DNA from: a virus
Direction: 5' to 3' (one strand)
DNA length: 33,640 nucleotides
IMG/VR virus record: IMGVR_UViG_3300035665_000155
Coordinates: 1-33,640 of that record
In this document: positions 1 through 33,640 of the stretch, one piece after another
Numbering within the stretch: position 1 is the stretch's first letter
Layout: each line of letters opens with the position of its first letter
Notes under the pieces: generated by a model
The model's input: only the letters and a program-made list of their open reading frames with translations
Told to the model about the DNA's origin: nothing
Databases searched by the model: none
Program-made: the position numbers and the translations under genes

Positions 1-1240
1 TACCTATACCCAGACCATTACTAGTTTTACCAAATAAAACAATAGCATCCTGAGACACTCCCAGTTCTATCGGAACACCAGCACCATTACCAACTACTTT
101 TAAACCATCAGCAAATGTTTTAACTCCACTAATAGTTTGAGTTCCAGTAGTTCTAACAATATTACTACTATCAAAATTACCACTATGCCAAACAATATTA
201 TTGTTAACTAATAATGCACTAGAGAATAATCCAGTACCAATAACATGAAGTTGACTAGTCGGAGTTGTTGTTCCAATACCAACATTAGTACCATTATCAA
301 AAACTAGACTATTACCAATAGTCGAACCACCAGTAAACTTACTTATATAGTTAGTTGTTCCTCCGCTACTAGATATTACTCCAGTGCCATTCACACTTAA
401 AGAAGTAAAATTCCCGCTACTACTAGGAACCCAGTAATCGGTGGATGAATTATATTGTAAGAATTGACCATTAGTCACCCCACTAACATTAACATCGTGG
501 TTGTCATTCAAATGGCCATAACTAGTTGGTCTTACAAAAATTTTGCCATTACTAGCAGCATCCAAAATTATAGCAGTAGAAATAGAGTGTTTTGGTTCAA
601 CGTTGGTTAACTTACCAGATACAGTAGGGTGAACATATAATATGTCACCGTCTGCCCAAGTTTCATTTCCAACAGCTATATTGCTTGCTACATTTCCGCG
701 AGTGTCAATTTCTGTTACATGTCCAAACTGTATAGCATAACCATTATTATTATTATTTATATTTTCTAAAATGAGTCCAATGAAACGGACTTCACGAACA
801 CTACCATTTGCAACATATAGGGACGGTGTAATAATTCCATTGCTGTGAACACCAGTAGCATAAACAGCTTGGCCTTTATAAAGCACAGACCCAGTTTGAT
901 TTCTTACTCTATAAAAATTATGTTGGCCAATATGAATATCAGTATTATCTGTAAGAGCTACATTAACAGTACCTTCGGTGTCATTCCATCCAATTTGACC
1001 TCTTAATAAATCGGGTTCAACATTGGTATTAAATTGGATAGTCTGAAATGTACCACTAGCTGGGGTAATATATGTTCCACTTATACTACTAACACCAAGA
1101 TTAATAATAGCATTACTACTATTTTTAGTATATAATTTACCATCTCCTATATTTATTCCTAATTCACCTTGGCTTAGTCCAGTAGCTAGCGGAACAGCAC
1201 CAGGAGTGCTACTCCTTTTATGTTGTATAATATTTGGCAT
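1..1240 (-). CDS. tail-fibre/baseplate-type protein, 3' end beyond the window
   Basis: Open from ATG at 1240 to the left edge (413 codons, no stop), so only the N-terminal part is present. It begins MPNIIQHKRSSTPG and continues with a GELGINIGDGKLY-like stretch, resembling the N-terminal virion-attachment module of phage receptor-binding proteins such as Mtd. A middle domain (YKGQAVYATG, ANGSVREVRFIG, GNETWADGDILYVHP) is clearly paralogous to the 234-aa protein at 4422-5126. Further on come VRTTGTQTISGVKTF and GIGTTTPTSQLHV repeats typical of fibres with collagen-like or beta-helical shafts. It follows the 1035-aa fibre gene by 18 bp in the same direction. It probably forms part of the adsorption apparatus. 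Receptor and exact role cannot be read from the sequence. Confidence 0.75.
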   Translation of the reverse strand, partial: MPNIIQHKRSSTPGAVPLATGLSQGELGINIGDGKLYTKNSSNAIINLGVSSISGTYITPASGTFQTIQFNTNVEPDLLRGQIGWNDTEGTVNVALTDNTDIHIGQHNFYRVRNQTGSVLYKGQAVYATGVHSNGIITPSLYVANGSVREVRFIGLILENINNNNNGYAIQFGHVTEIDTRGNVASNIAVGNETWADGDILYVHPTVSGKLTNVEPKHSISTAIILDAASNGKIFVRPTSYGHLNDNHDVNVSGVTNGQFLQYNSSTDYWVPSSSGNFTSLSVNGTGVISSSGGTTNYISKFTGGSTIGNSLVFDNGTNVGIGTTTPTSQLHVIGTGLFSSALLVNNNIVWHSGNFDSSNIVRTTGTQTISGVKTFADGLKVVGNGAGVPIELGVSQDAIVLFGKTSNGLGIG

Positions 1241-1258
1241 TTAATTTTCTCTAACTAT

Positions 1259-4200
1259 TTAGAACGTTCCGCCATCTAGTGAGCAATCAACAATAGCAGC
1301 ACATACTGTTCCTGCGGTTAAGTATGTTGCCGTGGTTACTGCTGTAACGTGTCCCATTCCATCAACAGTAAAACTAGCAATACCATTACTTCCTTGGGCA
1401 CCAGTCAATGTTGAAGTATCATTATGGCCAATCGTTATGCTGCCACCTCCATTAGTAATATCTATTGCTGTTCCTTGTGTCAATGTGGCTTTAGTTAATG
1501 TGTTACCAGTAGTATTGCCTATTAATAATTGACCATTAGTATAAGAAGTTTGGCCGGTTCCTCCTTTGTCAACAGCAATCGTGGTTGCATTCCATGTTCC
1601 AGTAACCACTGTGCCGAGAGTTGTAAGATTAGCACTACCAGCCCAAGTACTAAGAGCAGTATTCTCTACATTACTTAATCCTACCTTAGATTTGGCTAAA
1701 CTAGTTATCCATGATGGGTCGGCATATGAACCATTAGTATATACTCCATTGGTTACTGTACCAGCATTACCTGTTACACTAATATTCCAAGTACCAGTAG
1801 CATTAGTTCCGCTTATAGAAGGCGCACCAATACTGTTATAAGAAATTGTTCTGGCCGCACTACCATTAAATGTAAAACTAGAACTATCTCCGGCTCCACC
1901 ATTATTAACGGTAATAGAATTTGTGGTATTTCTAGTATCACTCAGTCTGCTATCATTACCTTGACAAAAAGTATTAGCTGTTGATCCAAAGCTTCCTGTT
2001 GTTAATGCTCCAGCAGTTGTTGTTATAATTGGCAAGTTTGCTGTTGATCCTATAGCTCCAGCATTTGTTATGTTTCCGTGAGTGTGATTAGCAGTAGCAA
2101 AACTACTAGAATTTAAAGAGCTGTCTCTAACAATCTTTCCTGTTGTTCCATCAAACATAGCAAAGTTGCCGCTAGTGGCGCTAGTTGGGCCGGTTACTAA
2201 AATACTAGCATCAACAATGTTTGTTTGTAAAATATTCCAATTACTACCAACAGAGGCATGAGTGCCAGCAGCAGTACCGTCTGTTCCACAAATTATTGTA
2301 TCGTTAACTTCTACTACTGGGCCAGAAGCCCCACCAATTCTACCAGCAACACTAATTTTATATACCCAACCTCTATCGGCCGCTGGATAATTAGGATTAG
2401 TTGAACAGTCTATTGTTCCCTTGAAAATCATAGCATCATTGGTGGCAATGCCACTACCAATCATATTGTCAACATAGGTTTTAACAGCATCCGCTCTTGG
2501 TAATGCTGATGATCCACCAGTTAGTATTGTTTCAACACTATAAGGGGCCGATATTGCATTAGTTCCATTACCCACAAGGATATTATTAGAGGTTAGCGTG
2601 GTGGCTCCAGTGCCTCCTTTATCCACAGAGATTGTGGATGCTCTCCATTCACCATTAGTTATAGCGGCTCCTCCAACAAGATCAAAAGCTATTCTGAATG
2701 GAGCAGTTGTGATATCCGAATGAGTACCCACTAACAAATATCCAGAAGATGCACCTTGTTGACCAGTATAATAATCAAAATAATTGTCTCCACCGCCAAC
2801 AATATTCAAAGATGGTATATTAGCAAAGGATCCAGTATGGGATATATTTATTCTATTACCAAAAGTCTTAACTCCATTAATGCTTTGATTGCCAGTTGTG
2901 CGAACAACAGTACTATCAACAGCAATACTATCGGCACTAACGGTTATACCATCTCCCTGACCAATATTAAATGTTCTATCAGCACTAAGATCTCCCCCAC
3001 CAACCAATCCACTTCCAGCAGTTAAAGTTCTAGACGATAAAGCAAGTCCTGTTGCTGCTATTGTGATAGTACCAGAACCGTTGGTAATTTGAACATTAGA
3101 ACCAGCTGTTAAAGTATTAGCTGCAAGACCTGTACCACTACCAATTAATAACTGACCATTAGAGTATGAAGATCGTCCAGTACCACCTCTATTTACTTCT
3201 ATTTGCTCACCCCTCCAAAAACCTTGAGTGACAGCACCATAACCATTATATCCGGTTGGATCGATTATAAAAGGAAATAAACTATTGTAACTTACGTTAT
3301 CAAATGTTGTAATTGCATTTAAATTTATACTATTATTTAGCTGACTAGCATTGTTAATAAAAGAAGCAAGCTGTCCACCGCCATCGCCCCAATTGATGAC
3401 TAGTGCATTTCCAGTTAAATAATTTATTGTATCCCCAATACTAATACCGCTATTGAATGTGGATGCATTGCCAAATGTTTTGCTTCCATTGATAGTTTGA
3501 GTTCCCGTTGTTCTTACTACAGTATTGTCAACAGCAATAGCATCAGCACTTACGCTAATACCATCACCTTGACCAATATTAAATGTTCTATTAGCAGCTA
3601 ATGTTCCTCCACCAGCTAATCCACTTCCAGCAGTAAATGTTACTGATGATAATGCTGTATTTTCAACATTTCCTAGTCCAATATCTCCCTTAACCTGTGC
3701 TGCTGTTCGAGCTTTAATAACTCCGCCATTAGAATAATTTGTAAAAGCTGCAAAGTGAGTTCCTGATGAGCTTGTTGTAGCAGCAGCTACGTCCACTCCT
3801 GTGCCGTTGCCACCATCTCCTATTTGAACTCCAGAACTTCCAGTTAAAATAACTTTACCAAAAGTAGATTCTATAGTAGTATTGCCAATAGTTCCATTTT
3901 CTAGTGACATATCTTTATCATACCAACCTAGTGCATTATATCTGTAGTTGCTGGTAAAAAGACCAATAGAAGCCGTATCAGCATCCATAAGGACATTAGA
4001 ACCAGCACCACCAGAACCAATTATTCTAATAGTATCTTCTACAAACACAGTAGATCTAAATGTTTTTTCCCCATTAACATTTTGATTTCCTGTTGTATAA
4101 ACAGCATTTGTTGCGTAGGCGGAGTTTCCATTGATACTTATTGGCCATGTTCCAGTAGCATTAGTTCCACCTCTTAATGAATATGCTCCACTACCAGCTA

Positions 4201-4366
4201 TAGCAGGCACCGCTGTTGATATTCCACCTACTCCGCTTCCATAAGCATAATATAAAATATTATCATTTTCATTAAAGGCTAATTCTCCATTATATAGTGA
4301 TGCTGCTGATGGTGATCCAGCAGATCCGCTTGATGGTCTTCTTTTAATTCTGATAGTATTGGCCAT
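1259..4366 (-). CDS. repetitive tail fibre protein (1035 aa)
   Basis: A long Gly/Thr/Ser/Asn-rich protein without obvious enzymatic motifs. The N-terminus (MANTIRIKRRPSSGS, then LYNGELAFNENDNILYYAYG) matches the attachment module shared with its two neighbours. The shaft holds repeated units: TTG-x-Q-x3-G-x-KTF at least four times, GQGDGI-S/T-VSADAIAVD twice, and VDKGGTG-x-T with QLLIGN three or four times, a pattern common in phage fibres. Cys occurs only in the last dozen or so residues. It lies between two fibre-type genes in the late block. A GTGTA-type late-promoter candidate lies about 40 bp upstream. Function as adhesin or fibre is inferred from repeats and context; the receptor is unknown. 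Confidence 0.8.
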   Translation of the reverse strand: MANTIRIKRRPSSGSAGSPSAASLYNGELAFNENDNILYYAYGSGVGGISTAVPAIAGSGAYSLRGGTNATGTWPISINGNSAYATNAVYTTGNQNVNGEKTFRSTVFVEDTIRIIGSGGAGSNVLMDADTASIGLFTSNYRYNALGWYDKDMSLENGTIGNTTIESTFGKVILTGSSGVQIGDGGNGTGVDVAAATTSSSGTHFAAFTNYSNGGVIKARTAAQVKGDIGLGNVENTALSSVTFTAGSGLAGGGTLAANRTFNIGQGDGISVSADAIAVDNTVVRTTGTQTINGSKTFGNASTFNSGISIGDTINYLTGNALVINWGDGGGQLASFINNASQLNNSINLNAITTFDNVSYNSLFPFIIDPTGYNGYGAVTQGFWRGEQIEVNRGGTGRSSYSNGQLLIGSGTGLAANTLTAGSNVQITNGSGTITIAATGLALSSRTLTAGSGLVGGGDLSADRTFNIGQGDGITVSADSIAVDSTVVRTTGNQSINGVKTFGNRINISHTGSFANIPSLNIVGGGDNYFDYYTGQQGASSGYLLVGTHSDITTAPFRIAFDLVGGAAITNGEWRASTISVDKGGTGATTLTSNNILVGNGTNAISAPYSVETILTGGSSALPRADAVKTYVDNMIGSGIATNDAMIFKGTIDCSTNPNYPAADRGWVYKISVAGRIGGASGPVVEVNDTIICGTDGTAAGTHASVGSNWNILQTNIVDASILVTGPTSATSGNFAMFDGTTGKIVRDSSLNSSSFATANHTHGNITNAGAIGSTANLPIITTTAGALTTGSFGSTANTFCQGNDSRLSDTRNTTNSITVNNGGAGDSSSFTFNGSAARTISYNSIGAPSISGTNATGTWNISVTGNAGTVTNGVYTNGSYADPSWITSLAKSKVGLSNVENTALSTWAGSANLTTLGTVVTGTWNATTIAVDKGGTGQTSYTNGQLLIGNTTGNTLTKATLTQGTAIDITNGGGSITIGHNDTSTLTGAQGSNGIASFTVDGMGHVTAVTTATYLTAGTVCAAIVDCSLDGGTF

Positions 4367-4402
4367 TTTAACCTCTATTGATTGGATTATTTTATTTAAA
4401 AG

Positions 4403-4425
4403 AACTATTATAAATTACACCTTAA
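4403..4425 (-). promoter_or_regulatory. candidate late promoter element
   Basis: On the minus strand this reads AAGGTGTAATTTATAATAG, 40-60 bp upstream of the 1035-aa fibre gene. It resembles three other minus-strand sites (6371-6388, 11732-11749, 17114-17134) that share GTGTA followed by an A/T run. Sigma or host use is not known. Confidence 0.35.
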
Positions 4426-5126
4426 ACCATCCCTCCATCGATCTCAGTCGAATTCTTCCAATTTTGACTAGTTGTGTCATATTTTATTAAGCTATTATCT
4501 AAAAGAGAGTTTGTAAAAGCAATTTCATTTAATTGACTAAGCCTTGGATTTATAAAAGATCTGGCTAAAATTACTCCATTAACAGGATTGGCACTAGATA
4601 TAATACCTACTAGTATAATGTTTTTATTTGGTTTAATCTTTGTAAGTTTGCCATAATCAAATGGGTGTACATATAAAACATCGCCATTAGACCAAGACTC
4701 ATTGCCGTCTGATATATTAGAAATTGCTCCACTAGTATCAAGATTATATATACTTCCAAAATTGACAATGAATCCATAATCTCCATCAGAAGCGTATTCT
4801 AACATTAACCCTGCATATAGCTGTTCAGATATGGTGCCATTGGCAATGTATGGGCTTACTAATGGTACGCTATATTCTGTATCATAACCTGTAAAATATA
4901 CGGCTTGTCCCTTTTGTATAGAAAACCCGGTATTATTATAAACTTTAATTAAATTTTCTGATGTACCAATATAGTTTAAATTATTCCACCTCAAAGATCC
5001 ATCGCCAATTTTAAGTCTTCCTGTATCTATTTCAAATCCCATCTCGCCGTTTGCTAAAATAGGATTTGCTGAAACCCATTGTGATTTTGTTCCTCTTCTA
5101 ATTTGTACTAAATTTCCGCGAGGCAT
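4422..5126 (-). CDS. small fibre/baseplate protein with Mtd-like N-terminus (234 aa)
   Basis: Begins MPRGNLVQIRRGTKSQW and continues with ANGEMGFEIDTGRLKIGDG, a signature of the N-terminal trimerisation/attachment domain of receptor-binding proteins of the Mtd type. Residues from about 58 to 175 (KGQAVYFTGYDT, GNESWSNGDVLYVHP) are paralogous to the middle domain of the truncated protein at 1-1240, so one probably arose by duplication of the other. The start codon overlaps the upstream gene's stop by one base, indicating translational coupling. No enzyme motif is visible. It is probably a short fibre or an adaptor between baseplate and fibre. Confidence 0.65.
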   Translation of the reverse strand: MPRGNLVQIRRGTKSQWVSANPILANGEMGFEIDTGRLKIGDGSLRWNNLNYIGTSENLIKVYNNTGFSIQKGQAVYFTGYDTEYSVPLVSPYIANGTISEQLYAGLMLEYASDGDYGFIVNFGSIYNLDTSGAISNISDGNESWSNGDVLYVHPFDYGKLTKIKPNKNIILVGIISSANPVNGVILARSFINPRLSQLNEIAFTNSLLDNSLIKYDTTSQNWKNSTEIDGGMV

Positions 5127-5410
5127 TATGGAGTACCTCCATTTATAGAAATAGCAGATTGTTGAGGAATAAATGACTGTATATATGTTGCTAGACCACT
5201 AACTCTTGTGTGCGGTAAATCTCCAACAGTATCATTAATAGGATAGCCTGTTGGTAATTCTAAGAGAGATAATGTTGGATATTGAGAAGTTATATTTATT
5301 TGTGCATTACCGTATCTATCTATTTCTACTATATTAATATCGTCTATTTTACCAGATTCTATTGTTAGATTAGAATACTCTAAATCAACAGTAACAGTAT
5401 AATCGTTCAT
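5126..5410 (-). CDS. small virion-associated protein (94 aa), function unknown
   Basis: I start it at ATG 5410, preceded by GGAG with 8 bp spacing, rather than at the upstream GTG 5419. It overlaps the stop of the preceding gene in an ATGA arrangement, and its own stop overlaps the start of the next gene. The sequence is rich in Ile, Thr and Asp, with a predicted beta-strand character, and contains LPHTRVSGLATYIQSFI. Phage proteins of this kind often sit next to fibre genes, and the tight coupling to them suggests a baseplate or fibre-adaptor role. I do not recognise a named family. Confidence 0.55.
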   Translation of the reverse strand: MNDYTVTVDLEYSNLTIESGKIDDINIVEIDRYGNAQINITSQYPTLSLLELPTGYPINDTVGDLPHTRVSGLATYIQSFIPQQSAISINGGTP

Positions 5411-5811
5411 GGTTGACACTCCAACAATGAAGAAGAAGTGCTGAATCTTTTTACAATAATTATTGTTCCATATAATAATCTAATAATCTCATTACCACCA
5501 CCAGAATACATTTCATTAGGACTTTCTAATTCTAAATCATATTTAGCATTTTCAAATAAAAATCCATTTGTTGTTACTGCTGGTATTTGTAATAAAATTC
5601 GTCCTTGAACACCAGATATTTGAAATTTATATATACTATGATCTAAATTATTAGTATTAAATGTTTGTGTTACTCCCTCATCTGTGGTCCATGTTAATCT
5701 GGCGCACCAACCAGTAATATTAATTGGATTATCATCGTTATCTTTATATGTTAAAGATAATTTATAAGATGCTCCTTGTTCAATAGAAAAGTCATATTTT
5801 GATGCTGGCAT
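5407..5811 (-). CDS. putative baseplate/tail structural protein (134 aa)
   Basis: Begins MPASKYDFSIEQGASYKLSLTY and has GWCARLTW, GRILLQIPA, YDLELESP and RLLYGTIIIVKRFS. This succession (IEQGA at the N-terminus, a Gly-Arg-Ile strand, then YDLEL and a final LxGTIxIxxR strand) is a recurrent all-beta domain in phage baseplate and fibre-anchoring proteins. It lies between the head-tail adaptor gene and the fibre genes. The assignment comes from pattern and context; no catalytic residues are apparent. Confidence 0.5.
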   Translation of the reverse strand: MPASKYDFSIEQGASYKLSLTYKDNDDNPINITGWCARLTWTTDEGVTQTFNTNNLDHSIYKFQISGVQGRILLQIPAVTTNGFLFENAKYDLELESPNEMYSGGGNEIIRLLYGTIIIVKRFSTSSSLLECQP

Positions 5812-5829
5812 ATTTTGACCTTTAAAATA

Positions 5830-6345
5830 TTATGAATATAGATTTCTGCCTCTGTCATTAGTATACGGTAACATCTCAGGATCAAATCTATTACCAACAA
5901 AAGGACTGAGTATAGCGGCGATGGCTGTGGCATTTTGCACATCCCAATGTTCTGCTAAATCAGAATATAGTTTACACGGACCATGATCTATAATAGACTG
6001 CCATCCTGCCAAACTACCGGCAACAGATAGTTGTGCTGGGCCTAGGGCAGCCCTTATGCCTTCTAAAGAAGCCTTGGTTCTGAAATTACTTTGATCTAGT
6101 ATGCATGCTGTTTTTAATCCAACTAAACTAACAAATATACTATCGTTATATATAGTAGGATCTGGAGTTATTTCTGGTTTAACAACATTAACTTCATATG
6201 ATCTGTCAAGAACAACTTCGAATTGAACATATTTAGCTGCTACTGCTATGGTCTGATATAATCTTTGATCACTATAAGAATACGGCTGATTAATATCATT
6301 AATTAATATTCTTACTATTGATACTATTTCTTTTTGCCATGACAT
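5830..6345 (-). CDS. putative head-tail adaptor/connector protein (171 aa)
   Basis: The N-terminal helix region (VRILINDINQPYSYSDQRL followed by YQTIAVAAKYVQFEV) resembles the gp6-like head-tail connector family, whose members begin with a short helical segment carrying a YxYSDxxL pattern. It follows the major capsid gene after a terminator and a candidate new promoter, and precedes the fibre cluster. Such proteins bind under the portal and close the head. The C-terminal half contains a loop-rich PYTNDRGRNLYS end. Connector identity is an inference. Confidence 0.5.
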   Translation of the reverse strand: MSWQKEIVSIVRILINDINQPYSYSDQRLYQTIAVAAKYVQFEVVLDRSYEVNVVKPEITPDPTIYNDSIFVSLVGLKTACILDQSNFRTKASLEGIRAALGPAQLSVAGSLAGWQSIIDHGPCKLYSDLAEHWDVQNATAIAAILSPFVGNRFDPEMLPYTNDRGRNLYS

Positions 6346-6370
6346 TATGAAGTCTCCAAGAGTGGTGGAC

Positions 6371-6388
6371 TATATTATTTTACACCTT
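6371..6388 (-). promoter_or_regulatory. candidate late promoter element between terminator and adaptor gene
   Basis: The minus strand reads AAGGTGTAAAATAATATA, placed directly after the terminator at 6398-6421 and about 26 bp before the adaptor start codon. Position and similarity to the elements at 4403, 11732 and 17114 suggest a restart point for late transcription. Confidence 0.4.
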
Positions 6389-6397
6389 ATATATAAC

Positions 6398-6421
6398 AAA
6401 AAAGGCTGGCAAAAGCCAGCC
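6398..6421 (-). terminator. rho-independent terminator after the major capsid gene
   Basis: On the minus strand: perfect 7-bp stem GGCTGGC/GCCAGCC with a TTTT loop, followed immediately by TTTTTT. It lies 33 bp past the capsid stop codon, so capsid-proximal transcripts can end here while fibre genes are transcribed less. Confidence 0.9.
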
Positions 6422-6453
6422 CAGTTTGTCATATAGAAATATGATTGTTTATA

Positions 6454-7476
6454 TTAGAGTGAGCCAAGAAGCACTCTACGATTGTCTAGAACTGCGAAGC
6501 CCTGTTCAGCCCATCCGTAGAATCCGGCTCTCTTTTGACGATGTAGTGTATTATCTTCAAAAATTTGAACCTCTTCACGAACTGGCATTACAAAACTGTC
6601 TCTCTTGCGTAGATCAAGACCAACAACAACTTCAACGTCGGTGTTTGGTGATGACTGTGGCATAGAGCCACCGAGAGTACTTGTGTAATACAACTGATAC
6701 TCTTGGCCTTCTCCTAGCTCGTCGATATCATGTAGATTGATACCGAATACGCGATTCAAAGAACCATCAGCAGCAGTGTAGATTTCGCGTCTGGTTGTTT
6801 CATCAACTTGATCAACACCCCAGTTACGAATATCTTCCATAGCCTCTGGACTGACATAAAGATCAGTTAGTTGGCCACGGTTATTACTAGCAGAGTTACC
6901 TCCGCCGTTTCTACGCATTACTGTTTTCATCAAACTTACCAATCTCTTGGTAAATTGACCAACAGCAGCATCGCTGTCGAATACAACAATATTACGATCA
7001 TAGCCAGCAGCAAGAATGGTGTGCCAACCATCATCATTCATCTTCTTAACAAATTGAGCTTCTAAAACTTCCATTGCACGACCAACGACATCCCAACGGG
7101 CATCGCGGGCATACTTTAGAAGATAGTCGATACTAGCTCCAATGTCATAGGTTGGAACCATGACGTAGTCGCTCTCAACATGACGCTCTGGAATATATCC
7201 ATGATTAGGAATTGTATAAGCAACAAAGTCCTTTTCGGTGCCAGGAGCAAGAAAATCTAAGGGGAACTCTGGGGTAGCACTTTGAGCCAAACGAATTGGT
7301 TCAAAGATACCGCTCAGAATATCGCCACTAAGAACGCCCTGCCTTAGAGGTAATTCTAGAGCTTTAGCAAACTCTCTGTTTGCACTTAGAGATACTTCTG
7401 CATTTAGTGAGCCAGAACGAACAAGCAGATCTGTTAATTCTGGAGTCGGTTGAAAAACCTGTGTGTCTCTAGCCAT
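6454..7476 (-). CDS. major capsid protein, HK97 fold (340 aa)
   Basis: Length, position downstream of portal, protease-scaffold and decoration genes, and sequence features support the capsid role. The N-terminal arm is helical and charged. An E-loop-like region with VAYTIPNHGYIPERH follows. A spine helix (WDVVGRAMEVLEAQF) comes next, and then A-domain strands with LYVSPEAMEDIRNW, a pattern very frequent in HK97-fold capsid proteins. The C-terminal FVMPVREEVQIFEDN strand matches the end of the P-domain. It is followed by a strong terminator, as expected of the most abundant late product. No Ig-like insertion is seen. Confidence 0.85.
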   Translation of the reverse strand: MARDTQVFQPTPELTDLLVRSGSLNAEVSLSANREFAKALELPLRQGVLSGDILSGIFEPIRLAQSATPEFPLDFLAPGTEKDFVAYTIPNHGYIPERHVESDYVMVPTYDIGASIDYLLKYARDARWDVVGRAMEVLEAQFVKKMNDDGWHTILAAGYDRNIVVFDSDAAVGQFTKRLVSLMKTVMRRNGGGNSASNNRGQLTDLYVSPEAMEDIRNWGVDQVDETTRREIYTAADGSLNRVFGINLHDIDELGEGQEYQLYYTSTLGGSMPQSSPNTDVEVVVGLDLRKRDSFVMPVREEVQIFEDNTLHRQKRAGFYGWAEQGFAVLDNRRVLLGSL

Positions 7477-7510
7477 TTTTAGTTCTCCCTTGATTTATTG
7501 ATTAATTTAA

Positions 7511-7966
7511 TCAGACAATGTTTACTGAAACTTTTGCATAGCCGTCAGCATCTTTACTGCTGAGGAATTGACCAATCTTAGCAGCACTACTGGCACTTGA
7601 TGTGCCAATTAAACCACTAACACCTACATAAGCAGCATCTCCAGCGGCTGGACTAATTCCAGCGACTAGCATGTTTGTTACAACTTCTCCTTGACGCAAA
7701 AGTGTAACTTTGCCACCAACCTGAACCTCATCTTTGTACCAATTGATATGTTGTCTTGTGAGATCAAGATCAACAACATCATTTAGTAAAACGCCAACTG
7801 GTTTGCCAGTGACGGCTGATGCATATTCTACGACAGCGCCTGCATCGTCCATAGAAGCTCCGGCTCCGCTTGTTTTAACACAAGCAATGCCGCCTCTAAA
7901 CTCTTTTGCTGTCATGAAGAAAGAAACGTTTGTTAAAAGTTCTACGCGATCTGGTTTTAGAGCCAT
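7511..7966 (-). CDS. head decoration/stabilisation protein (151 aa)
   Basis: A small, Val/Ala/Gly-rich, Cys-poor beta protein located between the protease-scaffold and capsid genes, the usual place for decoration proteins such as lambda gpD-like or DUF2190-like proteins. Segments GKPVGVLLNDVVDLD, VGGKVTLLRQGEVVT and AGDAAYVGVSG fit the short beta-barrel decoration fold, in which an early strand with a Gly-Val pair is typical. It lies 2 bp downstream of the protease-scaffold gene and is presumably coexpressed with the capsid gene 34 bp further on. Confidence 0.65.
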   Translation of the reverse strand: MALKPDRVELLTNVSFFMTAKEFRGGIACVKTSGAGASMDDAGAVVEYASAVTGKPVGVLLNDVVDLDLTRQHINWYKDEVQVGGKVTLLRQGEVVTNMLVAGISPAAGDAAYVGVSGLIGTSSASSAAKIGQFLSSKDADGYAKVSVNIV

Positions 7967-7968
7967 TT

Positions 7969-8646
7969 TTATTCTCCCTTATTGAGTGTTTTGCCTAATC
8001 TGCTACAAACAAAATCTACTAAAGCAGCTCTGGTATTGGAAACTTCTGTTTCAGGTTCGCCTCCAACTCCGAGTTCTACTGTCTGTTCTGGTTCTGCTGT
8101 TTCAAGAACAGATTCATCAGCAATTTCTTCTGATGCTTTCTTCTTTTCTACAACTTCTGGCTTAGCTTCTTTTTTCATAGCAGAAACTAGAAGAGTTTTG
8201 ATGCCTTCAAAAGAAGAATCATCAAGATGCTCAAACTGATCTACTGTAGCAATGACTGTATCATTATTAAGACCAGTTTCAAGAAGATCTGCTACTCTTT
8301 TCATTTTCTTTTCTTTTTTAGCCATTTCTTCTTCTTTCATTTTATATCCAGCGATTACTTCATTAGCAGCTTCAAGTTCGCTTTTGACTTTTTTCATTTC
8401 TTCTTCTTTGGTCATTTCTTCTTCTGTTTTTTTCTTGGCTGCTTCTTCTTTCTCAATAACAGCAGCTTCTAAAGCAGCGGTTAGCTCAGCGATTTTATCT
8501 TCATGAGCTTTAATAGCAGTTTCTAAAATATTGGTTTGTTCTTTTAGCTCTGAAGCCTGAGCATAAGCATCTTTTACGGCATCTGAGCAATTGTTCATAG
8601 CCTCTAGTTTTGTTTTCATATCAGCTATTTCTTGTTCTACGCTCAT
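7969..8646 (-). CDS. probable separately translated scaffold (225 aa) nested in the protease gene
   Basis: Met282 of the protease-scaffold protein is ATG 8646 and is preceded by GGAG (8656-8659 on the plus strand) with 9 bp spacing, a good ribosome binding site inside the coding region. Translation from here would give MSVEQEIADMKTK followed by a long coiled coil and an acidic tail, which is the scaffold part without the protease. Nested scaffolds made this way are established for lambda (C and Nu3). The inference here rests on the ribosome binding site and the domain boundary. Confidence 0.55.
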   Translation of the reverse strand: MSVEQEIADMKTKLEAMNNCSDAVKDAYAQASELKEQTNILETAIKAHEDKIAELTAALEAAVIEKEEAAKKKTEEEMTKEEEMKKVKSELEAANEVIAGYKMKEEEMAKKEKKMKRVADLLETGLNNDTVIATVDQFEHLDDSSFEGIKTLLVSAMKKEAKPEVVEKKKASEEIADESVLETAEPEQTVELGVGGEPETEVSNTRAALVDFVCSRLGKTLNKGE

Positions 8647-9489
8647 AGTGACATTCTCCATTTGTGCTGTTGACGTAATTGTAGATACACCTGATAATAT
8701 TAAATCGTCTTTTTTTTCTGTCAAATTAACTAAATTTTGATTATCTTTATCGTTTAATAAAATGTCTTTGGTAAATATAACACTATCTGGATTAGCTGGT
8801 CTATCAACAAAGCCTTTGCCAGAAAAGGTTACATTTCTTAAAACTCTACCAACTTTGTATCCATCATGTTCTCCTATTCCACCATAAGCCCTAAGGTGTT
8901 TGGTCAAAAATGCAGTGTCATTATTCCTGGCTAAAACTTTAAATTCTCCAGTATCTTTATTTTGTAATCCATAATCAAAACCCTTAAAATAGCATTCCAT
9001 ACTAACGTATTTTGTTCCATTTTCTATTTCAGATATTAATTTTTCTGATCTTCCTTTTAACTCAGGATTAGTAAATGCTCTATAAATAACAGATCCAGTT
9101 AATATGTGATATTTATTTGGAAGATTTTCTATTGGAGTATTATCATTTATTAATATTCCGTCATCCGTAATAGGCCAATTTGATGTTATGTGCCCTATTA
9201 TAAGAGCTTCGTCATGTTCTAAATTTGTTGGCTTATCTTCTGGAGTGTGTCTAGCTAGCCATATTTCTGATTTATCAAATATATCGTCATTTTTATTCCA
9301 GCTAGAAGTTACTAAGATAGATTGAACATAATATAAGTCATTATCACTTAAAGAAGCTAAAGATTTGATATTTTTAATATTATGATTATTAGATTCTGAT
9401 GGTTCTACATGACAAGCATAACTAATAGATGCTTGCGATTTGATGCGTTCTTCTAAGCCATCTTGAATTTCTTGTTCAAAAACTAGCAT
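7969..9489 (-). CDS. prohead maturation protease fused to scaffold (506 aa)
   Basis: The N-terminal domain (about 45-250) has features of the herpes-assemblin-like prohead proteases: a NLEHDEALIIGH motif giving a candidate catalytic His92, KYVSMEC giving candidate Ser163, and the VTFSGKGFVDRPANP strand near the end of the domain. From about residue 282 the protein changes to a Lys/Glu-rich coiled coil (to about 430) and a short C-terminal acidic region, the composition of a capsid scaffold. The protease would cut scaffold and capsid arms during maturation. It is the gene after portal and before decoration and capsid, the classic order. A third catalytic residue is not assigned here. Confidence 0.75.
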   Translation of the reverse strand: MLVFEQEIQDGLEERIKSQASISYACHVEPSESNNHNIKNIKSLASLSDNDLYYVQSILVTSSWNKNDDIFDKSEIWLARHTPEDKPTNLEHDEALIIGHITSNWPITDDGILINDNTPIENLPNKYHILTGSVIYRAFTNPELKGRSEKLISEIENGTKYVSMECYFKGFDYGLQNKDTGEFKVLARNNDTAFLTKHLRAYGGIGEHDGYKVGRVLRNVTFSGKGFVDRPANPDSVIFTKDILLNDKDNQNLVNLTEKKDDLILSGVSTITSTAQMENVTMSVEQEIADMKTKLEAMNNCSDAVKDAYAQASELKEQTNILETAIKAHEDKIAELTAALEAAVIEKEEAAKKKTEEEMTKEEEMKKVKSELEAANEVIAGYKMKEEEMAKKEKKMKRVADLLETGLNNDTVIATVDQFEHLDDSSFEGIKTLLVSAMKKEAKPEVVEKKKASEEIADESVLETAEPEQTVELGVGGEPETEVSNTRAALVDFVCSRLGKTLNKGE

Positions 9490-9505
9490 AATTTAACCCT
9501 CGTTT

Positions 9506-11692
9506 TTAGTTAGTTGTATATATAAAAGAATAAAATGATGACTTTGCATATTTTTGTTCTTCAACAGTTAATTGCTTATCAAGCTGAGAAGATAATGACT
9601 TTAACCAATTATTATACCCCGTAATGATGTTTTTATTGTCTTCTTGATTAATATTACCAAATATTTTATGTATTAAATCATTTGATATATTGTCAAAAGG
9701 ATTCATGGAAAAAAAGATTTTATTTTTAACCTGATCTAATTCTTTATTTTGTTCGTTTGATAGACTTCTTAAATTTTTCTTATTAAAAAACTCTAACATA
9801 ATAGGATTAATAATTTCATTAATTTTATCTTGGGCATCATTAGCCCAAATCAATAAGCTGGCTCCTGTTTGAGGAGAGAATACTTTGGTTTTCCTTTTTT
9901 CTTGATCTCTACTATTTTTTGGTCTACCTTGTCCTGGTTGTCCTGGTAATTGTTCATTAATATTTGGTTTAGGAGATTTAATTGGTGATGAAGGTATTTT
10001 TGACTCAAGAGCAGACTTTTCTCCTGGTTTTTTCTTATCTAATTCTAGACCGACCTGACTTGGTGTTACTATTCCTGTTTGTAGAGCAATTTTTCTCAAA
10101 GAATTGTCAAGCTCTGGATCAAACCACGGCCCTGCTTTTTGTACCATTCTATCACTATCTCTTTCTCTGCTTTCTCTATTTAGTCTAGTTTTTTCTATGT
10201 CTGGATCAAAACCAAATCTGCTTTGTAATAATTCATCACTTATTAGATTTCTATCAGCTAATTGAATGAGTAGTGCTTTCTCAGTATCCTCATTGCTTAG
10301 GTCCATTCTATCAAATTCAATTTTAGCTGGATATCTAAATCCCATAGCTTTTTGAACTAATGCTATCTCTTTTTCCCAAAAATCTATAAGAACATCTCTA
10401 CCATACTGTAATCTTTGGGTTAATGTTTTTAAAGAAATAAAATTATTGGTAGTTCCTGCTGCTCCAAAAGTACCTGTAAGAGTTGGAGGAATACCAAGTC
10501 CAGCGTATATACTATTTAAATGTGGTATATATTTACTTTCTCCAAGAAAATTATGAACATTGGTGTTGCTCTCTAATAATTCTATATCTGGCCCCCAAAC
10601 TAAATCCATTGTGCCTCCACCAACATTATTTCCTAAAATCTGAGCAAGCTTAGCTGTTGCTGCTTTAGTAGGGGCTATCTTATGCTCTAGACTGCCCAAT
10701 TTAAAAATACGTATATTTGATATGGCTCCGTCTAAAGCTGCCATATCTGCTAATTTAAGTTTTTCAACTACTGTGATATCATCCATGATTGCATATATCA
10801 TAGGAAATGCCCATATCTGCCAATCATCTTTTTTATAATGAAACACTAGTGTTTTGTTTGGGTCTAGAGGATATGGTTTTTTGGCCCTAGCAGCTTCTAT
10901 GATTTGTGATGGTAAATTACTAACTACTTCTTTTTCTCCTTCTGTACGAGGATTAAGAATAATTTTTCTTAAAGTACCAGGAACAATTAAATCGTATCTT
11001 TTATTACTTACGAATGAAGATAATTGACCAGCGCTCACTTCAACAAATACTGGATCGATAAATGTATATTTCCAAGGTATCTCTCTTTTTTCAAATTTAT
11101 CATTATCTATGTCTAATACTTCTATATCTGCAGCCGCGGTGGCTTTATACATTTTATCAGCAGCTTTAATACTAAGTTTTGCTGTTTGTCTATGTACTAC
11201 TACATTTGCCGTTTTATATAGATTATTTAAAAATCTTTCACTTCTATCTTTACCTTTAATCTTTTTGAACCAAGCTCTATAAAATCTTTCTATTCTTTTG
11301 TTTTTATGAACTAATTTTATTCCTTGAACAGCAAAGTCTCCCATGAGATCTATAACATTTTTTACTAAACCAACTCTCTGATATATGTCTTCTGCTTTTC
11401 TAATGATTTCTTTACTTTTATTTGGAACTGCTTCGTCTGGCCTAAAATAATCATATGCGCTTCTGGTTAGTCCTGGGCGACTACCAGTATTTGTATCTAG
11501 TCTAGAATAATCCAATCCCCATCTTCTATAAGCTTCTGATTTTTGTATACCAGAATATTCTTCTAGAGAATGAGATGATTCTTTTAGTGCATTTTTTTTG
11601 CTTTCTAAGTCATCTCCCCATGTAACATATGCTTCTTGATTTATTAAACTGGCGTCTTGTATAGCTTCACTTTTTGGATATTTTTTGGCCAT
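9506..11692 (-). CDS. portal protein (728 aa)
   Basis: Located between large terminase and protease-scaffold, with the size and helical, charged composition of a portal. Typical elements include RKAEDIYQRVGLVKNVIDLM near residue 100 (wing/clip entry), a TFIDPVFVEVSAG strand, NKTLVFHYKKDDWQIWAFPM and a GIPPTLTGTFGAAGTTNNF segment followed by a long helix (stem and tunnel-loop region). The C-terminal 200 residues are Pro/Lys-rich and then helical, longer than in many portals. The dodecameric portal is the DNA entry channel and the docking site of the terminase. Confidence 0.8.
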   Translation of the reverse strand: MAKKYPKSEAIQDASLINQEAYVTWGDDLESKKNALKESSHSLEEYSGIQKSEAYRRWGLDYSRLDTNTGSRPGLTRSAYDYFRPDEAVPNKSKEIIRKAEDIYQRVGLVKNVIDLMGDFAVQGIKLVHKNKRIERFYRAWFKKIKGKDRSERFLNNLYKTANVVVHRQTAKLSIKAADKMYKATAAADIEVLDIDNDKFEKREIPWKYTFIDPVFVEVSAGQLSSFVSNKRYDLIVPGTLRKIILNPRTEGEKEVVSNLPSQIIEAARAKKPYPLDPNKTLVFHYKKDDWQIWAFPMIYAIMDDITVVEKLKLADMAALDGAISNIRIFKLGSLEHKIAPTKAATAKLAQILGNNVGGGTMDLVWGPDIELLESNTNVHNFLGESKYIPHLNSIYAGLGIPPTLTGTFGAAGTTNNFISLKTLTQRLQYGRDVLIDFWEKEIALVQKAMGFRYPAKIEFDRMDLSNEDTEKALLIQLADRNLISDELLQSRFGFDPDIEKTRLNRESRERDSDRMVQKAGPWFDPELDNSLRKIALQTGIVTPSQVGLELDKKKPGEKSALESKIPSSPIKSPKPNINEQLPGQPGQGRPKNSRDQEKRKTKVFSPQTGASLLIWANDAQDKINEIINPIMLEFFNKKNLRSLSNEQNKELDQVKNKIFFSMNPFDNISNDLIHKIFGNINQEDNKNIITGYNNWLKSLSSQLDKQLTVEEQKYAKSSFYSFIYTTN

Positions 11693-11731
11693 AATTTTTT
11701 AATTATATTGTAATAGGATTGTAATAGAATT

Positions 11732-11749
11732 GATAAATTTATACACCCT
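11732..11749 (-). promoter_or_regulatory. candidate late promoter element before the portal gene
   Basis: On the minus strand AGGGTGTATAAATTTATC. It overlaps the last codons of the terminase gene and lies about 45 bp before the portal start. GTGTATAAA is shared with the site at 17.1 kb, and TATAAATT is close to the TATAAATA of T4 late promoters. Confidence 0.4.
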
Positions 11750-13784
11750 AGCGGTATATTCCTTTATATATATCATCATTAACTTCAGAAGTAAACCAAT
11801 CTGGCCCTTTATACATTTGACCATTAACATTAGATGTTAAATTTTTCATATTAGCTCCAATAACTTCATATTCTATCGGTTTAAGACTATTTGTCATTTG
11901 TCGAGCCATCATATTAGCTATCACTAATGCGCTATAACGGTCTTTTCGCAATCTTCCTCTTTTTCCATTTGGCATTTTAACTTCAGGAGTATCCCATCTA
12001 TCTCTAGCGTTTGCTCCTGTGCTAGTTTGTGTCATTACAATAGTTGTTAATTCATTTTTTAGTTCTTCTATTTCTAAAATACATTCACTTAAACTATCAT
12101 ATAATGGATTTAAATCTGTTGACATAATATCTTTGCCTTCGCTATCTAAAGCTAATCCAAGACTAAGATTGTCGAATCTAGGAAATAAAGTTACCTTATC
12201 TTCAAAATCTTTTCTTAAACCATGGTTAGCCTGACCTGTCCAATCAGCCTTAGCAAATTGAACTAGCTCTAGTATATGTAATCCTTGCTGATCATCGGTA
12301 TCTTTTATTTTACTATTGTCTATAAAAGGCCATATTGGCAATTCATCAGCTTCAATTTTTGATGGGTCGTGCAAAGCTTCTTCTATCGCAACTCCGCCGC
12401 CCTGAGCATCCATCCCTATCCTAGCACATGGAAATGTTTTCATGAGATTCCTTATTTTTCTCGCACAAAATCCGTAAAAATCATGTTCATTAATAGTGCC
12501 GGCTTTTTGTCGTTCTTTAAAATTTGCTCTATTAGTTGTCCATACATAAACTATACGTCGATGGTTTGGATGTATTTCTAAAACAACAATACTAAAATTA
12601 TCTTGTTCGGATGCTGGGTCTATACCATAAACATATTGTAGATTTGCATTGCCTGTGGTTGTTGGTTCGAATAAAATGGGTTTATCGTCTATTAGTAGAG
12701 GTTTAGTATCTGAAACAACACAAGCTTCTATAAGGCTTCTGCGAAAGAATCCGTCGCTGTCTTCTGTAAAACAAGCAGCATATTCCATATTATATATACC
12801 GGTATGTATAGTAGCTTTAGCTCTACTTACCTGTTTGTCATCCATGAAACCTTTTGGAATTAATTCATATGGTATTCTAATAATACTATAGTCTTTCCAA
12901 TTAAAATTAGAGGGAACTTCTCCTTTAAAAATTTCTTGTAATTTTTGAGTGTCTCCTCTACTACTTATAATTTCTTTATATCTTCTCCAGTATACAGCAA
13001 AATGTTTAAAAGAATAATCAGCGGTACCAGAGATAATTGCTTGATTACCCATTTTTATACTAAGTTCTTCTAATTTTTCGTTCCAAACTCCGGACTCTAT
13101 CATTGCTTGTTTTTTTGCTTCTTCTTTAACGTTTTGTATAGGGTTTGCGGATACTGCTGCGAATCCAGACACAACTGTTTCATATATGTCAGGAGATATG
13201 GATGCAAACTCGTCAGCTATGATTATGTGTGCTCTTAAGCCTCTAATCTTGGAACCGTCACCCATTGGTATAGCAACTGTCCAGCTATCTCCTAATCTCA
13301 TTGTGCATCTATCAACGTCTCGTCTTGGCCCATCGTCATTACCATTATATATGCTTCTTAATATTGCGCTATTTTTCCAAATAGTTTCCATATATTCGAA
13401 TATGATTTTACTTTGACGAAATGCTGCGCCAACAACAACAATTTTTGTACCAGGAATAAAGACGCATTTTAATATACAATATAAAGCCATTAAAAAAGAT
13501 TTACCAAATCCACGACTAGCTATGAACATGGGGAATGGTCTTATCCAAAATTCTTGTAATATTGCAACTTGTATGGGGTGAAGCTCTATTCCAAATAATA
13601 GCTTTACTGTACTACCAAGATACTTGGGATCTTTTATAATTCTCATAAGATGCAAATCTGGATTTTCAATATCCTCTTTGCTTCTGTTGATCATAAGATT
13701 ATGATCGATATTAATTAATGATAGATCTCCTAGGCCAAGCCAGGCATCATCAAAAAATTGGCTTGTCTTTTCTTTCGACTTCAT
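11748..13784 (-). CDS. terL: terminase large subunit (678 aa)
   Basis: An ATPase-nuclease of DNA packaging. The Walker A-type motif is SRGFGKS at about residues 90-96, and the Walker B is IIIADEF at about 187-193 with the catalytic Glu. The C-terminal RNase H-like nuclease has candidate metal ligands in YVYGIDPASE (about 385-393) and RIGMDAQGGG (about 455-464), and a third acidic site near the end in RKDRYSALVIANMM. Length is in the upper range for TerL. The start overlaps the ERCC4-like gene by 35 bp. Head-gene order continues downstream with the portal. Confidence 0.9.
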   Translation of the reverse strand: MKSKEKTSQFFDDAWLGLGDLSLINIDHNLMINRSKEDIENPDLHLMRIIKDPKYLGSTVKLLFGIELHPIQVAILQEFWIRPFPMFIASRGFGKSFLMALYCILKCVFIPGTKIVVVGAAFRQSKIIFEYMETIWKNSAILRSIYNGNDDGPRRDVDRCTMRLGDSWTVAIPMGDGSKIRGLRAHIIIADEFASISPDIYETVVSGFAAVSANPIQNVKEEAKKQAMIESGVWNEKLEELSIKMGNQAIISGTADYSFKHFAVYWRRYKEIISSRGDTQKLQEIFKGEVPSNFNWKDYSIIRIPYELIPKGFMDDKQVSRAKATIHTGIYNMEYAACFTEDSDGFFRRSLIEACVVSDTKPLLIDDKPILFEPTTTGNANLQYVYGIDPASEQDNFSIVVLEIHPNHRRIVYVWTTNRANFKERQKAGTINEHDFYGFCARKIRNLMKTFPCARIGMDAQGGGVAIEEALHDPSKIEADELPIWPFIDNSKIKDTDDQQGLHILELVQFAKADWTGQANHGLRKDFEDKVTLFPRFDNLSLGLALDSEGKDIMSTDLNPLYDSLSECILEIEELKNELTTIVMTQTSTGANARDRWDTPEVKMPNGKRGRLRKDRYSALVIANMMARQMTNSLKPIEYEVIGANMKNLTSNVNGQMYKGPDWFTSEVNDDIYKGIYR

Positions 13785-14229
13785 ATATTTTTCTCATGAG
13801 AGCTTCTGCTATTTTTTCTGCATTATTGGCAGATCCACAAAATAATATTCTTATACCAAAATATATTTGAAATTCGTTAATATTTTTAATAATAAATGCT
13901 GGAGATATTTTTAATTTTTCCCAAACATGTCTAGGAACATTAGATCCAACTGGAAAATTATATATATCCTCCAAATTAAATTCAAATAACATAAAAGGAT
14001 ATTTGTATTCTTTCATTCTATTAAGAACATCTTTAAATCTTTTTTCAGTAATATTGTTGGCAATTTCACTAACGCTCTTTTTCCTCTCAATGCATAGGAT
14101 ATTCTCTAATCCTTCTATGCTATAGTCTCCAGTGTCTAGTTTTCTTGAGGCAGTAGCTTGATATTTGAACTTCCAAGGCTGTTGCTCTCTAGTATCAACT
14201 ATGATTGTAAAATCAGGATAACTTGTCAT
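13750..14229 (-). CDS. ERCC4/XPF-type nuclease domain protein (159 aa)
   Basis: A single ERCC4 nuclease domain. The signature is IIVDTREQQPW at 9-19, LDTGDYSIEG at 31-40 and LCIERKKSVSE at 45-55, so the D-x-T-R-E, GDYS and ERK catalytic motifs are all present. In XPF/Mus81 this domain cuts branched DNA; standalone phage versions are known. A helix-hairpin-helix partner domain is absent. It lies between an HNH nuclease gene and large terminase with overlaps on both sides, so a role in resolving branched concatemers before packaging is plausible but inferred. Confidence 0.8.
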   Translation of the reverse strand: MTSYPDFTIIVDTREQQPWKFKYQATASRKLDTGDYSIEGLENILCIERKKSVSEIANNITEKRFKDVLNRMKEYKYPFMLFEFNLEDIYNFPVGSNVPRHVWEKLKISPAFIIKNINEFQIYFGIRILFCGSANNAEKIAEALMRKIYEVERKDKPIF

Positions 14230-14491
14230 TATTTTTACTCAGTATGATTCTTAAAAAGGCCACCTCGTATTGCTCTTCCATCCCTTTTATTGTATTGTGA
14301 TGATCTCTGCACAAAGTTATTCCATTTGAGGTAACGAATCGTAAATTAGGATAATCGCTCCATTTTTTGATATGATGAGCATTTAATTTTTTATTACTAG
14401 AGCACCCTGGCCACTGACAAGTGAATTTGTCTCTTTTATAAATATCAGATCTCCACTTTTTATATAAAGGATCATCAAAATTTCTAAGCAT
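14213..14491 (-). CDS. HNH endonuclease (92 aa)
   Basis: A compact HNH domain: C25-x4-C30, LNAHHIKKW (His39-His40), LRFVTSNGITLC (Asn56, Cys61) and DHH at 63-65, giving the beta-beta-alpha metal fold with its zinc knuckle. Family members of this length next to terminase genes are required for cos cleavage or packaging in HK97-type phages; others are homing nucleases. Tight overlap with the ERCC4 gene and the terminase neighbourhood favour the packaging role, though not proved. Confidence 0.8.
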   Translation of the reverse strand: MLRNFDDPLYKKWRSDIYKRDKFTCQWPGCSSNKKLNAHHIKKWSDYPNLRFVTSNGITLCRDHHNTIKGMEEQYEVAFLRIILSKNNDKLS

Positions 14492-14493
14492 AA

Positions 14494-15480
14494 TTAATCT
14501 TTCTCTAGTTTTATATCTGAATCTACCATATCTTTTATTAAATTATCAAATGATATTTCTGGACGCCAGCCCAGTTCATTTTGAGCTTTTGTTGAAAGTC
14601 CTTTTAAATACTCTACCTCTGCTGGTCTATATAATTCAGGATCTATTTCGACGTATTCTTTATATGACAATCCTGCGTAATCAAATGCTTTTTTAACAAA
14701 GCTTAATACTGAATGGCTTTCTCCAGAAGAAATAACATAATCAGAAGGAGAATCTTTTTGTAACATTAGATGCATAGCCTTTATATAGTCTTTTGCATGT
14801 CCCCAATCTCTGCTAGAATTTAAATTTCCAAGTTTAAGATTCTCATTAGTTTTTTTATTAATAACTTTGCCTATATATTTTGTTACTTTTCTTGTTACAA
14901 AGTTCTCGCCTCTTCTTGGGCTTTCGTGATTGAATAGTATTCCAGAGCACGTAAAAATATTATACGCATTTCTATATATTTGAACCATTCTATGACTTGC
15001 TAATTTGGCAACACCATATGGATTTTGTGGCAAAAGTTCCGTATTCTCATCTTGGTATTTATTTCCTAAAGAATCAGTAGAGAAATTTCTACCAAACATT
15101 TCACTGGTACTTGCTTGATAAAATTTAGTATCTGCAGAATAATGCCTAATAGCCTCTAGTATATTAATTACTCCAATAGTTCCTATCTCAAAAGTTGTTG
15201 AAGGTTGTTTGAAACTTGTTCCAACATGACTTTGTGATGCTAGATTATAAAATTCATCTGGCTGATATTTAGAAATTAAAGATCCAACCACAGATGGATC
15301 TGTTACATCAAACTCCTCCAAATAAAAATTTGTATTCAATAAACTATGAGATAGTCTACTAAAATTATTAACACTGGACCTTCTATGTAAACCAATAACT
15401 TTATATCCTTTTTCTAATAAATGATCCGATAAATAAGATCCGTCCTGTCCTGTTGCTCCGGATATCATTGCTATTTTCAT
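14494..15480 (-). CDS. gmd: GDP-mannose 4,6-dehydratase (328 aa)
   Basis: Converts GDP-D-mannose to GDP-4-keto-6-deoxymannose, the first step to GDP-fucose, rhamnose or perosamine. It is an extended short-chain dehydrogenase: NADP-binding SGATGQDG at 7-14, FDVTD around 57-61, NLASQSHVG around 79-87, catalytic Thr125/Glu127 in STSEMFG and Tyr155-x3-Lys159 in NPYGVAK. SRDWGHAKDYIKAM and RPAEVEYLKG match the substrate-binding part of Gmd. Length is slightly short of bacterial enzymes. It sits inside the packaging operon, a place for an acquired metabolic gene. It may alter host surface sugar or modify virion or DNA; the partner enzyme is not in this window. Confidence 0.9.
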   Translation of the reverse strand: MKIAMISGATGQDGSYLSDHLLEKGYKVIGLHRRSSVNNFSRLSHSLLNTNFYLEEFDVTDPSVVGSLISKYQPDEFYNLASQSHVGTSFKQPSTTFEIGTIGVINILEAIRHYSADTKFYQASTSEMFGRNFSTDSLGNKYQDENTELLPQNPYGVAKLASHRMVQIYRNAYNIFTCSGILFNHESPRRGENFVTRKVTKYIGKVINKKTNENLKLGNLNSSRDWGHAKDYIKAMHLMLQKDSPSDYVISSGESHSVLSFVKKAFDYAGLSYKEYVEIDPELYRPAEVEYLKGLSTKAQNELGWRPEISFDNLIKDMVDSDIKLEKD

Positions 15481-15481
15481 A

Positions 15482-16309
15482 TCATTCCTCGTCCTTAATA
15501 ATGCTTTCTGGAGTTAATAAAGGTCTATCTAATTTTTTATCATTATAAGAATGGTATTCTTGTAATTTATTCTTAAATTTTTCTGTAGCCATGGATAAAA
15601 TTTCCATTTCTCTTCCTTCTCGTTCTCTTACTTCTTCATCTTCAAGCATTCTAATTAGTCCAACCCAGCTGCTTTTCCCATCTTCTATCCTTTTGATTCT
15701 TTGTTCTCTCGTTGCTTTAAGATCCTTACTGATTTTTTGCTGCTCATTAAGTAGTTTTGTATACTCGTTAGTATAATTAGCAATGCTATTACGAGCAAAG
15801 CTAAGTTGAGTTTCAAGATTGGCTAATTTTGGAATATCTCTTTGATCTTCTGGTTTTTCATATTCTTTATCTACTTGTCTTTGAAGTTTTTCAGTTTCTG
15901 CTATGTGCCTTTTTCTTTCTTTCATACTACGATTTATTAGAATATCTATTGTAATAAACTGTTTAATTTGTAATTCTTCTGCTGGTAATACGTCTTCTCT
16001 AAATTGTTTAATAAGACTTACCCAAGTATTTTCGAAGTATTCTAGTTCGCCAGTGTCTTCGTCAAATTGTCTTTTTATTTCAGACCAAAAGTTTTTACTG
16101 TGTAATTTAATTTTTAAATATTCTATTTCTTCTTTAGAATCACCAGCTAATAATTGTTCCTCATTAATAAATCTTTTAATAGGATCTATATTTCTATTTA
16201 GATTATCTGCTATGCTTTGCAATGGCAGTCTTTGAACATTATCTCTGATGTATCTTTCTTCATCAAGACTTAATTGTCCTCTTTTTTTAGGAACTTGTTT
16301 ACTATCCAC
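15482..16309 (-). CDS. putative terminase small subunit, HTH plus coiled coil (275 aa)
   Basis: Starts with GTG at 16309 behind a GAGG site and overlaps the upstream gene by 40 bp. Residues 10-50 (LSLDEERYIRDNVQRLPLQSI and following) form a helix-turn-helix of the kind found in small terminases, and residues about 140-215 are a strongly charged coiled coil, fitting an oligomeric DNA-recognition subunit. It is in the packaging operon although gmd, HNH and ERCC4 genes separate it from terL. The N-terminal HTH has a similar look to the HTH protein at 17167. A general DNA-binding regulator is the main alternative. Confidence 0.5.
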   Translation of the reverse strand: MDSKQVPKKRGQLSLDEERYIRDNVQRLPLQSIADNLNRNIDPIKRFINEEQLLAGDSKEEIEYLKIKLHSKNFWSEIKRQFDEDTGELEYFENTWVSLIKQFREDVLPAEELQIKQFITIDILINRSMKERKRHIAETEKLQRQVDKEYEKPEDQRDIPKLANLETQLSFARNSIANYTNEYTKLLNEQQKISKDLKATREQRIKRIEDGKSSWVGLIRMLEDEEVREREGREMEILSMATEKFKNKLQEYHSYNDKKLDRPLLTPESIIKDEE

Positions 16310-16953
16310 TCGTTATCCTCCATTAATTTTTGAATATGTTTTTGCAATTTAACTAAATTTTGTTTTGATAACTTTTCCCCATTTTTTAATTTGCAATAGT
16401 ATTCTCTATATTCTGTCTCTATATTTTGATCTAGAAAATCTATAATCTCTTTATTTTGGATAGAAGATAATAGGTTATTTTCTGAAAAAATAGGATTATC
16501 TATTTCATTATCAATATACGTTGGTTGCATAATATTTTTCTTAGCATCATTTCTAGCTGCCCAAGCCGCATATAAGTCACAATCTTTTTTATTAGTATAT
16601 TTAGAGCATTGATTATTTGAACACTTGTATGCTTTATCAAAAAGGGGACAAGTAAAACATGGCTTATCTGGTCTCTGGTAATTATTTCTTTTATAATTGA
16701 AAAGTCGATTTCTTACGTGGGTCCACAGAAAATTTTCTAATGGCCTAGAAGAGTCGTATTTTTCTAATCCTTCTAAAGCAAAAATAGCAGCCTGCTGCTT
16801 CATATCATCAAATTCATGATAGCCAAACTTGAATTTATGGCCTAGTCTTTTTGTTATATTATCTAATACCTTTAAAAAGTCCTCTTCGGAAACATCTTTT
16901 GGTAAAGATTTATTATTAGTTATTTTTAACTTTTTCTGTTTCTTTTGTCTCAT
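16270..16953 (-). CDS. sigma-factor-like late transcription protein (227 aa)
   Basis: Residues 45-91 (HEFDDMKQQAAIFALEGLEKYD, then FLWTHVRNRLFNYKRNN) match sigma-70 region 2, including the core-binding helix and the following basic segment for -10 recognition. A cysteine cluster follows (C99, C102, C111, C116, C125), perhaps a zinc site. The C-terminal half is helical but region 4 is not obvious, as in T4 gp55-type phage sigma proteins that recognise only a -10-like element. It lies at the head of the late block that it could activate. A homologous host-derived sigma is less likely given the small size. Confidence 0.65.
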   Translation of the reverse strand: MRQKKQKKLKITNNKSLPKDVSEEDFLKVLDNITKRLGHKFKFGYHEFDDMKQQAAIFALEGLEKYDSSRPLENFLWTHVRNRLFNYKRNNYQRPDKPCFTCPLFDKAYKCSNNQCSKYTNKKDCDLYAAWAARNDAKKNIMQPTYIDNEIDNPIFSENNLLSSIQNKEIIDFLDQNIETEYREYYCKLKNGEKLSKQNLVKLQKHIQKLMEDNEWIVNKFLKKEDN

Positions 16954-17077
16954 CTAGTAACTCTGCTATGGTCTTTGATTCTGGTAGATTTAATTCTTCT
17001 TCTGATATATGAAAATCAGCAGTTGCTTTAACATCTAATACAGATGGGACCAATTCAGAAAAATTTGGCTTATTCAT
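16916..17077 (-). CDS. small acidic protein (53 aa), first gene of the left transcription unit
   Basis: I use ATG 17077, preceded by AAGGAG at 7 bp spacing (17084-17089), not the upstream TTG 17104 that would be next to the transcription start. The protein begins MNKPNFSELVPSVLDVKA and is acidic in its second half (EEELNLPESKTIAELLDETKE). It overlaps the sigma-like gene by 38 bp, so the two are coupled. I do not recognise the family; a sigma partner or anti-sigma role is only a guess from linkage. Confidence 0.65.
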   Translation of the reverse strand: MNKPNFSELVPSVLDVKATADFHISEEELNLPESKTIAELLDETKETEKVKNN

Positions 17078-17113
17078 TAAAAACTCCTTGCGTAAAGTTA
17101 GCAACTCGTTACT

Positions 17114-17141
17114 ATTATATAGTTTTATACACTTTAGTCAA
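17114..17141 (-). promoter_or_regulatory. sigma-70-type promoter of the left (late) transcription unit
   Basis: Minus strand TTGACT (17136-17141), 16-bp spacer and TATAAT (17114-17119). The spacer contains GTGTATAAAA, the motif also seen before three downstream late genes or blocks. It directs leftward transcription into the 53-aa and sigma-like genes. Confidence 0.75.
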
Positions 17142-17166
17142 TATTTAATTATGAAAGGACCATATT

Positions 17167-17397
17167 ATGGCAACATATAAAAGATGGAATCAGGAGGAGT
17201 TGGAGTTCATCAAAAATAATCAAAAGCTATTGAGTGATGAAGAGATGGCGGCAAAATTAGGTCAAATGACTGGTGGTAATGTTACTACTGCTATGATTAG
17301 GAGACAGCGTAGAAAGCTTGGTATTCAAAAGCAAAAGGGTAGAAGGAAGAAAAATCCATCATTAGTAGTTTCTGTTGGAGAAAGCACAAATGTCTGA
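17167..17397 (+). CDS. helix-turn-helix DNA-binding protein (76 aa)
   Basis: First plus-strand gene after the divergence point. RWNQEELEFIKNNQKLLSDEE, then AAKLGQMTG and TAMIRRQRRKLGI, is a Myb/homeodomain-like three-helix pattern: a Trp-started helix, a short helix after LSDEE, and a basic recognition helix. The C-terminus is Lys/Arg-rich (QKQKGRRKKN). It could bind the nearby regulatory DNA, including the divergent promoter or the repeated boxes in the right arm, but no target is shown. It overlaps the next gene by 8 bp. AT-rich base use like the left arm. Confidence 0.75.
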   Translation: MATYKRWNQEELEFIKNNQKLLSDEEMAAKLGQMTGGNVTTAMIRRQRRKLGIQKQKGRRKKNPSLVVSVGESTNV

Positions 17398-17788
17398 TAA
17401 GAAGCCATTCGGATATAGTTATTTTCTAGACATGTATAATACTAAAGAAGGAACAGCGGATGATCTAGAATTAGTATATAGATTTTTAGAAAGACTGGTT
17501 GATGAAATAGGAATGACAAGAATGACTCCTCCTATAGTTATTCATGGTCCAACGGATCATGGTAAGGAAATTTATGCAGATAAGTATGGCGTAAGTGGGT
17601 GGGTTGGATTAATCGAAAGTGGTATACAAATACATGCTATAGAGGCAAAAAGATTTATTAGTTTAGATGTTTATTCTTGCTCTTGCTTTAAGCCCGAAAC
17701 AGTATTAGAGTTTGCTAAGAAACATTTTGGTTTTGATAAATATGAGGATCATTTCTTAGAAAGAGGACTTGAATATCATAATACATGA
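17390..17788 (+). CDS. speD: S-adenosylmethionine decarboxylase (SpeD/SpeH) family protein, 132 aa
   Basis: A pyruvoyl-enzyme homologue of the short bacterial AdoMetDC class. From ATG 17390 (GGAG 8-11 bp upstream) it begins MSDKKPFGYSYFLDMY. The processing site is GLIESGIQIH: Glu76-Ser77 corresponds to the Glu-Ser bond cleaved to make the pyruvoyl group. Ser69, His82 and Cys97 have the same spacing from Ser77 as Ser55, His68 and Cys83 have from Ser63 in the Thermotoga maritima enzyme. The HTWPE block after the His is replaced by AIEAKR, so substrate specificity may have changed. Reported relatives decarboxylate ornithine or arginine instead. It forms a two-gene unit with the HTH gene and ends before a strong terminator. 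Confidence 0.8.
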   Translation: MSDKKPFGYSYFLDMYNTKEGTADDLELVYRFLERLVDEIGMTRMTPPIVIHGPTDHGKEIYADKYGVSGWVGLIESGIQIHAIEAKRFISLDVYSCSCFKPETVLEFAKKHFGFDKYEDHFLERGLEYHNT

Positions 17789-17817
17789 TGGATATCTTTC
17801 TATATTTGACTAAAGAG

Positions 17818-17848
17818 TGGGCCAGTTTTTACTGGTCCATTTTTTTTA
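17818..17848 (+). terminator. rho-independent terminator after the AdoMetDC gene
   Basis: Stem TGGGCCAGT/ACTGGTCCA (9 bp with one G-T pair), loop TTTT, followed by TTTTTTTT. It closes the HTH-AdoMetDC unit 30 bp after the stop. Confidence 0.9.
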
Positions 17849-17849
17849 T

Positions 17850-18425
17850 CTTTTAATAACTCATTCTGAGTTGCTAAAAATTATGTGGCCACGTCTTTCT
17901 GCATAATCCAGTTGCCGCGTTATTAAAAGATGGTAAGCCCAATTAGCTTATTTAAATATATGTCATAGGGATCTTGCTACTTATGAATTTATGATTTGGT
18001 ATTTGTGGTGCAGATGGGAGTTAATATCACCAAAAAATAAATAATTATGTAAACTGGCCAATTATAATAATAGGGGTGAGATTTTTTAAAAAATATTTGT
18101 AATTGATTCTTAGGTTCTATGATGATAAAGATTCATGAATATTATTTTGTGGTGCAGGATGGTGGGGCAATATGGCCAATTGGTAGTAAAAGTTTGTGTG
18201 ATTTAGAACTGGGGTCTTTAGGTATATGGATATGGTGATTATGGATACAATATAAAAGATTATTATGGGGGAATTAGGCTAATAAACTGGCCAATTATAT
18301 TATAGAGTCCCCTATTGTGTTTGTACCACCCCGGGTTTTATGGGAAAATCATGGGAGTCCTTTGGAAAACAAAAAAACCCCCTGGGCAAACCAAAGGATT
18401 TTTATAAGGCTATGGGGCCAATTTT
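17850..18425. other. non-coding region with internal duplications
   Basis: No gene with codon-like structure is visible over about 575 bp. It holds near-duplicated strings: AAACTGGCCAATTATAAT at 18051-18068 against AAACTGGCCAATTATATTAT at 18284-18303, and TTTGTGGTGCAG at 18002-18013 against 18147-18158. A candidate hairpin TCCTTTGG/CCAAAGGA (18358-18398) followed by TTTTTA may terminate plus-strand transcription. Possibly a degraded gene or a regulatory or replication region. Confidence 0.5.
18358..18404 (+). terminator. possible terminator with long loop
   Basis: Stem TCCTTTGG/CCAAAGGA with a 25-base A-rich loop containing CCCTGGG, followed by TTTTTA. The long loop makes it weaker than the one at 17818. 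Confidence 0.35.
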
Positions 18426-18429
18426 GACG

Positions 18430-18454
18430 TAAAGTGTTGTAGGGTATGGGTTTA
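18430..18454 (+). repeat. single downstream-type regulatory box
   Basis: TAAAGTGTTGTAGG...GGGTTTA matches the second box of the paired modules and is preceded by TTTTGACG as usual. No convincing first box occurs 53 bp upstream. It lies 137 bp before the promoter at 18567. Confidence 0.6.
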
Positions 18455-18464
18455 TGTATAATCG

Positions 18465-18550
18465 GGTGATTGATACTATCTTGTGTTTAAGAGAATAATA
18501 TATTTGGCACGAAATTTGCTCTAAAAATATTTTTATTTGGCACGAAAATA
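18465..18550 (+). repeat. leader repeat with GATTGATAC and two TTTGGCACGAAA elements
   Basis: After the box come GTGATTGATACTATCTTGTG and TTTAAGAGAATA, then TTTGGCACGAAATTTGCT (18503-18520) and a second TTTGGCACGAAAAT (18536-18549). The same order of blocks recurs at 19078-19135 and 21797-21845, so these upstream regions are duplicated copies. Confidence 0.65.
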
Positions 18551-18566
18551 TATTTCAAGATTTGTC

Positions 18567-18594
18567 TTGCAATGGCCGATAAATATGGTATAAT
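18567..18594 (+). promoter_or_regulatory. early promoter, CCGATAA spacer type
   Basis: TTGCAA, 16-bp spacer, TATAAT. The spacer carries GGCCGATAAA. Transcription would start about 20 bp before the 45-aa gene. Confidence 0.85.
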
Positions 18595-18621
18595 AGCAGC
18601 ACACAAGAAAGAAAGGCCAAA

Positions 18622-18759
18622 ATGCTGACTCTCATTCAGGTTGGTAAGAAGTATAAGGTATATAGGATGGATTCGAATAAGAATGATGGGAAAAATAGGA
18701 AGTTGCTTGGTACGTTCAAGAATAGTGAAGAAGCCATCCGATTCATGAATGCCTCTTGA
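18622..18759 (+). CDS. microprotein of a three-member paralogous family (45 aa)
   Basis: ATG 18622 gives MLTLIQVGKKYKVYRMDS, then GKNRKLLGTFKNSEEAIRFM and NAS. The same arrangement (K-x-V/Y start strand, G-x-x-RKLL-x-x-FK-x-S-x-x-A-x-RFMN end) is found in the products at 20175-20327 and 21128-21271, so this is a real coding gene despite its size. All three follow a box-type leader. The pattern suggests two beta strands and a helix. I do not recognise a known family; function unknown. Confidence 0.75.
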   Translation: MLTLIQVGKKYKVYRMDSNKNDGKNRKLLGTFKNSEEAIRFMNAS

Positions 18760-18784
18760 CAAGTAAGGGAATAAGGTATATAGT

Positions 18785-18997
18785 ATGATCACTCTACAGG
18801 AAAAGAAAATGAATAGCCTCGACAAGATTATGGCCGCTATGCGTGCTGGCAAGTATGGCAGTGTGATTGACCCAAAGGGCAACGCTCATGTGGGCATCAT
18901 CAATGCTATCATGCGTGAGGATGGTAGTGGGCGTAACTGGATTGTGAGCATTACTAACAAGACAAAAAATGAACAAGTATTCATACATGCTACCTAA
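18785..18997 (+). CDS. small protein of unknown function (70 aa)
   Basis: MITLQEKKMNSLDKIMAAMR, then AGKYGSVIDPKGNAHVGII and a C-terminal NWIVSITNKTKNEQVFIH. The MITLQE start and the next 20 residues resemble the start of the 80-aa protein at 24869, which supports ATG 18785, although ATG 18809 has the better ribosome binding site (AGGAAAAGAA). It is 25 bp after the 45-aa gene and probably cotranscribed. The stop codon lies inside a CC-TAA-GGGGGG element. No function can be assigned. Confidence 0.65.
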   Translation: MITLQEKKMNSLDKIMAAMRAGKYGSVIDPKGNAHVGIINAIMREDGSGRNWIVSITNKTKNEQVFIHAT

Positions 18998-19003
18998 GGG
19001 GGG
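18993..19003. repeat. G-tract element at a stop codon
   Basis: CC-TAA-GGGGGG with the TAA being the stop of the preceding gene. One of eight C/G-tract elements between 18.99 and 21.67 kb. Confidence 0.5.
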
Positions 19004-19042
19004 TATGTTAAATTTAGAAAAATGGGGCGGCCCGATTTGACG

Positions 19043-19067
19043 TAAAGTATTGCTGTATATAGACTTA
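19043..19067 (+). repeat. single downstream-type regulatory box
   Basis: TAAAGTATTGCTGTATATAG then ACTTA, preceded by GGGCGGCCCGATTTGACG, the linker of the paired modules. The position 53 bp upstream holds the G-tract element and a stop codon rather than a clear first box. Confidence 0.7.
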
Positions 19068-19077
19068 TGGCTAATCA

Positions 19078-19161
19078 TATGATCGACACGATGTTATGTT
19101 TAAGGGAATACTATATTCTTGGTATGACATTTGCTACTGGTATCCTTACGACATTGTAAGG
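19078..19161 (+). repeat. leader repeat with GATCGACACGAT block, TTTGGCAC-like element and CCTTAC hairpin
   Basis: ATGATCGACACGATGTTATG and TTTAAGGGAATA, then CTTGGTATGACATTTGCT (19118-19135), then the inverted repeat CCTTAC-N6-GTAAGG (19144-19161). The first parts recur at 18465 and 21797, and the hairpin recurs at 20088 and 22365. Confidence 0.65.
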
Positions 19162-19172
19162 AAACTTTGTGC

Positions 19173-19200
19173 TTGCAATCTAAAGTGGATTCTGTATAAT
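19173..19200 (+). promoter_or_regulatory. early promoter, TCTAAAG spacer type
   Basis: TTGCAA, 16-bp spacer beginning TCTAAAG, TATAAT, followed by GACGATATAAGAG. This second promoter type recurs at 20117, 23544 and 24597. Confidence 0.8.
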
Positions 19201-19230
19201 GACGATATAAGAGAAAAGGGAGAAAAAGAA

Positions 19231-19395
19231 ATGACATACTTCGCTCAAATCGTAGACGCTTGGGATTGTGAACTGGATTTCATCGGCCCGTTTTATACTG
19301 AGGATCAGGCAACTACTGCCGCTTTCGATAAGTGGGATGGTGAGGATGGGTGTAGGGTAAATATCATCAAAAGGCTTCCGGCTTTTGCTCACTGA
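19231..19395 (+). CDS. small protein of unknown function (54 aa)
   Basis: I start at ATG 19231 behind GGGAGAAAAAGAA and downstream of the promoter at 19173; longer reading frames would begin before the promoter. The protein reads MTYFAQIVDAWDCELDFIGP with a C-terminal CRVNIIKRLPAFAH. It contains FYTEDQATTAAFDKWDG, resembling short phage proteins that describe a strand, a Thr/Asp-initiated helix and a strand. Single-gene unit between two promoters. Function unknown. Confidence 0.65.
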   Translation: MTYFAQIVDAWDCELDFIGPFYTEDQATTAAFDKWDGEDGCRVNIIKRLPAFAH

Positions 19396-19415
19396 AAAAA
19401 TATTTTCTAGTGGGG

Positions 19416-19443
19416 TTGACGTAGGATTGCCGATAAGTATACT
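19416..19443 (+). promoter_or_regulatory. early promoter with CCGATAA near the -10
   Basis: TTGACG, 16-bp spacer, TATACT. CCGATAA is present but about 6 bp closer to the -10 than in the other promoters. It is followed after 17 bp by the 64-aa gene. Confidence 0.75.
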
Positions 19444-19460
19444 AGGGAAAAGGAAAAGAA

Positions 19461-19655
19461 ATGACACTGAATACAGAAATCTCGACAACGTATGATGGTA
19501 AGCGATATACGGGCTTGGTTGTAGAAATCAAGAAGATGAGCAATCGTGAGTTGATCACGATCATGATCGAAGATGATACGCGGAATGATGGCATAGGGTA
19601 TCGTAGCCTTTATGCCGATAAGATGAGCGAAACTTCCGAAAACCTTTTTGCATAA
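19461..19655 (+). CDS. small protein of unknown function (64 aa)
   Basis: ATG 19461 follows GGAAAAGGAAAAGAA. The protein starts MTLNTEISTTYDGKRYTGLV, has a basic EIKKMSNRELITIMIED strand-helix pattern and ends SLYADKMSETSENLFA. Beta-rich with an internal helix. It is the first gene of a short unit with the acidic 78-aa gene 10 bp downstream. No recognisable family. Confidence 0.65.
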   Translation: MTLNTEISTTYDGKRYTGLVVEIKKMSNRELITIMIEDDTRNDGIGYRSLYADKMSETSENLFA

Positions 19656-19665
19656 GGATCATACA

Positions 19666-19902
19666 ATGAGCAATGACTTTGTATACGATATGAGCGAAAT
19701 CAATGAGGAAGATATGTTCAAGGCTTGGGAAGAAATGGTAGCCGAAGATGGTAGCATCTGGGAAACGGGATACGGGGACGATGACGATTATATTCCGGGC
19801 CTCGATGACGGAGAGGGCTATGATTCGATCATGGGTGACGAATACCCCGAAACGGATGATGAATGGCTCGACGATTTCCAAGGCGAGGAGGAGTTTGCCT
19901 AG
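19666..19902 (+). CDS. strongly acidic small protein (78 aa)
   Basis: I start at ATG 19666 (AAGGAT upstream), not the in-frame upstream TTG. The protein is rich in Asp, Glu, Gly and Tyr with almost no Lys or Arg after residue 20: GYGDDDDYIPGLDDGEGYD, then DEYPETDDEWLDDFQGEEEF. Strong net negative charge resembles DNA-mimic inhibitors (such as Ocr or ArdA type), but no specific family match is visible and a structural role is also possible. The stop codon TAG is part of a G-tract element. A second acidic protein lies at 22724. Confidence 0.65.
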   Translation: MSNDFVYDMSEINEEDMFKAWEEMVAEDGSIWETGYGDDDDYIPGLDDGEGYDSIMGDEYPETDDEWLDDFQGEEEFA

Positions 19903-19926
19903 GGGGATACACCCCCCACTAGGGGG
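19902..19926. repeat. double C/G-tract hairpin after the acidic gene
   Basis: GGGGG-ATACA-CCCCC and CCCCC-ACTA-GGGGG can each pair, so two alternative stems share the C run. It begins at the stop codon of the preceding gene. Confidence 0.6.
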
Positions 19927-19938
19927 AAAGGCTTGACG

Positions 19939-20016
19939 TAAACCATTGCTGCATAAGCATTTACAGCAAAGCCGCGGGCTCAGGTTTGACGTAAAGTATT
20001 GCTACATAAGGATTTG
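19939..20016 (+). repeat. paired-box module
   Basis: First box TAAACCATTGCTGCATAAGC then ATTTA (19939-19963), second box 19992-20016, 53 bp apart. The linker is GCGGGCTCAGGTTTGACG-like. The first box can form TTGCTG/CAGCAA in RNA. Promoter at 20117. Confidence 0.8.
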
Positions 20017-20061
20017 CGGCGAATCGCTACAGCAAACGGTGTGCTAAAAGAAAAAATGTTT

Positions 20062-20105
20062 TTTGGCATGATATTTGCTGAAGATAACCTTACGATATTT
20101 TAAGG
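20062..20105 (+). repeat. TTTGGCATGA element and CCTTAC hairpin
   Basis: TTTGGCATGATATTTGCT (20062-20079) and CCTTAC-GATATT-TTAAGG (20088-20105), the same two elements as in the leader at 19118-19161. Confidence 0.6.
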
Positions 20106-20116
20106 AAATATTTTAC

Positions 20117-20145
20117 TTGCAATCTAAAGAATGACCGGGTATAAT
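20117..20145 (+). promoter_or_regulatory. early promoter, TCTAAAG spacer type
   Basis: TTGCAA, 17-bp spacer starting TCTAAAG, TATAAT, then GTCGATATAAGG. Confidence 0.8.
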
Positions 20146-20174
20146 GTCGATATAAGGAATAGAGGAGAAAACAA

Positions 20175-20327
20175 ATGAACACTTCGCTCGAACAGCACGG
20201 TAAGGTTTTCAAGGTATTTCAGATTATTTCCGGTGCGTATGACGGGAAAAATCGTAAGTTACTAGGCAAGTTCAAGACTTCCGAAGATGCTATACGCTTC
20301 ATGAATCGTATCTCTTCGTCTAGGTGA
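20175..20327 (+). CDS. microprotein of the paralogous family (50 aa)
   Basis: ATG 20175 follows GGAGAAAACAA. The protein begins MNTSLEQHGKVFKVFQIISG, then DGKNRKLLGKFKTSEDAIRF and MNRISSSR. It shares GKNRKLLG-x-FK-x-SE-x-AIRFMN with the 45-aa protein at 18622 and more weakly with the 47-aa protein at 21128. Conservation of this core over three copies supports translation. It is followed after 3 bp by the next gene. Function unknown. Confidence 0.75.
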   Translation: MNTSLEQHGKVFKVFQIISGAYDGKNRKLLGKFKTSEDAIRFMNRISSSR

Positions 20328-20330
20328 AAA

Positions 20331-20540
20331 ATGAACAGCAAAACGATTGCAAAAGAGTTGAAAAAGATAGGCTACACGCTCAAGCGTACTTCCGATGTTG
20401 AAGCGCGTTGGATGGTTCGTTCAGATGTGCTTACCTACCATTGGGATTTCAAAGATCTGAAAGGCGTAGAGCGTTTCATGGTTGACGAGCGTGCCATGTA
20501 TAGGTACGCTAAGGCGAACGGTGCTACTCTTCGCAAATAA
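20331..20540 (+). CDS. small basic protein (69 aa), function unknown
   Basis: MNSKTIAKELKKIGYTLKRT is followed by EARWMVRSDVLTYHWDFKDL and RYAKANGATLRK. The N-terminal helix-strand pattern (TIAKELKKIGYTLK) resembles the start of HicA-like or double-stranded RNA-binding mini-domains, but a catalytic His of HicA is not placed correctly, so I do not assign it. It starts 3 bp after the 50-aa gene and belongs to that unit. The C-terminal helix is basic, compatible with nucleic acid binding. Confidence 0.6.
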   Translation: MNSKTIAKELKKIGYTLKRTSDVEARWMVRSDVLTYHWDFKDLKGVERFMVDERAMYRYAKANGATLRK

Positions 20541-20551
20541 TAAGGGGAAAG

Positions 20552-20761
20552 ATGCAAGTTTTCGATCATAGACTTTTGGTTGCTGTTCCTGCGAACAAGT
20601 GGATTGGAGAATGGATTCAACGTGACCCATCCCCTATTTATAGGGGGACGCTGGCGGCACAGTTGCGACTTATACGCAAGAGGCACGGAACCCCCCACGC
20701 GAAGGGGTATCGAGACCATATGGTGTGGATGGGGAGCTATCCCCCCAAGTATAGGGGGTAA
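20552..20761 (+). CDS. small basic protein containing three C/G-hairpin inserts (69 aa)
   Basis: ATG 20552 with AAGGGGAAAG upstream. The protein MQVFDHRLLVAVPANKWIGE is followed by DPSPIYRG, HGTPHAKGY and YPPKYRG; each of these short Pro/Gly stretches is encoded by a C-tract/G-tract hairpin (20631-20647, 20691-20707, 20741-20758). The stop lies at the end of the last hairpin. The inserts look secondary to an original reading frame, so the ancestral protein may have been shorter. No family recognised. Translation is plausible but unproven. Confidence 0.5.
   Translation: MQVFDHRLLVAVPANKWIGEWIQRDPSPIYRGTLAAQLRLIRKRHGTPHAKGYRDHMVWMGSYPPKYRG
20631..20647. repeat. C/G-tract hairpin inside a gene
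   Basis: CCCCTATTTATAGGGGG: stem CCCCTA/TAGGGG with TTTA loop, encoding the PSPIYRG part. Confidence 0.6.
20691..20707. repeat. C/G-tract hairpin inside a gene
   Basis: CCCCCCACGCGAAGGGG: four to five C-G pairs, loop about eight bases. Confidence 0.45.
20741..20758. repeat. C/G-tract hairpin at the end of a gene
   Basis: CCCCCCAAGTATAGGGGG: five C-G pairs, directly followed by the TAA stop. Confidence 0.6.
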
Positions 20762-20768
20762 TTAGACG

Positions 20769-20846
20769 TAAACCCTTGATGGATAATCATTTACGAAAAA
20801 TCCGGGACCACCGATTTGACGTAAAGCATTGTGGCGTAATGACTTA
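20769..20846 (+). repeat. paired-box module
   Basis: First box 20769-20793 (TAAACCCTTGATGG...CATTTA), second box 20822-20846 (TAAAGCATTGTGG...GACTTA), 53 bp apart, linker ending CGATTTGACG. It begins 7 bp after a stop codon. No close promoter follows; the next gene starts 280 bp further on. Confidence 0.8.
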
Positions 20847-20931
20847 TGACTAGTGAATATAGCAAATACTGTGCCGCGGAATAAAAAATTTTAAGCCTAA
20901 AAAAGAGGCATGGTAAGATGGGTAATCCGTT

Positions 20932-21007
20932 GCAAAATGCTACAATGGTAGTGTTTGACGGCCAAAATCACTAACGCAAAATGCTACAGGGTGTTGCAAA
21001 ATGCTAC
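20932..21007 (+). repeat. three direct repeats GCAAAATGCTAC (iteron-like)
   Basis: Identical 12-mers at 20932-20943, 20976-20987 and 20996-21007, spaced 44 and 20 bp, in the widest gene-free gap of the early region. Spacings near whole helical turns suggest a protein-binding array such as a replication origin or operator. Nothing else in the gap from 20762 to 21127 looks coding. Confidence 0.65.
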
Positions 21008-21078
21008 GCTTAAAAAGGGGGATCAAAAAATGTCATAGCGTTTTTCCCGAGCGAAACGCAAAAAAGAATAATCTATGT

Positions 21079-21106
21079 TTGGCACACCGATTGCTCTATA
21101 TATAGG
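21079..21106 (+). promoter_or_regulatory. possible weak promoter from the TTTGGCAC element
   Basis: TTGGCA, 16-bp spacer CACCGATTGCTCTATA, TATAGG. The -35-like part is the TTTGGCACACCGATTGCT repeat (21078-21095). Only partial -10 match. Confidence 0.35.
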
Positions 21107-21127
21107 TATAAGAAAGAGAGAGTGAAA

Positions 21128-21271
21128 ATGGAAACGCTGGTTCTAATCGTCGTAAAGGGTAAGTATAAGGTTTATAGGGAAACCAAGTATCCCAACGGAT
21201 ATTCCCGTAGGCTTCTGGCAACCTTCAAAACTTCTTACAATGCCGAAAGGTTCATGAACTCTCGCCCATAA
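21128..21271 (+). CDS. microprotein of the paralogous family (47 aa)
   Basis: ATG 21128 after GAGAGAGTGAAA. METLVLIVVKGKYKVYRETK is followed by YPNGYSRRLLATFKTSYNAE and RFMNSRP. It shares KYKVYR with the protein at 18622, and RLL-x-TFK-x-S-x-x-A-x-RFMN with both paralogues. The core is somewhat more divergent (YSRRLL instead of KNRKLL). Its stop TAA lies inside a CCC-ATAA-GGGGGG element. Function unknown. Confidence 0.7.
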   Translation: METLVLIVVKGKYKVYRETKYPNGYSRRLLATFKTSYNAERFMNSRP

Positions 21272-21277
21272 GGGGGG
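21265..21277. repeat. C/G-tract element at a stop codon
   Basis: CCC-ATAA-GGGGGG; the TAA is the stop codon of the 47-aa gene. Confidence 0.5.
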
Positions 21278-21341
21278 TATGCAAGGCGAGAAAAGTTTCC
21301 TAGAATCATTCCAGTATCACCAACCAAGAGAGAAAAAGAAA

Positions 21342-21671
21342 ATGGCTACCAAGTTCAAGATTATCGAAGATGCCAAGCGTCAGGTTCGCATGTGCTTTCT
21401 TGGAATCGCAATCCCTCACCAACCATCACTCGCTGATGGGGTATATGGCCCGATCCGTAGCGAGAAGGTTTTGAAGTTCAATCGCAAGGCGTTGCGTAAT
21501 GCTGGTAGTATCAAGGCTGAAAAAGCCGATCCCCGCTATAAGGGGGGTGACGATCTTATGATCGTAAAGGTTGGCAAGCCAGGTTCGGCTGAACGTAAGG
21601 CCGCATTGGCCGCACAGTATGAGGCGATTCTTGCTTGTGGAGAGGAAGTCTCCCCCTTCTCGGAGGGGTGA
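21342..21671 (+). CDS. small protein of unknown function (109 aa)
   Basis: I start at ATG 21342 after GAGAGAAAAAGAAA; the in-frame ATG 21279 has no good ribosome binding site. The protein begins MATKFKIIEDAKRQVRMCFL and ends in a helix (KPGSAERKAALAAQYEAILA) and an acidic tail. It contains DPRYKGGDD and ends SPFSEG, both encoded by C/G-tract hairpins. Charge is basic in the middle (RKALRNAGSIKAEKAD). No known family recognised. Confidence 0.6.
   Translation: MATKFKIIEDAKRQVRMCFLGIAIPHQPSLADGVYGPIRSEKVLKFNRKALRNAGSIKAEKADPRYKGGDDLMIVKVGKPGSAERKAALAAQYEAILACGEEVSPFSEG
21531..21547. repeat. C/G-tract hairpin inside a gene
   Basis: CCCC-GCTATAA-GGGGGG, encoding the DPRYKGG segment of the 109-aa protein. 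Confidence 0.5.
21652..21668. repeat. C/G-tract hairpin at a stop codon
   Basis: CCCCCTTCTCGGAGGGG with the stop TGA directly behind it. Confidence 0.5.
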
Positions 21672-21705
21672 CATCCGTACACTAGTGCTCAAAGATTTGA
21701 TGATA

Positions 21706-21783
21706 CAAAATCTTGACATCTAATCATTTAGAAAAATGCGGGCGGACCCAGTTTGATCTAAAGCGTTATGGCATATATACTTA
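21706..21783 (+). repeat. paired-box module
   Basis: First box 21706-21730 (CAAAATCTTGACAT...CATTTA), second box 21759-21783, 53 bp apart with linker GCGGGCGGACCCAGTTTGATC. Promoter at 21875 drives the HU gene. Confidence 0.75.
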
Positions 21784-21796
21784 CGACTAATATGCT

Positions 21797-21845
21797 GATC
21801 GATACGATCTTCTGTTTAAGAAAATAAAATATTTTGGCACAAGAT
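21797..21845 (+). repeat. leader repeat with GATCGATACGAT block and TTTGGCAC element
   Basis: GATCGATACGATCTTCTGTT, TTAAGAAAATAAAAT and TTTTGGCACAAGATTA, homologous to the leaders at 18465 and 19078. Confidence 0.6.
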
Positions 21846-21874
21846 TATTTTTATTTTTCTCAAAGATTTTCTTA

Positions 21875-21902
21875 TTGACATGACGATAATATGTAGTATA
21901 AT
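21875..21902 (+). promoter_or_regulatory. early promoter of the HU gene
   Basis: TTGACA, 16-bp spacer with ACGATAATATG, TATAAT; ATG follows 27 bp downstream. Confidence 0.85.
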
Positions 21903-21928
21903 CAAGGTATCATAACGGAGAGAAACAG

Positions 21929-22228
21929 ATGAGCAGTACGAAGCGTGAAATGATTGAGCGGATTGCGGAGCGGGTGGGTGTGACGGGCGAGCAGGCTCGT
22001 GAGATCGTGCAAGCCACACTAGACAACATGATCGAAACGCTCTCTACCACTGGTCGCATCGAACTTCGCAACTTCGGTGTGTTCGTAGTCAAGAGGGTCG
22101 CCCCTCGCAACGCTCGCAATCCTCGAACGGGTGAGAGTGTGATGGTGTCCGCTCACAACGTGGTCAGGTTCAAGGCGGGTAAGGTGATGGATGCAGCAAT
22201 CCAGAACGATTCGCTACAACCGGCTTGA
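21929..22228 (+). CDS. HU/IHF-family DNA-bending protein (99 aa)
   Basis: A standard-length HU-type protein. The N-terminal dimer helices are TKREMIERIAERVGVTGEQA and the following LDNMIETLSTTG; the beta-arm region has RIELRNFGVFVVKR and the tip RNARNPRTGESVMV, including the Pro that intercalates into DNA; the C-terminal helix is AGKVMDAAIQN. HU compacts DNA and assists replication, recombination and transcription complexes. GRIELRNFGVF and RNPRTGE look like HU of Planctomycetes, a weak host hint. It has its own promoter behind a box module, and could help fold the repeated box DNA. Confidence 0.95.
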   Translation: MSSTKREMIERIAERVGVTGEQAREIVQATLDNMIETLSTTGRIELRNFGVFVVKRVAPRNARNPRTGESVMVSAHNVVRFKAGKVMDAAIQNDSLQPA

Positions 22229-22245
22229 GTAAGTCAGGGCTTATT

Positions 22246-22296
22246 TTGTATCACCACAACCTACAGGGTTGGCAAGGTGGGCTATAGTCAGCGTAA
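22246..22296 (+). ncRNA. copy 1 of a three-copy structured element
   Basis: TTGTATCACCACAACCTACA, then GGGTTGG and GGTGGGCTATAGTCAGCG. Stem AACC/GGTT followed by a conserved GTGG-x-TATAGTCAGCG tail. Other copies at 26381 and 29361 have different stem bases that still pair. It follows the HU gene by 17 bp. Confidence 0.6.
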
Positions 22297-22335
22297 ATGT
22301 AGGCAAAACGTAAAATGGAGGGGCCCGATTTTTCA

Positions 22336-22382
22336 TAAAAGATTGTGCGATAAGTACTTGCGAACCTTACAGTATTGTAAGG
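22336..22382 (+). repeat. second-type box and CCTTAC hairpin
   Basis: Box TAAAAGATTGTGCGATAAGT then ACTTG (22336-22360), followed by CCTTAC-AGTATT-GTAAGG (22365-22382). A first box 53 bp upstream is at most very degenerate. Confidence 0.6.
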
Positions 22383-22403
22383 AAAAATATTCACGATTAC
22401 CCC

Positions 22404-22431
22404 TTGCATTGGCCGATAATGTATGTATAAT
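22404..22431 (+). promoter_or_regulatory. early promoter, CCGATAA spacer type
   Basis: TTGCAT, 16-bp spacer with GGCCGATAAT, TATAAT. Confidence 0.85.
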
Positions 22432-22470
22432 CGTGGCATGATGATCGCGACCACCAACGGAGAGCATAAG

Positions 22471-22656
22471 ATGCTGAACGACTTCGACGAAGTGAATGGT
22501 GTTCTGGCCGACCTTGCCGAGCGGGGTATCGTCGAGCCTATGGTCGAGCCGATTGATGATCCCAATATGGAGATCAACTACTGGGATTGGGCAGATATTG
22601 TGGGTATTGTTGACGAGTTGACTCCGAATGAACCATTTTGGGCAAATATATACTAA
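22471..22656 (+). CDS. small acidic protein (61 aa), function unknown
   Basis: I start at ATG 22471 behind CGGAGAGCATAAG. ATG 22438 and 22441 are close to the transcription start and lack a ribosome binding site. MLNDFDEVNGVLADLAERGI is a helical stretch, and the rest (PMVEPIDDPNMEINYWDW, VDELTPNEPFWANIY) is acidic with several Trp and Pro. The stop overlaps the start of a 21-aa membrane peptide gene by one base. No family recognised. Confidence 0.65.
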   Translation: MLNDFDEVNGVLADLAERGIVEPMVEPIDDPNMEINYWDWADIVGIVDELTPNEPFWANIY

Positions 22657-22721
22657 TGAACGCTCTTCTTTTTATCGTGGCATATATTGGATTGTGTTTT
22701 TGTGTTCTTTGTAAGGATTAG
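22656..22721 (+). CDS. hydrophobic micropeptide (21 aa), one membrane segment
   Basis: ATG overlaps the preceding TAA (TAATG). MNALLFIVAYIGLCFCVLCK-Asp forms a single hydrophobic helix with three Cys and a Lys-Asp end. Coupling to the preceding gene and the similar micro-ORFs at 24.1-24.4 kb support it, but codon evidence is minimal. It could be a small membrane protein that affects the host envelope. Confidence 0.45.
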   Translation: MNALLFIVAYIGLCFCVLCKD

Positions 22722-22723
22722 TT

Positions 22724-22993
22724 ATGAGTCACCCTGATCCTTTGTTCGATCCCGATAACTCTTATGAGGATGATGACATGAGCAGTCACTTTGACGATTA
22801 TCAATATGATTACCATGACGCTTTCTATGGCGAAGATAGTTCGGCCTATCATGCCGATGCTGATCACGATGACGATTACTCTGATCACTATGATGACAGC
22901 ATGGATGGAGATCACGACAGCGCTATGGGGTCAGTAGGCTGGGCCGAAGATGAATACTATAATCCTTCAATGGATGACTATGGTGACTGGTGA
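22724..22993 (+). CDS. highly acidic Asp/Tyr/His-rich protein (89 aa)
   Basis: ATG 22724. A low-complexity protein built of Asp, Tyr, His, Ser and Gly: MSHPDPLFDPDNSYEDDD, QYDYHDAFYGEDSSAYHADA, DHDDDYSDHYDDSMDGDHDS. There is almost no Lys or Arg. It could be metal-binding (His/Asp) or a nucleic-acid mimic. It overlaps the 3' end of the opposite-strand HNH gene by 16 bp, so insertion of that gene may have altered its C-terminus. No known family recognised. Confidence 0.6.
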   Translation: MSHPDPLFDPDNSYEDDDMSSHFDDYQYDYHDAFYGEDSSAYHADADHDDDYSDHYDDSMDGDHDSAMGSVGWAEDEYYNPSMDDYGDW

Positions 22994-23376
22994 TTATGTA
23001 ATATATTATGACAATTATGGCATAAGCATATACATTTGTTTATTTCTGTCATGATAGTATCCCACCCGTGTTTTTTACCAACCAACTGAATAACTCCATT
23101 TTTCTTTTGTGATGGGTCGGTATGATGCCATACGAGAGAGCGAGAATCATCATATCCACAATGTAAGCAAGATTTATCTTTCATGTATTCATCATATAGA
23201 ATCCTTATTTTATTTCTACGACTTTTAGAATACTGATTGATTTTATCTTTTGTTTTTGATCTATATTCCGATTGTTTTTGGTTCACCATAGACCTATGTT
23301 TGCTCTTGTATCTTTGGTTTCTAATCTTGTAAGACTCTTTATTTCGCTGATATTCTTGTGGATCATATTTTGCCAT
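22978..23376 (-). CDS. HNH endonuclease, probable homing type (132 aa)
   Basis: The only confident minus-strand gene in the right arm. A Lys/Arg-rich N-terminal helix region (residues 1-65) precedes the HNH domain: Cys70-x2-Cys73, LVWHHTDP (His84-His85), and CICLCHNCHNILHNH (Cys119, Cys122, His123). ATG 23376 has GGAG upstream. AT-rich compared with the flanks and without a box module or early promoter. It resembles free-standing mobile HNH genes that insert between phage genes. Its target site is unknown. Confidence 0.85.
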   Translation of the reverse strand: MAKYDPQEYQRNKESYKIRNQRYKSKHRSMVNQKQSEYRSKTKDKINQYSKSRRNKIRILYDEYMKDKSCLHCGYDDSRSLVWHHTDPSQKKNGVIQLVGKKHGWDTIMTEINKCICLCHNCHNILHNHQSP

Positions 23377-23436
23377 AGTACTCGTCTCCGGTATGGAAAT
23401 GTAGACTATGGTTTATACACCAATATTATAAGAATC

Positions 23437-23514
23437 TAACTACTTGTTGCATAAGACTTTACGACGAATCGGGCCGCACGATCTTGACGTAAACTCTTTA
23501 GGCTCAACGACTTA
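23437..23514 (+). repeat. paired-box module
   Basis: First box 23437-23461 (TAACTACTTG...AAGACTTTA), second box 23490-23514 (TAAACTCTTTAGG...CGACTTA), 53 bp apart, linker CGGGCCGCACGATCTTGACG. Promoter at 23544. Confidence 0.85.
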
Positions 23515-23543
23515 AAGCAACTCTAGAATCTTTTATTTTGTTG

Positions 23544-23572
23544 TTGACTTCTAAAGTTTCTTCCTGTATAAT
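23544..23572 (+). promoter_or_regulatory. early promoter, TCTAAAG spacer type
   Basis: TTGACT, 17-bp spacer starting TCTAAAGTTT, TATAAT, then GTCGATACAAAGG. Confidence 0.85.
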
Positions 23573-23598
23573 GTCGATACAAAGGAAAAGGAAAACAA

Positions 23599-23718
23599 AT
23601 GTTTGGACTGGTATTTTTGGCGATTTTCGGTTATATGATGTATATCGAAATCGTAACCTTTTTTGAGAATCGACGAGACGAAAAAAGAATCCGCGAATAT
23701 TTTAAGAATCGCGGTTGA
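23599..23718 (+). CDS. small single-span membrane protein (39 aa)
   Basis: ATG 23599 after GGAAAAGGAAAACAA and the promoter at 23544. MFGLVFLAIFGYMMYIEIVT forms one membrane helix; the C-terminal FFENRRDEKRIREYFKNRG is strongly basic and would lie in the cytoplasm. The stop codon overlaps the -35 of the next promoter. Small phage membrane proteins with this layout can affect host membrane processes or lysis, but no family is recognised. Confidence 0.65.
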   Translation: MFGLVFLAIFGYMMYIEIVTFFENRRDEKRIREYFKNRG

Positions 23719-23742
23719 CAAAGCCGATAAGTAGAGTATACT
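23715..23742 (+). promoter_or_regulatory. early promoter, CCGATAA spacer type
   Basis: TTGACA, 16-bp spacer with GCCGATAAGTAGAG, TATACT. The -35 overlaps the stop codon of the 39-aa gene; no box module precedes it. Confidence 0.8.
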
Positions 23743-23769
23743 TAGAACATCACCCAGAAGGAAAAGAAC

Positions 23770-24081
23770 ATGACTCACGCTGAAGCAGTTTCTATGGTTC
23801 GTGGCAAGCGGAATAAGGACAGCCGCAAGGTGGGAAACAACACCTACGCTGAAATCCTGCCGTGTGGATCGGTTGGTATTTTGCTCCACAGCACCTATGT
23901 GGTAAAGATTCATGCTGACAATACCTATACCCTCCAGACTGGGGGTTGGCAAACCAGTACCACCAAGGATAGAATCAACCAGTATAGCCCCGTTCGTGTG
24001 TACCAGCACAAGTATGAGTGGTTCGTGAAACTGAATGGTAAGGAATATCCTTTTATGGAAGGAATGGTGGTGGGAGGATGA
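23770..24081 (+). CDS. small phage protein (103 aa), function unknown
   Basis: MTHAEAVSMVRGKRNKDSRK is followed by NNTYAEILPCGSVGILLHST, YVVKIHADNTYTLQTGGWQT and a C-terminal YEWFVKLNGKEYPFMEGM. The pattern of HADNTYTLxxGGWxTxTTKDRIN is familiar from conserved hypothetical proteins of many phages of bacteria and actinobacteria, whose function is not established. It overlaps the first of the small hydrophobic ORFs by an ATGA junction. Confidence 0.75.
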   Translation: MTHAEAVSMVRGKRNKDSRKVGNNTYAEILPCGSVGILLHSTYVVKIHADNTYTLQTGGWQTSTTKDRINQYSPVRVYQHKYEWFVKLNGKEYPFMEGMVVGG

Positions 24082-24158
24082 TTTTATATCTCGCGGGTTT
24101 ATATGGTGTTATTTTACTAAATACTTTTCTTTGTTGGATCATAGAAGAATGTCGCTAG
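24078..24158 (+). CDS. hydrophobic micropeptide (26 aa)
   Basis: ATGA overlap with the 103-aa gene. MILYLAGLYGVILLNTFLCW-IIEECR is one membrane helix with an acidic/Cys tail. First of four hydrophobic micro-ORFs in a row, each with a coupled or GGAG-type start. Confidence 0.5.
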   Translation: MILYLAGLYGVILLNTFLCWIIEECR

Positions 24159-24214
24159 TTATTGCTACTATGTTTCTTTTTGGTTTATTTATATCTTTGT
24201 TTTTTATTACTTAA
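24149..24214 (+). CDS. hydrophobic micropeptide (21 aa)
   Basis: ATG 24149 overlaps the end of the preceding micro-ORF by 10 bp. MSLVIATMFLFGLFISLFFI-Thr is almost entirely hydrophobic, fitting one membrane span. Coding status is uncertain on its own. Confidence 0.4.
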   Translation: MSLVIATMFLFGLFISLFFIT

Positions 24215-24228
24215 GTAAGGAGCCATGG

Positions 24229-24339
24229 ATGGCCGATATATATTTAGACTGGAATAGTTTCGGTGCTGGATTTATTGCTGGCCTTGTGTGTTCTTGGTTT
24301 GTTTGTGACCTGGTTTTTCCTACTGTAAAAAAGGATTAG
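24229..24339 (+). CDS. small membrane protein (36 aa)
   Basis: The second ATG at 24229 is used; the ATG at 24225 meets a stop after ten codons. TAAGGAG lies upstream. MADIYLDWNSFGAGFIAGLV continues into a hydrophobic CSWFVCDLVF segment and a short PTVKKD tail. The Gly-x2-x3-Gly spacing suggests helix packing. Third of the micro-ORF run. Confidence 0.5.
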   Translation: MADIYLDWNSFGAGFIAGLVCSWFVCDLVFPTVKKD

Positions 24340-24341
24340 GT

Positions 24342-24419
24342 ATGAAAGATGGGGATGCTATTGTTTTATCTATTGCGTTTGTCTTCGGATGTATCGCGGC
24401 GTGGGTGGTAAACTACTAG
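24342..24419 (+). CDS. hydrophobic micropeptide (25 aa)
   Basis: ATG 24342, two bp after the previous stop. MKDGDAIVLSIAFVFGCIAA-WVVNY is a short charged start followed by one membrane helix. Confidence 0.5.
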   Translation: MKDGDAIVLSIAFVFGCIAAWVVNY

Positions 24420-24430
24420 GAGACTAAAAA

Positions 24431-24496
24431 ATGTTCTATGGTATTCCTATGATTGTTGAAGTTTTAAAGAAAATGAACGACTCTAAGGCCAAGTGA
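24431..24496 (+). CDS. micropeptide (21 aa)
   Basis: ATG 24431 after AGGAGACTAAAAA, a good ribosome binding site. MFYGIPMIVEVLKKMNDSKA-K is amphipathic rather than a full membrane span. The stop is directly before a first box of a regulatory module. Coding status is supported by the ribosome binding site and position only. Confidence 0.45.
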   Translation: MFYGIPMIVEVLKKMNDSKAK

Positions 24497-24498
24497 TC

Positions 24499-24576
24499 TA
24501 AAGCCTTGATGCGTAAGAGTTTACGCCAAGGCCCAGCGGACGCATTTGACGCAAACTATTGAGACACAACAACTTA
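24499..24576 (+). repeat. paired-box module
   Basis: First box 24499-24523 (TAAAGCCTTGATGCGTAAGA then GTTTA), second box 24552-24576, 53 bp apart. In RNA the first box pairs GCCTT/AAGGC and CGTAA/TTACG. It starts 3 bp after a stop codon. Promoter at 24597. Confidence 0.85.
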
Positions 24577-24596
24577 CGATTTTCAAAAAAATATGC

Positions 24597-24625
24597 TTGA
24601 CTTCTAAAGTTTAGGCTGGTAGAAT
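24597..24625 (+). promoter_or_regulatory. early promoter, TCTAAAG spacer type
   Basis: TTGACT, 17-bp spacer starting TCTAAAGTTT, TAGAAT, then ACCGATATAAAGAG. Confidence 0.8.
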
Positions 24626-24657
24626 ACCGATATAAAGAGTAAGAAAGAGAGTGAAAA

Positions 24658-24867
24658 ATGTTGAGTGACTGCTGTGGTGTGACGATCTATCGTGGTGATA
24701 TTTGCTCGCGTTGCAAGGAACATTGCGAGCCGTTTGTGGATAGTGACGATGGCTATGATGCTGTGAAAGATAACTACTTGACTAATGGTGGTTATGGGTA
24801 CAATGATCGTACTCGTCGTGAAGATGCTGAATGGGCTGAGGAATGTCGCCGTAACAACTGGAAATAA
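24658..24867 (+). CDS. small Cys-rich protein, possible zinc ribbon (69 aa)
   Basis: MLSDCCGVTIYRGDICSRCK-EHC has the cysteine pattern CC-x10-C-x2-C-x3-C, the kind of short zinc-ribbon start found in phage microproteins. The rest is acidic and Tyr/Asn-rich (DSDDGYDAVKDNYLTNGGYG) with a charged end (RTRREDAEWAEECRRNNWK). First gene of a two-gene unit. No named family; metal binding is inferred from spacing. Confidence 0.65.
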   Translation: MLSDCCGVTIYRGDICSRCKEHCEPFVDSDDGYDAVKDNYLTNGGYGYNDRTRREDAEWAEECRRNNWK

Positions 24868-24868
24868 C

Positions 24869-25111
24869 ATGATTACCCTTCAGGAAATGAGACTCGCTGC
24901 TGCTGATGCTCTTGGCACCATGTCTCATGCTGTTATCGACAATGGTAACGAGTTTCTTATTGTTACCCTCGACAACTGTAGCATGGGAGAATGTGGTACG
25001 TTTTTTGCGGATGATGTTCGCAAGATATCTATCAGGAAAGACAGTAGCCGTGGTGCTGCTGGTAACCGTATTGAGGATTGGGCTGCTGATATCTTGAATC
25101 CGTATGCTTGA
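24869..25111 (+). CDS. small protein of unknown function (80 aa)
   Basis: ATG 24869 follows the previous stop by 1 bp. MITLQEMRLAAADALGTMSH, AVIDNGNEFLIVTLDNCSMG and an Arg/Ser-rich region before GNRIEDWAADILNPYA. The N-terminus resembles that of the 70-aa protein at 18785. A helix-beta-beta-helix layout is likely. The stop codon overlaps the -35 of the next promoter. No function visible. Confidence 0.6.
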   Translation: MITLQEMRLAAADALGTMSHAVIDNGNEFLIVTLDNCSMGECGTFFADDVRKISIRKDSSRGAAGNRIEDWAADILNPYA

Positions 25112-25135
25112 CAACGTTTGATTGTGTGATAAGAT
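25108..25135 (+). promoter_or_regulatory. early promoter without spacer motif
   Basis: TTGACA, 16-bp spacer, TAAGAT. It has neither the CCGATAA nor the TCTAAAG motif and no box module before it. The gene starts 22 bp after the -10. Confidence 0.7.
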
Positions 25136-25157
25136 AAAACCAAAGGAGACAGTGAAA

Positions 25158-25391
25158 ATGACGAAGTGTGTTGTGACGGTTACTGATACGTTTGGCGGTG
25201 AGGCTAACTATGGTTGGGTGAAGCGGTATGAGTTTCAGCCTCGTAATGCTGAGTCTCAGCGTAGCGTTATTCGACAGGCTAAGTCTCTGGCGAATATGAC
25301 TGCGGTAAAGGCCGATACCTACGACTATGGTGATGGTTATACCGTGAAGCCGCGAGGATACAATCAGATTATCTTCGTAGATTTTGAGTGA
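25158..25391 (+). CDS. small protein of unknown function (77 aa)
   Basis: I start at ATG 25158 (AAAGGAGACAGTGAAA upstream). MTKCVVTVTDTFGGEANYGW-VKRYEF, RQAKSLANMTAVKADTYDYG and a C-terminal VKPRGYNQIIFVDFE: a beta-alpha-beta layout. Proteins of this kind occur in several tailed phages, but I cannot name a function. The end of the gene lies 3 bp before a first box. Confidence 0.65.
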   Translation: MTKCVVTVTDTFGGEANYGWVKRYEFQPRNAESQRSVIRQAKSLANMTAVKADTYDYGDGYTVKPRGYNQIIFVDFE

Positions 25392-25394
25392 GTG

Positions 25395-25472
25395 TAAAGC
25401 CTTGCTGCGTAAAAGTTTACGCCAAGGCTGGTCGGCCGGTTTTTCTGCAAAGTCTTGTGTTTCAACAACTTA
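25395..25472 (+). repeat. paired-box module
   Basis: First box 25395-25419 (TAAAGCCTTGCTGCGTAAAA then GTTTA), second box 25448-25472, 53 bp apart. RNA stem AGCCTT/AAGGCT plus CGTAAA/TTTACG. Begins 3 bp after a stop. Promoter at 25504. Confidence 0.85.
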
Positions 25473-25503
25473 TAGCAAGAAAAGATTTTCTCAAGAAGAC
25501 CGC

Positions 25504-25532
25504 TTGACAATGCCGATAATATACTGTAGAAT
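25504..25532 (+). promoter_or_regulatory. early promoter, CCGATAA spacer type
   Basis: TTGACA, 17-bp spacer with GCCGATAATATACTG, TAGAAT. Confidence 0.85.
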
Positions 25533-25571
25533 GGGTGAAATGATGGATTTCTCACAACGAAAGGGTTCTAA

Positions 25572-25982
25572 ATGACGAACGATATTTTGGTTTACGGCGG
25601 TTGTGTGATTGGTGCTATGGCCTGCCTTCTGGCATTCTCTCTGTATCATATATACAGTGGTACTCATGGTAGTCTGTCAACCGCAAAGGTTGGCGATGTT
25701 TTCAACTTTGAATATCTCCAGCCCGCAAAGGGTGATCCTGAGCGTTTTCTTGTAAAGGTACTTGGCGTGACTATGTTGGACGATAATCAGATTCGTAGAC
25801 TGAATGCTAAAAGCAACTACCGACGAAACGATAGTAACTTCCAGCGTACTCGCCATCTTATTACGGGTCGTAGTGCTGATGGTACTGTTCGCAACTTCTA
25901 TGCTGAACGAGTTGTAAACTGTCGTCGCCCCCTCCTTGGAGGTACTATCTTCAAGGCTGGTCTGGCCCACCTTTTCTGCTGA
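25572..25982 (+). CDS. membrane-anchored small protein (136 aa)
   Basis: Begins MTNDILVYGGCVIGAMACLL with one membrane helix to about residue 28, followed by a soluble domain: VGDVFNFEYLQPAKGDPERF, LVKVLGVTMLDDNQIRRLNA, RTRHLITGRSADGTVRNFYA. The soluble domain is beta-rich and basic, resembling the small barrel domains of phage proteins of unknown role that bind RNA or DNA. A weak hairpin TCTGC/GCAGA overlaps the stop region. A box module begins 16 bp after the stop. No family assigned. Confidence 0.65.
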   Translation: MTNDILVYGGCVIGAMACLLAFSLYHIYSGTHGSLSTAKVGDVFNFEYLQPAKGDPERFLVKVLGVTMLDDNQIRRLNAKSNYRRNDSNFQRTRHLITGRSADGTVRNFYAERVVNCRRPLLGGTIFKAGLAHLFC

Positions 25983-25998
25983 AAAAGCAGACTCGCTC

Positions 25999-26076
25999 TA
26001 AGGTCTTTAGCCACAAGACTTTAGTGCGAGCCGGTGCGGCCGATGTTGATGCAAACTCTTATTGATCAAAGACTTG
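25999..26076 (+). repeat. paired-box module
   Basis: First box 25999-26023 (TAAGGTCTTTAGCCACAAGA then CTTTA), the closest copy to a perfect dyad, flanked by GCTC/GAGC; second box 26052-26076, 53 bp apart. Promoter at 26096. Confidence 0.85.
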
Positions 26077-26095
26077 TGGAAAATCTAAAGTTGTA

Positions 26096-26123
26096 TTGAC
26101 AAACACCCGATAATGTGTATAAT
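26096..26123 (+). promoter_or_regulatory. early promoter, CCGATAA spacer type
   Basis: TTGACA, 16-bp spacer with ACCCGATAATGTG, TATAAT. Confidence 0.85.
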
Positions 26124-26141
26124 CGGGCAAAGGAGATTCAT

Positions 26142-26297
26142 ATGACCACTGCTCAATGTCTTGCCGGAATGTCGTGGAGAGTGTTTCAACATGGCCGATT
26201 CGTTGGCTATGTTGTATCATTTAGTCAGTATGATGCTTGGAGAAAGGCTAAAGATAAGTATGGTAGTGATCTGAGGATTGAAAAGGTAGTCTGGTAA
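26142..26297 (+). CDS. small protein of unknown function (51 aa)
   Basis: ATG 26142 after AAAGGAGATTCAT. MTTAQCLAGMSWRVFQHGRF is followed by VGYVVSFSQYDAWRKAKDKY and a C-terminal IEKVVW: strand, strand, helix, strand. The pattern (WRVFxxGRFVGYVxxxSQYDAWRKAKDKYG) looks like the short phage proteins in which a Tyr-Asp-Ala-Trp-x-Lys-Ala helix follows two strands. Its role is unknown. tRNA-Glu lies 7 bp downstream in the same unit. Confidence 0.65.
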   Translation: MTTAQCLAGMSWRVFQHGRFVGYVVSFSQYDAWRKAKDKYGSDLRIEKVVW

Positions 26298-26304
26298 ATA
26301 TCTT

Positions 26305-26376
26305 GGCCCCATCTTCTAACGGTTAGGAAATCGGATTTTCGCTCCGAGAATCAGGGTTCGATTCCCTGTGGGGTCA
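26305..26376 (+). tRNA. tRNA-Glu (anticodon UUC)
   Basis: Acceptor GGCCCCA with TGGGGTC at the 3' side (one G-U), anticodon stem TCGGA/TCCGA with loop TTTTCGC giving UUC, T arm with GGTTCGATTCC. CCA is not encoded. Likely cotranscribed with the 51-aa gene from the promoter at 26096. Confidence 0.95.
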
Positions 26377-26380
26377 TTGG

Positions 26381-26432
26381 CTTGTATCAGGTAATCCTAC
26401 GGATTTGGGTTGAGTGGGTATAGTCAGCGAAA
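26381..26432 (+). ncRNA. copy 2 of the three-copy structured element
   Basis: CTTGTATCAGG then stem AATCC-TAC-GGATT and the tail GGGTTGAGTGGGTATAGTCA-GCGAAA. It lies 4 bp after tRNA-Glu and 5 bp before a promoter. Confidence 0.65.
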
Positions 26433-26436
26433 ACTC

Positions 26437-26464
26437 TTGACAAAACAAGATTAAGCAGTAAGAT
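26437..26464 (+). promoter_or_regulatory. early promoter directly after the structured element
   Basis: TTGACA, 16-bp spacer, TAAGAT. The expected transcription start is within 2-3 bp of the next ATG, so the mRNA would be nearly leaderless. Confidence 0.65.
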
Positions 26465-26473
26465 ACCATCGCT

Positions 26474-26950
26474 ATGCTTACCACTACGCAAAAGCAATTG
26501 CTGTCTATTGTGAATCTTAAGGGGTACGGGGGCAAGGAGAATGTATTGTCTCGTATTCTTTCTAGGGATAATGGTTGGGAGCGGACTAGCCATACGTTGT
26601 ATGATTATAAAAATGATATGTTGGATTGTCTTGTGGAGTGTAAGAAGCAGGCCGATTTACAGTGGCTTGATCCTAGTAAGTATTATGGATTGAGCGAGAG
26701 GGAGAAGCAAATTCGGTTTCTGTTCATTGTGATCAATAAGCAGGGATATGTTGACGTTGCCTTTACCGTTAAGGCTGAGGATTTGATTGGGCGATTGTGG
26801 TCAAATGAACATGTGAAAGATGCTTGGGAGTATATCCAGAAGTATCCCAAGGATCAGATTAAGTCTTGTATTAAAACACGAGCATTCTATAGGGATAATC
26901 AGGATATTATTCATACTGTATATGAGCGAATGCAAACTGTTGCGGCGTAA
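26474..26950 (+). CDS. protein of unknown function (158 aa), nearly leaderless
   Basis: MLTTTQKQLLSIVNLKGYGG is followed by RILSRDNGWERTSHTLYDYK, EREKQIRFLFIVINKQGYVD and VKAEDLIGRLWSNEHVKDAW. Predominantly helical and charged, with a central strand. The -10 ends only 9 bp before the ATG and no ribosome binding site is seen, so translation may be leaderless or begin at a later Met. The last codons form the first box of a regulatory module. No known domain recognised. Confidence 0.7.
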   Translation: MLTTTQKQLLSIVNLKGYGGKENVLSRILSRDNGWERTSHTLYDYKNDMLDCLVECKKQADLQWLDPSKYYGLSEREKQIRFLFIVINKQGYVDVAFTVKAEDLIGRLWSNEHVKDAWEYIQKYPKDQIKSCIKTRAFYRDNQDIIHTVYERMQTVAA

Positions 26951-27010
26951 GACTTTACAACAAAGCTGCCCGCCCGGTTTTGACGTAAACTCTTATCATC
27001 TATAGACTTG
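26933..27010 (+). repeat. paired-box module overlapping a gene end
   Basis: First box 26933-26957 (CAAACTGTTGCGGCGTAAGA then CTTTA) covers the last codons and stop of the 158-aa gene; second box 26986-27010, 53 bp apart. Promoter at 27042. Confidence 0.85.
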
Positions 27011-27041
27011 CATCAAAAAGTTTTTTCTACAGAATATGCTC

Positions 27042-27070
27042 TTGACAGACCGATAATAGGAGTGTAGAAT
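27042..27070 (+). promoter_or_regulatory. early promoter, CCGATAA spacer type
   Basis: TTGACA, 17-bp spacer with ACCGATAATAGGAGTG, TAGAAT. Confidence 0.85.
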
Positions 27071-27090
27071 CATGGCACAGGAGACAAAAG

Positions 27091-27285
27091 ATGTTTGCCA
27101 CTAAGTTTATGGATCATGCGGCTTACGCTAAAAAGGTTAAGAAGATGACTTATTCTGAACTTCTTTTTACCATTAAAGATTGTAGGGAAGTTTTGAAAGC
27201 ATGGCCTGACCAGCCGAACTATGGCTACTATGCTGATGAAATCTGCTATTGCTCTGATGAAATCCGACGAAGACAAAAAATCTAA
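27091..27285 (+). CDS. conserved small phage protein (64 aa)
   Basis: ATG 27091 after AGGAGACAAAAG. MFATKFMDHAAYAKKVKKMT, then YSELLFTIKDCREVLKAWPD and YYADEICYCSDEIRRRQ. The second half (an IKDC-x2-V-x-K-A-x-P-D helix, a GYYADEI-x-YC helix and an Arg-rich end) matches a family of small helical proteins found in many phages, function unknown. It ends shortly before the promoter at 27297. Confidence 0.75.
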   Translation: MFATKFMDHAAYAKKVKKMTYSELLFTIKDCREVLKAWPDQPNYGYYADEICYCSDEIRRRQKI

Positions 27286-27296
27286 AGAACAGGGTA

Positions 27297-27324
27297 TTGA
27301 CAGGTCGATAATAGATGATAGAAT
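27297..27324 (+). promoter_or_regulatory. early promoter of the structured RNA region, CGATAA spacer type
   Basis: TTGACA, 16-bp spacer with GTCGATAATAGATGA, TAGAAT. No good ORF follows directly; a structured region follows. Confidence 0.75.
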
Positions 27325-27711
27325 GAGCCTATAAGACAAAACAAACATCCGTGGGTCCATGCGACGGGACTAGATTAGGATAAGCCATTACGATAAACCT
27401 ACGGCTGTTATGCAGCGTGGGGTTGACAGCGGGCTTATACGCTGTATAGTAGTGCTAATCTATGTGGGATGGCATCCTCACCACGAGCAATACAACCAGT
27501 AGCCGTTACCTCTTGCCTGAGCCAGTTCGCAACTGGACGAAAGTGAGCGTGGGCGGTTCCAAATCGGTATGGTCGCTCCATACTGATGAGGATAAGAATC
27601 GGGGCGTAAAAGGTTCGCTGGTAACAAACAGGGGTCGGATAGAAACCTAGATACCCGCAAGGTATCGGGTTGATAGGTGCGTGATACCGGACACTTATCG
27701 TAAAACTATCG
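27325..27711 (+). ncRNA. structured non-coding RNA region before the tRNA-like gene
   Basis: No convincing protein gene in nearly 400 bp between promoter 27297 and the tRNA-like sequence, with a second promoter inside (27423). Several local stems are visible: CCAGTT/AACTGG (loop CGC), GTATGG/CCATAC (loop TCGCT), GATACC/GGTATC (loop CGCAA) and GATAGGTG/CACTTATC with one G-U. A 63-codon ORF at 27462 begins at the second promoter start but lacks a ribosome binding site. I do not recognise a known RNA family. Confidence 0.55.
27423..27450 (+). promoter_or_regulatory. internal promoter of the structured region
   Basis: TTGACA, 16-bp spacer, TATAGT; spacer without CCGATAA. Confidence 0.65.
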
Positions 27712-27787
27712 GTGGGTATAACTCAAAGGTAGAGTTCCACTTGTTTAAATACAAGAGGAGTTGATGGTTCGAATCCATCTATCCACT
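27712..27787 (+). tRNA. tRNA-like RNA with an enlarged anticodon arm
   Basis: Acceptor GTGGGTA/TATCCAC (7 perfect pairs), D arm ACTC-AAAGGTA-GAGT and T arm GATGG-TTCGAAT-CCATC are canonical. The anticodon arm is not: CCACTTGT/ACAAGAGG forms an 8-bp stem with an A-A mismatch and a 6-base loop TTAAAT, where 5 bp and 7 bases are expected. Isotype cannot be assigned with certainty; UAA (Leu) is in the loop region. CCA is not encoded. It may be a degenerate, specialised or inserted-into tRNA. Confidence 0.55.
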
Positions 27788-27836
27788 AAGTCGATCCATT
27801 AACAGCCGGTATACCATATTCAAAAGGGGTTCGCTC

Positions 27837-27914
27837 TAAATGCTTACGCTGTAAGAGTTTAGGGCAAACTGCCGCGGCCGGATTCGTCGCAAAGTCTTAC
27901 CCACCAACAACTTA
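27837..27914 (+). repeat. paired-box module
   Basis: First box 27837-27861 (TAAATGCTTACGCTGTAAGA then GTTTA; stem CTAAA/TTTAG and CTTAC/GTAAG), second box 27890-27914, 53 bp apart. Follows the tRNA-like gene. Promoter at 27936. Confidence 0.85.
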
Positions 27915-27935
27915 GGATTGCTAAAGAAAAGCCTA

Positions 27936-27964
27936 TTGACAAGCCGATAATACTAGTGTAGAAT
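27936..27964 (+). promoter_or_regulatory. early promoter, CCGATAA spacer type
   Basis: TTGACA, 17-bp spacer with AGCCGATAATACTAGTG, TAGAAT. Confidence 0.85.
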
Positions 27965-27985
27965 GGTAGAACAAGGAGAAAAACT

Positions 27986-28246
27986 ATGATTGGCTTTGAG
28001 CGGTATTGTCTGAGTGATAAGGTGACCCGAACGGTTGATGGTGAGAATCTTACTTTTTCAGGTTACACCATGAGTGCTAAGCCGTTTAGTATCACTGTTA
28101 AACTGAGTGCTGCTAACGAGTGGCTTAATGGTGGTTATCTTCAACAGTGCTTTCCTCATCTTAATGCTGAACAGCGTGAGATTCTGTTGAGCGGTAACGA
28201 TGATGAATCTTGGAACAATATGTTTCCTCCGGAGAATGAAGAATGA
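27986..28246 (+). CDS. small phage protein (86 aa), first of a six-gene unit
   Basis: ATG 27986 after AAGGAGAAAAACT. MIGFERYCLSDKVTRTVDGE, GYTMSAKPFSITVKLSAANE and FPHLNAEQREILLSGNDDES. The C-terminal pattern (F-P-x-L-x-A/P-x-Q-R-E-x-L-L-S-G, then W-x2-M-F) is shared in weakened form by the 85-aa protein at 29472 and seems common in phage hypotheticals. No enzymatic motif. ATGA junction to the next gene. Confidence 0.75.
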   Translation: MIGFERYCLSDKVTRTVDGENLTFSGYTMSAKPFSITVKLSAANEWLNGGYLQQCFPHLNAEQREILLSGNDDESWNNMFPPENEE

Positions 28247-28467
28247 CCGTTAATGAACTGATTGAGCAGTTGAAGGGTTATCCCGGTGATATGAGGGTAT
28301 TGACTCTTGGGTATGAGGGTGGGTATAATGATACTCAACTCAAGACCGATGAGGTTGTATTCAACTTCTCCAAGAATGATGCTTGGTATTACGGGCCTCA
28401 TGAGACTGTGAGATATACCGATAGTGATACTGGTACAATGTGTTTGATTATTACGAGGGGAAAATAA
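28243..28467 (+). CDS. conserved small phage protein (74 aa)
   Basis: MTVNELIEQLKGYPGDMRVL is a recurrent N-terminus in phage hypotheticals (a helix, then L-x2-YPGDM-x-V strand), followed by TLGYEGGYNDTQLKTDEVVF and a C-terminal TMCLIITRGK. Likely a small alpha-beta fold. It overlaps the preceding gene by 4 bp and the next by 1 bp, indicating coupled translation. Function unknown. Confidence 0.75.
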   Translation: MTVNELIEQLKGYPGDMRVLTLGYEGGYNDTQLKTDEVVFNFSKNDAWYYGPHETVRYTDSDTGTMCLIITRGK

Positions 28468-28628
28468 TGAATATTGAAAAGTGTAGACAACAGGAAAGAA
28501 AACTTTACGGACTTTTTAGCGAACTGTTTCATAAGTATGAGAATGGTATCTCTGTAAAAAATGATGATGAGTCTGATGAGACTATCGAAAAATGCTACGA
28601 GATATATCGTAGTTATGGGGGTGAGTAA
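28467..28628 (+). CDS. small helical protein (53 aa)
   Basis: I start at ATG 28467 (overlapping TAA of the previous gene, TAATG). MNIEKCRQQERKLYGLFSEL is followed by FHKYENGISVKNDDESDETI and EKCYEIYRSYGGE. Two short helices linked by an acidic loop are likely. It overlaps the next gene by 1 bp. No family recognised. Confidence 0.6.
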   Translation: MNIEKCRQQERKLYGLFSELFHKYENGISVKNDDESDETIEKCYEIYRSYGGE

Positions 28629-28882
28629 TGGAATGGATTAGTTTTTTTGGTCCTCGTCGCCCCATCAACGGCCAAAAGGTTTATTACTTTGGCGAGTATA
28701 TTGGGGTGTGGCAGGGAAGGTATGAGATTCATAAGGATGATCCGGTAAGTGAACATATCTTGATTTGTGAAGAAAGTCCCGGTATAGTAGATCGTATGGA
28801 TGCTCCGTGGTGGATGCCATATGAGGGACAGCCAAAACCAAAACGACCAGAAAACGATTACCCAAAGGATTATCCATCATGA
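28628..28882 (+). CDS. DUF551-like protein (84 aa)
   Basis: MEWISFFGPRRPINGQKVYY followed by FGEYIGVWQGRYEI and a C-terminal DAPWWMPYEGQPKPKRPEND. The order W-I-S at the start, a P-x-x-G-Q-x-V-x-x-Y strand and a final W-M-P-x-P-type motif is the layout of DUF551 proteins, widespread in phages and prophages with unknown role. It overlaps the next gene by 4 bp. Confidence 0.65.
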   Translation: MEWISFFGPRRPINGQKVYYFGEYIGVWQGRYEIHKDDPVSEHILICEESPGIVDRMDAPWWMPYEGQPKPKRPENDYPKDYPS

Positions 28883-29052
28883 ATGAAGATCGTACAAAGG
28901 CTATGATTTATATTCTTAGTTTTTTCAAGAATAGAATGGCCGCTGTAAATAAGCATAACGTAGATAAGGCCAAAGAGTTGATTGGATTGCATGAGATTGG
29001 TACCAGCGAACTGGTCAACAAGTATGTGGAGTTAGTTTATGAAAACTCTTGA
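28879..29052 (+). CDS. small helical protein (57 aa), function unknown
   Basis: ATG 28879, ATGA junction with the DUF551-like gene. MNEDRTKAMIYILSFFKNRM then AAVNKHNVDKAKELIGLHEI and GTSELVNKYVELVYENS: three amphipathic helices with no hydrophobic core long enough for a membrane span. It overlaps the zinc-ribbon gene start by 14 bp. No known family. Confidence 0.6.
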   Translation: MNEDRTKAMIYILSFFKNRMAAVNKHNVDKAKELIGLHEIGTSELVNKYVELVYENS

Positions 29053-29161
29053 TAATGTTTGCTATTGTGGTAACTGTAATGAAATGTGCTATATGCTAGA
29101 TAAGCATGAGGTTTTTTGGAGTTTCTGTGGTGATTGCTATTGGTGGTATCTAAAGTATTGA
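29039..29161 (+). CDS. zinc-ribbon microprotein (40 aa)
   Basis: ATG 29039. MKTLDNVCYCGNCNEMCYML then DKHEVFWSFCGDCYWWYLKY. CGNC and CGDC knuckles 17 residues apart are the core of a zinc ribbon. The stop codon lies inside the first box of the next module, so coding and regulatory sequence overlap. Last gene of the six-gene unit. Function unknown. Confidence 0.6.
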   Translation: MKTLDNVCYCGNCNEMCYMLDKHEVFWSFCGDCYWWYLKY

Positions 29162-29228
29162 AGCGTAAGACTTTAGAGCAACCCGGGGCGGCCGGATTTG
29201 ACGTAAACTCTTATCTATCAACCACTTA
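29151..29228 (+). repeat. paired-box module overlapping a gene end
   Basis: First box 29151-29175 (TAAAGTATTGAAGCGTAAGA then CTTTA; flanking CTAAAG/CTTTAG dyad), second box 29204-29228, 53 bp apart, linker CGGGGCGGCCGGATTTGACG. Promoter at 29248. Confidence 0.9.
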
Positions 29229-29247
29229 GGATTTTTAAAGAAAACCC

Positions 29248-29276
29248 TTGACACTGACCGATAATAGAAGTATACT
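29248..29276 (+). promoter_or_regulatory. early promoter, CCGATAA spacer type
   Basis: TTGACA, 17-bp spacer with GACCGATAATAGAAG, TATACT. The stretch from 29283 to 29360 that follows holds no gene I can support. Confidence 0.85.
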
Positions 29277-29360
29277 TAGGGAAACAAGTGGGTGGGCCGT
29301 TGGCAGAATGATATCAAAGAAGCCACGGTTAAATGGCGGTCGAGTATGGCTCAACCCAAC

Positions 29361-29413
29361 GCTTGTCTTTCCTAATCCTACGGATTTGGCTGGGGTGGCT
29401 GTAGTCAGCGAAA
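29361..29413 (+). ncRNA. copy 3 of the three-copy structured element
   Basis: GCTTGTCTTTCCT, stem AATCC-TAC-GGATT, then TGGCTGGGGTGGCTGTAGTC-AGCGAAA. It ends 11 bp before the promoter at 29425, as copy 2 ends just before a promoter. Confidence 0.65.
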
Positions 29414-29424
29414 GTTTAAAGGTC

Positions 29425-29453
29425 TTGACAAGACTTGGTTAATAGTATATAAT
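29425..29453 (+). promoter_or_regulatory. early promoter after the structured element
   Basis: TTGACA, 17-bp spacer without CCGATAA, TATAAT. Confidence 0.8.
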
Positions 29454-29471
29454 CGTTTGAGGAGATCAATC

Positions 29472-29729
29472 ATGGATTGGGATAGAAATGATTATTTAAA
29501 GGGGGGAAAGCATTGTATTCCCGTTGATTGTAGAATATGCGGTAATCATCAAGATATTTGGGTTGAGGATAATGATATTGAAGTATGGATTAATGGTAAA
29601 GAGTCCGAAGAGGCTTTTACATATCTTAATCCAAGCCAGCACAGAATGTTGGATAGTATGATTTGTCAACAATGTTTTGACATTTTATTAGGGAATATTC
29701 CATATGAAATCACGACCAATGCACGGTGA
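29472..29729 (+). CDS. small phage protein with paired Cys knuckles (85 aa)
   Basis: ATG 29472 after GAGGAGATCAATC. MDWDRNDYLKGGKHCIPVDC-RICGNHQDIW, then a hydrophilic part, YLNPSQHRMLDSMICQQCFD and an Ile/Thr-rich end. Cys-x2-Cys pairs at about 20-23 and 71-74 could form a zinc ribbon. The LNPSQ-x-x-ML segment echoes LNAEQREILL of the 86-aa protein at 27986, so the two may be distant paralogues. It overlaps the next gene by 26 bp. Confidence 0.7.
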   Translation: MDWDRNDYLKGGKHCIPVDCRICGNHQDIWVEDNDIEVWINGKESEEAFTYLNPSQHRMLDSMICQQCFDILLGNIPYEITTNAR

Positions 29730-30186
29730 AGTTCGTTTTCATCTTTCCAGTGGCGAACATTTTATGCACTGGCAGATTAAAGTTAAGCAAGGTAGTAAGA
29801 CTGTTGATGTATATTATTACGATCCCAAAGAATACCAGTTGGAAATGAGGGGTTGTAAACTTCGCAATCGACCAAATAAAGCCAAACAAGTATTTGAGGC
29901 TGGTGTGCATGATGTGAGCGGATGGGTAAAGTGTGAGGAAGTTATGCTTCGCAAGGATTTTTATCCTACGTTGCCTATTGACAATCTTGAGCGTGTGTTT
30001 TATAATCCACTTCGTGATCCATACTGGCGTCGTGAGAGCGATAGCAATGAGTTCATATGGGATGAAAGCGAATACGCTACACTCATTACTAGTGGTAAAC
30101 AAGTTTATATTTTAGAAGAACGACACTGCTCGTTCGACGATCTTAGAGAAATAGATTCCAAGTATTTAGGAGATTTTAAGGTATGA
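29704..30186 (+). CDS. conserved phage protein (160 aa), function unknown
   Basis: MKSRPMHGEVRFHLSSGEHF then MHWQIKVKQGSKTVDVYYYD and EMRGCKLRNRPNKAKQVFEA-GVHDVSGWVKC. The front half (MHGEVRFHL-x-x-GEHF-x-HWQIK, then YYDP and C-x-LRN) looks like a widely distributed phage family without known function. The back half (YPTLPIDNLERVFYNPLRDP) is more variable. Alternative Met at position 6. Overlaps the next gene by 4 bp. Confidence 0.7.
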   Translation: MKSRPMHGEVRFHLSSGEHFMHWQIKVKQGSKTVDVYYYDPKEYQLEMRGCKLRNRPNKAKQVFEAGVHDVSGWVKCEEVMLRKDFYPTLPIDNLERVFYNPLRDPYWRRESDSNEFIWDESEYATLITSGKQVYILEERHCSFDDLREIDSKYLGDFKV

Positions 30187-30566
30187 TTAATCTGCAACTG
30201 ACTGTTCGTGAGGCTATGTATTTGGCTAGCAACTGGGCATACAACAACGATGCTGAACTGTATCACAAGATCGTGAACTCTGTGGAGATTGCGTTGGGCG
30301 TGAGCCAGAATCGCACCGTTACCATCACTGGTGGCATGACTCTGGATAATCGTATCTACTGCATCAAGGCTATCCGAACTCACACCGGATGGGGCTTGAA
30401 GGAAGCCAAGGATTGGAGTGATGCTCTGGTTGGTGGCTGGAAGTACGACACGTTCGTTCCTGCAACTCCAGGCACGAAGAACAGCGTAACTCTCAAGACT
30501 CCCGAAGCGGCTGAAAATCTGCTGCGTGACCTTGTGGACAAGGGTTGTGAGGGTTTTCTCTCCTGA
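30183..30566 (+). CDS. protein with a bL12-like C-terminal domain (127 aa)
   Basis: The C-terminal half (about 57-125) follows the ribosomal protein bL12 C-terminal domain: RIYCIKAIRTHTGWGLKEAK-DW, a gap, then TPEAAENLLRDLVDKGCEGF. In bL12 the GLKEAKD helix is the surface that binds elongation factors. The N-terminal part (MINLQLTVREAMYLASNWAY) differs from bL12 and has no hinge. The domain also occurs in some non-ribosomal proteins, so translation control is a hypothesis. Last gene of its unit, 3 bp before a box module. Confidence 0.65.
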   Translation: MINLQLTVREAMYLASNWAYNNDAELYHKIVNSVEIALGVSQNRTVTITGGMTLDNRIYCIKAIRTHTGWGLKEAKDWSDALVGGWKYDTFVPATPGTKNSVTLKTPEAAENLLRDLVDKGCEGFLS

Positions 30567-30569
30567 GCC

Positions 30570-30647
30570 TAAAGCCTTGCCGCATAAGACTTTGCGGCGA
30601 GGACGGCCGCGGCGATTCGACGTAAACTCTTATCCCATAACGACTTA
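30570..30647 (+). repeat. paired-box module
   Basis: First box 30570-30594 (TAAAGCCTTGCCGCATAAGA then CTTTG), RNA stem CCTTGCCGCA/TGCGGCGAGG; second box 30623-30647, 53 bp apart. Begins 3 bp after a stop. Promoter at 30681. Confidence 0.9.
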
Positions 30648-30680
30648 GGAACAATCGTGAAAAATACTAATGAGAAGGGG

Positions 30681-30708
30681 TTGACAGTGCCGATAACTAT
30701 GCTATACT
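30681..30708 (+). promoter_or_regulatory. early promoter, CCGATAA spacer type
   Basis: TTGACA, 16-bp spacer with GTGCCGATAACTATGC, TATACT. About 120 bp of leader with hairpin TGGTTG/CAACCA (30732-30747) follow before the gene. Confidence 0.85.
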
Positions 30709-30766
30709 GATAGCATCACAAGACAAGACGCTGGTTGATCGCAACCAAAAAAGTTCGACCTAGCCC

Positions 30767-30795
30767 TTGACAAGTGATGATACGGTTGGTATGAT
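30767..30795 (+). promoter_or_regulatory. second early promoter without spacer motif
   Basis: TTGACA, 17-bp spacer, TATGAT. Confidence 0.7.
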
Positions 30796-30836
30796 TACTT
30801 TACTTGGTTCGATTACACTTTTTGGAGATGATTACA

Positions 30837-31088
30837 ATGAAGAAGTTTGCTTTTACTGTTGATGTTGTTGCCGATGAACTGGATCGTGATTCGGTCGTGG
30901 CGAGCCTGACTGATGCACTGAATGAGAATCTTCCCGGCGACGTTCATGCGAACGTAAAGGCCGGTGAGATCAAGAGTTTTTCTGAGCAGGGTTATAAGGT
31001 GTGGCGTGCCCGTGTTACGGGTGTGACTGCCGAGGCTGCGGGCGACTCCGCGAATCCTAAGAAGGTCAAGGAAACGGTCGAGGCTTGA
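30837..31088 (+). CDS. small protein of unknown function (83 aa)
   Basis: I start at ATG 30837 after TTTTGGAGATGATTACA. MKKFAFTVDVVADELDRDSV, NENLPGDVHANVKAGEIKSF and KVWRARVTGVTAEAAGDSAN: a beta-alpha-beta-beta layout with a Lys/Glu tail. Higher GC than its neighbours and two promoters, so it may be well expressed. No family recognised with certainty. Confidence 0.7.
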   Translation: MKKFAFTVDVVADELDRDSVVASLTDALNENLPGDVHANVKAGEIKSFSEQGYKVWRARVTGVTAEAAGDSANPKKVKETVEA

Positions 31089-31116
31089 TCGACTGATTCT
31101 ATCATCAAACCGCTTC

Positions 31117-31142
31117 AGCCTCCACGGGAAACCGTGGGGGCT
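31117..31142 (+). terminator. strong hairpin after the 83-aa gene, no U tract
   Basis: AGCCTCCACGG/CCGTGGGGGCT, 11 bp with one T-G pair and a GAAA tetraloop. It is followed by TTGCGGC, not by T residues, so it may protect the mRNA end or act in RNA processing rather than terminate alone. Confidence 0.5.
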
Positions 31143-31169
31143 TGCGGCATTGAGTGGATACAGTATAAT
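31142..31169 (+). promoter_or_regulatory. candidate promoter of the tRNA pair
   Basis: TTGCGG, 16-bp spacer, TATAAT, 8 bp before tRNA-Arg. Confidence 0.6.
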
Positions 31170-31177
31170 AGGCATAT

Positions 31178-31249
31178 GGCCCCATAGTTAAATGGATATA
31201 ACAAGTGCCTTCTAAGCACTGGTTAGAGGTTCGATTCCTCTTGGGGCTA
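31178..31249 (+). tRNA. tRNA-Arg (anticodon UCU)
   Basis: Acceptor GGCCCCA with TGGGGCT (one G-U), anticodon stem AGTGC/GCACT with loop CTTCTAA giving UCU for AGA codons, T arm AGAGG-TTCGATT-CCTCT. CCA is not encoded. Confidence 0.95.
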
Positions 31250-31252
31250 TTT

Positions 31253-31326
31253 GGGAATGTAGATCAATCGGTTAGATCGCTAGCCTGTCACGCTAGAGGT
31301 TGCGGGTTCGAGTCCCGTCATTCTCG
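31253..31326 (+). tRNA. tRNA-Asp (anticodon GUC)
   Basis: Acceptor GGGAATG/CATTCTC, anticodon stem CTAGC/GCTAG with loop CTGTCAC giving GUC, T arm GCGGG-TTCGAGT-CCCGT. Three bp after tRNA-Arg; the first box of the next module starts 2 bp after its end. Confidence 0.95.
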
Positions 31327-31327
31327 C

Positions 31328-31405
31328 TAAGTCCTTATTCTGTAAGACTTTACGACGAAAGTGCGGGCGGCGGATTGACGTAAACTCTTATCCCACAAGC
31401 ACTTA
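31328..31405 (+). repeat. paired-box module
   Basis: First box 31328-31352 (TAAGTCCTTATTCTGTAAGA then CTTTA), second box 31381-31405, 53 bp apart, linker GTGCGGGCGGCGGATTGACG. It follows tRNA-Asp directly. Promoter at 31447. Confidence 0.9.
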
Positions 31406-31446
31406 CGAGTTGTTTCGTTTTCTGCAACAACTGATAAAGTTTTCCC

Positions 31447-31475
31447 TTGACAATGCCGATACTCTAGTATAGAAT
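31447..31475 (+). promoter_or_regulatory. early promoter, CCGATAA-like spacer type
   Basis: TTGACA, 17-bp spacer with TGCCGATACTCTAGT, TAGAAT. Confidence 0.85.
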
Positions 31476-31493
31476 CGTTAGCATAGGAGAAAC

Positions 31494-32201
31494 ATGATGA
31501 AAGTTGCAAACGGTAACGATAAGTTGGGTAAGGGTTGTTTGGTCGTGAGTCGGCCCGTTGGTGATACTTGTCCCCCTACTTGTGTTTATTTGGGCGACGG
31601 TTGCTATGCTGAGCAAACCGAGAAAATGTATCCTAATGTTCGCCCCGCTGGTATGATGAATCTTATCACCGAGAAGAATCGTATTAGAGCGATGATTCTG
31701 GAAGCGATTCGTAAAGAGAAGTCTATTCGTTGGCATGAGCGTGGTGATTGGTTCAAGGATGGTCAACTCGACCTTGACTATGTTGCTAATGTAACGTGGG
31801 CTTGTGAGAGTATTATGGCCGATGGTACTAGTCTGCCCGATATGTGGTTTTATACTCATATCTATGATAGTCGGCTTGTGGCTATGGAAAAGTATATGAA
31901 TGTATATGCCAGTGTTCATAATGATAATGATATGAATGAGGCAAAGGCTCAAGGCTTCAAACTGTTCGCATGGTGCGATAGTGACGAAAAGATTGCCAAG
32001 AAACGTCCCAAGCGTAAGGCGGCAGCGGAAGTGTGGCGTAAGAGTCTGCCTAAACTGGTTGTGCTGAATGATACAAAGTTTATCACTTGCCCCGAAATCC
32101 GTCGTGGTCGTGGCGTTGTCACTTGCACACCGACGAAGGGCAGTGTAGACTGTAACTTGTGCGTCAAGGGTTTGGCTAACGTGTTGTTTCCATCACACTG
32201 A
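31494..32201 (+). CDS. Gp88-like protein (235 aa)
   Basis: MMKVANGNDKLGKGCLVVSR-PVGDTCPPTC, then YLGDGCYAEQTEKMYPNVRP, RWHERGDWFKDGQLD, WFYTHIYDSRLV, VYASVHNDND, FAWCDSDEK and CPEIRRGRGVVTC...CNLCVKGLANVLFP. The cysteine positions (C15, C26, C30, C37 and the C-terminal CPE/CNLC group) and these blocks match the mycobacteriophage gene product 88 family, whose function is not known. Conserved Cys suggests a metal or iron-sulfur site. First gene of a four-gene unit with its own box module. Confidence 0.75.
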   Translation: MMKVANGNDKLGKGCLVVSRPVGDTCPPTCVYLGDGCYAEQTEKMYPNVRPAGMMNLITEKNRIRAMILEAIRKEKSIRWHERGDWFKDGQLDLDYVANVTWACESIMADGTSLPDMWFYTHIYDSRLVAMEKYMNVYASVHNDNDMNEAKAQGFKLFAWCDSDEKIAKKRPKRKAAAEVWRKSLPKLVVLNDTKFITCPEIRRGRGVVTCTPTKGSVDCNLCVKGLANVLFPSH

Positions 32202-32208
32202 GGATAAA

Positions 32209-32472
32209 ATGATTGCTCATACTTATACTTATGTTCTTCTTGAAGATGTTTGCGAACACAATAAACTACCCTACGATACTGTTATGATGGCTATTAGGGA
32301 GAGTGATATTAGTTTTGGAACAAACTATGACACTTTCGTTAGTAGCACTCAACTAGATAGGATTTTAGCAGATTCTATGGTCGCGTGGCCCGTGGGTTTT
32401 CGTCTCCAGCCTTTAGATTTTGATAAGCATGATGAAGATAATGGTTACGTTCTTATTTCTTTAGGGAGTTGA
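32209..32472 (+). CDS. small protein of unknown function (87 aa)
   Basis: ATG 32209 after TGAGGATAAA. MIAHTYTYVLLEDVCEHNKL then PYDTVMMAIRESDISFGTNY and LDRILADSMVAWPVGFRLQP. The first part resembles a short helix-turn-helix-like layout, but I cannot claim DNA binding. The end is acidic (DFDKHDEDNGYVLISLGS). Seven bp behind the Gp88-like gene; the next ATG follows 2 bp after its stop. Confidence 0.6.
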   Translation: MIAHTYTYVLLEDVCEHNKLPYDTVMMAIRESDISFGTNYDTFVSSTQLDRILADSMVAWPVGFRLQPLDFDKHDEDNGYVLISLGS

Positions 32473-32474
32473 GT

Positions 32475-32945
32475 ATGGGTAAGATTAGTGCAAAGTATCT
32501 CAAGGCCGATGGTAGTCGTACTAGTTTCTTTGTTGTAAATCGTCGCAAAGGTTTCAAAACATTCCTGTCAAAGGAACACGCTGAACTGGCACGGTGCTAT
32601 CAAATGATTCTGTATGCTGCCGGATATGCCCCTAAAGTTCATAGTGAAGTTGGTCGTATTACAATCGGAATCCATCCTAAGACTAACAAGCCTATGCTTA
32701 GTCAATGGGGATATGTGGTACAGAAAGTAAGAACTCTGGGTTGTAGTAGCAGTGCTGGTGGTTGTGATTGTGAGCGGTGCGAATGTGCCAGATATGACTA
32801 TGAGGAGCAGATTGAATATCTGTGTGAACATGCCGAGGGCGATACTGGTATTCGTATTGGTGATCGTCATATTGGCAACTTTGGTTTTATAGATGATCGT
32901 ATGGTAGTGTTAGATACTGGTATTGAAACTTTTCAGGAGTATTGA
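32475..32945 (+). CDS. protein with kinase-like catalytic-loop motif (156 aa)
   Basis: I use ATG 32475 (GGGAGTTGAGT upstream). Three parts: a basic N-terminus (MGKISAKYLKADGSRTSFFV), a Cys-rich middle (C90, then CDCERCEC at 97-104) and a C-terminus with GIRIGDRHIGNFGFIDDR and MVVLDTG. H132-x-G-N135 followed by a D147-x-G149 motif is the order of catalytic loop and metal-binding motif in phosphotransferase and protein-kinase-like folds. No glycine-rich N-lobe or VAIK lysine is visible, so it is a fragment or a pseudo-enzyme. The Cys cluster could bind zinc. Confidence 0.6.
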   Translation: MGKISAKYLKADGSRTSFFVVNRRKGFKTFLSKEHAELARCYQMILYAAGYAPKVHSEVGRITIGIHPKTNKPMLSQWGYVVQKVRTLGCSSSAGGCDCERCECARYDYEEQIEYLCEHAEGDTGIRIGDRHIGNFGFIDDRMVVLDTGIETFQEY

Positions 32946-32947
32946 AA

Positions 32948-33187
32948 ATGGGTAAGTATTATGTAAAGAGCGGCACACTAGAAGTTATTCTGTCTCAACC
33001 TAATGCTCTAGAAGCGGCTATTTGTGGTTTGTTGCTAACAAATAAGTTCGATACTATCGACGAGCACTTTTATGTAGATGAACAAGGGTATAGGGATTAT
33101 ATTAGTGCTACTCCTAAAACTAATGTAATCGCTACAAAAAGTATAGTTAGGGCCGCAGGGTGGGAACTTTCACGGGATGATGATTGA
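32948..33187 (+). CDS. conserved small phage protein (79 aa)
   Basis: ATG 32948 is used, not the upstream TTG. MGKYYVKSGTLEVILSQPNA then LEAAICGLLLTNKFDTIDEH and FYVDEQGYRDYI. KYYVKSG-x-LEVIL followed by an A-A-x-x-A/L helix and an acidic FYVDE-x-GYR segment occurs in many phages as a hypothetical protein. Alpha-beta fold likely; role unknown. Last gene of the unit, 7 bp before a box module. Confidence 0.7.
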   Translation: MGKYYVKSGTLEVILSQPNALEAAICGLLLTNKFDTIDEHFYVDEQGYRDYISATPKTNVIATKSIVRAAGWELSRDDD

Positions 33188-33194
33188 ATAGCCA

Positions 33195-33272
33195 TAAGTC
33201 CTTGGTGCATAAGACTTTGCATCAAGGCGGGCCGCGGCGATTTGCCATAAAGTGTTGAGGGATAAGGGTTTA
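33195..33272 (+). repeat. paired-box module
   Basis: First box 33195-33219 (TAAGTCCTTGGTGCATAAGA then CTTTG; RNA stem CCTTGGTGCA/TGCATCAAGG with one G-U), second box 33248-33272, 53 bp apart, linker CGGGCCGCGGCGATTTGCCA. Confidence 0.9.
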
Positions 33273-33292
33273 GGATTTTCTAAAGTTCATGG

Positions 33293-33321
33293 GCCAGTTT
33301 TGCCGATAAATACTCTATGAA
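33293..33321 (+). promoter_or_regulatory. weak promoter with CCGATAA, degenerate -35
   Basis: TGCCGATAAATACTC then TATGAA as -10; the -35 position reads GCCAGT. The spacer motif is kept although the -35 is lost. Confidence 0.45.
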
Positions 33322-33352
33322 TGAGAAGCGGGTCTTGACAAGGAACGGAACA

Positions 33353-33640
33353 ATGATACAATGGGTTGGTGTGCTTATTGCTCTGTTAGGGTTGGCCTAT
33401 AATGGTGTAAAAGATTATCAAAGTGGGAATATAAAAATCCCAGAGTTGACTCAACAAAAAGAGTTGACAAAGGTAGTTTATCCGGTACAATACTGTTTAA
33501 TGGCGTATGATCCTAACGTAAACAAAGTTTTTTATCAACACGAAAATGGTCAATGGTATGATTACCCTCCACAACAACGACGATATGCGTCCTCGACGCA
33601 ACCACAACGTAATCAAAATCAAGAAAGTTATGCCTTGGGA
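33353..33640 (+). CDS. membrane-anchored protein, 3' end beyond the window
   Basis: ATG 33353, open to the right edge (96 codons). MIQWVGVLIALLGLAYNGVK is a short N-terminal anchor or signal, followed by a polar region: NIKIPELTQQKELTKVVYPV, QHENGQWYDYPPQQRRYASS and a Gln/Asn-rich stretch. A TTGACA...TACAAT promoter candidate overlaps the start codon and would give an mRNA without this ATG, so either the start or that promoter may be wrong. Role unknown. Confidence 0.55.
   Translation, partial: MIQWVGVLIALLGLAYNGVKDYQSGNIKIPELTQQKELTKVVYPVQYCLMAYDPNVNKVFYQHENGQWYDYPPQQRRYASSTQPQRNQNQESYALG

Follow-up and report, generated by a model that had tools for sequence, protein, structure and literature searches.

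A double site precedes nearly every early gene of a large uncultivated freshwater phage, and these sites are probably operator/UAS elements of early sigma70-type promoters, at which a dimeric regulator contacting RNA polymerase, most likely a class-I-type activator, would bind. The window analyzed is a stretch of 33,640 nucleotides (IMG/VR record IMGVR_UViG_3300035665_000155, positions 1 to 33,640). Each complete module consists of two 25-bp boxes separated by a 28-bp linker. All 13 box pairs and three single boxes listed in a sequence-only reading of this DNA were recovered at the same positions (Table 1), with the second box always starting 53 bp after the first. That reading missed an inversion: box 2 is no direct repeat of box 1 but corresponds to its reverse complement. 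The boxes are inverted and the linker ends are symmetric as well (CGnCAA...TTGACG), and the whole module is therefore a single 78-bp interrupted palindrome with four half-sites and a GC-rich centre. The single boxes retain a half-linker, i.e., a GC-rich run and a TTTGACG-like sequence.

A symmetric box matrix matched 29 places in the window at >11.7 bits (next best, 8.5 bits), compared to ∼0.3 matches above 12 bits expected in shuffled sequence, and an independent pattern scan allowing mismatches gave 35 matches where 0.9 was expected. All 29 matrix matches fall in the early arm (18.4 to 33.3 kb), leaving the structural half without any. The proposed placement, after the end of one transcription unit and before the next unit's promoter, is supported. 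The upstream stop codon lies 5 to 6 nt before the module or is the module's own TAA, or the module follows the end of a tRNA gene. A clear sigma54-like element (TTGGCAYR-N4-TTGCT) also occurs near modules, mostly pointing toward the module.

Table 1. Boxes, modules and predicted promoters of the early arm (distances are from module end to −35)
Feature	Positions	Strand	Remarks
Single proximal box	18430..18454	+	20.4 bits; GC-rich/TTTGACG half-linker before it
Single proximal box	19043..19067	+	Preceded by GGGGCGGCCCGATTTGACG
78-bp module	19939..20016	+	Two inverted 25-bp boxes, 28-bp linker (as in all modules)
78-bp module	20769..20846	+	
78-bp module	21706..21783	+	Weak; upstream of HU-like gene
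Single proximal box	22336..22360	+	
78-bp module	23437..23514	+	
Predicted sigma70-type promoter	23544..23572	+	29 bp past module 23437
78-bp module	24499..24576	+	
Predicted sigma70-type promoter	24597..24625	+	20 bp past module 24499
78-bp module	25395..25472	+	
Predicted sigma70-type promoter	25504..25532	+	31 bp past module 25395
78-bp module	25999..26076	+	
78-bp module	26933..27010	+	Overlaps final 18 bp of ORF 26474-26950; inner TAA is its stop codon
Predicted sigma70-type promoter	27042..27070	+	31 bp past module 26933
78-bp module	27837..27914	+	
Predicted sigma70-type promoter	27936..27964	+	21 bp past module 27837
78-bp module	29151..29228	+	
Predicted sigma70-type promoter	29248..29276	+	19 bp past module 29151
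78-bp module	30570..30647	+	
Predicted sigma70-type promoter	30681..30708	+	33 bp past module 30570
78-bp module	31328..31405	+	Starts right after tRNA gene 31253-31326
Predicted sigma70-type promoter	31447..31475	+	41 bp past module 31328; before GP88-like gene 31494-32201
78-bp module	33195..33272	+	

The geometry is fixed across related phages. When spacing was left free between 35 and 89 bp, 468 of 502 box pairs in related IMG/VR records (up to 230 kb) were exactly 53 bp apart, and the same scan of one shuffled control found a single pair. Counted as neighbouring boxes in related contigs, 412 were spaced at 53 bp, nine at 52 bp, and two at 54 bp. Deviating spacing is lineage coherent, e.g., 52 bp in all seven pairs of L122. 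The five-turn spacing put forward in the sequence-only reading, which named its loss in relatives as one of two kinds of contrary evidence, is retained, and the claim is not refuted on this count. Modules are restricted to one early cluster per genome in genomes of 150 to 230 kb. The phage group has >590 TerL relatives in IMG/VR. Among GenBank phages, there is no relative above ∼31% TerL identity, megablast with the early arm gave no match, and blastn gave weak partial matches only, to one module region. The sole match in a scan of bacterial genomes (L150) was judged to be due to chance because its boxes score only 8 to 9 bits.

The modules are also in helical phase with the promoters. Distances from module end to −35 peak at 20, 30 to 31, and 41 bp, and phasing at 10.6 bp gave a Rayleigh R of 0.66 for 64 non-redundant modules (nominal p ∼1e-12) and of 0.52 with one module per orthologous unit (n = 56; nominal p ∼3e-7), p values being only nominal because phages of the same clade are not independent samples. 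For a minority of modules, no consensus promoter lies in phase. Between phages, module distances at orthologous promoters vary by whole turns, with differences clustering at 10 to 11, 20 to 21, 31, and 42 to 44 bp; for the GP88 unit, distances across phages are 20, 30 to 31, and 41 bp. Class I activators of the CRP type bind on a fixed helix face at approximately −60 to −90 and work at whole-turn distances. The modules share the fixed helix face and whole-turn promoter distances but form a phage-wide paired 53-bp arrangement. From the phasing, contact with some component at the promoter is evident, but activation and repression would look alike in this respect.

We propose that one DNA-binding protein, probably a dimer on each 25-bp box, would occupy both boxes on one face of the DNA, five helical turns apart and spanning the GC-rich centre. 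The bound protein would contact RNA polymerase at a promoter 20, 30 to 31, or 41 bp downstream, and 12 to 19 early transcription units might be set together. A class-I-type activator is most likely, and a repressor contacting RNA polymerase is less likely. The earlier suggestion, drawn from the spacing, that a single kind of regulator would bind the two boxes together is supported; we infer protein binding, polymerase contact, and activation rather than repression. The set of modules resembles a switchboard that serves early genes across the genome.

Besides promoter phasing, two observations are new relative to the sequence-only reading: genome-specific inner half-sites and the replacement of modules by a second paired site. 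Inner half-sites are genome coherent (z = 25), while outer half-sites are not (z = 0.5). In sister phages, the same genes are preceded by a TGCCA-N3-TGGCA paired site, 29 bp apart with a GC-rich linker, and these phages have no 53-bp module. The TerL tree shows several switches between the 53-bp module (system A) and the TGCCA-type pair (system B), and the centre of the proximal box is ∼32 bp from −35 in system A and ∼31 bp in system B. The predicted binding of both boxes on one face cannot be generalised, because the 29-bp spacing of system B does not amount to whole helical turns. A composite operator for two proteins is a tentative possibility: the inner half-sites would be read by a phage specificity factor that evolves fast and the outer ones by a conserved (possibly host) factor, with boxes 53 bp apart on one face driving all early promoters and the array of 12 to 19 sites repeatedly replaced (A1/A2/A3/B).

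It is rather unlikely that the modules are instead operators of a phage repressor or immunity system that shuts early genes late or in a carrier state, with A1, A2, A3, and B as heteroimmune groups. The many sites per genome, the genome-specific inner half-sites, and the wholesale A/B swap at orthologous genes are consistent with this, and the pattern resembles the immunity groups of clusters A and K (PMC6550527, PMC3203893) and SPBRE/MrpR (PMC10516654). However, the sites lie upstream of −35 and not over the promoter, and no gene tracks system A versus system B, A-only and B-only candidates being early genes without assigned function or spurious ORFs. In addition, HTH_3 repressor and integrase (12 large records) and resolvase (12 to 15 records) were absent from the records searched, which may be fragments, although an MrpR-like protein could escape recognition.

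The search for the binding protein yielded none, which also weighs against the proposed activator: no gene follows the A/B distribution, and HTH_3, sigma54-activator, and recombinase families gave no matches in the 12 to 20 records searched. HU, suggested earlier as a binder, is a poor candidate, also as a partner, because an HU gene is present in only two of 15 related records. The HTH protein encoded at 17167, the other protein suggested, is a poor candidate for setting specificity because module phages, TGCCA-type phages, and one phage that lacks both sites have all kept it with a nearly identical recognition region; a sigma-r2 protein was rejected on the same distribution. A sigma54 enhancer function is likewise disfavoured, as the sigma54-like element mostly points toward the module and no phage bEBP (PF00158) was found in 20 records, although a host activator could act there.

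A road-block role, in which protein bound at the module halts transcription arriving from the upstream gene and so terminates one unit and insulates the next, is improbable as the primary function. The modules do abut upstream stop codons or a tRNA end, and none of the listed intrinsic terminator-like sites (GC-rich hairpin plus T run) lies in a module, but helical phasing to the downstream promoter and its whole-turn changes would be left unexplained. Such a role may be additional to promoter control.

Similarly improbable is a recombination or gene-cassette boundary at which early units are swapped, whether through site-specific or homologous recombination. Units between modules have indeed been gained, lost, and moved within an otherwise conserved gene order, and the four half-sites and 53-bp centre spacing of the modules are reminiscent of Tn3 res and attC sites. 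Nevertheless, the cognate serine and tyrosine recombinase families (PF00239 and PF00589) were absent from 12 to 15 records, possibly fragments, the arms lack attC-type complementarity, and promoter phasing is unexplained. A role in the upstream transcript as an RNA element, either a processing site or an attenuator, is very improbable: the inverted-repeat consensus has a folding advantage of 5.3 kcal/mol over dinucleotide shuffles, but chimeras assembled from unrelated copies are just as stable, RNAalifold predicts no pairs, class A1 retains an inner half-site mismatch (GAC opposite GAG type), and Rfam matches are tRNAs only. Chimera folding and RNAalifold detected no arm-to-arm covariation and were the grounds for rejecting an RNA hairpin or attenuator, and an apparent local box 1 hairpin in some copies (e.g., 24499 and 33195) showed no significant covariation.

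The system is a natural replicated experiment on the rewiring of an entire early regulon by a phage. One conserved series of genes bears either of at least two unrelated paired operators, placed at comparable distances from the promoter, and orthologous distances shift by whole turns. It spans a large, abundant group of uncultivated freshwater phages and offers direct handles for finding the regulator.

The closest known systems are SPBRE/MrpR, the L5 stoperators, and the ESAS of cluster K, the last two of which each differ from the modules in a defining property. SPbeta has about ten intergenic 15-bp SPBRE sites, located at promoters whose genes mostly lack a known function, and MrpR is a repressor with an inactive tyrosine-recombinase fold (PMC10516654). 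A search with PF00589 finds nothing here, but MrpR itself has <25% identity to recombinases. The modules are likewise intergenic and at promoters, and distant TerL relatives include SPbeta-like phages, but the 15-bp motif is not known to form a fixed-spacing pair, and SPbeta is a temperate phage with a serine integrase. Stoperators of L5 and cluster A are asymmetric 13-bp sites for a monomeric repressor (PMC6550527, PMC9283540). The earlier comparison with them holds for the many genome-specific sites of one regulator, covarying across a phage group, but not for symmetry, pairing, or promoter phasing: the modules are paired dyads upstream of promoters in phages whose 12 large records, possibly fragments, yielded no HTH_3 or integrase. 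The ESAS are paired 17-bp inverted repeats upstream of many genes, with internal symmetry in some subclusters and a variable spacer of 4 to 13 bp; they are conserved at orthologous genes, are subcluster specific at a few positions, have no proven function, and are tied to a 13-bp SAS at start codons (PMC3203893, PMC12699233). The SAS (GGGATAGGAGCCC) has no match in the window at ≤2 mismatches. Like the ESAS, the modules precede many genes and comprise two internally symmetric repeats in inverted orientation, but they have 25-bp boxes and a fixed 28-bp GC-rich linker (468 of 502 pairs) and are phased to the promoter rather than to the start codon.

The early arm carries a repeated module of two 25-bp boxes, with starts 53 bp apart, located before early genes. 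All 13 modules and three single boxes claimed for the window by the sequence-only reading were recovered where it had placed them, with exact 53-bp spacing. Using a symmetric 25-bp matrix, 29 boxes scored >11.7 bits (next best, 8.5 bits), all within 18.4-33.3 kb, whereas the structural genes (17 kb, opposite strand) contained none; pattern scans and shuffles concurred. Inspection of the window found coding-sequence overlap for one box, at an ORF end, with early-cluster ORFs being mechanical calls. The single boxes (18430, 19043, and 22336) retain the GC-rich run and a TTTGACG-like half-linker.

Because box 2 resembles box 1 in reverse complement and the two ends of the linker are mirror images (CGnCAA ... 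TTGACG), the module is a 78-bp interrupted dyad with four half-sites. The consensus of 337 unique copies is TAARnCCTTGnnGCaTAAGACTTTACGnCrAr - GC-rich core - rTTTGACGTAAACTCTTATnnnnYAAsGACTTA, with GC contents of 66% in the linker, 77% in its core, and 35% in the boxes.

GenBank contained no close relative of the window, which is a 33.6-kb fragment from IMG/VR. In viral contigs, 69 stretches matched a relaxed 78-bp pattern, and the TerL marker identified >590 relatives. The proposed fixed spacing extended to these relatives: when spacing was left free (35 to 89 bp), 468 of 502 box pairs were at 53 bp, and the control gave 1. Since related phages are non-independent samples, p-values throughout the analysis are nominal. 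One lineage (L122, positions 903-6916) has 52 bp, not 53, in 7/7 pairs. In module-bearing records of 85-230 kb, the strong boxes are gathered in a single early cluster that spans 9-21 kb and holds 12-19 modules. A longer contig (L067, record G015, 71393 bp) has module positions identical to those of the window and is apparently nearly the same phage.

Features in and near the early arm of the window and system B arrays of related phages
Feature	Sequence	Position	Remark
sigma70 region-2-like protein	window	16270-16953	adjoins TerL; conserved in group
SAM decarboxylase	window	17375-17788	
sigma54-like element	window	18504, 19119, 20063, 21079	+ strand
HU/IHF-like protein	window	21929-22228	
tRNA gene	window	26305-26376	within early cluster
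CCGATA or GTCGATATAAG promoter element	window	27050, 27944	
tRNA gene	window	27712-27787	within early cluster
Ribosomal L7/L12 C-terminal match	window	30183-30566	weak
tRNA gene	window	31178-31249	within early cluster
tRNA gene	window	31253-31326	within early cluster; ends one base before module 31328
System B array	L099	1-6400	record G018, 36.5-49.3 kb
System B array	record G002	21.9-41.9 kb	

Downstream of the modules are sigma70-type promoters, identified as consensus matches (TTGACA-16/17-TATAAT or TAGAAT). Distances from module end to -35 peak at 20, 30-31, and 41 bp (R=0.66 at 10.6 bp; 64 non-redundant cases), and this phasing persists inside most single genomes and with each orthologous unit counted once (n=56, R=0.52). 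Between phages, the distance at orthologous promoters varies by whole turns, being 20, 30-31, or 41 bp for the GP88-like gene and 9, 20, or 30 bp for the f6 gene, and within-family differences peak at 10-11, 20-21, 31, and 42-44 bp. The helical phasing and whole-turn differences point to a module-bound protein that would touch RNA polymerase, and we infer activation rather than repression. Early promoters often carry GTCGATA after the -10 or CCGATA in the spacer; CCGATA within the -35/-10 spacer, or GTCGATATAAG just 3' of the -10, occurs at most early promoters of related loci and is possibly a second regulator's site.

A sigma54-like element, TTGGCAYR-N4-TTGCT, is also found in the window and in related loci (e.g., L074, L099, and L110). 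Its 107 non-redundant copies in related loci lie near modules of both phage types (A and B, described below), mostly facing the module from 9 or 14 bp away. Of 155 copies in the TerL loci, 154 fall within the early arm.

Thirteen TerL-relative loci lack the 53-bp module (system A) and instead carry, at equivalent places, paired TGCCA-N3-TGGCA palindromes at a spacing of exactly 29 bp, separated by a 16-nt GC-rich linker (system B). Orthologous early genes, in conserved order, have either A or B upstream depending on the phage, with about 5 switches on the TerL tree versus 12.5 in shuffles. In B phages, a few A-type boxes persist singly at the edge of the cluster. The two systems agree in the distance from the centre of the proximal box to the -35, about 31-32 bp. 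One TerL relative (L107, record G007) lacks both; its other repeats (ATTTAGGCCCGGGCCT, TAGCTGACTACGAAC...) may represent a third such system.

The inner half-sites can be grouped into classes that are coherent within a genome (A1, YAAGASTTTR; A2, YAAGGSTTTA; A3, YAAGSACTTA), with identity of 0.835 within genomes versus 0.666 when modules were shuffled between genomes (z=25), while outer half-sites show no between-genome difference (0.622 versus 0.621). The simplest reading of this coherence of inner but not outer half-sites is a trans-acting specificity that changes from phage to phage, and the two half-sites may be read differently.

Judged from its sequence, the module most probably acts as DNA, not RNA. 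It folds 5.3 kcal/mol better than dinucleotide shuffles, and chimeras joining two different copies fold equally well. RNAalifold predicted no pair in the modules, and arm complementarity in the window was lower within copies (14.4 of 25) than between copies (15.5 of 25). Arm-to-arm covariation at module positions 20-22 and 57-59 is a between-genome effect, as inner half-sites are genome-coherent.

This computational analysis found neither the modules' regulator nor genes tracking A versus B, and PF01381, PF00589, PF00239, and PF00158 had no match in the related records searched. Both binders suggested previously fared poorly: HU is present in only 2/15 records, and the HTH protein at 17167 is conserved, and its recognition region hardly changes, whether phages have A, B, or neither system. 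The binder may be host encoded or an unrecognised phage protein.

No two-box array with fixed spacing, promoter phase, and swappability was found in the literature searched. ESAS are closest in anatomy and in having positions specific to subclusters, but their spacers vary in length and they are linked to SAS, a 13-bp start-codon sequence (PMC3203893, PMC12699233), whereas module spacing is largely fixed (468/502 at 53 bp) and a search of the window allowing up to 2 mismatches found no SAS. Stoperators are asymmetric (PMC6550527, PMC9283540), in contrast to the dyad modules. SPBRE/MrpR is a functional analogue of the modules and provides a lead on the protein fold of the binder (PMC10516654).
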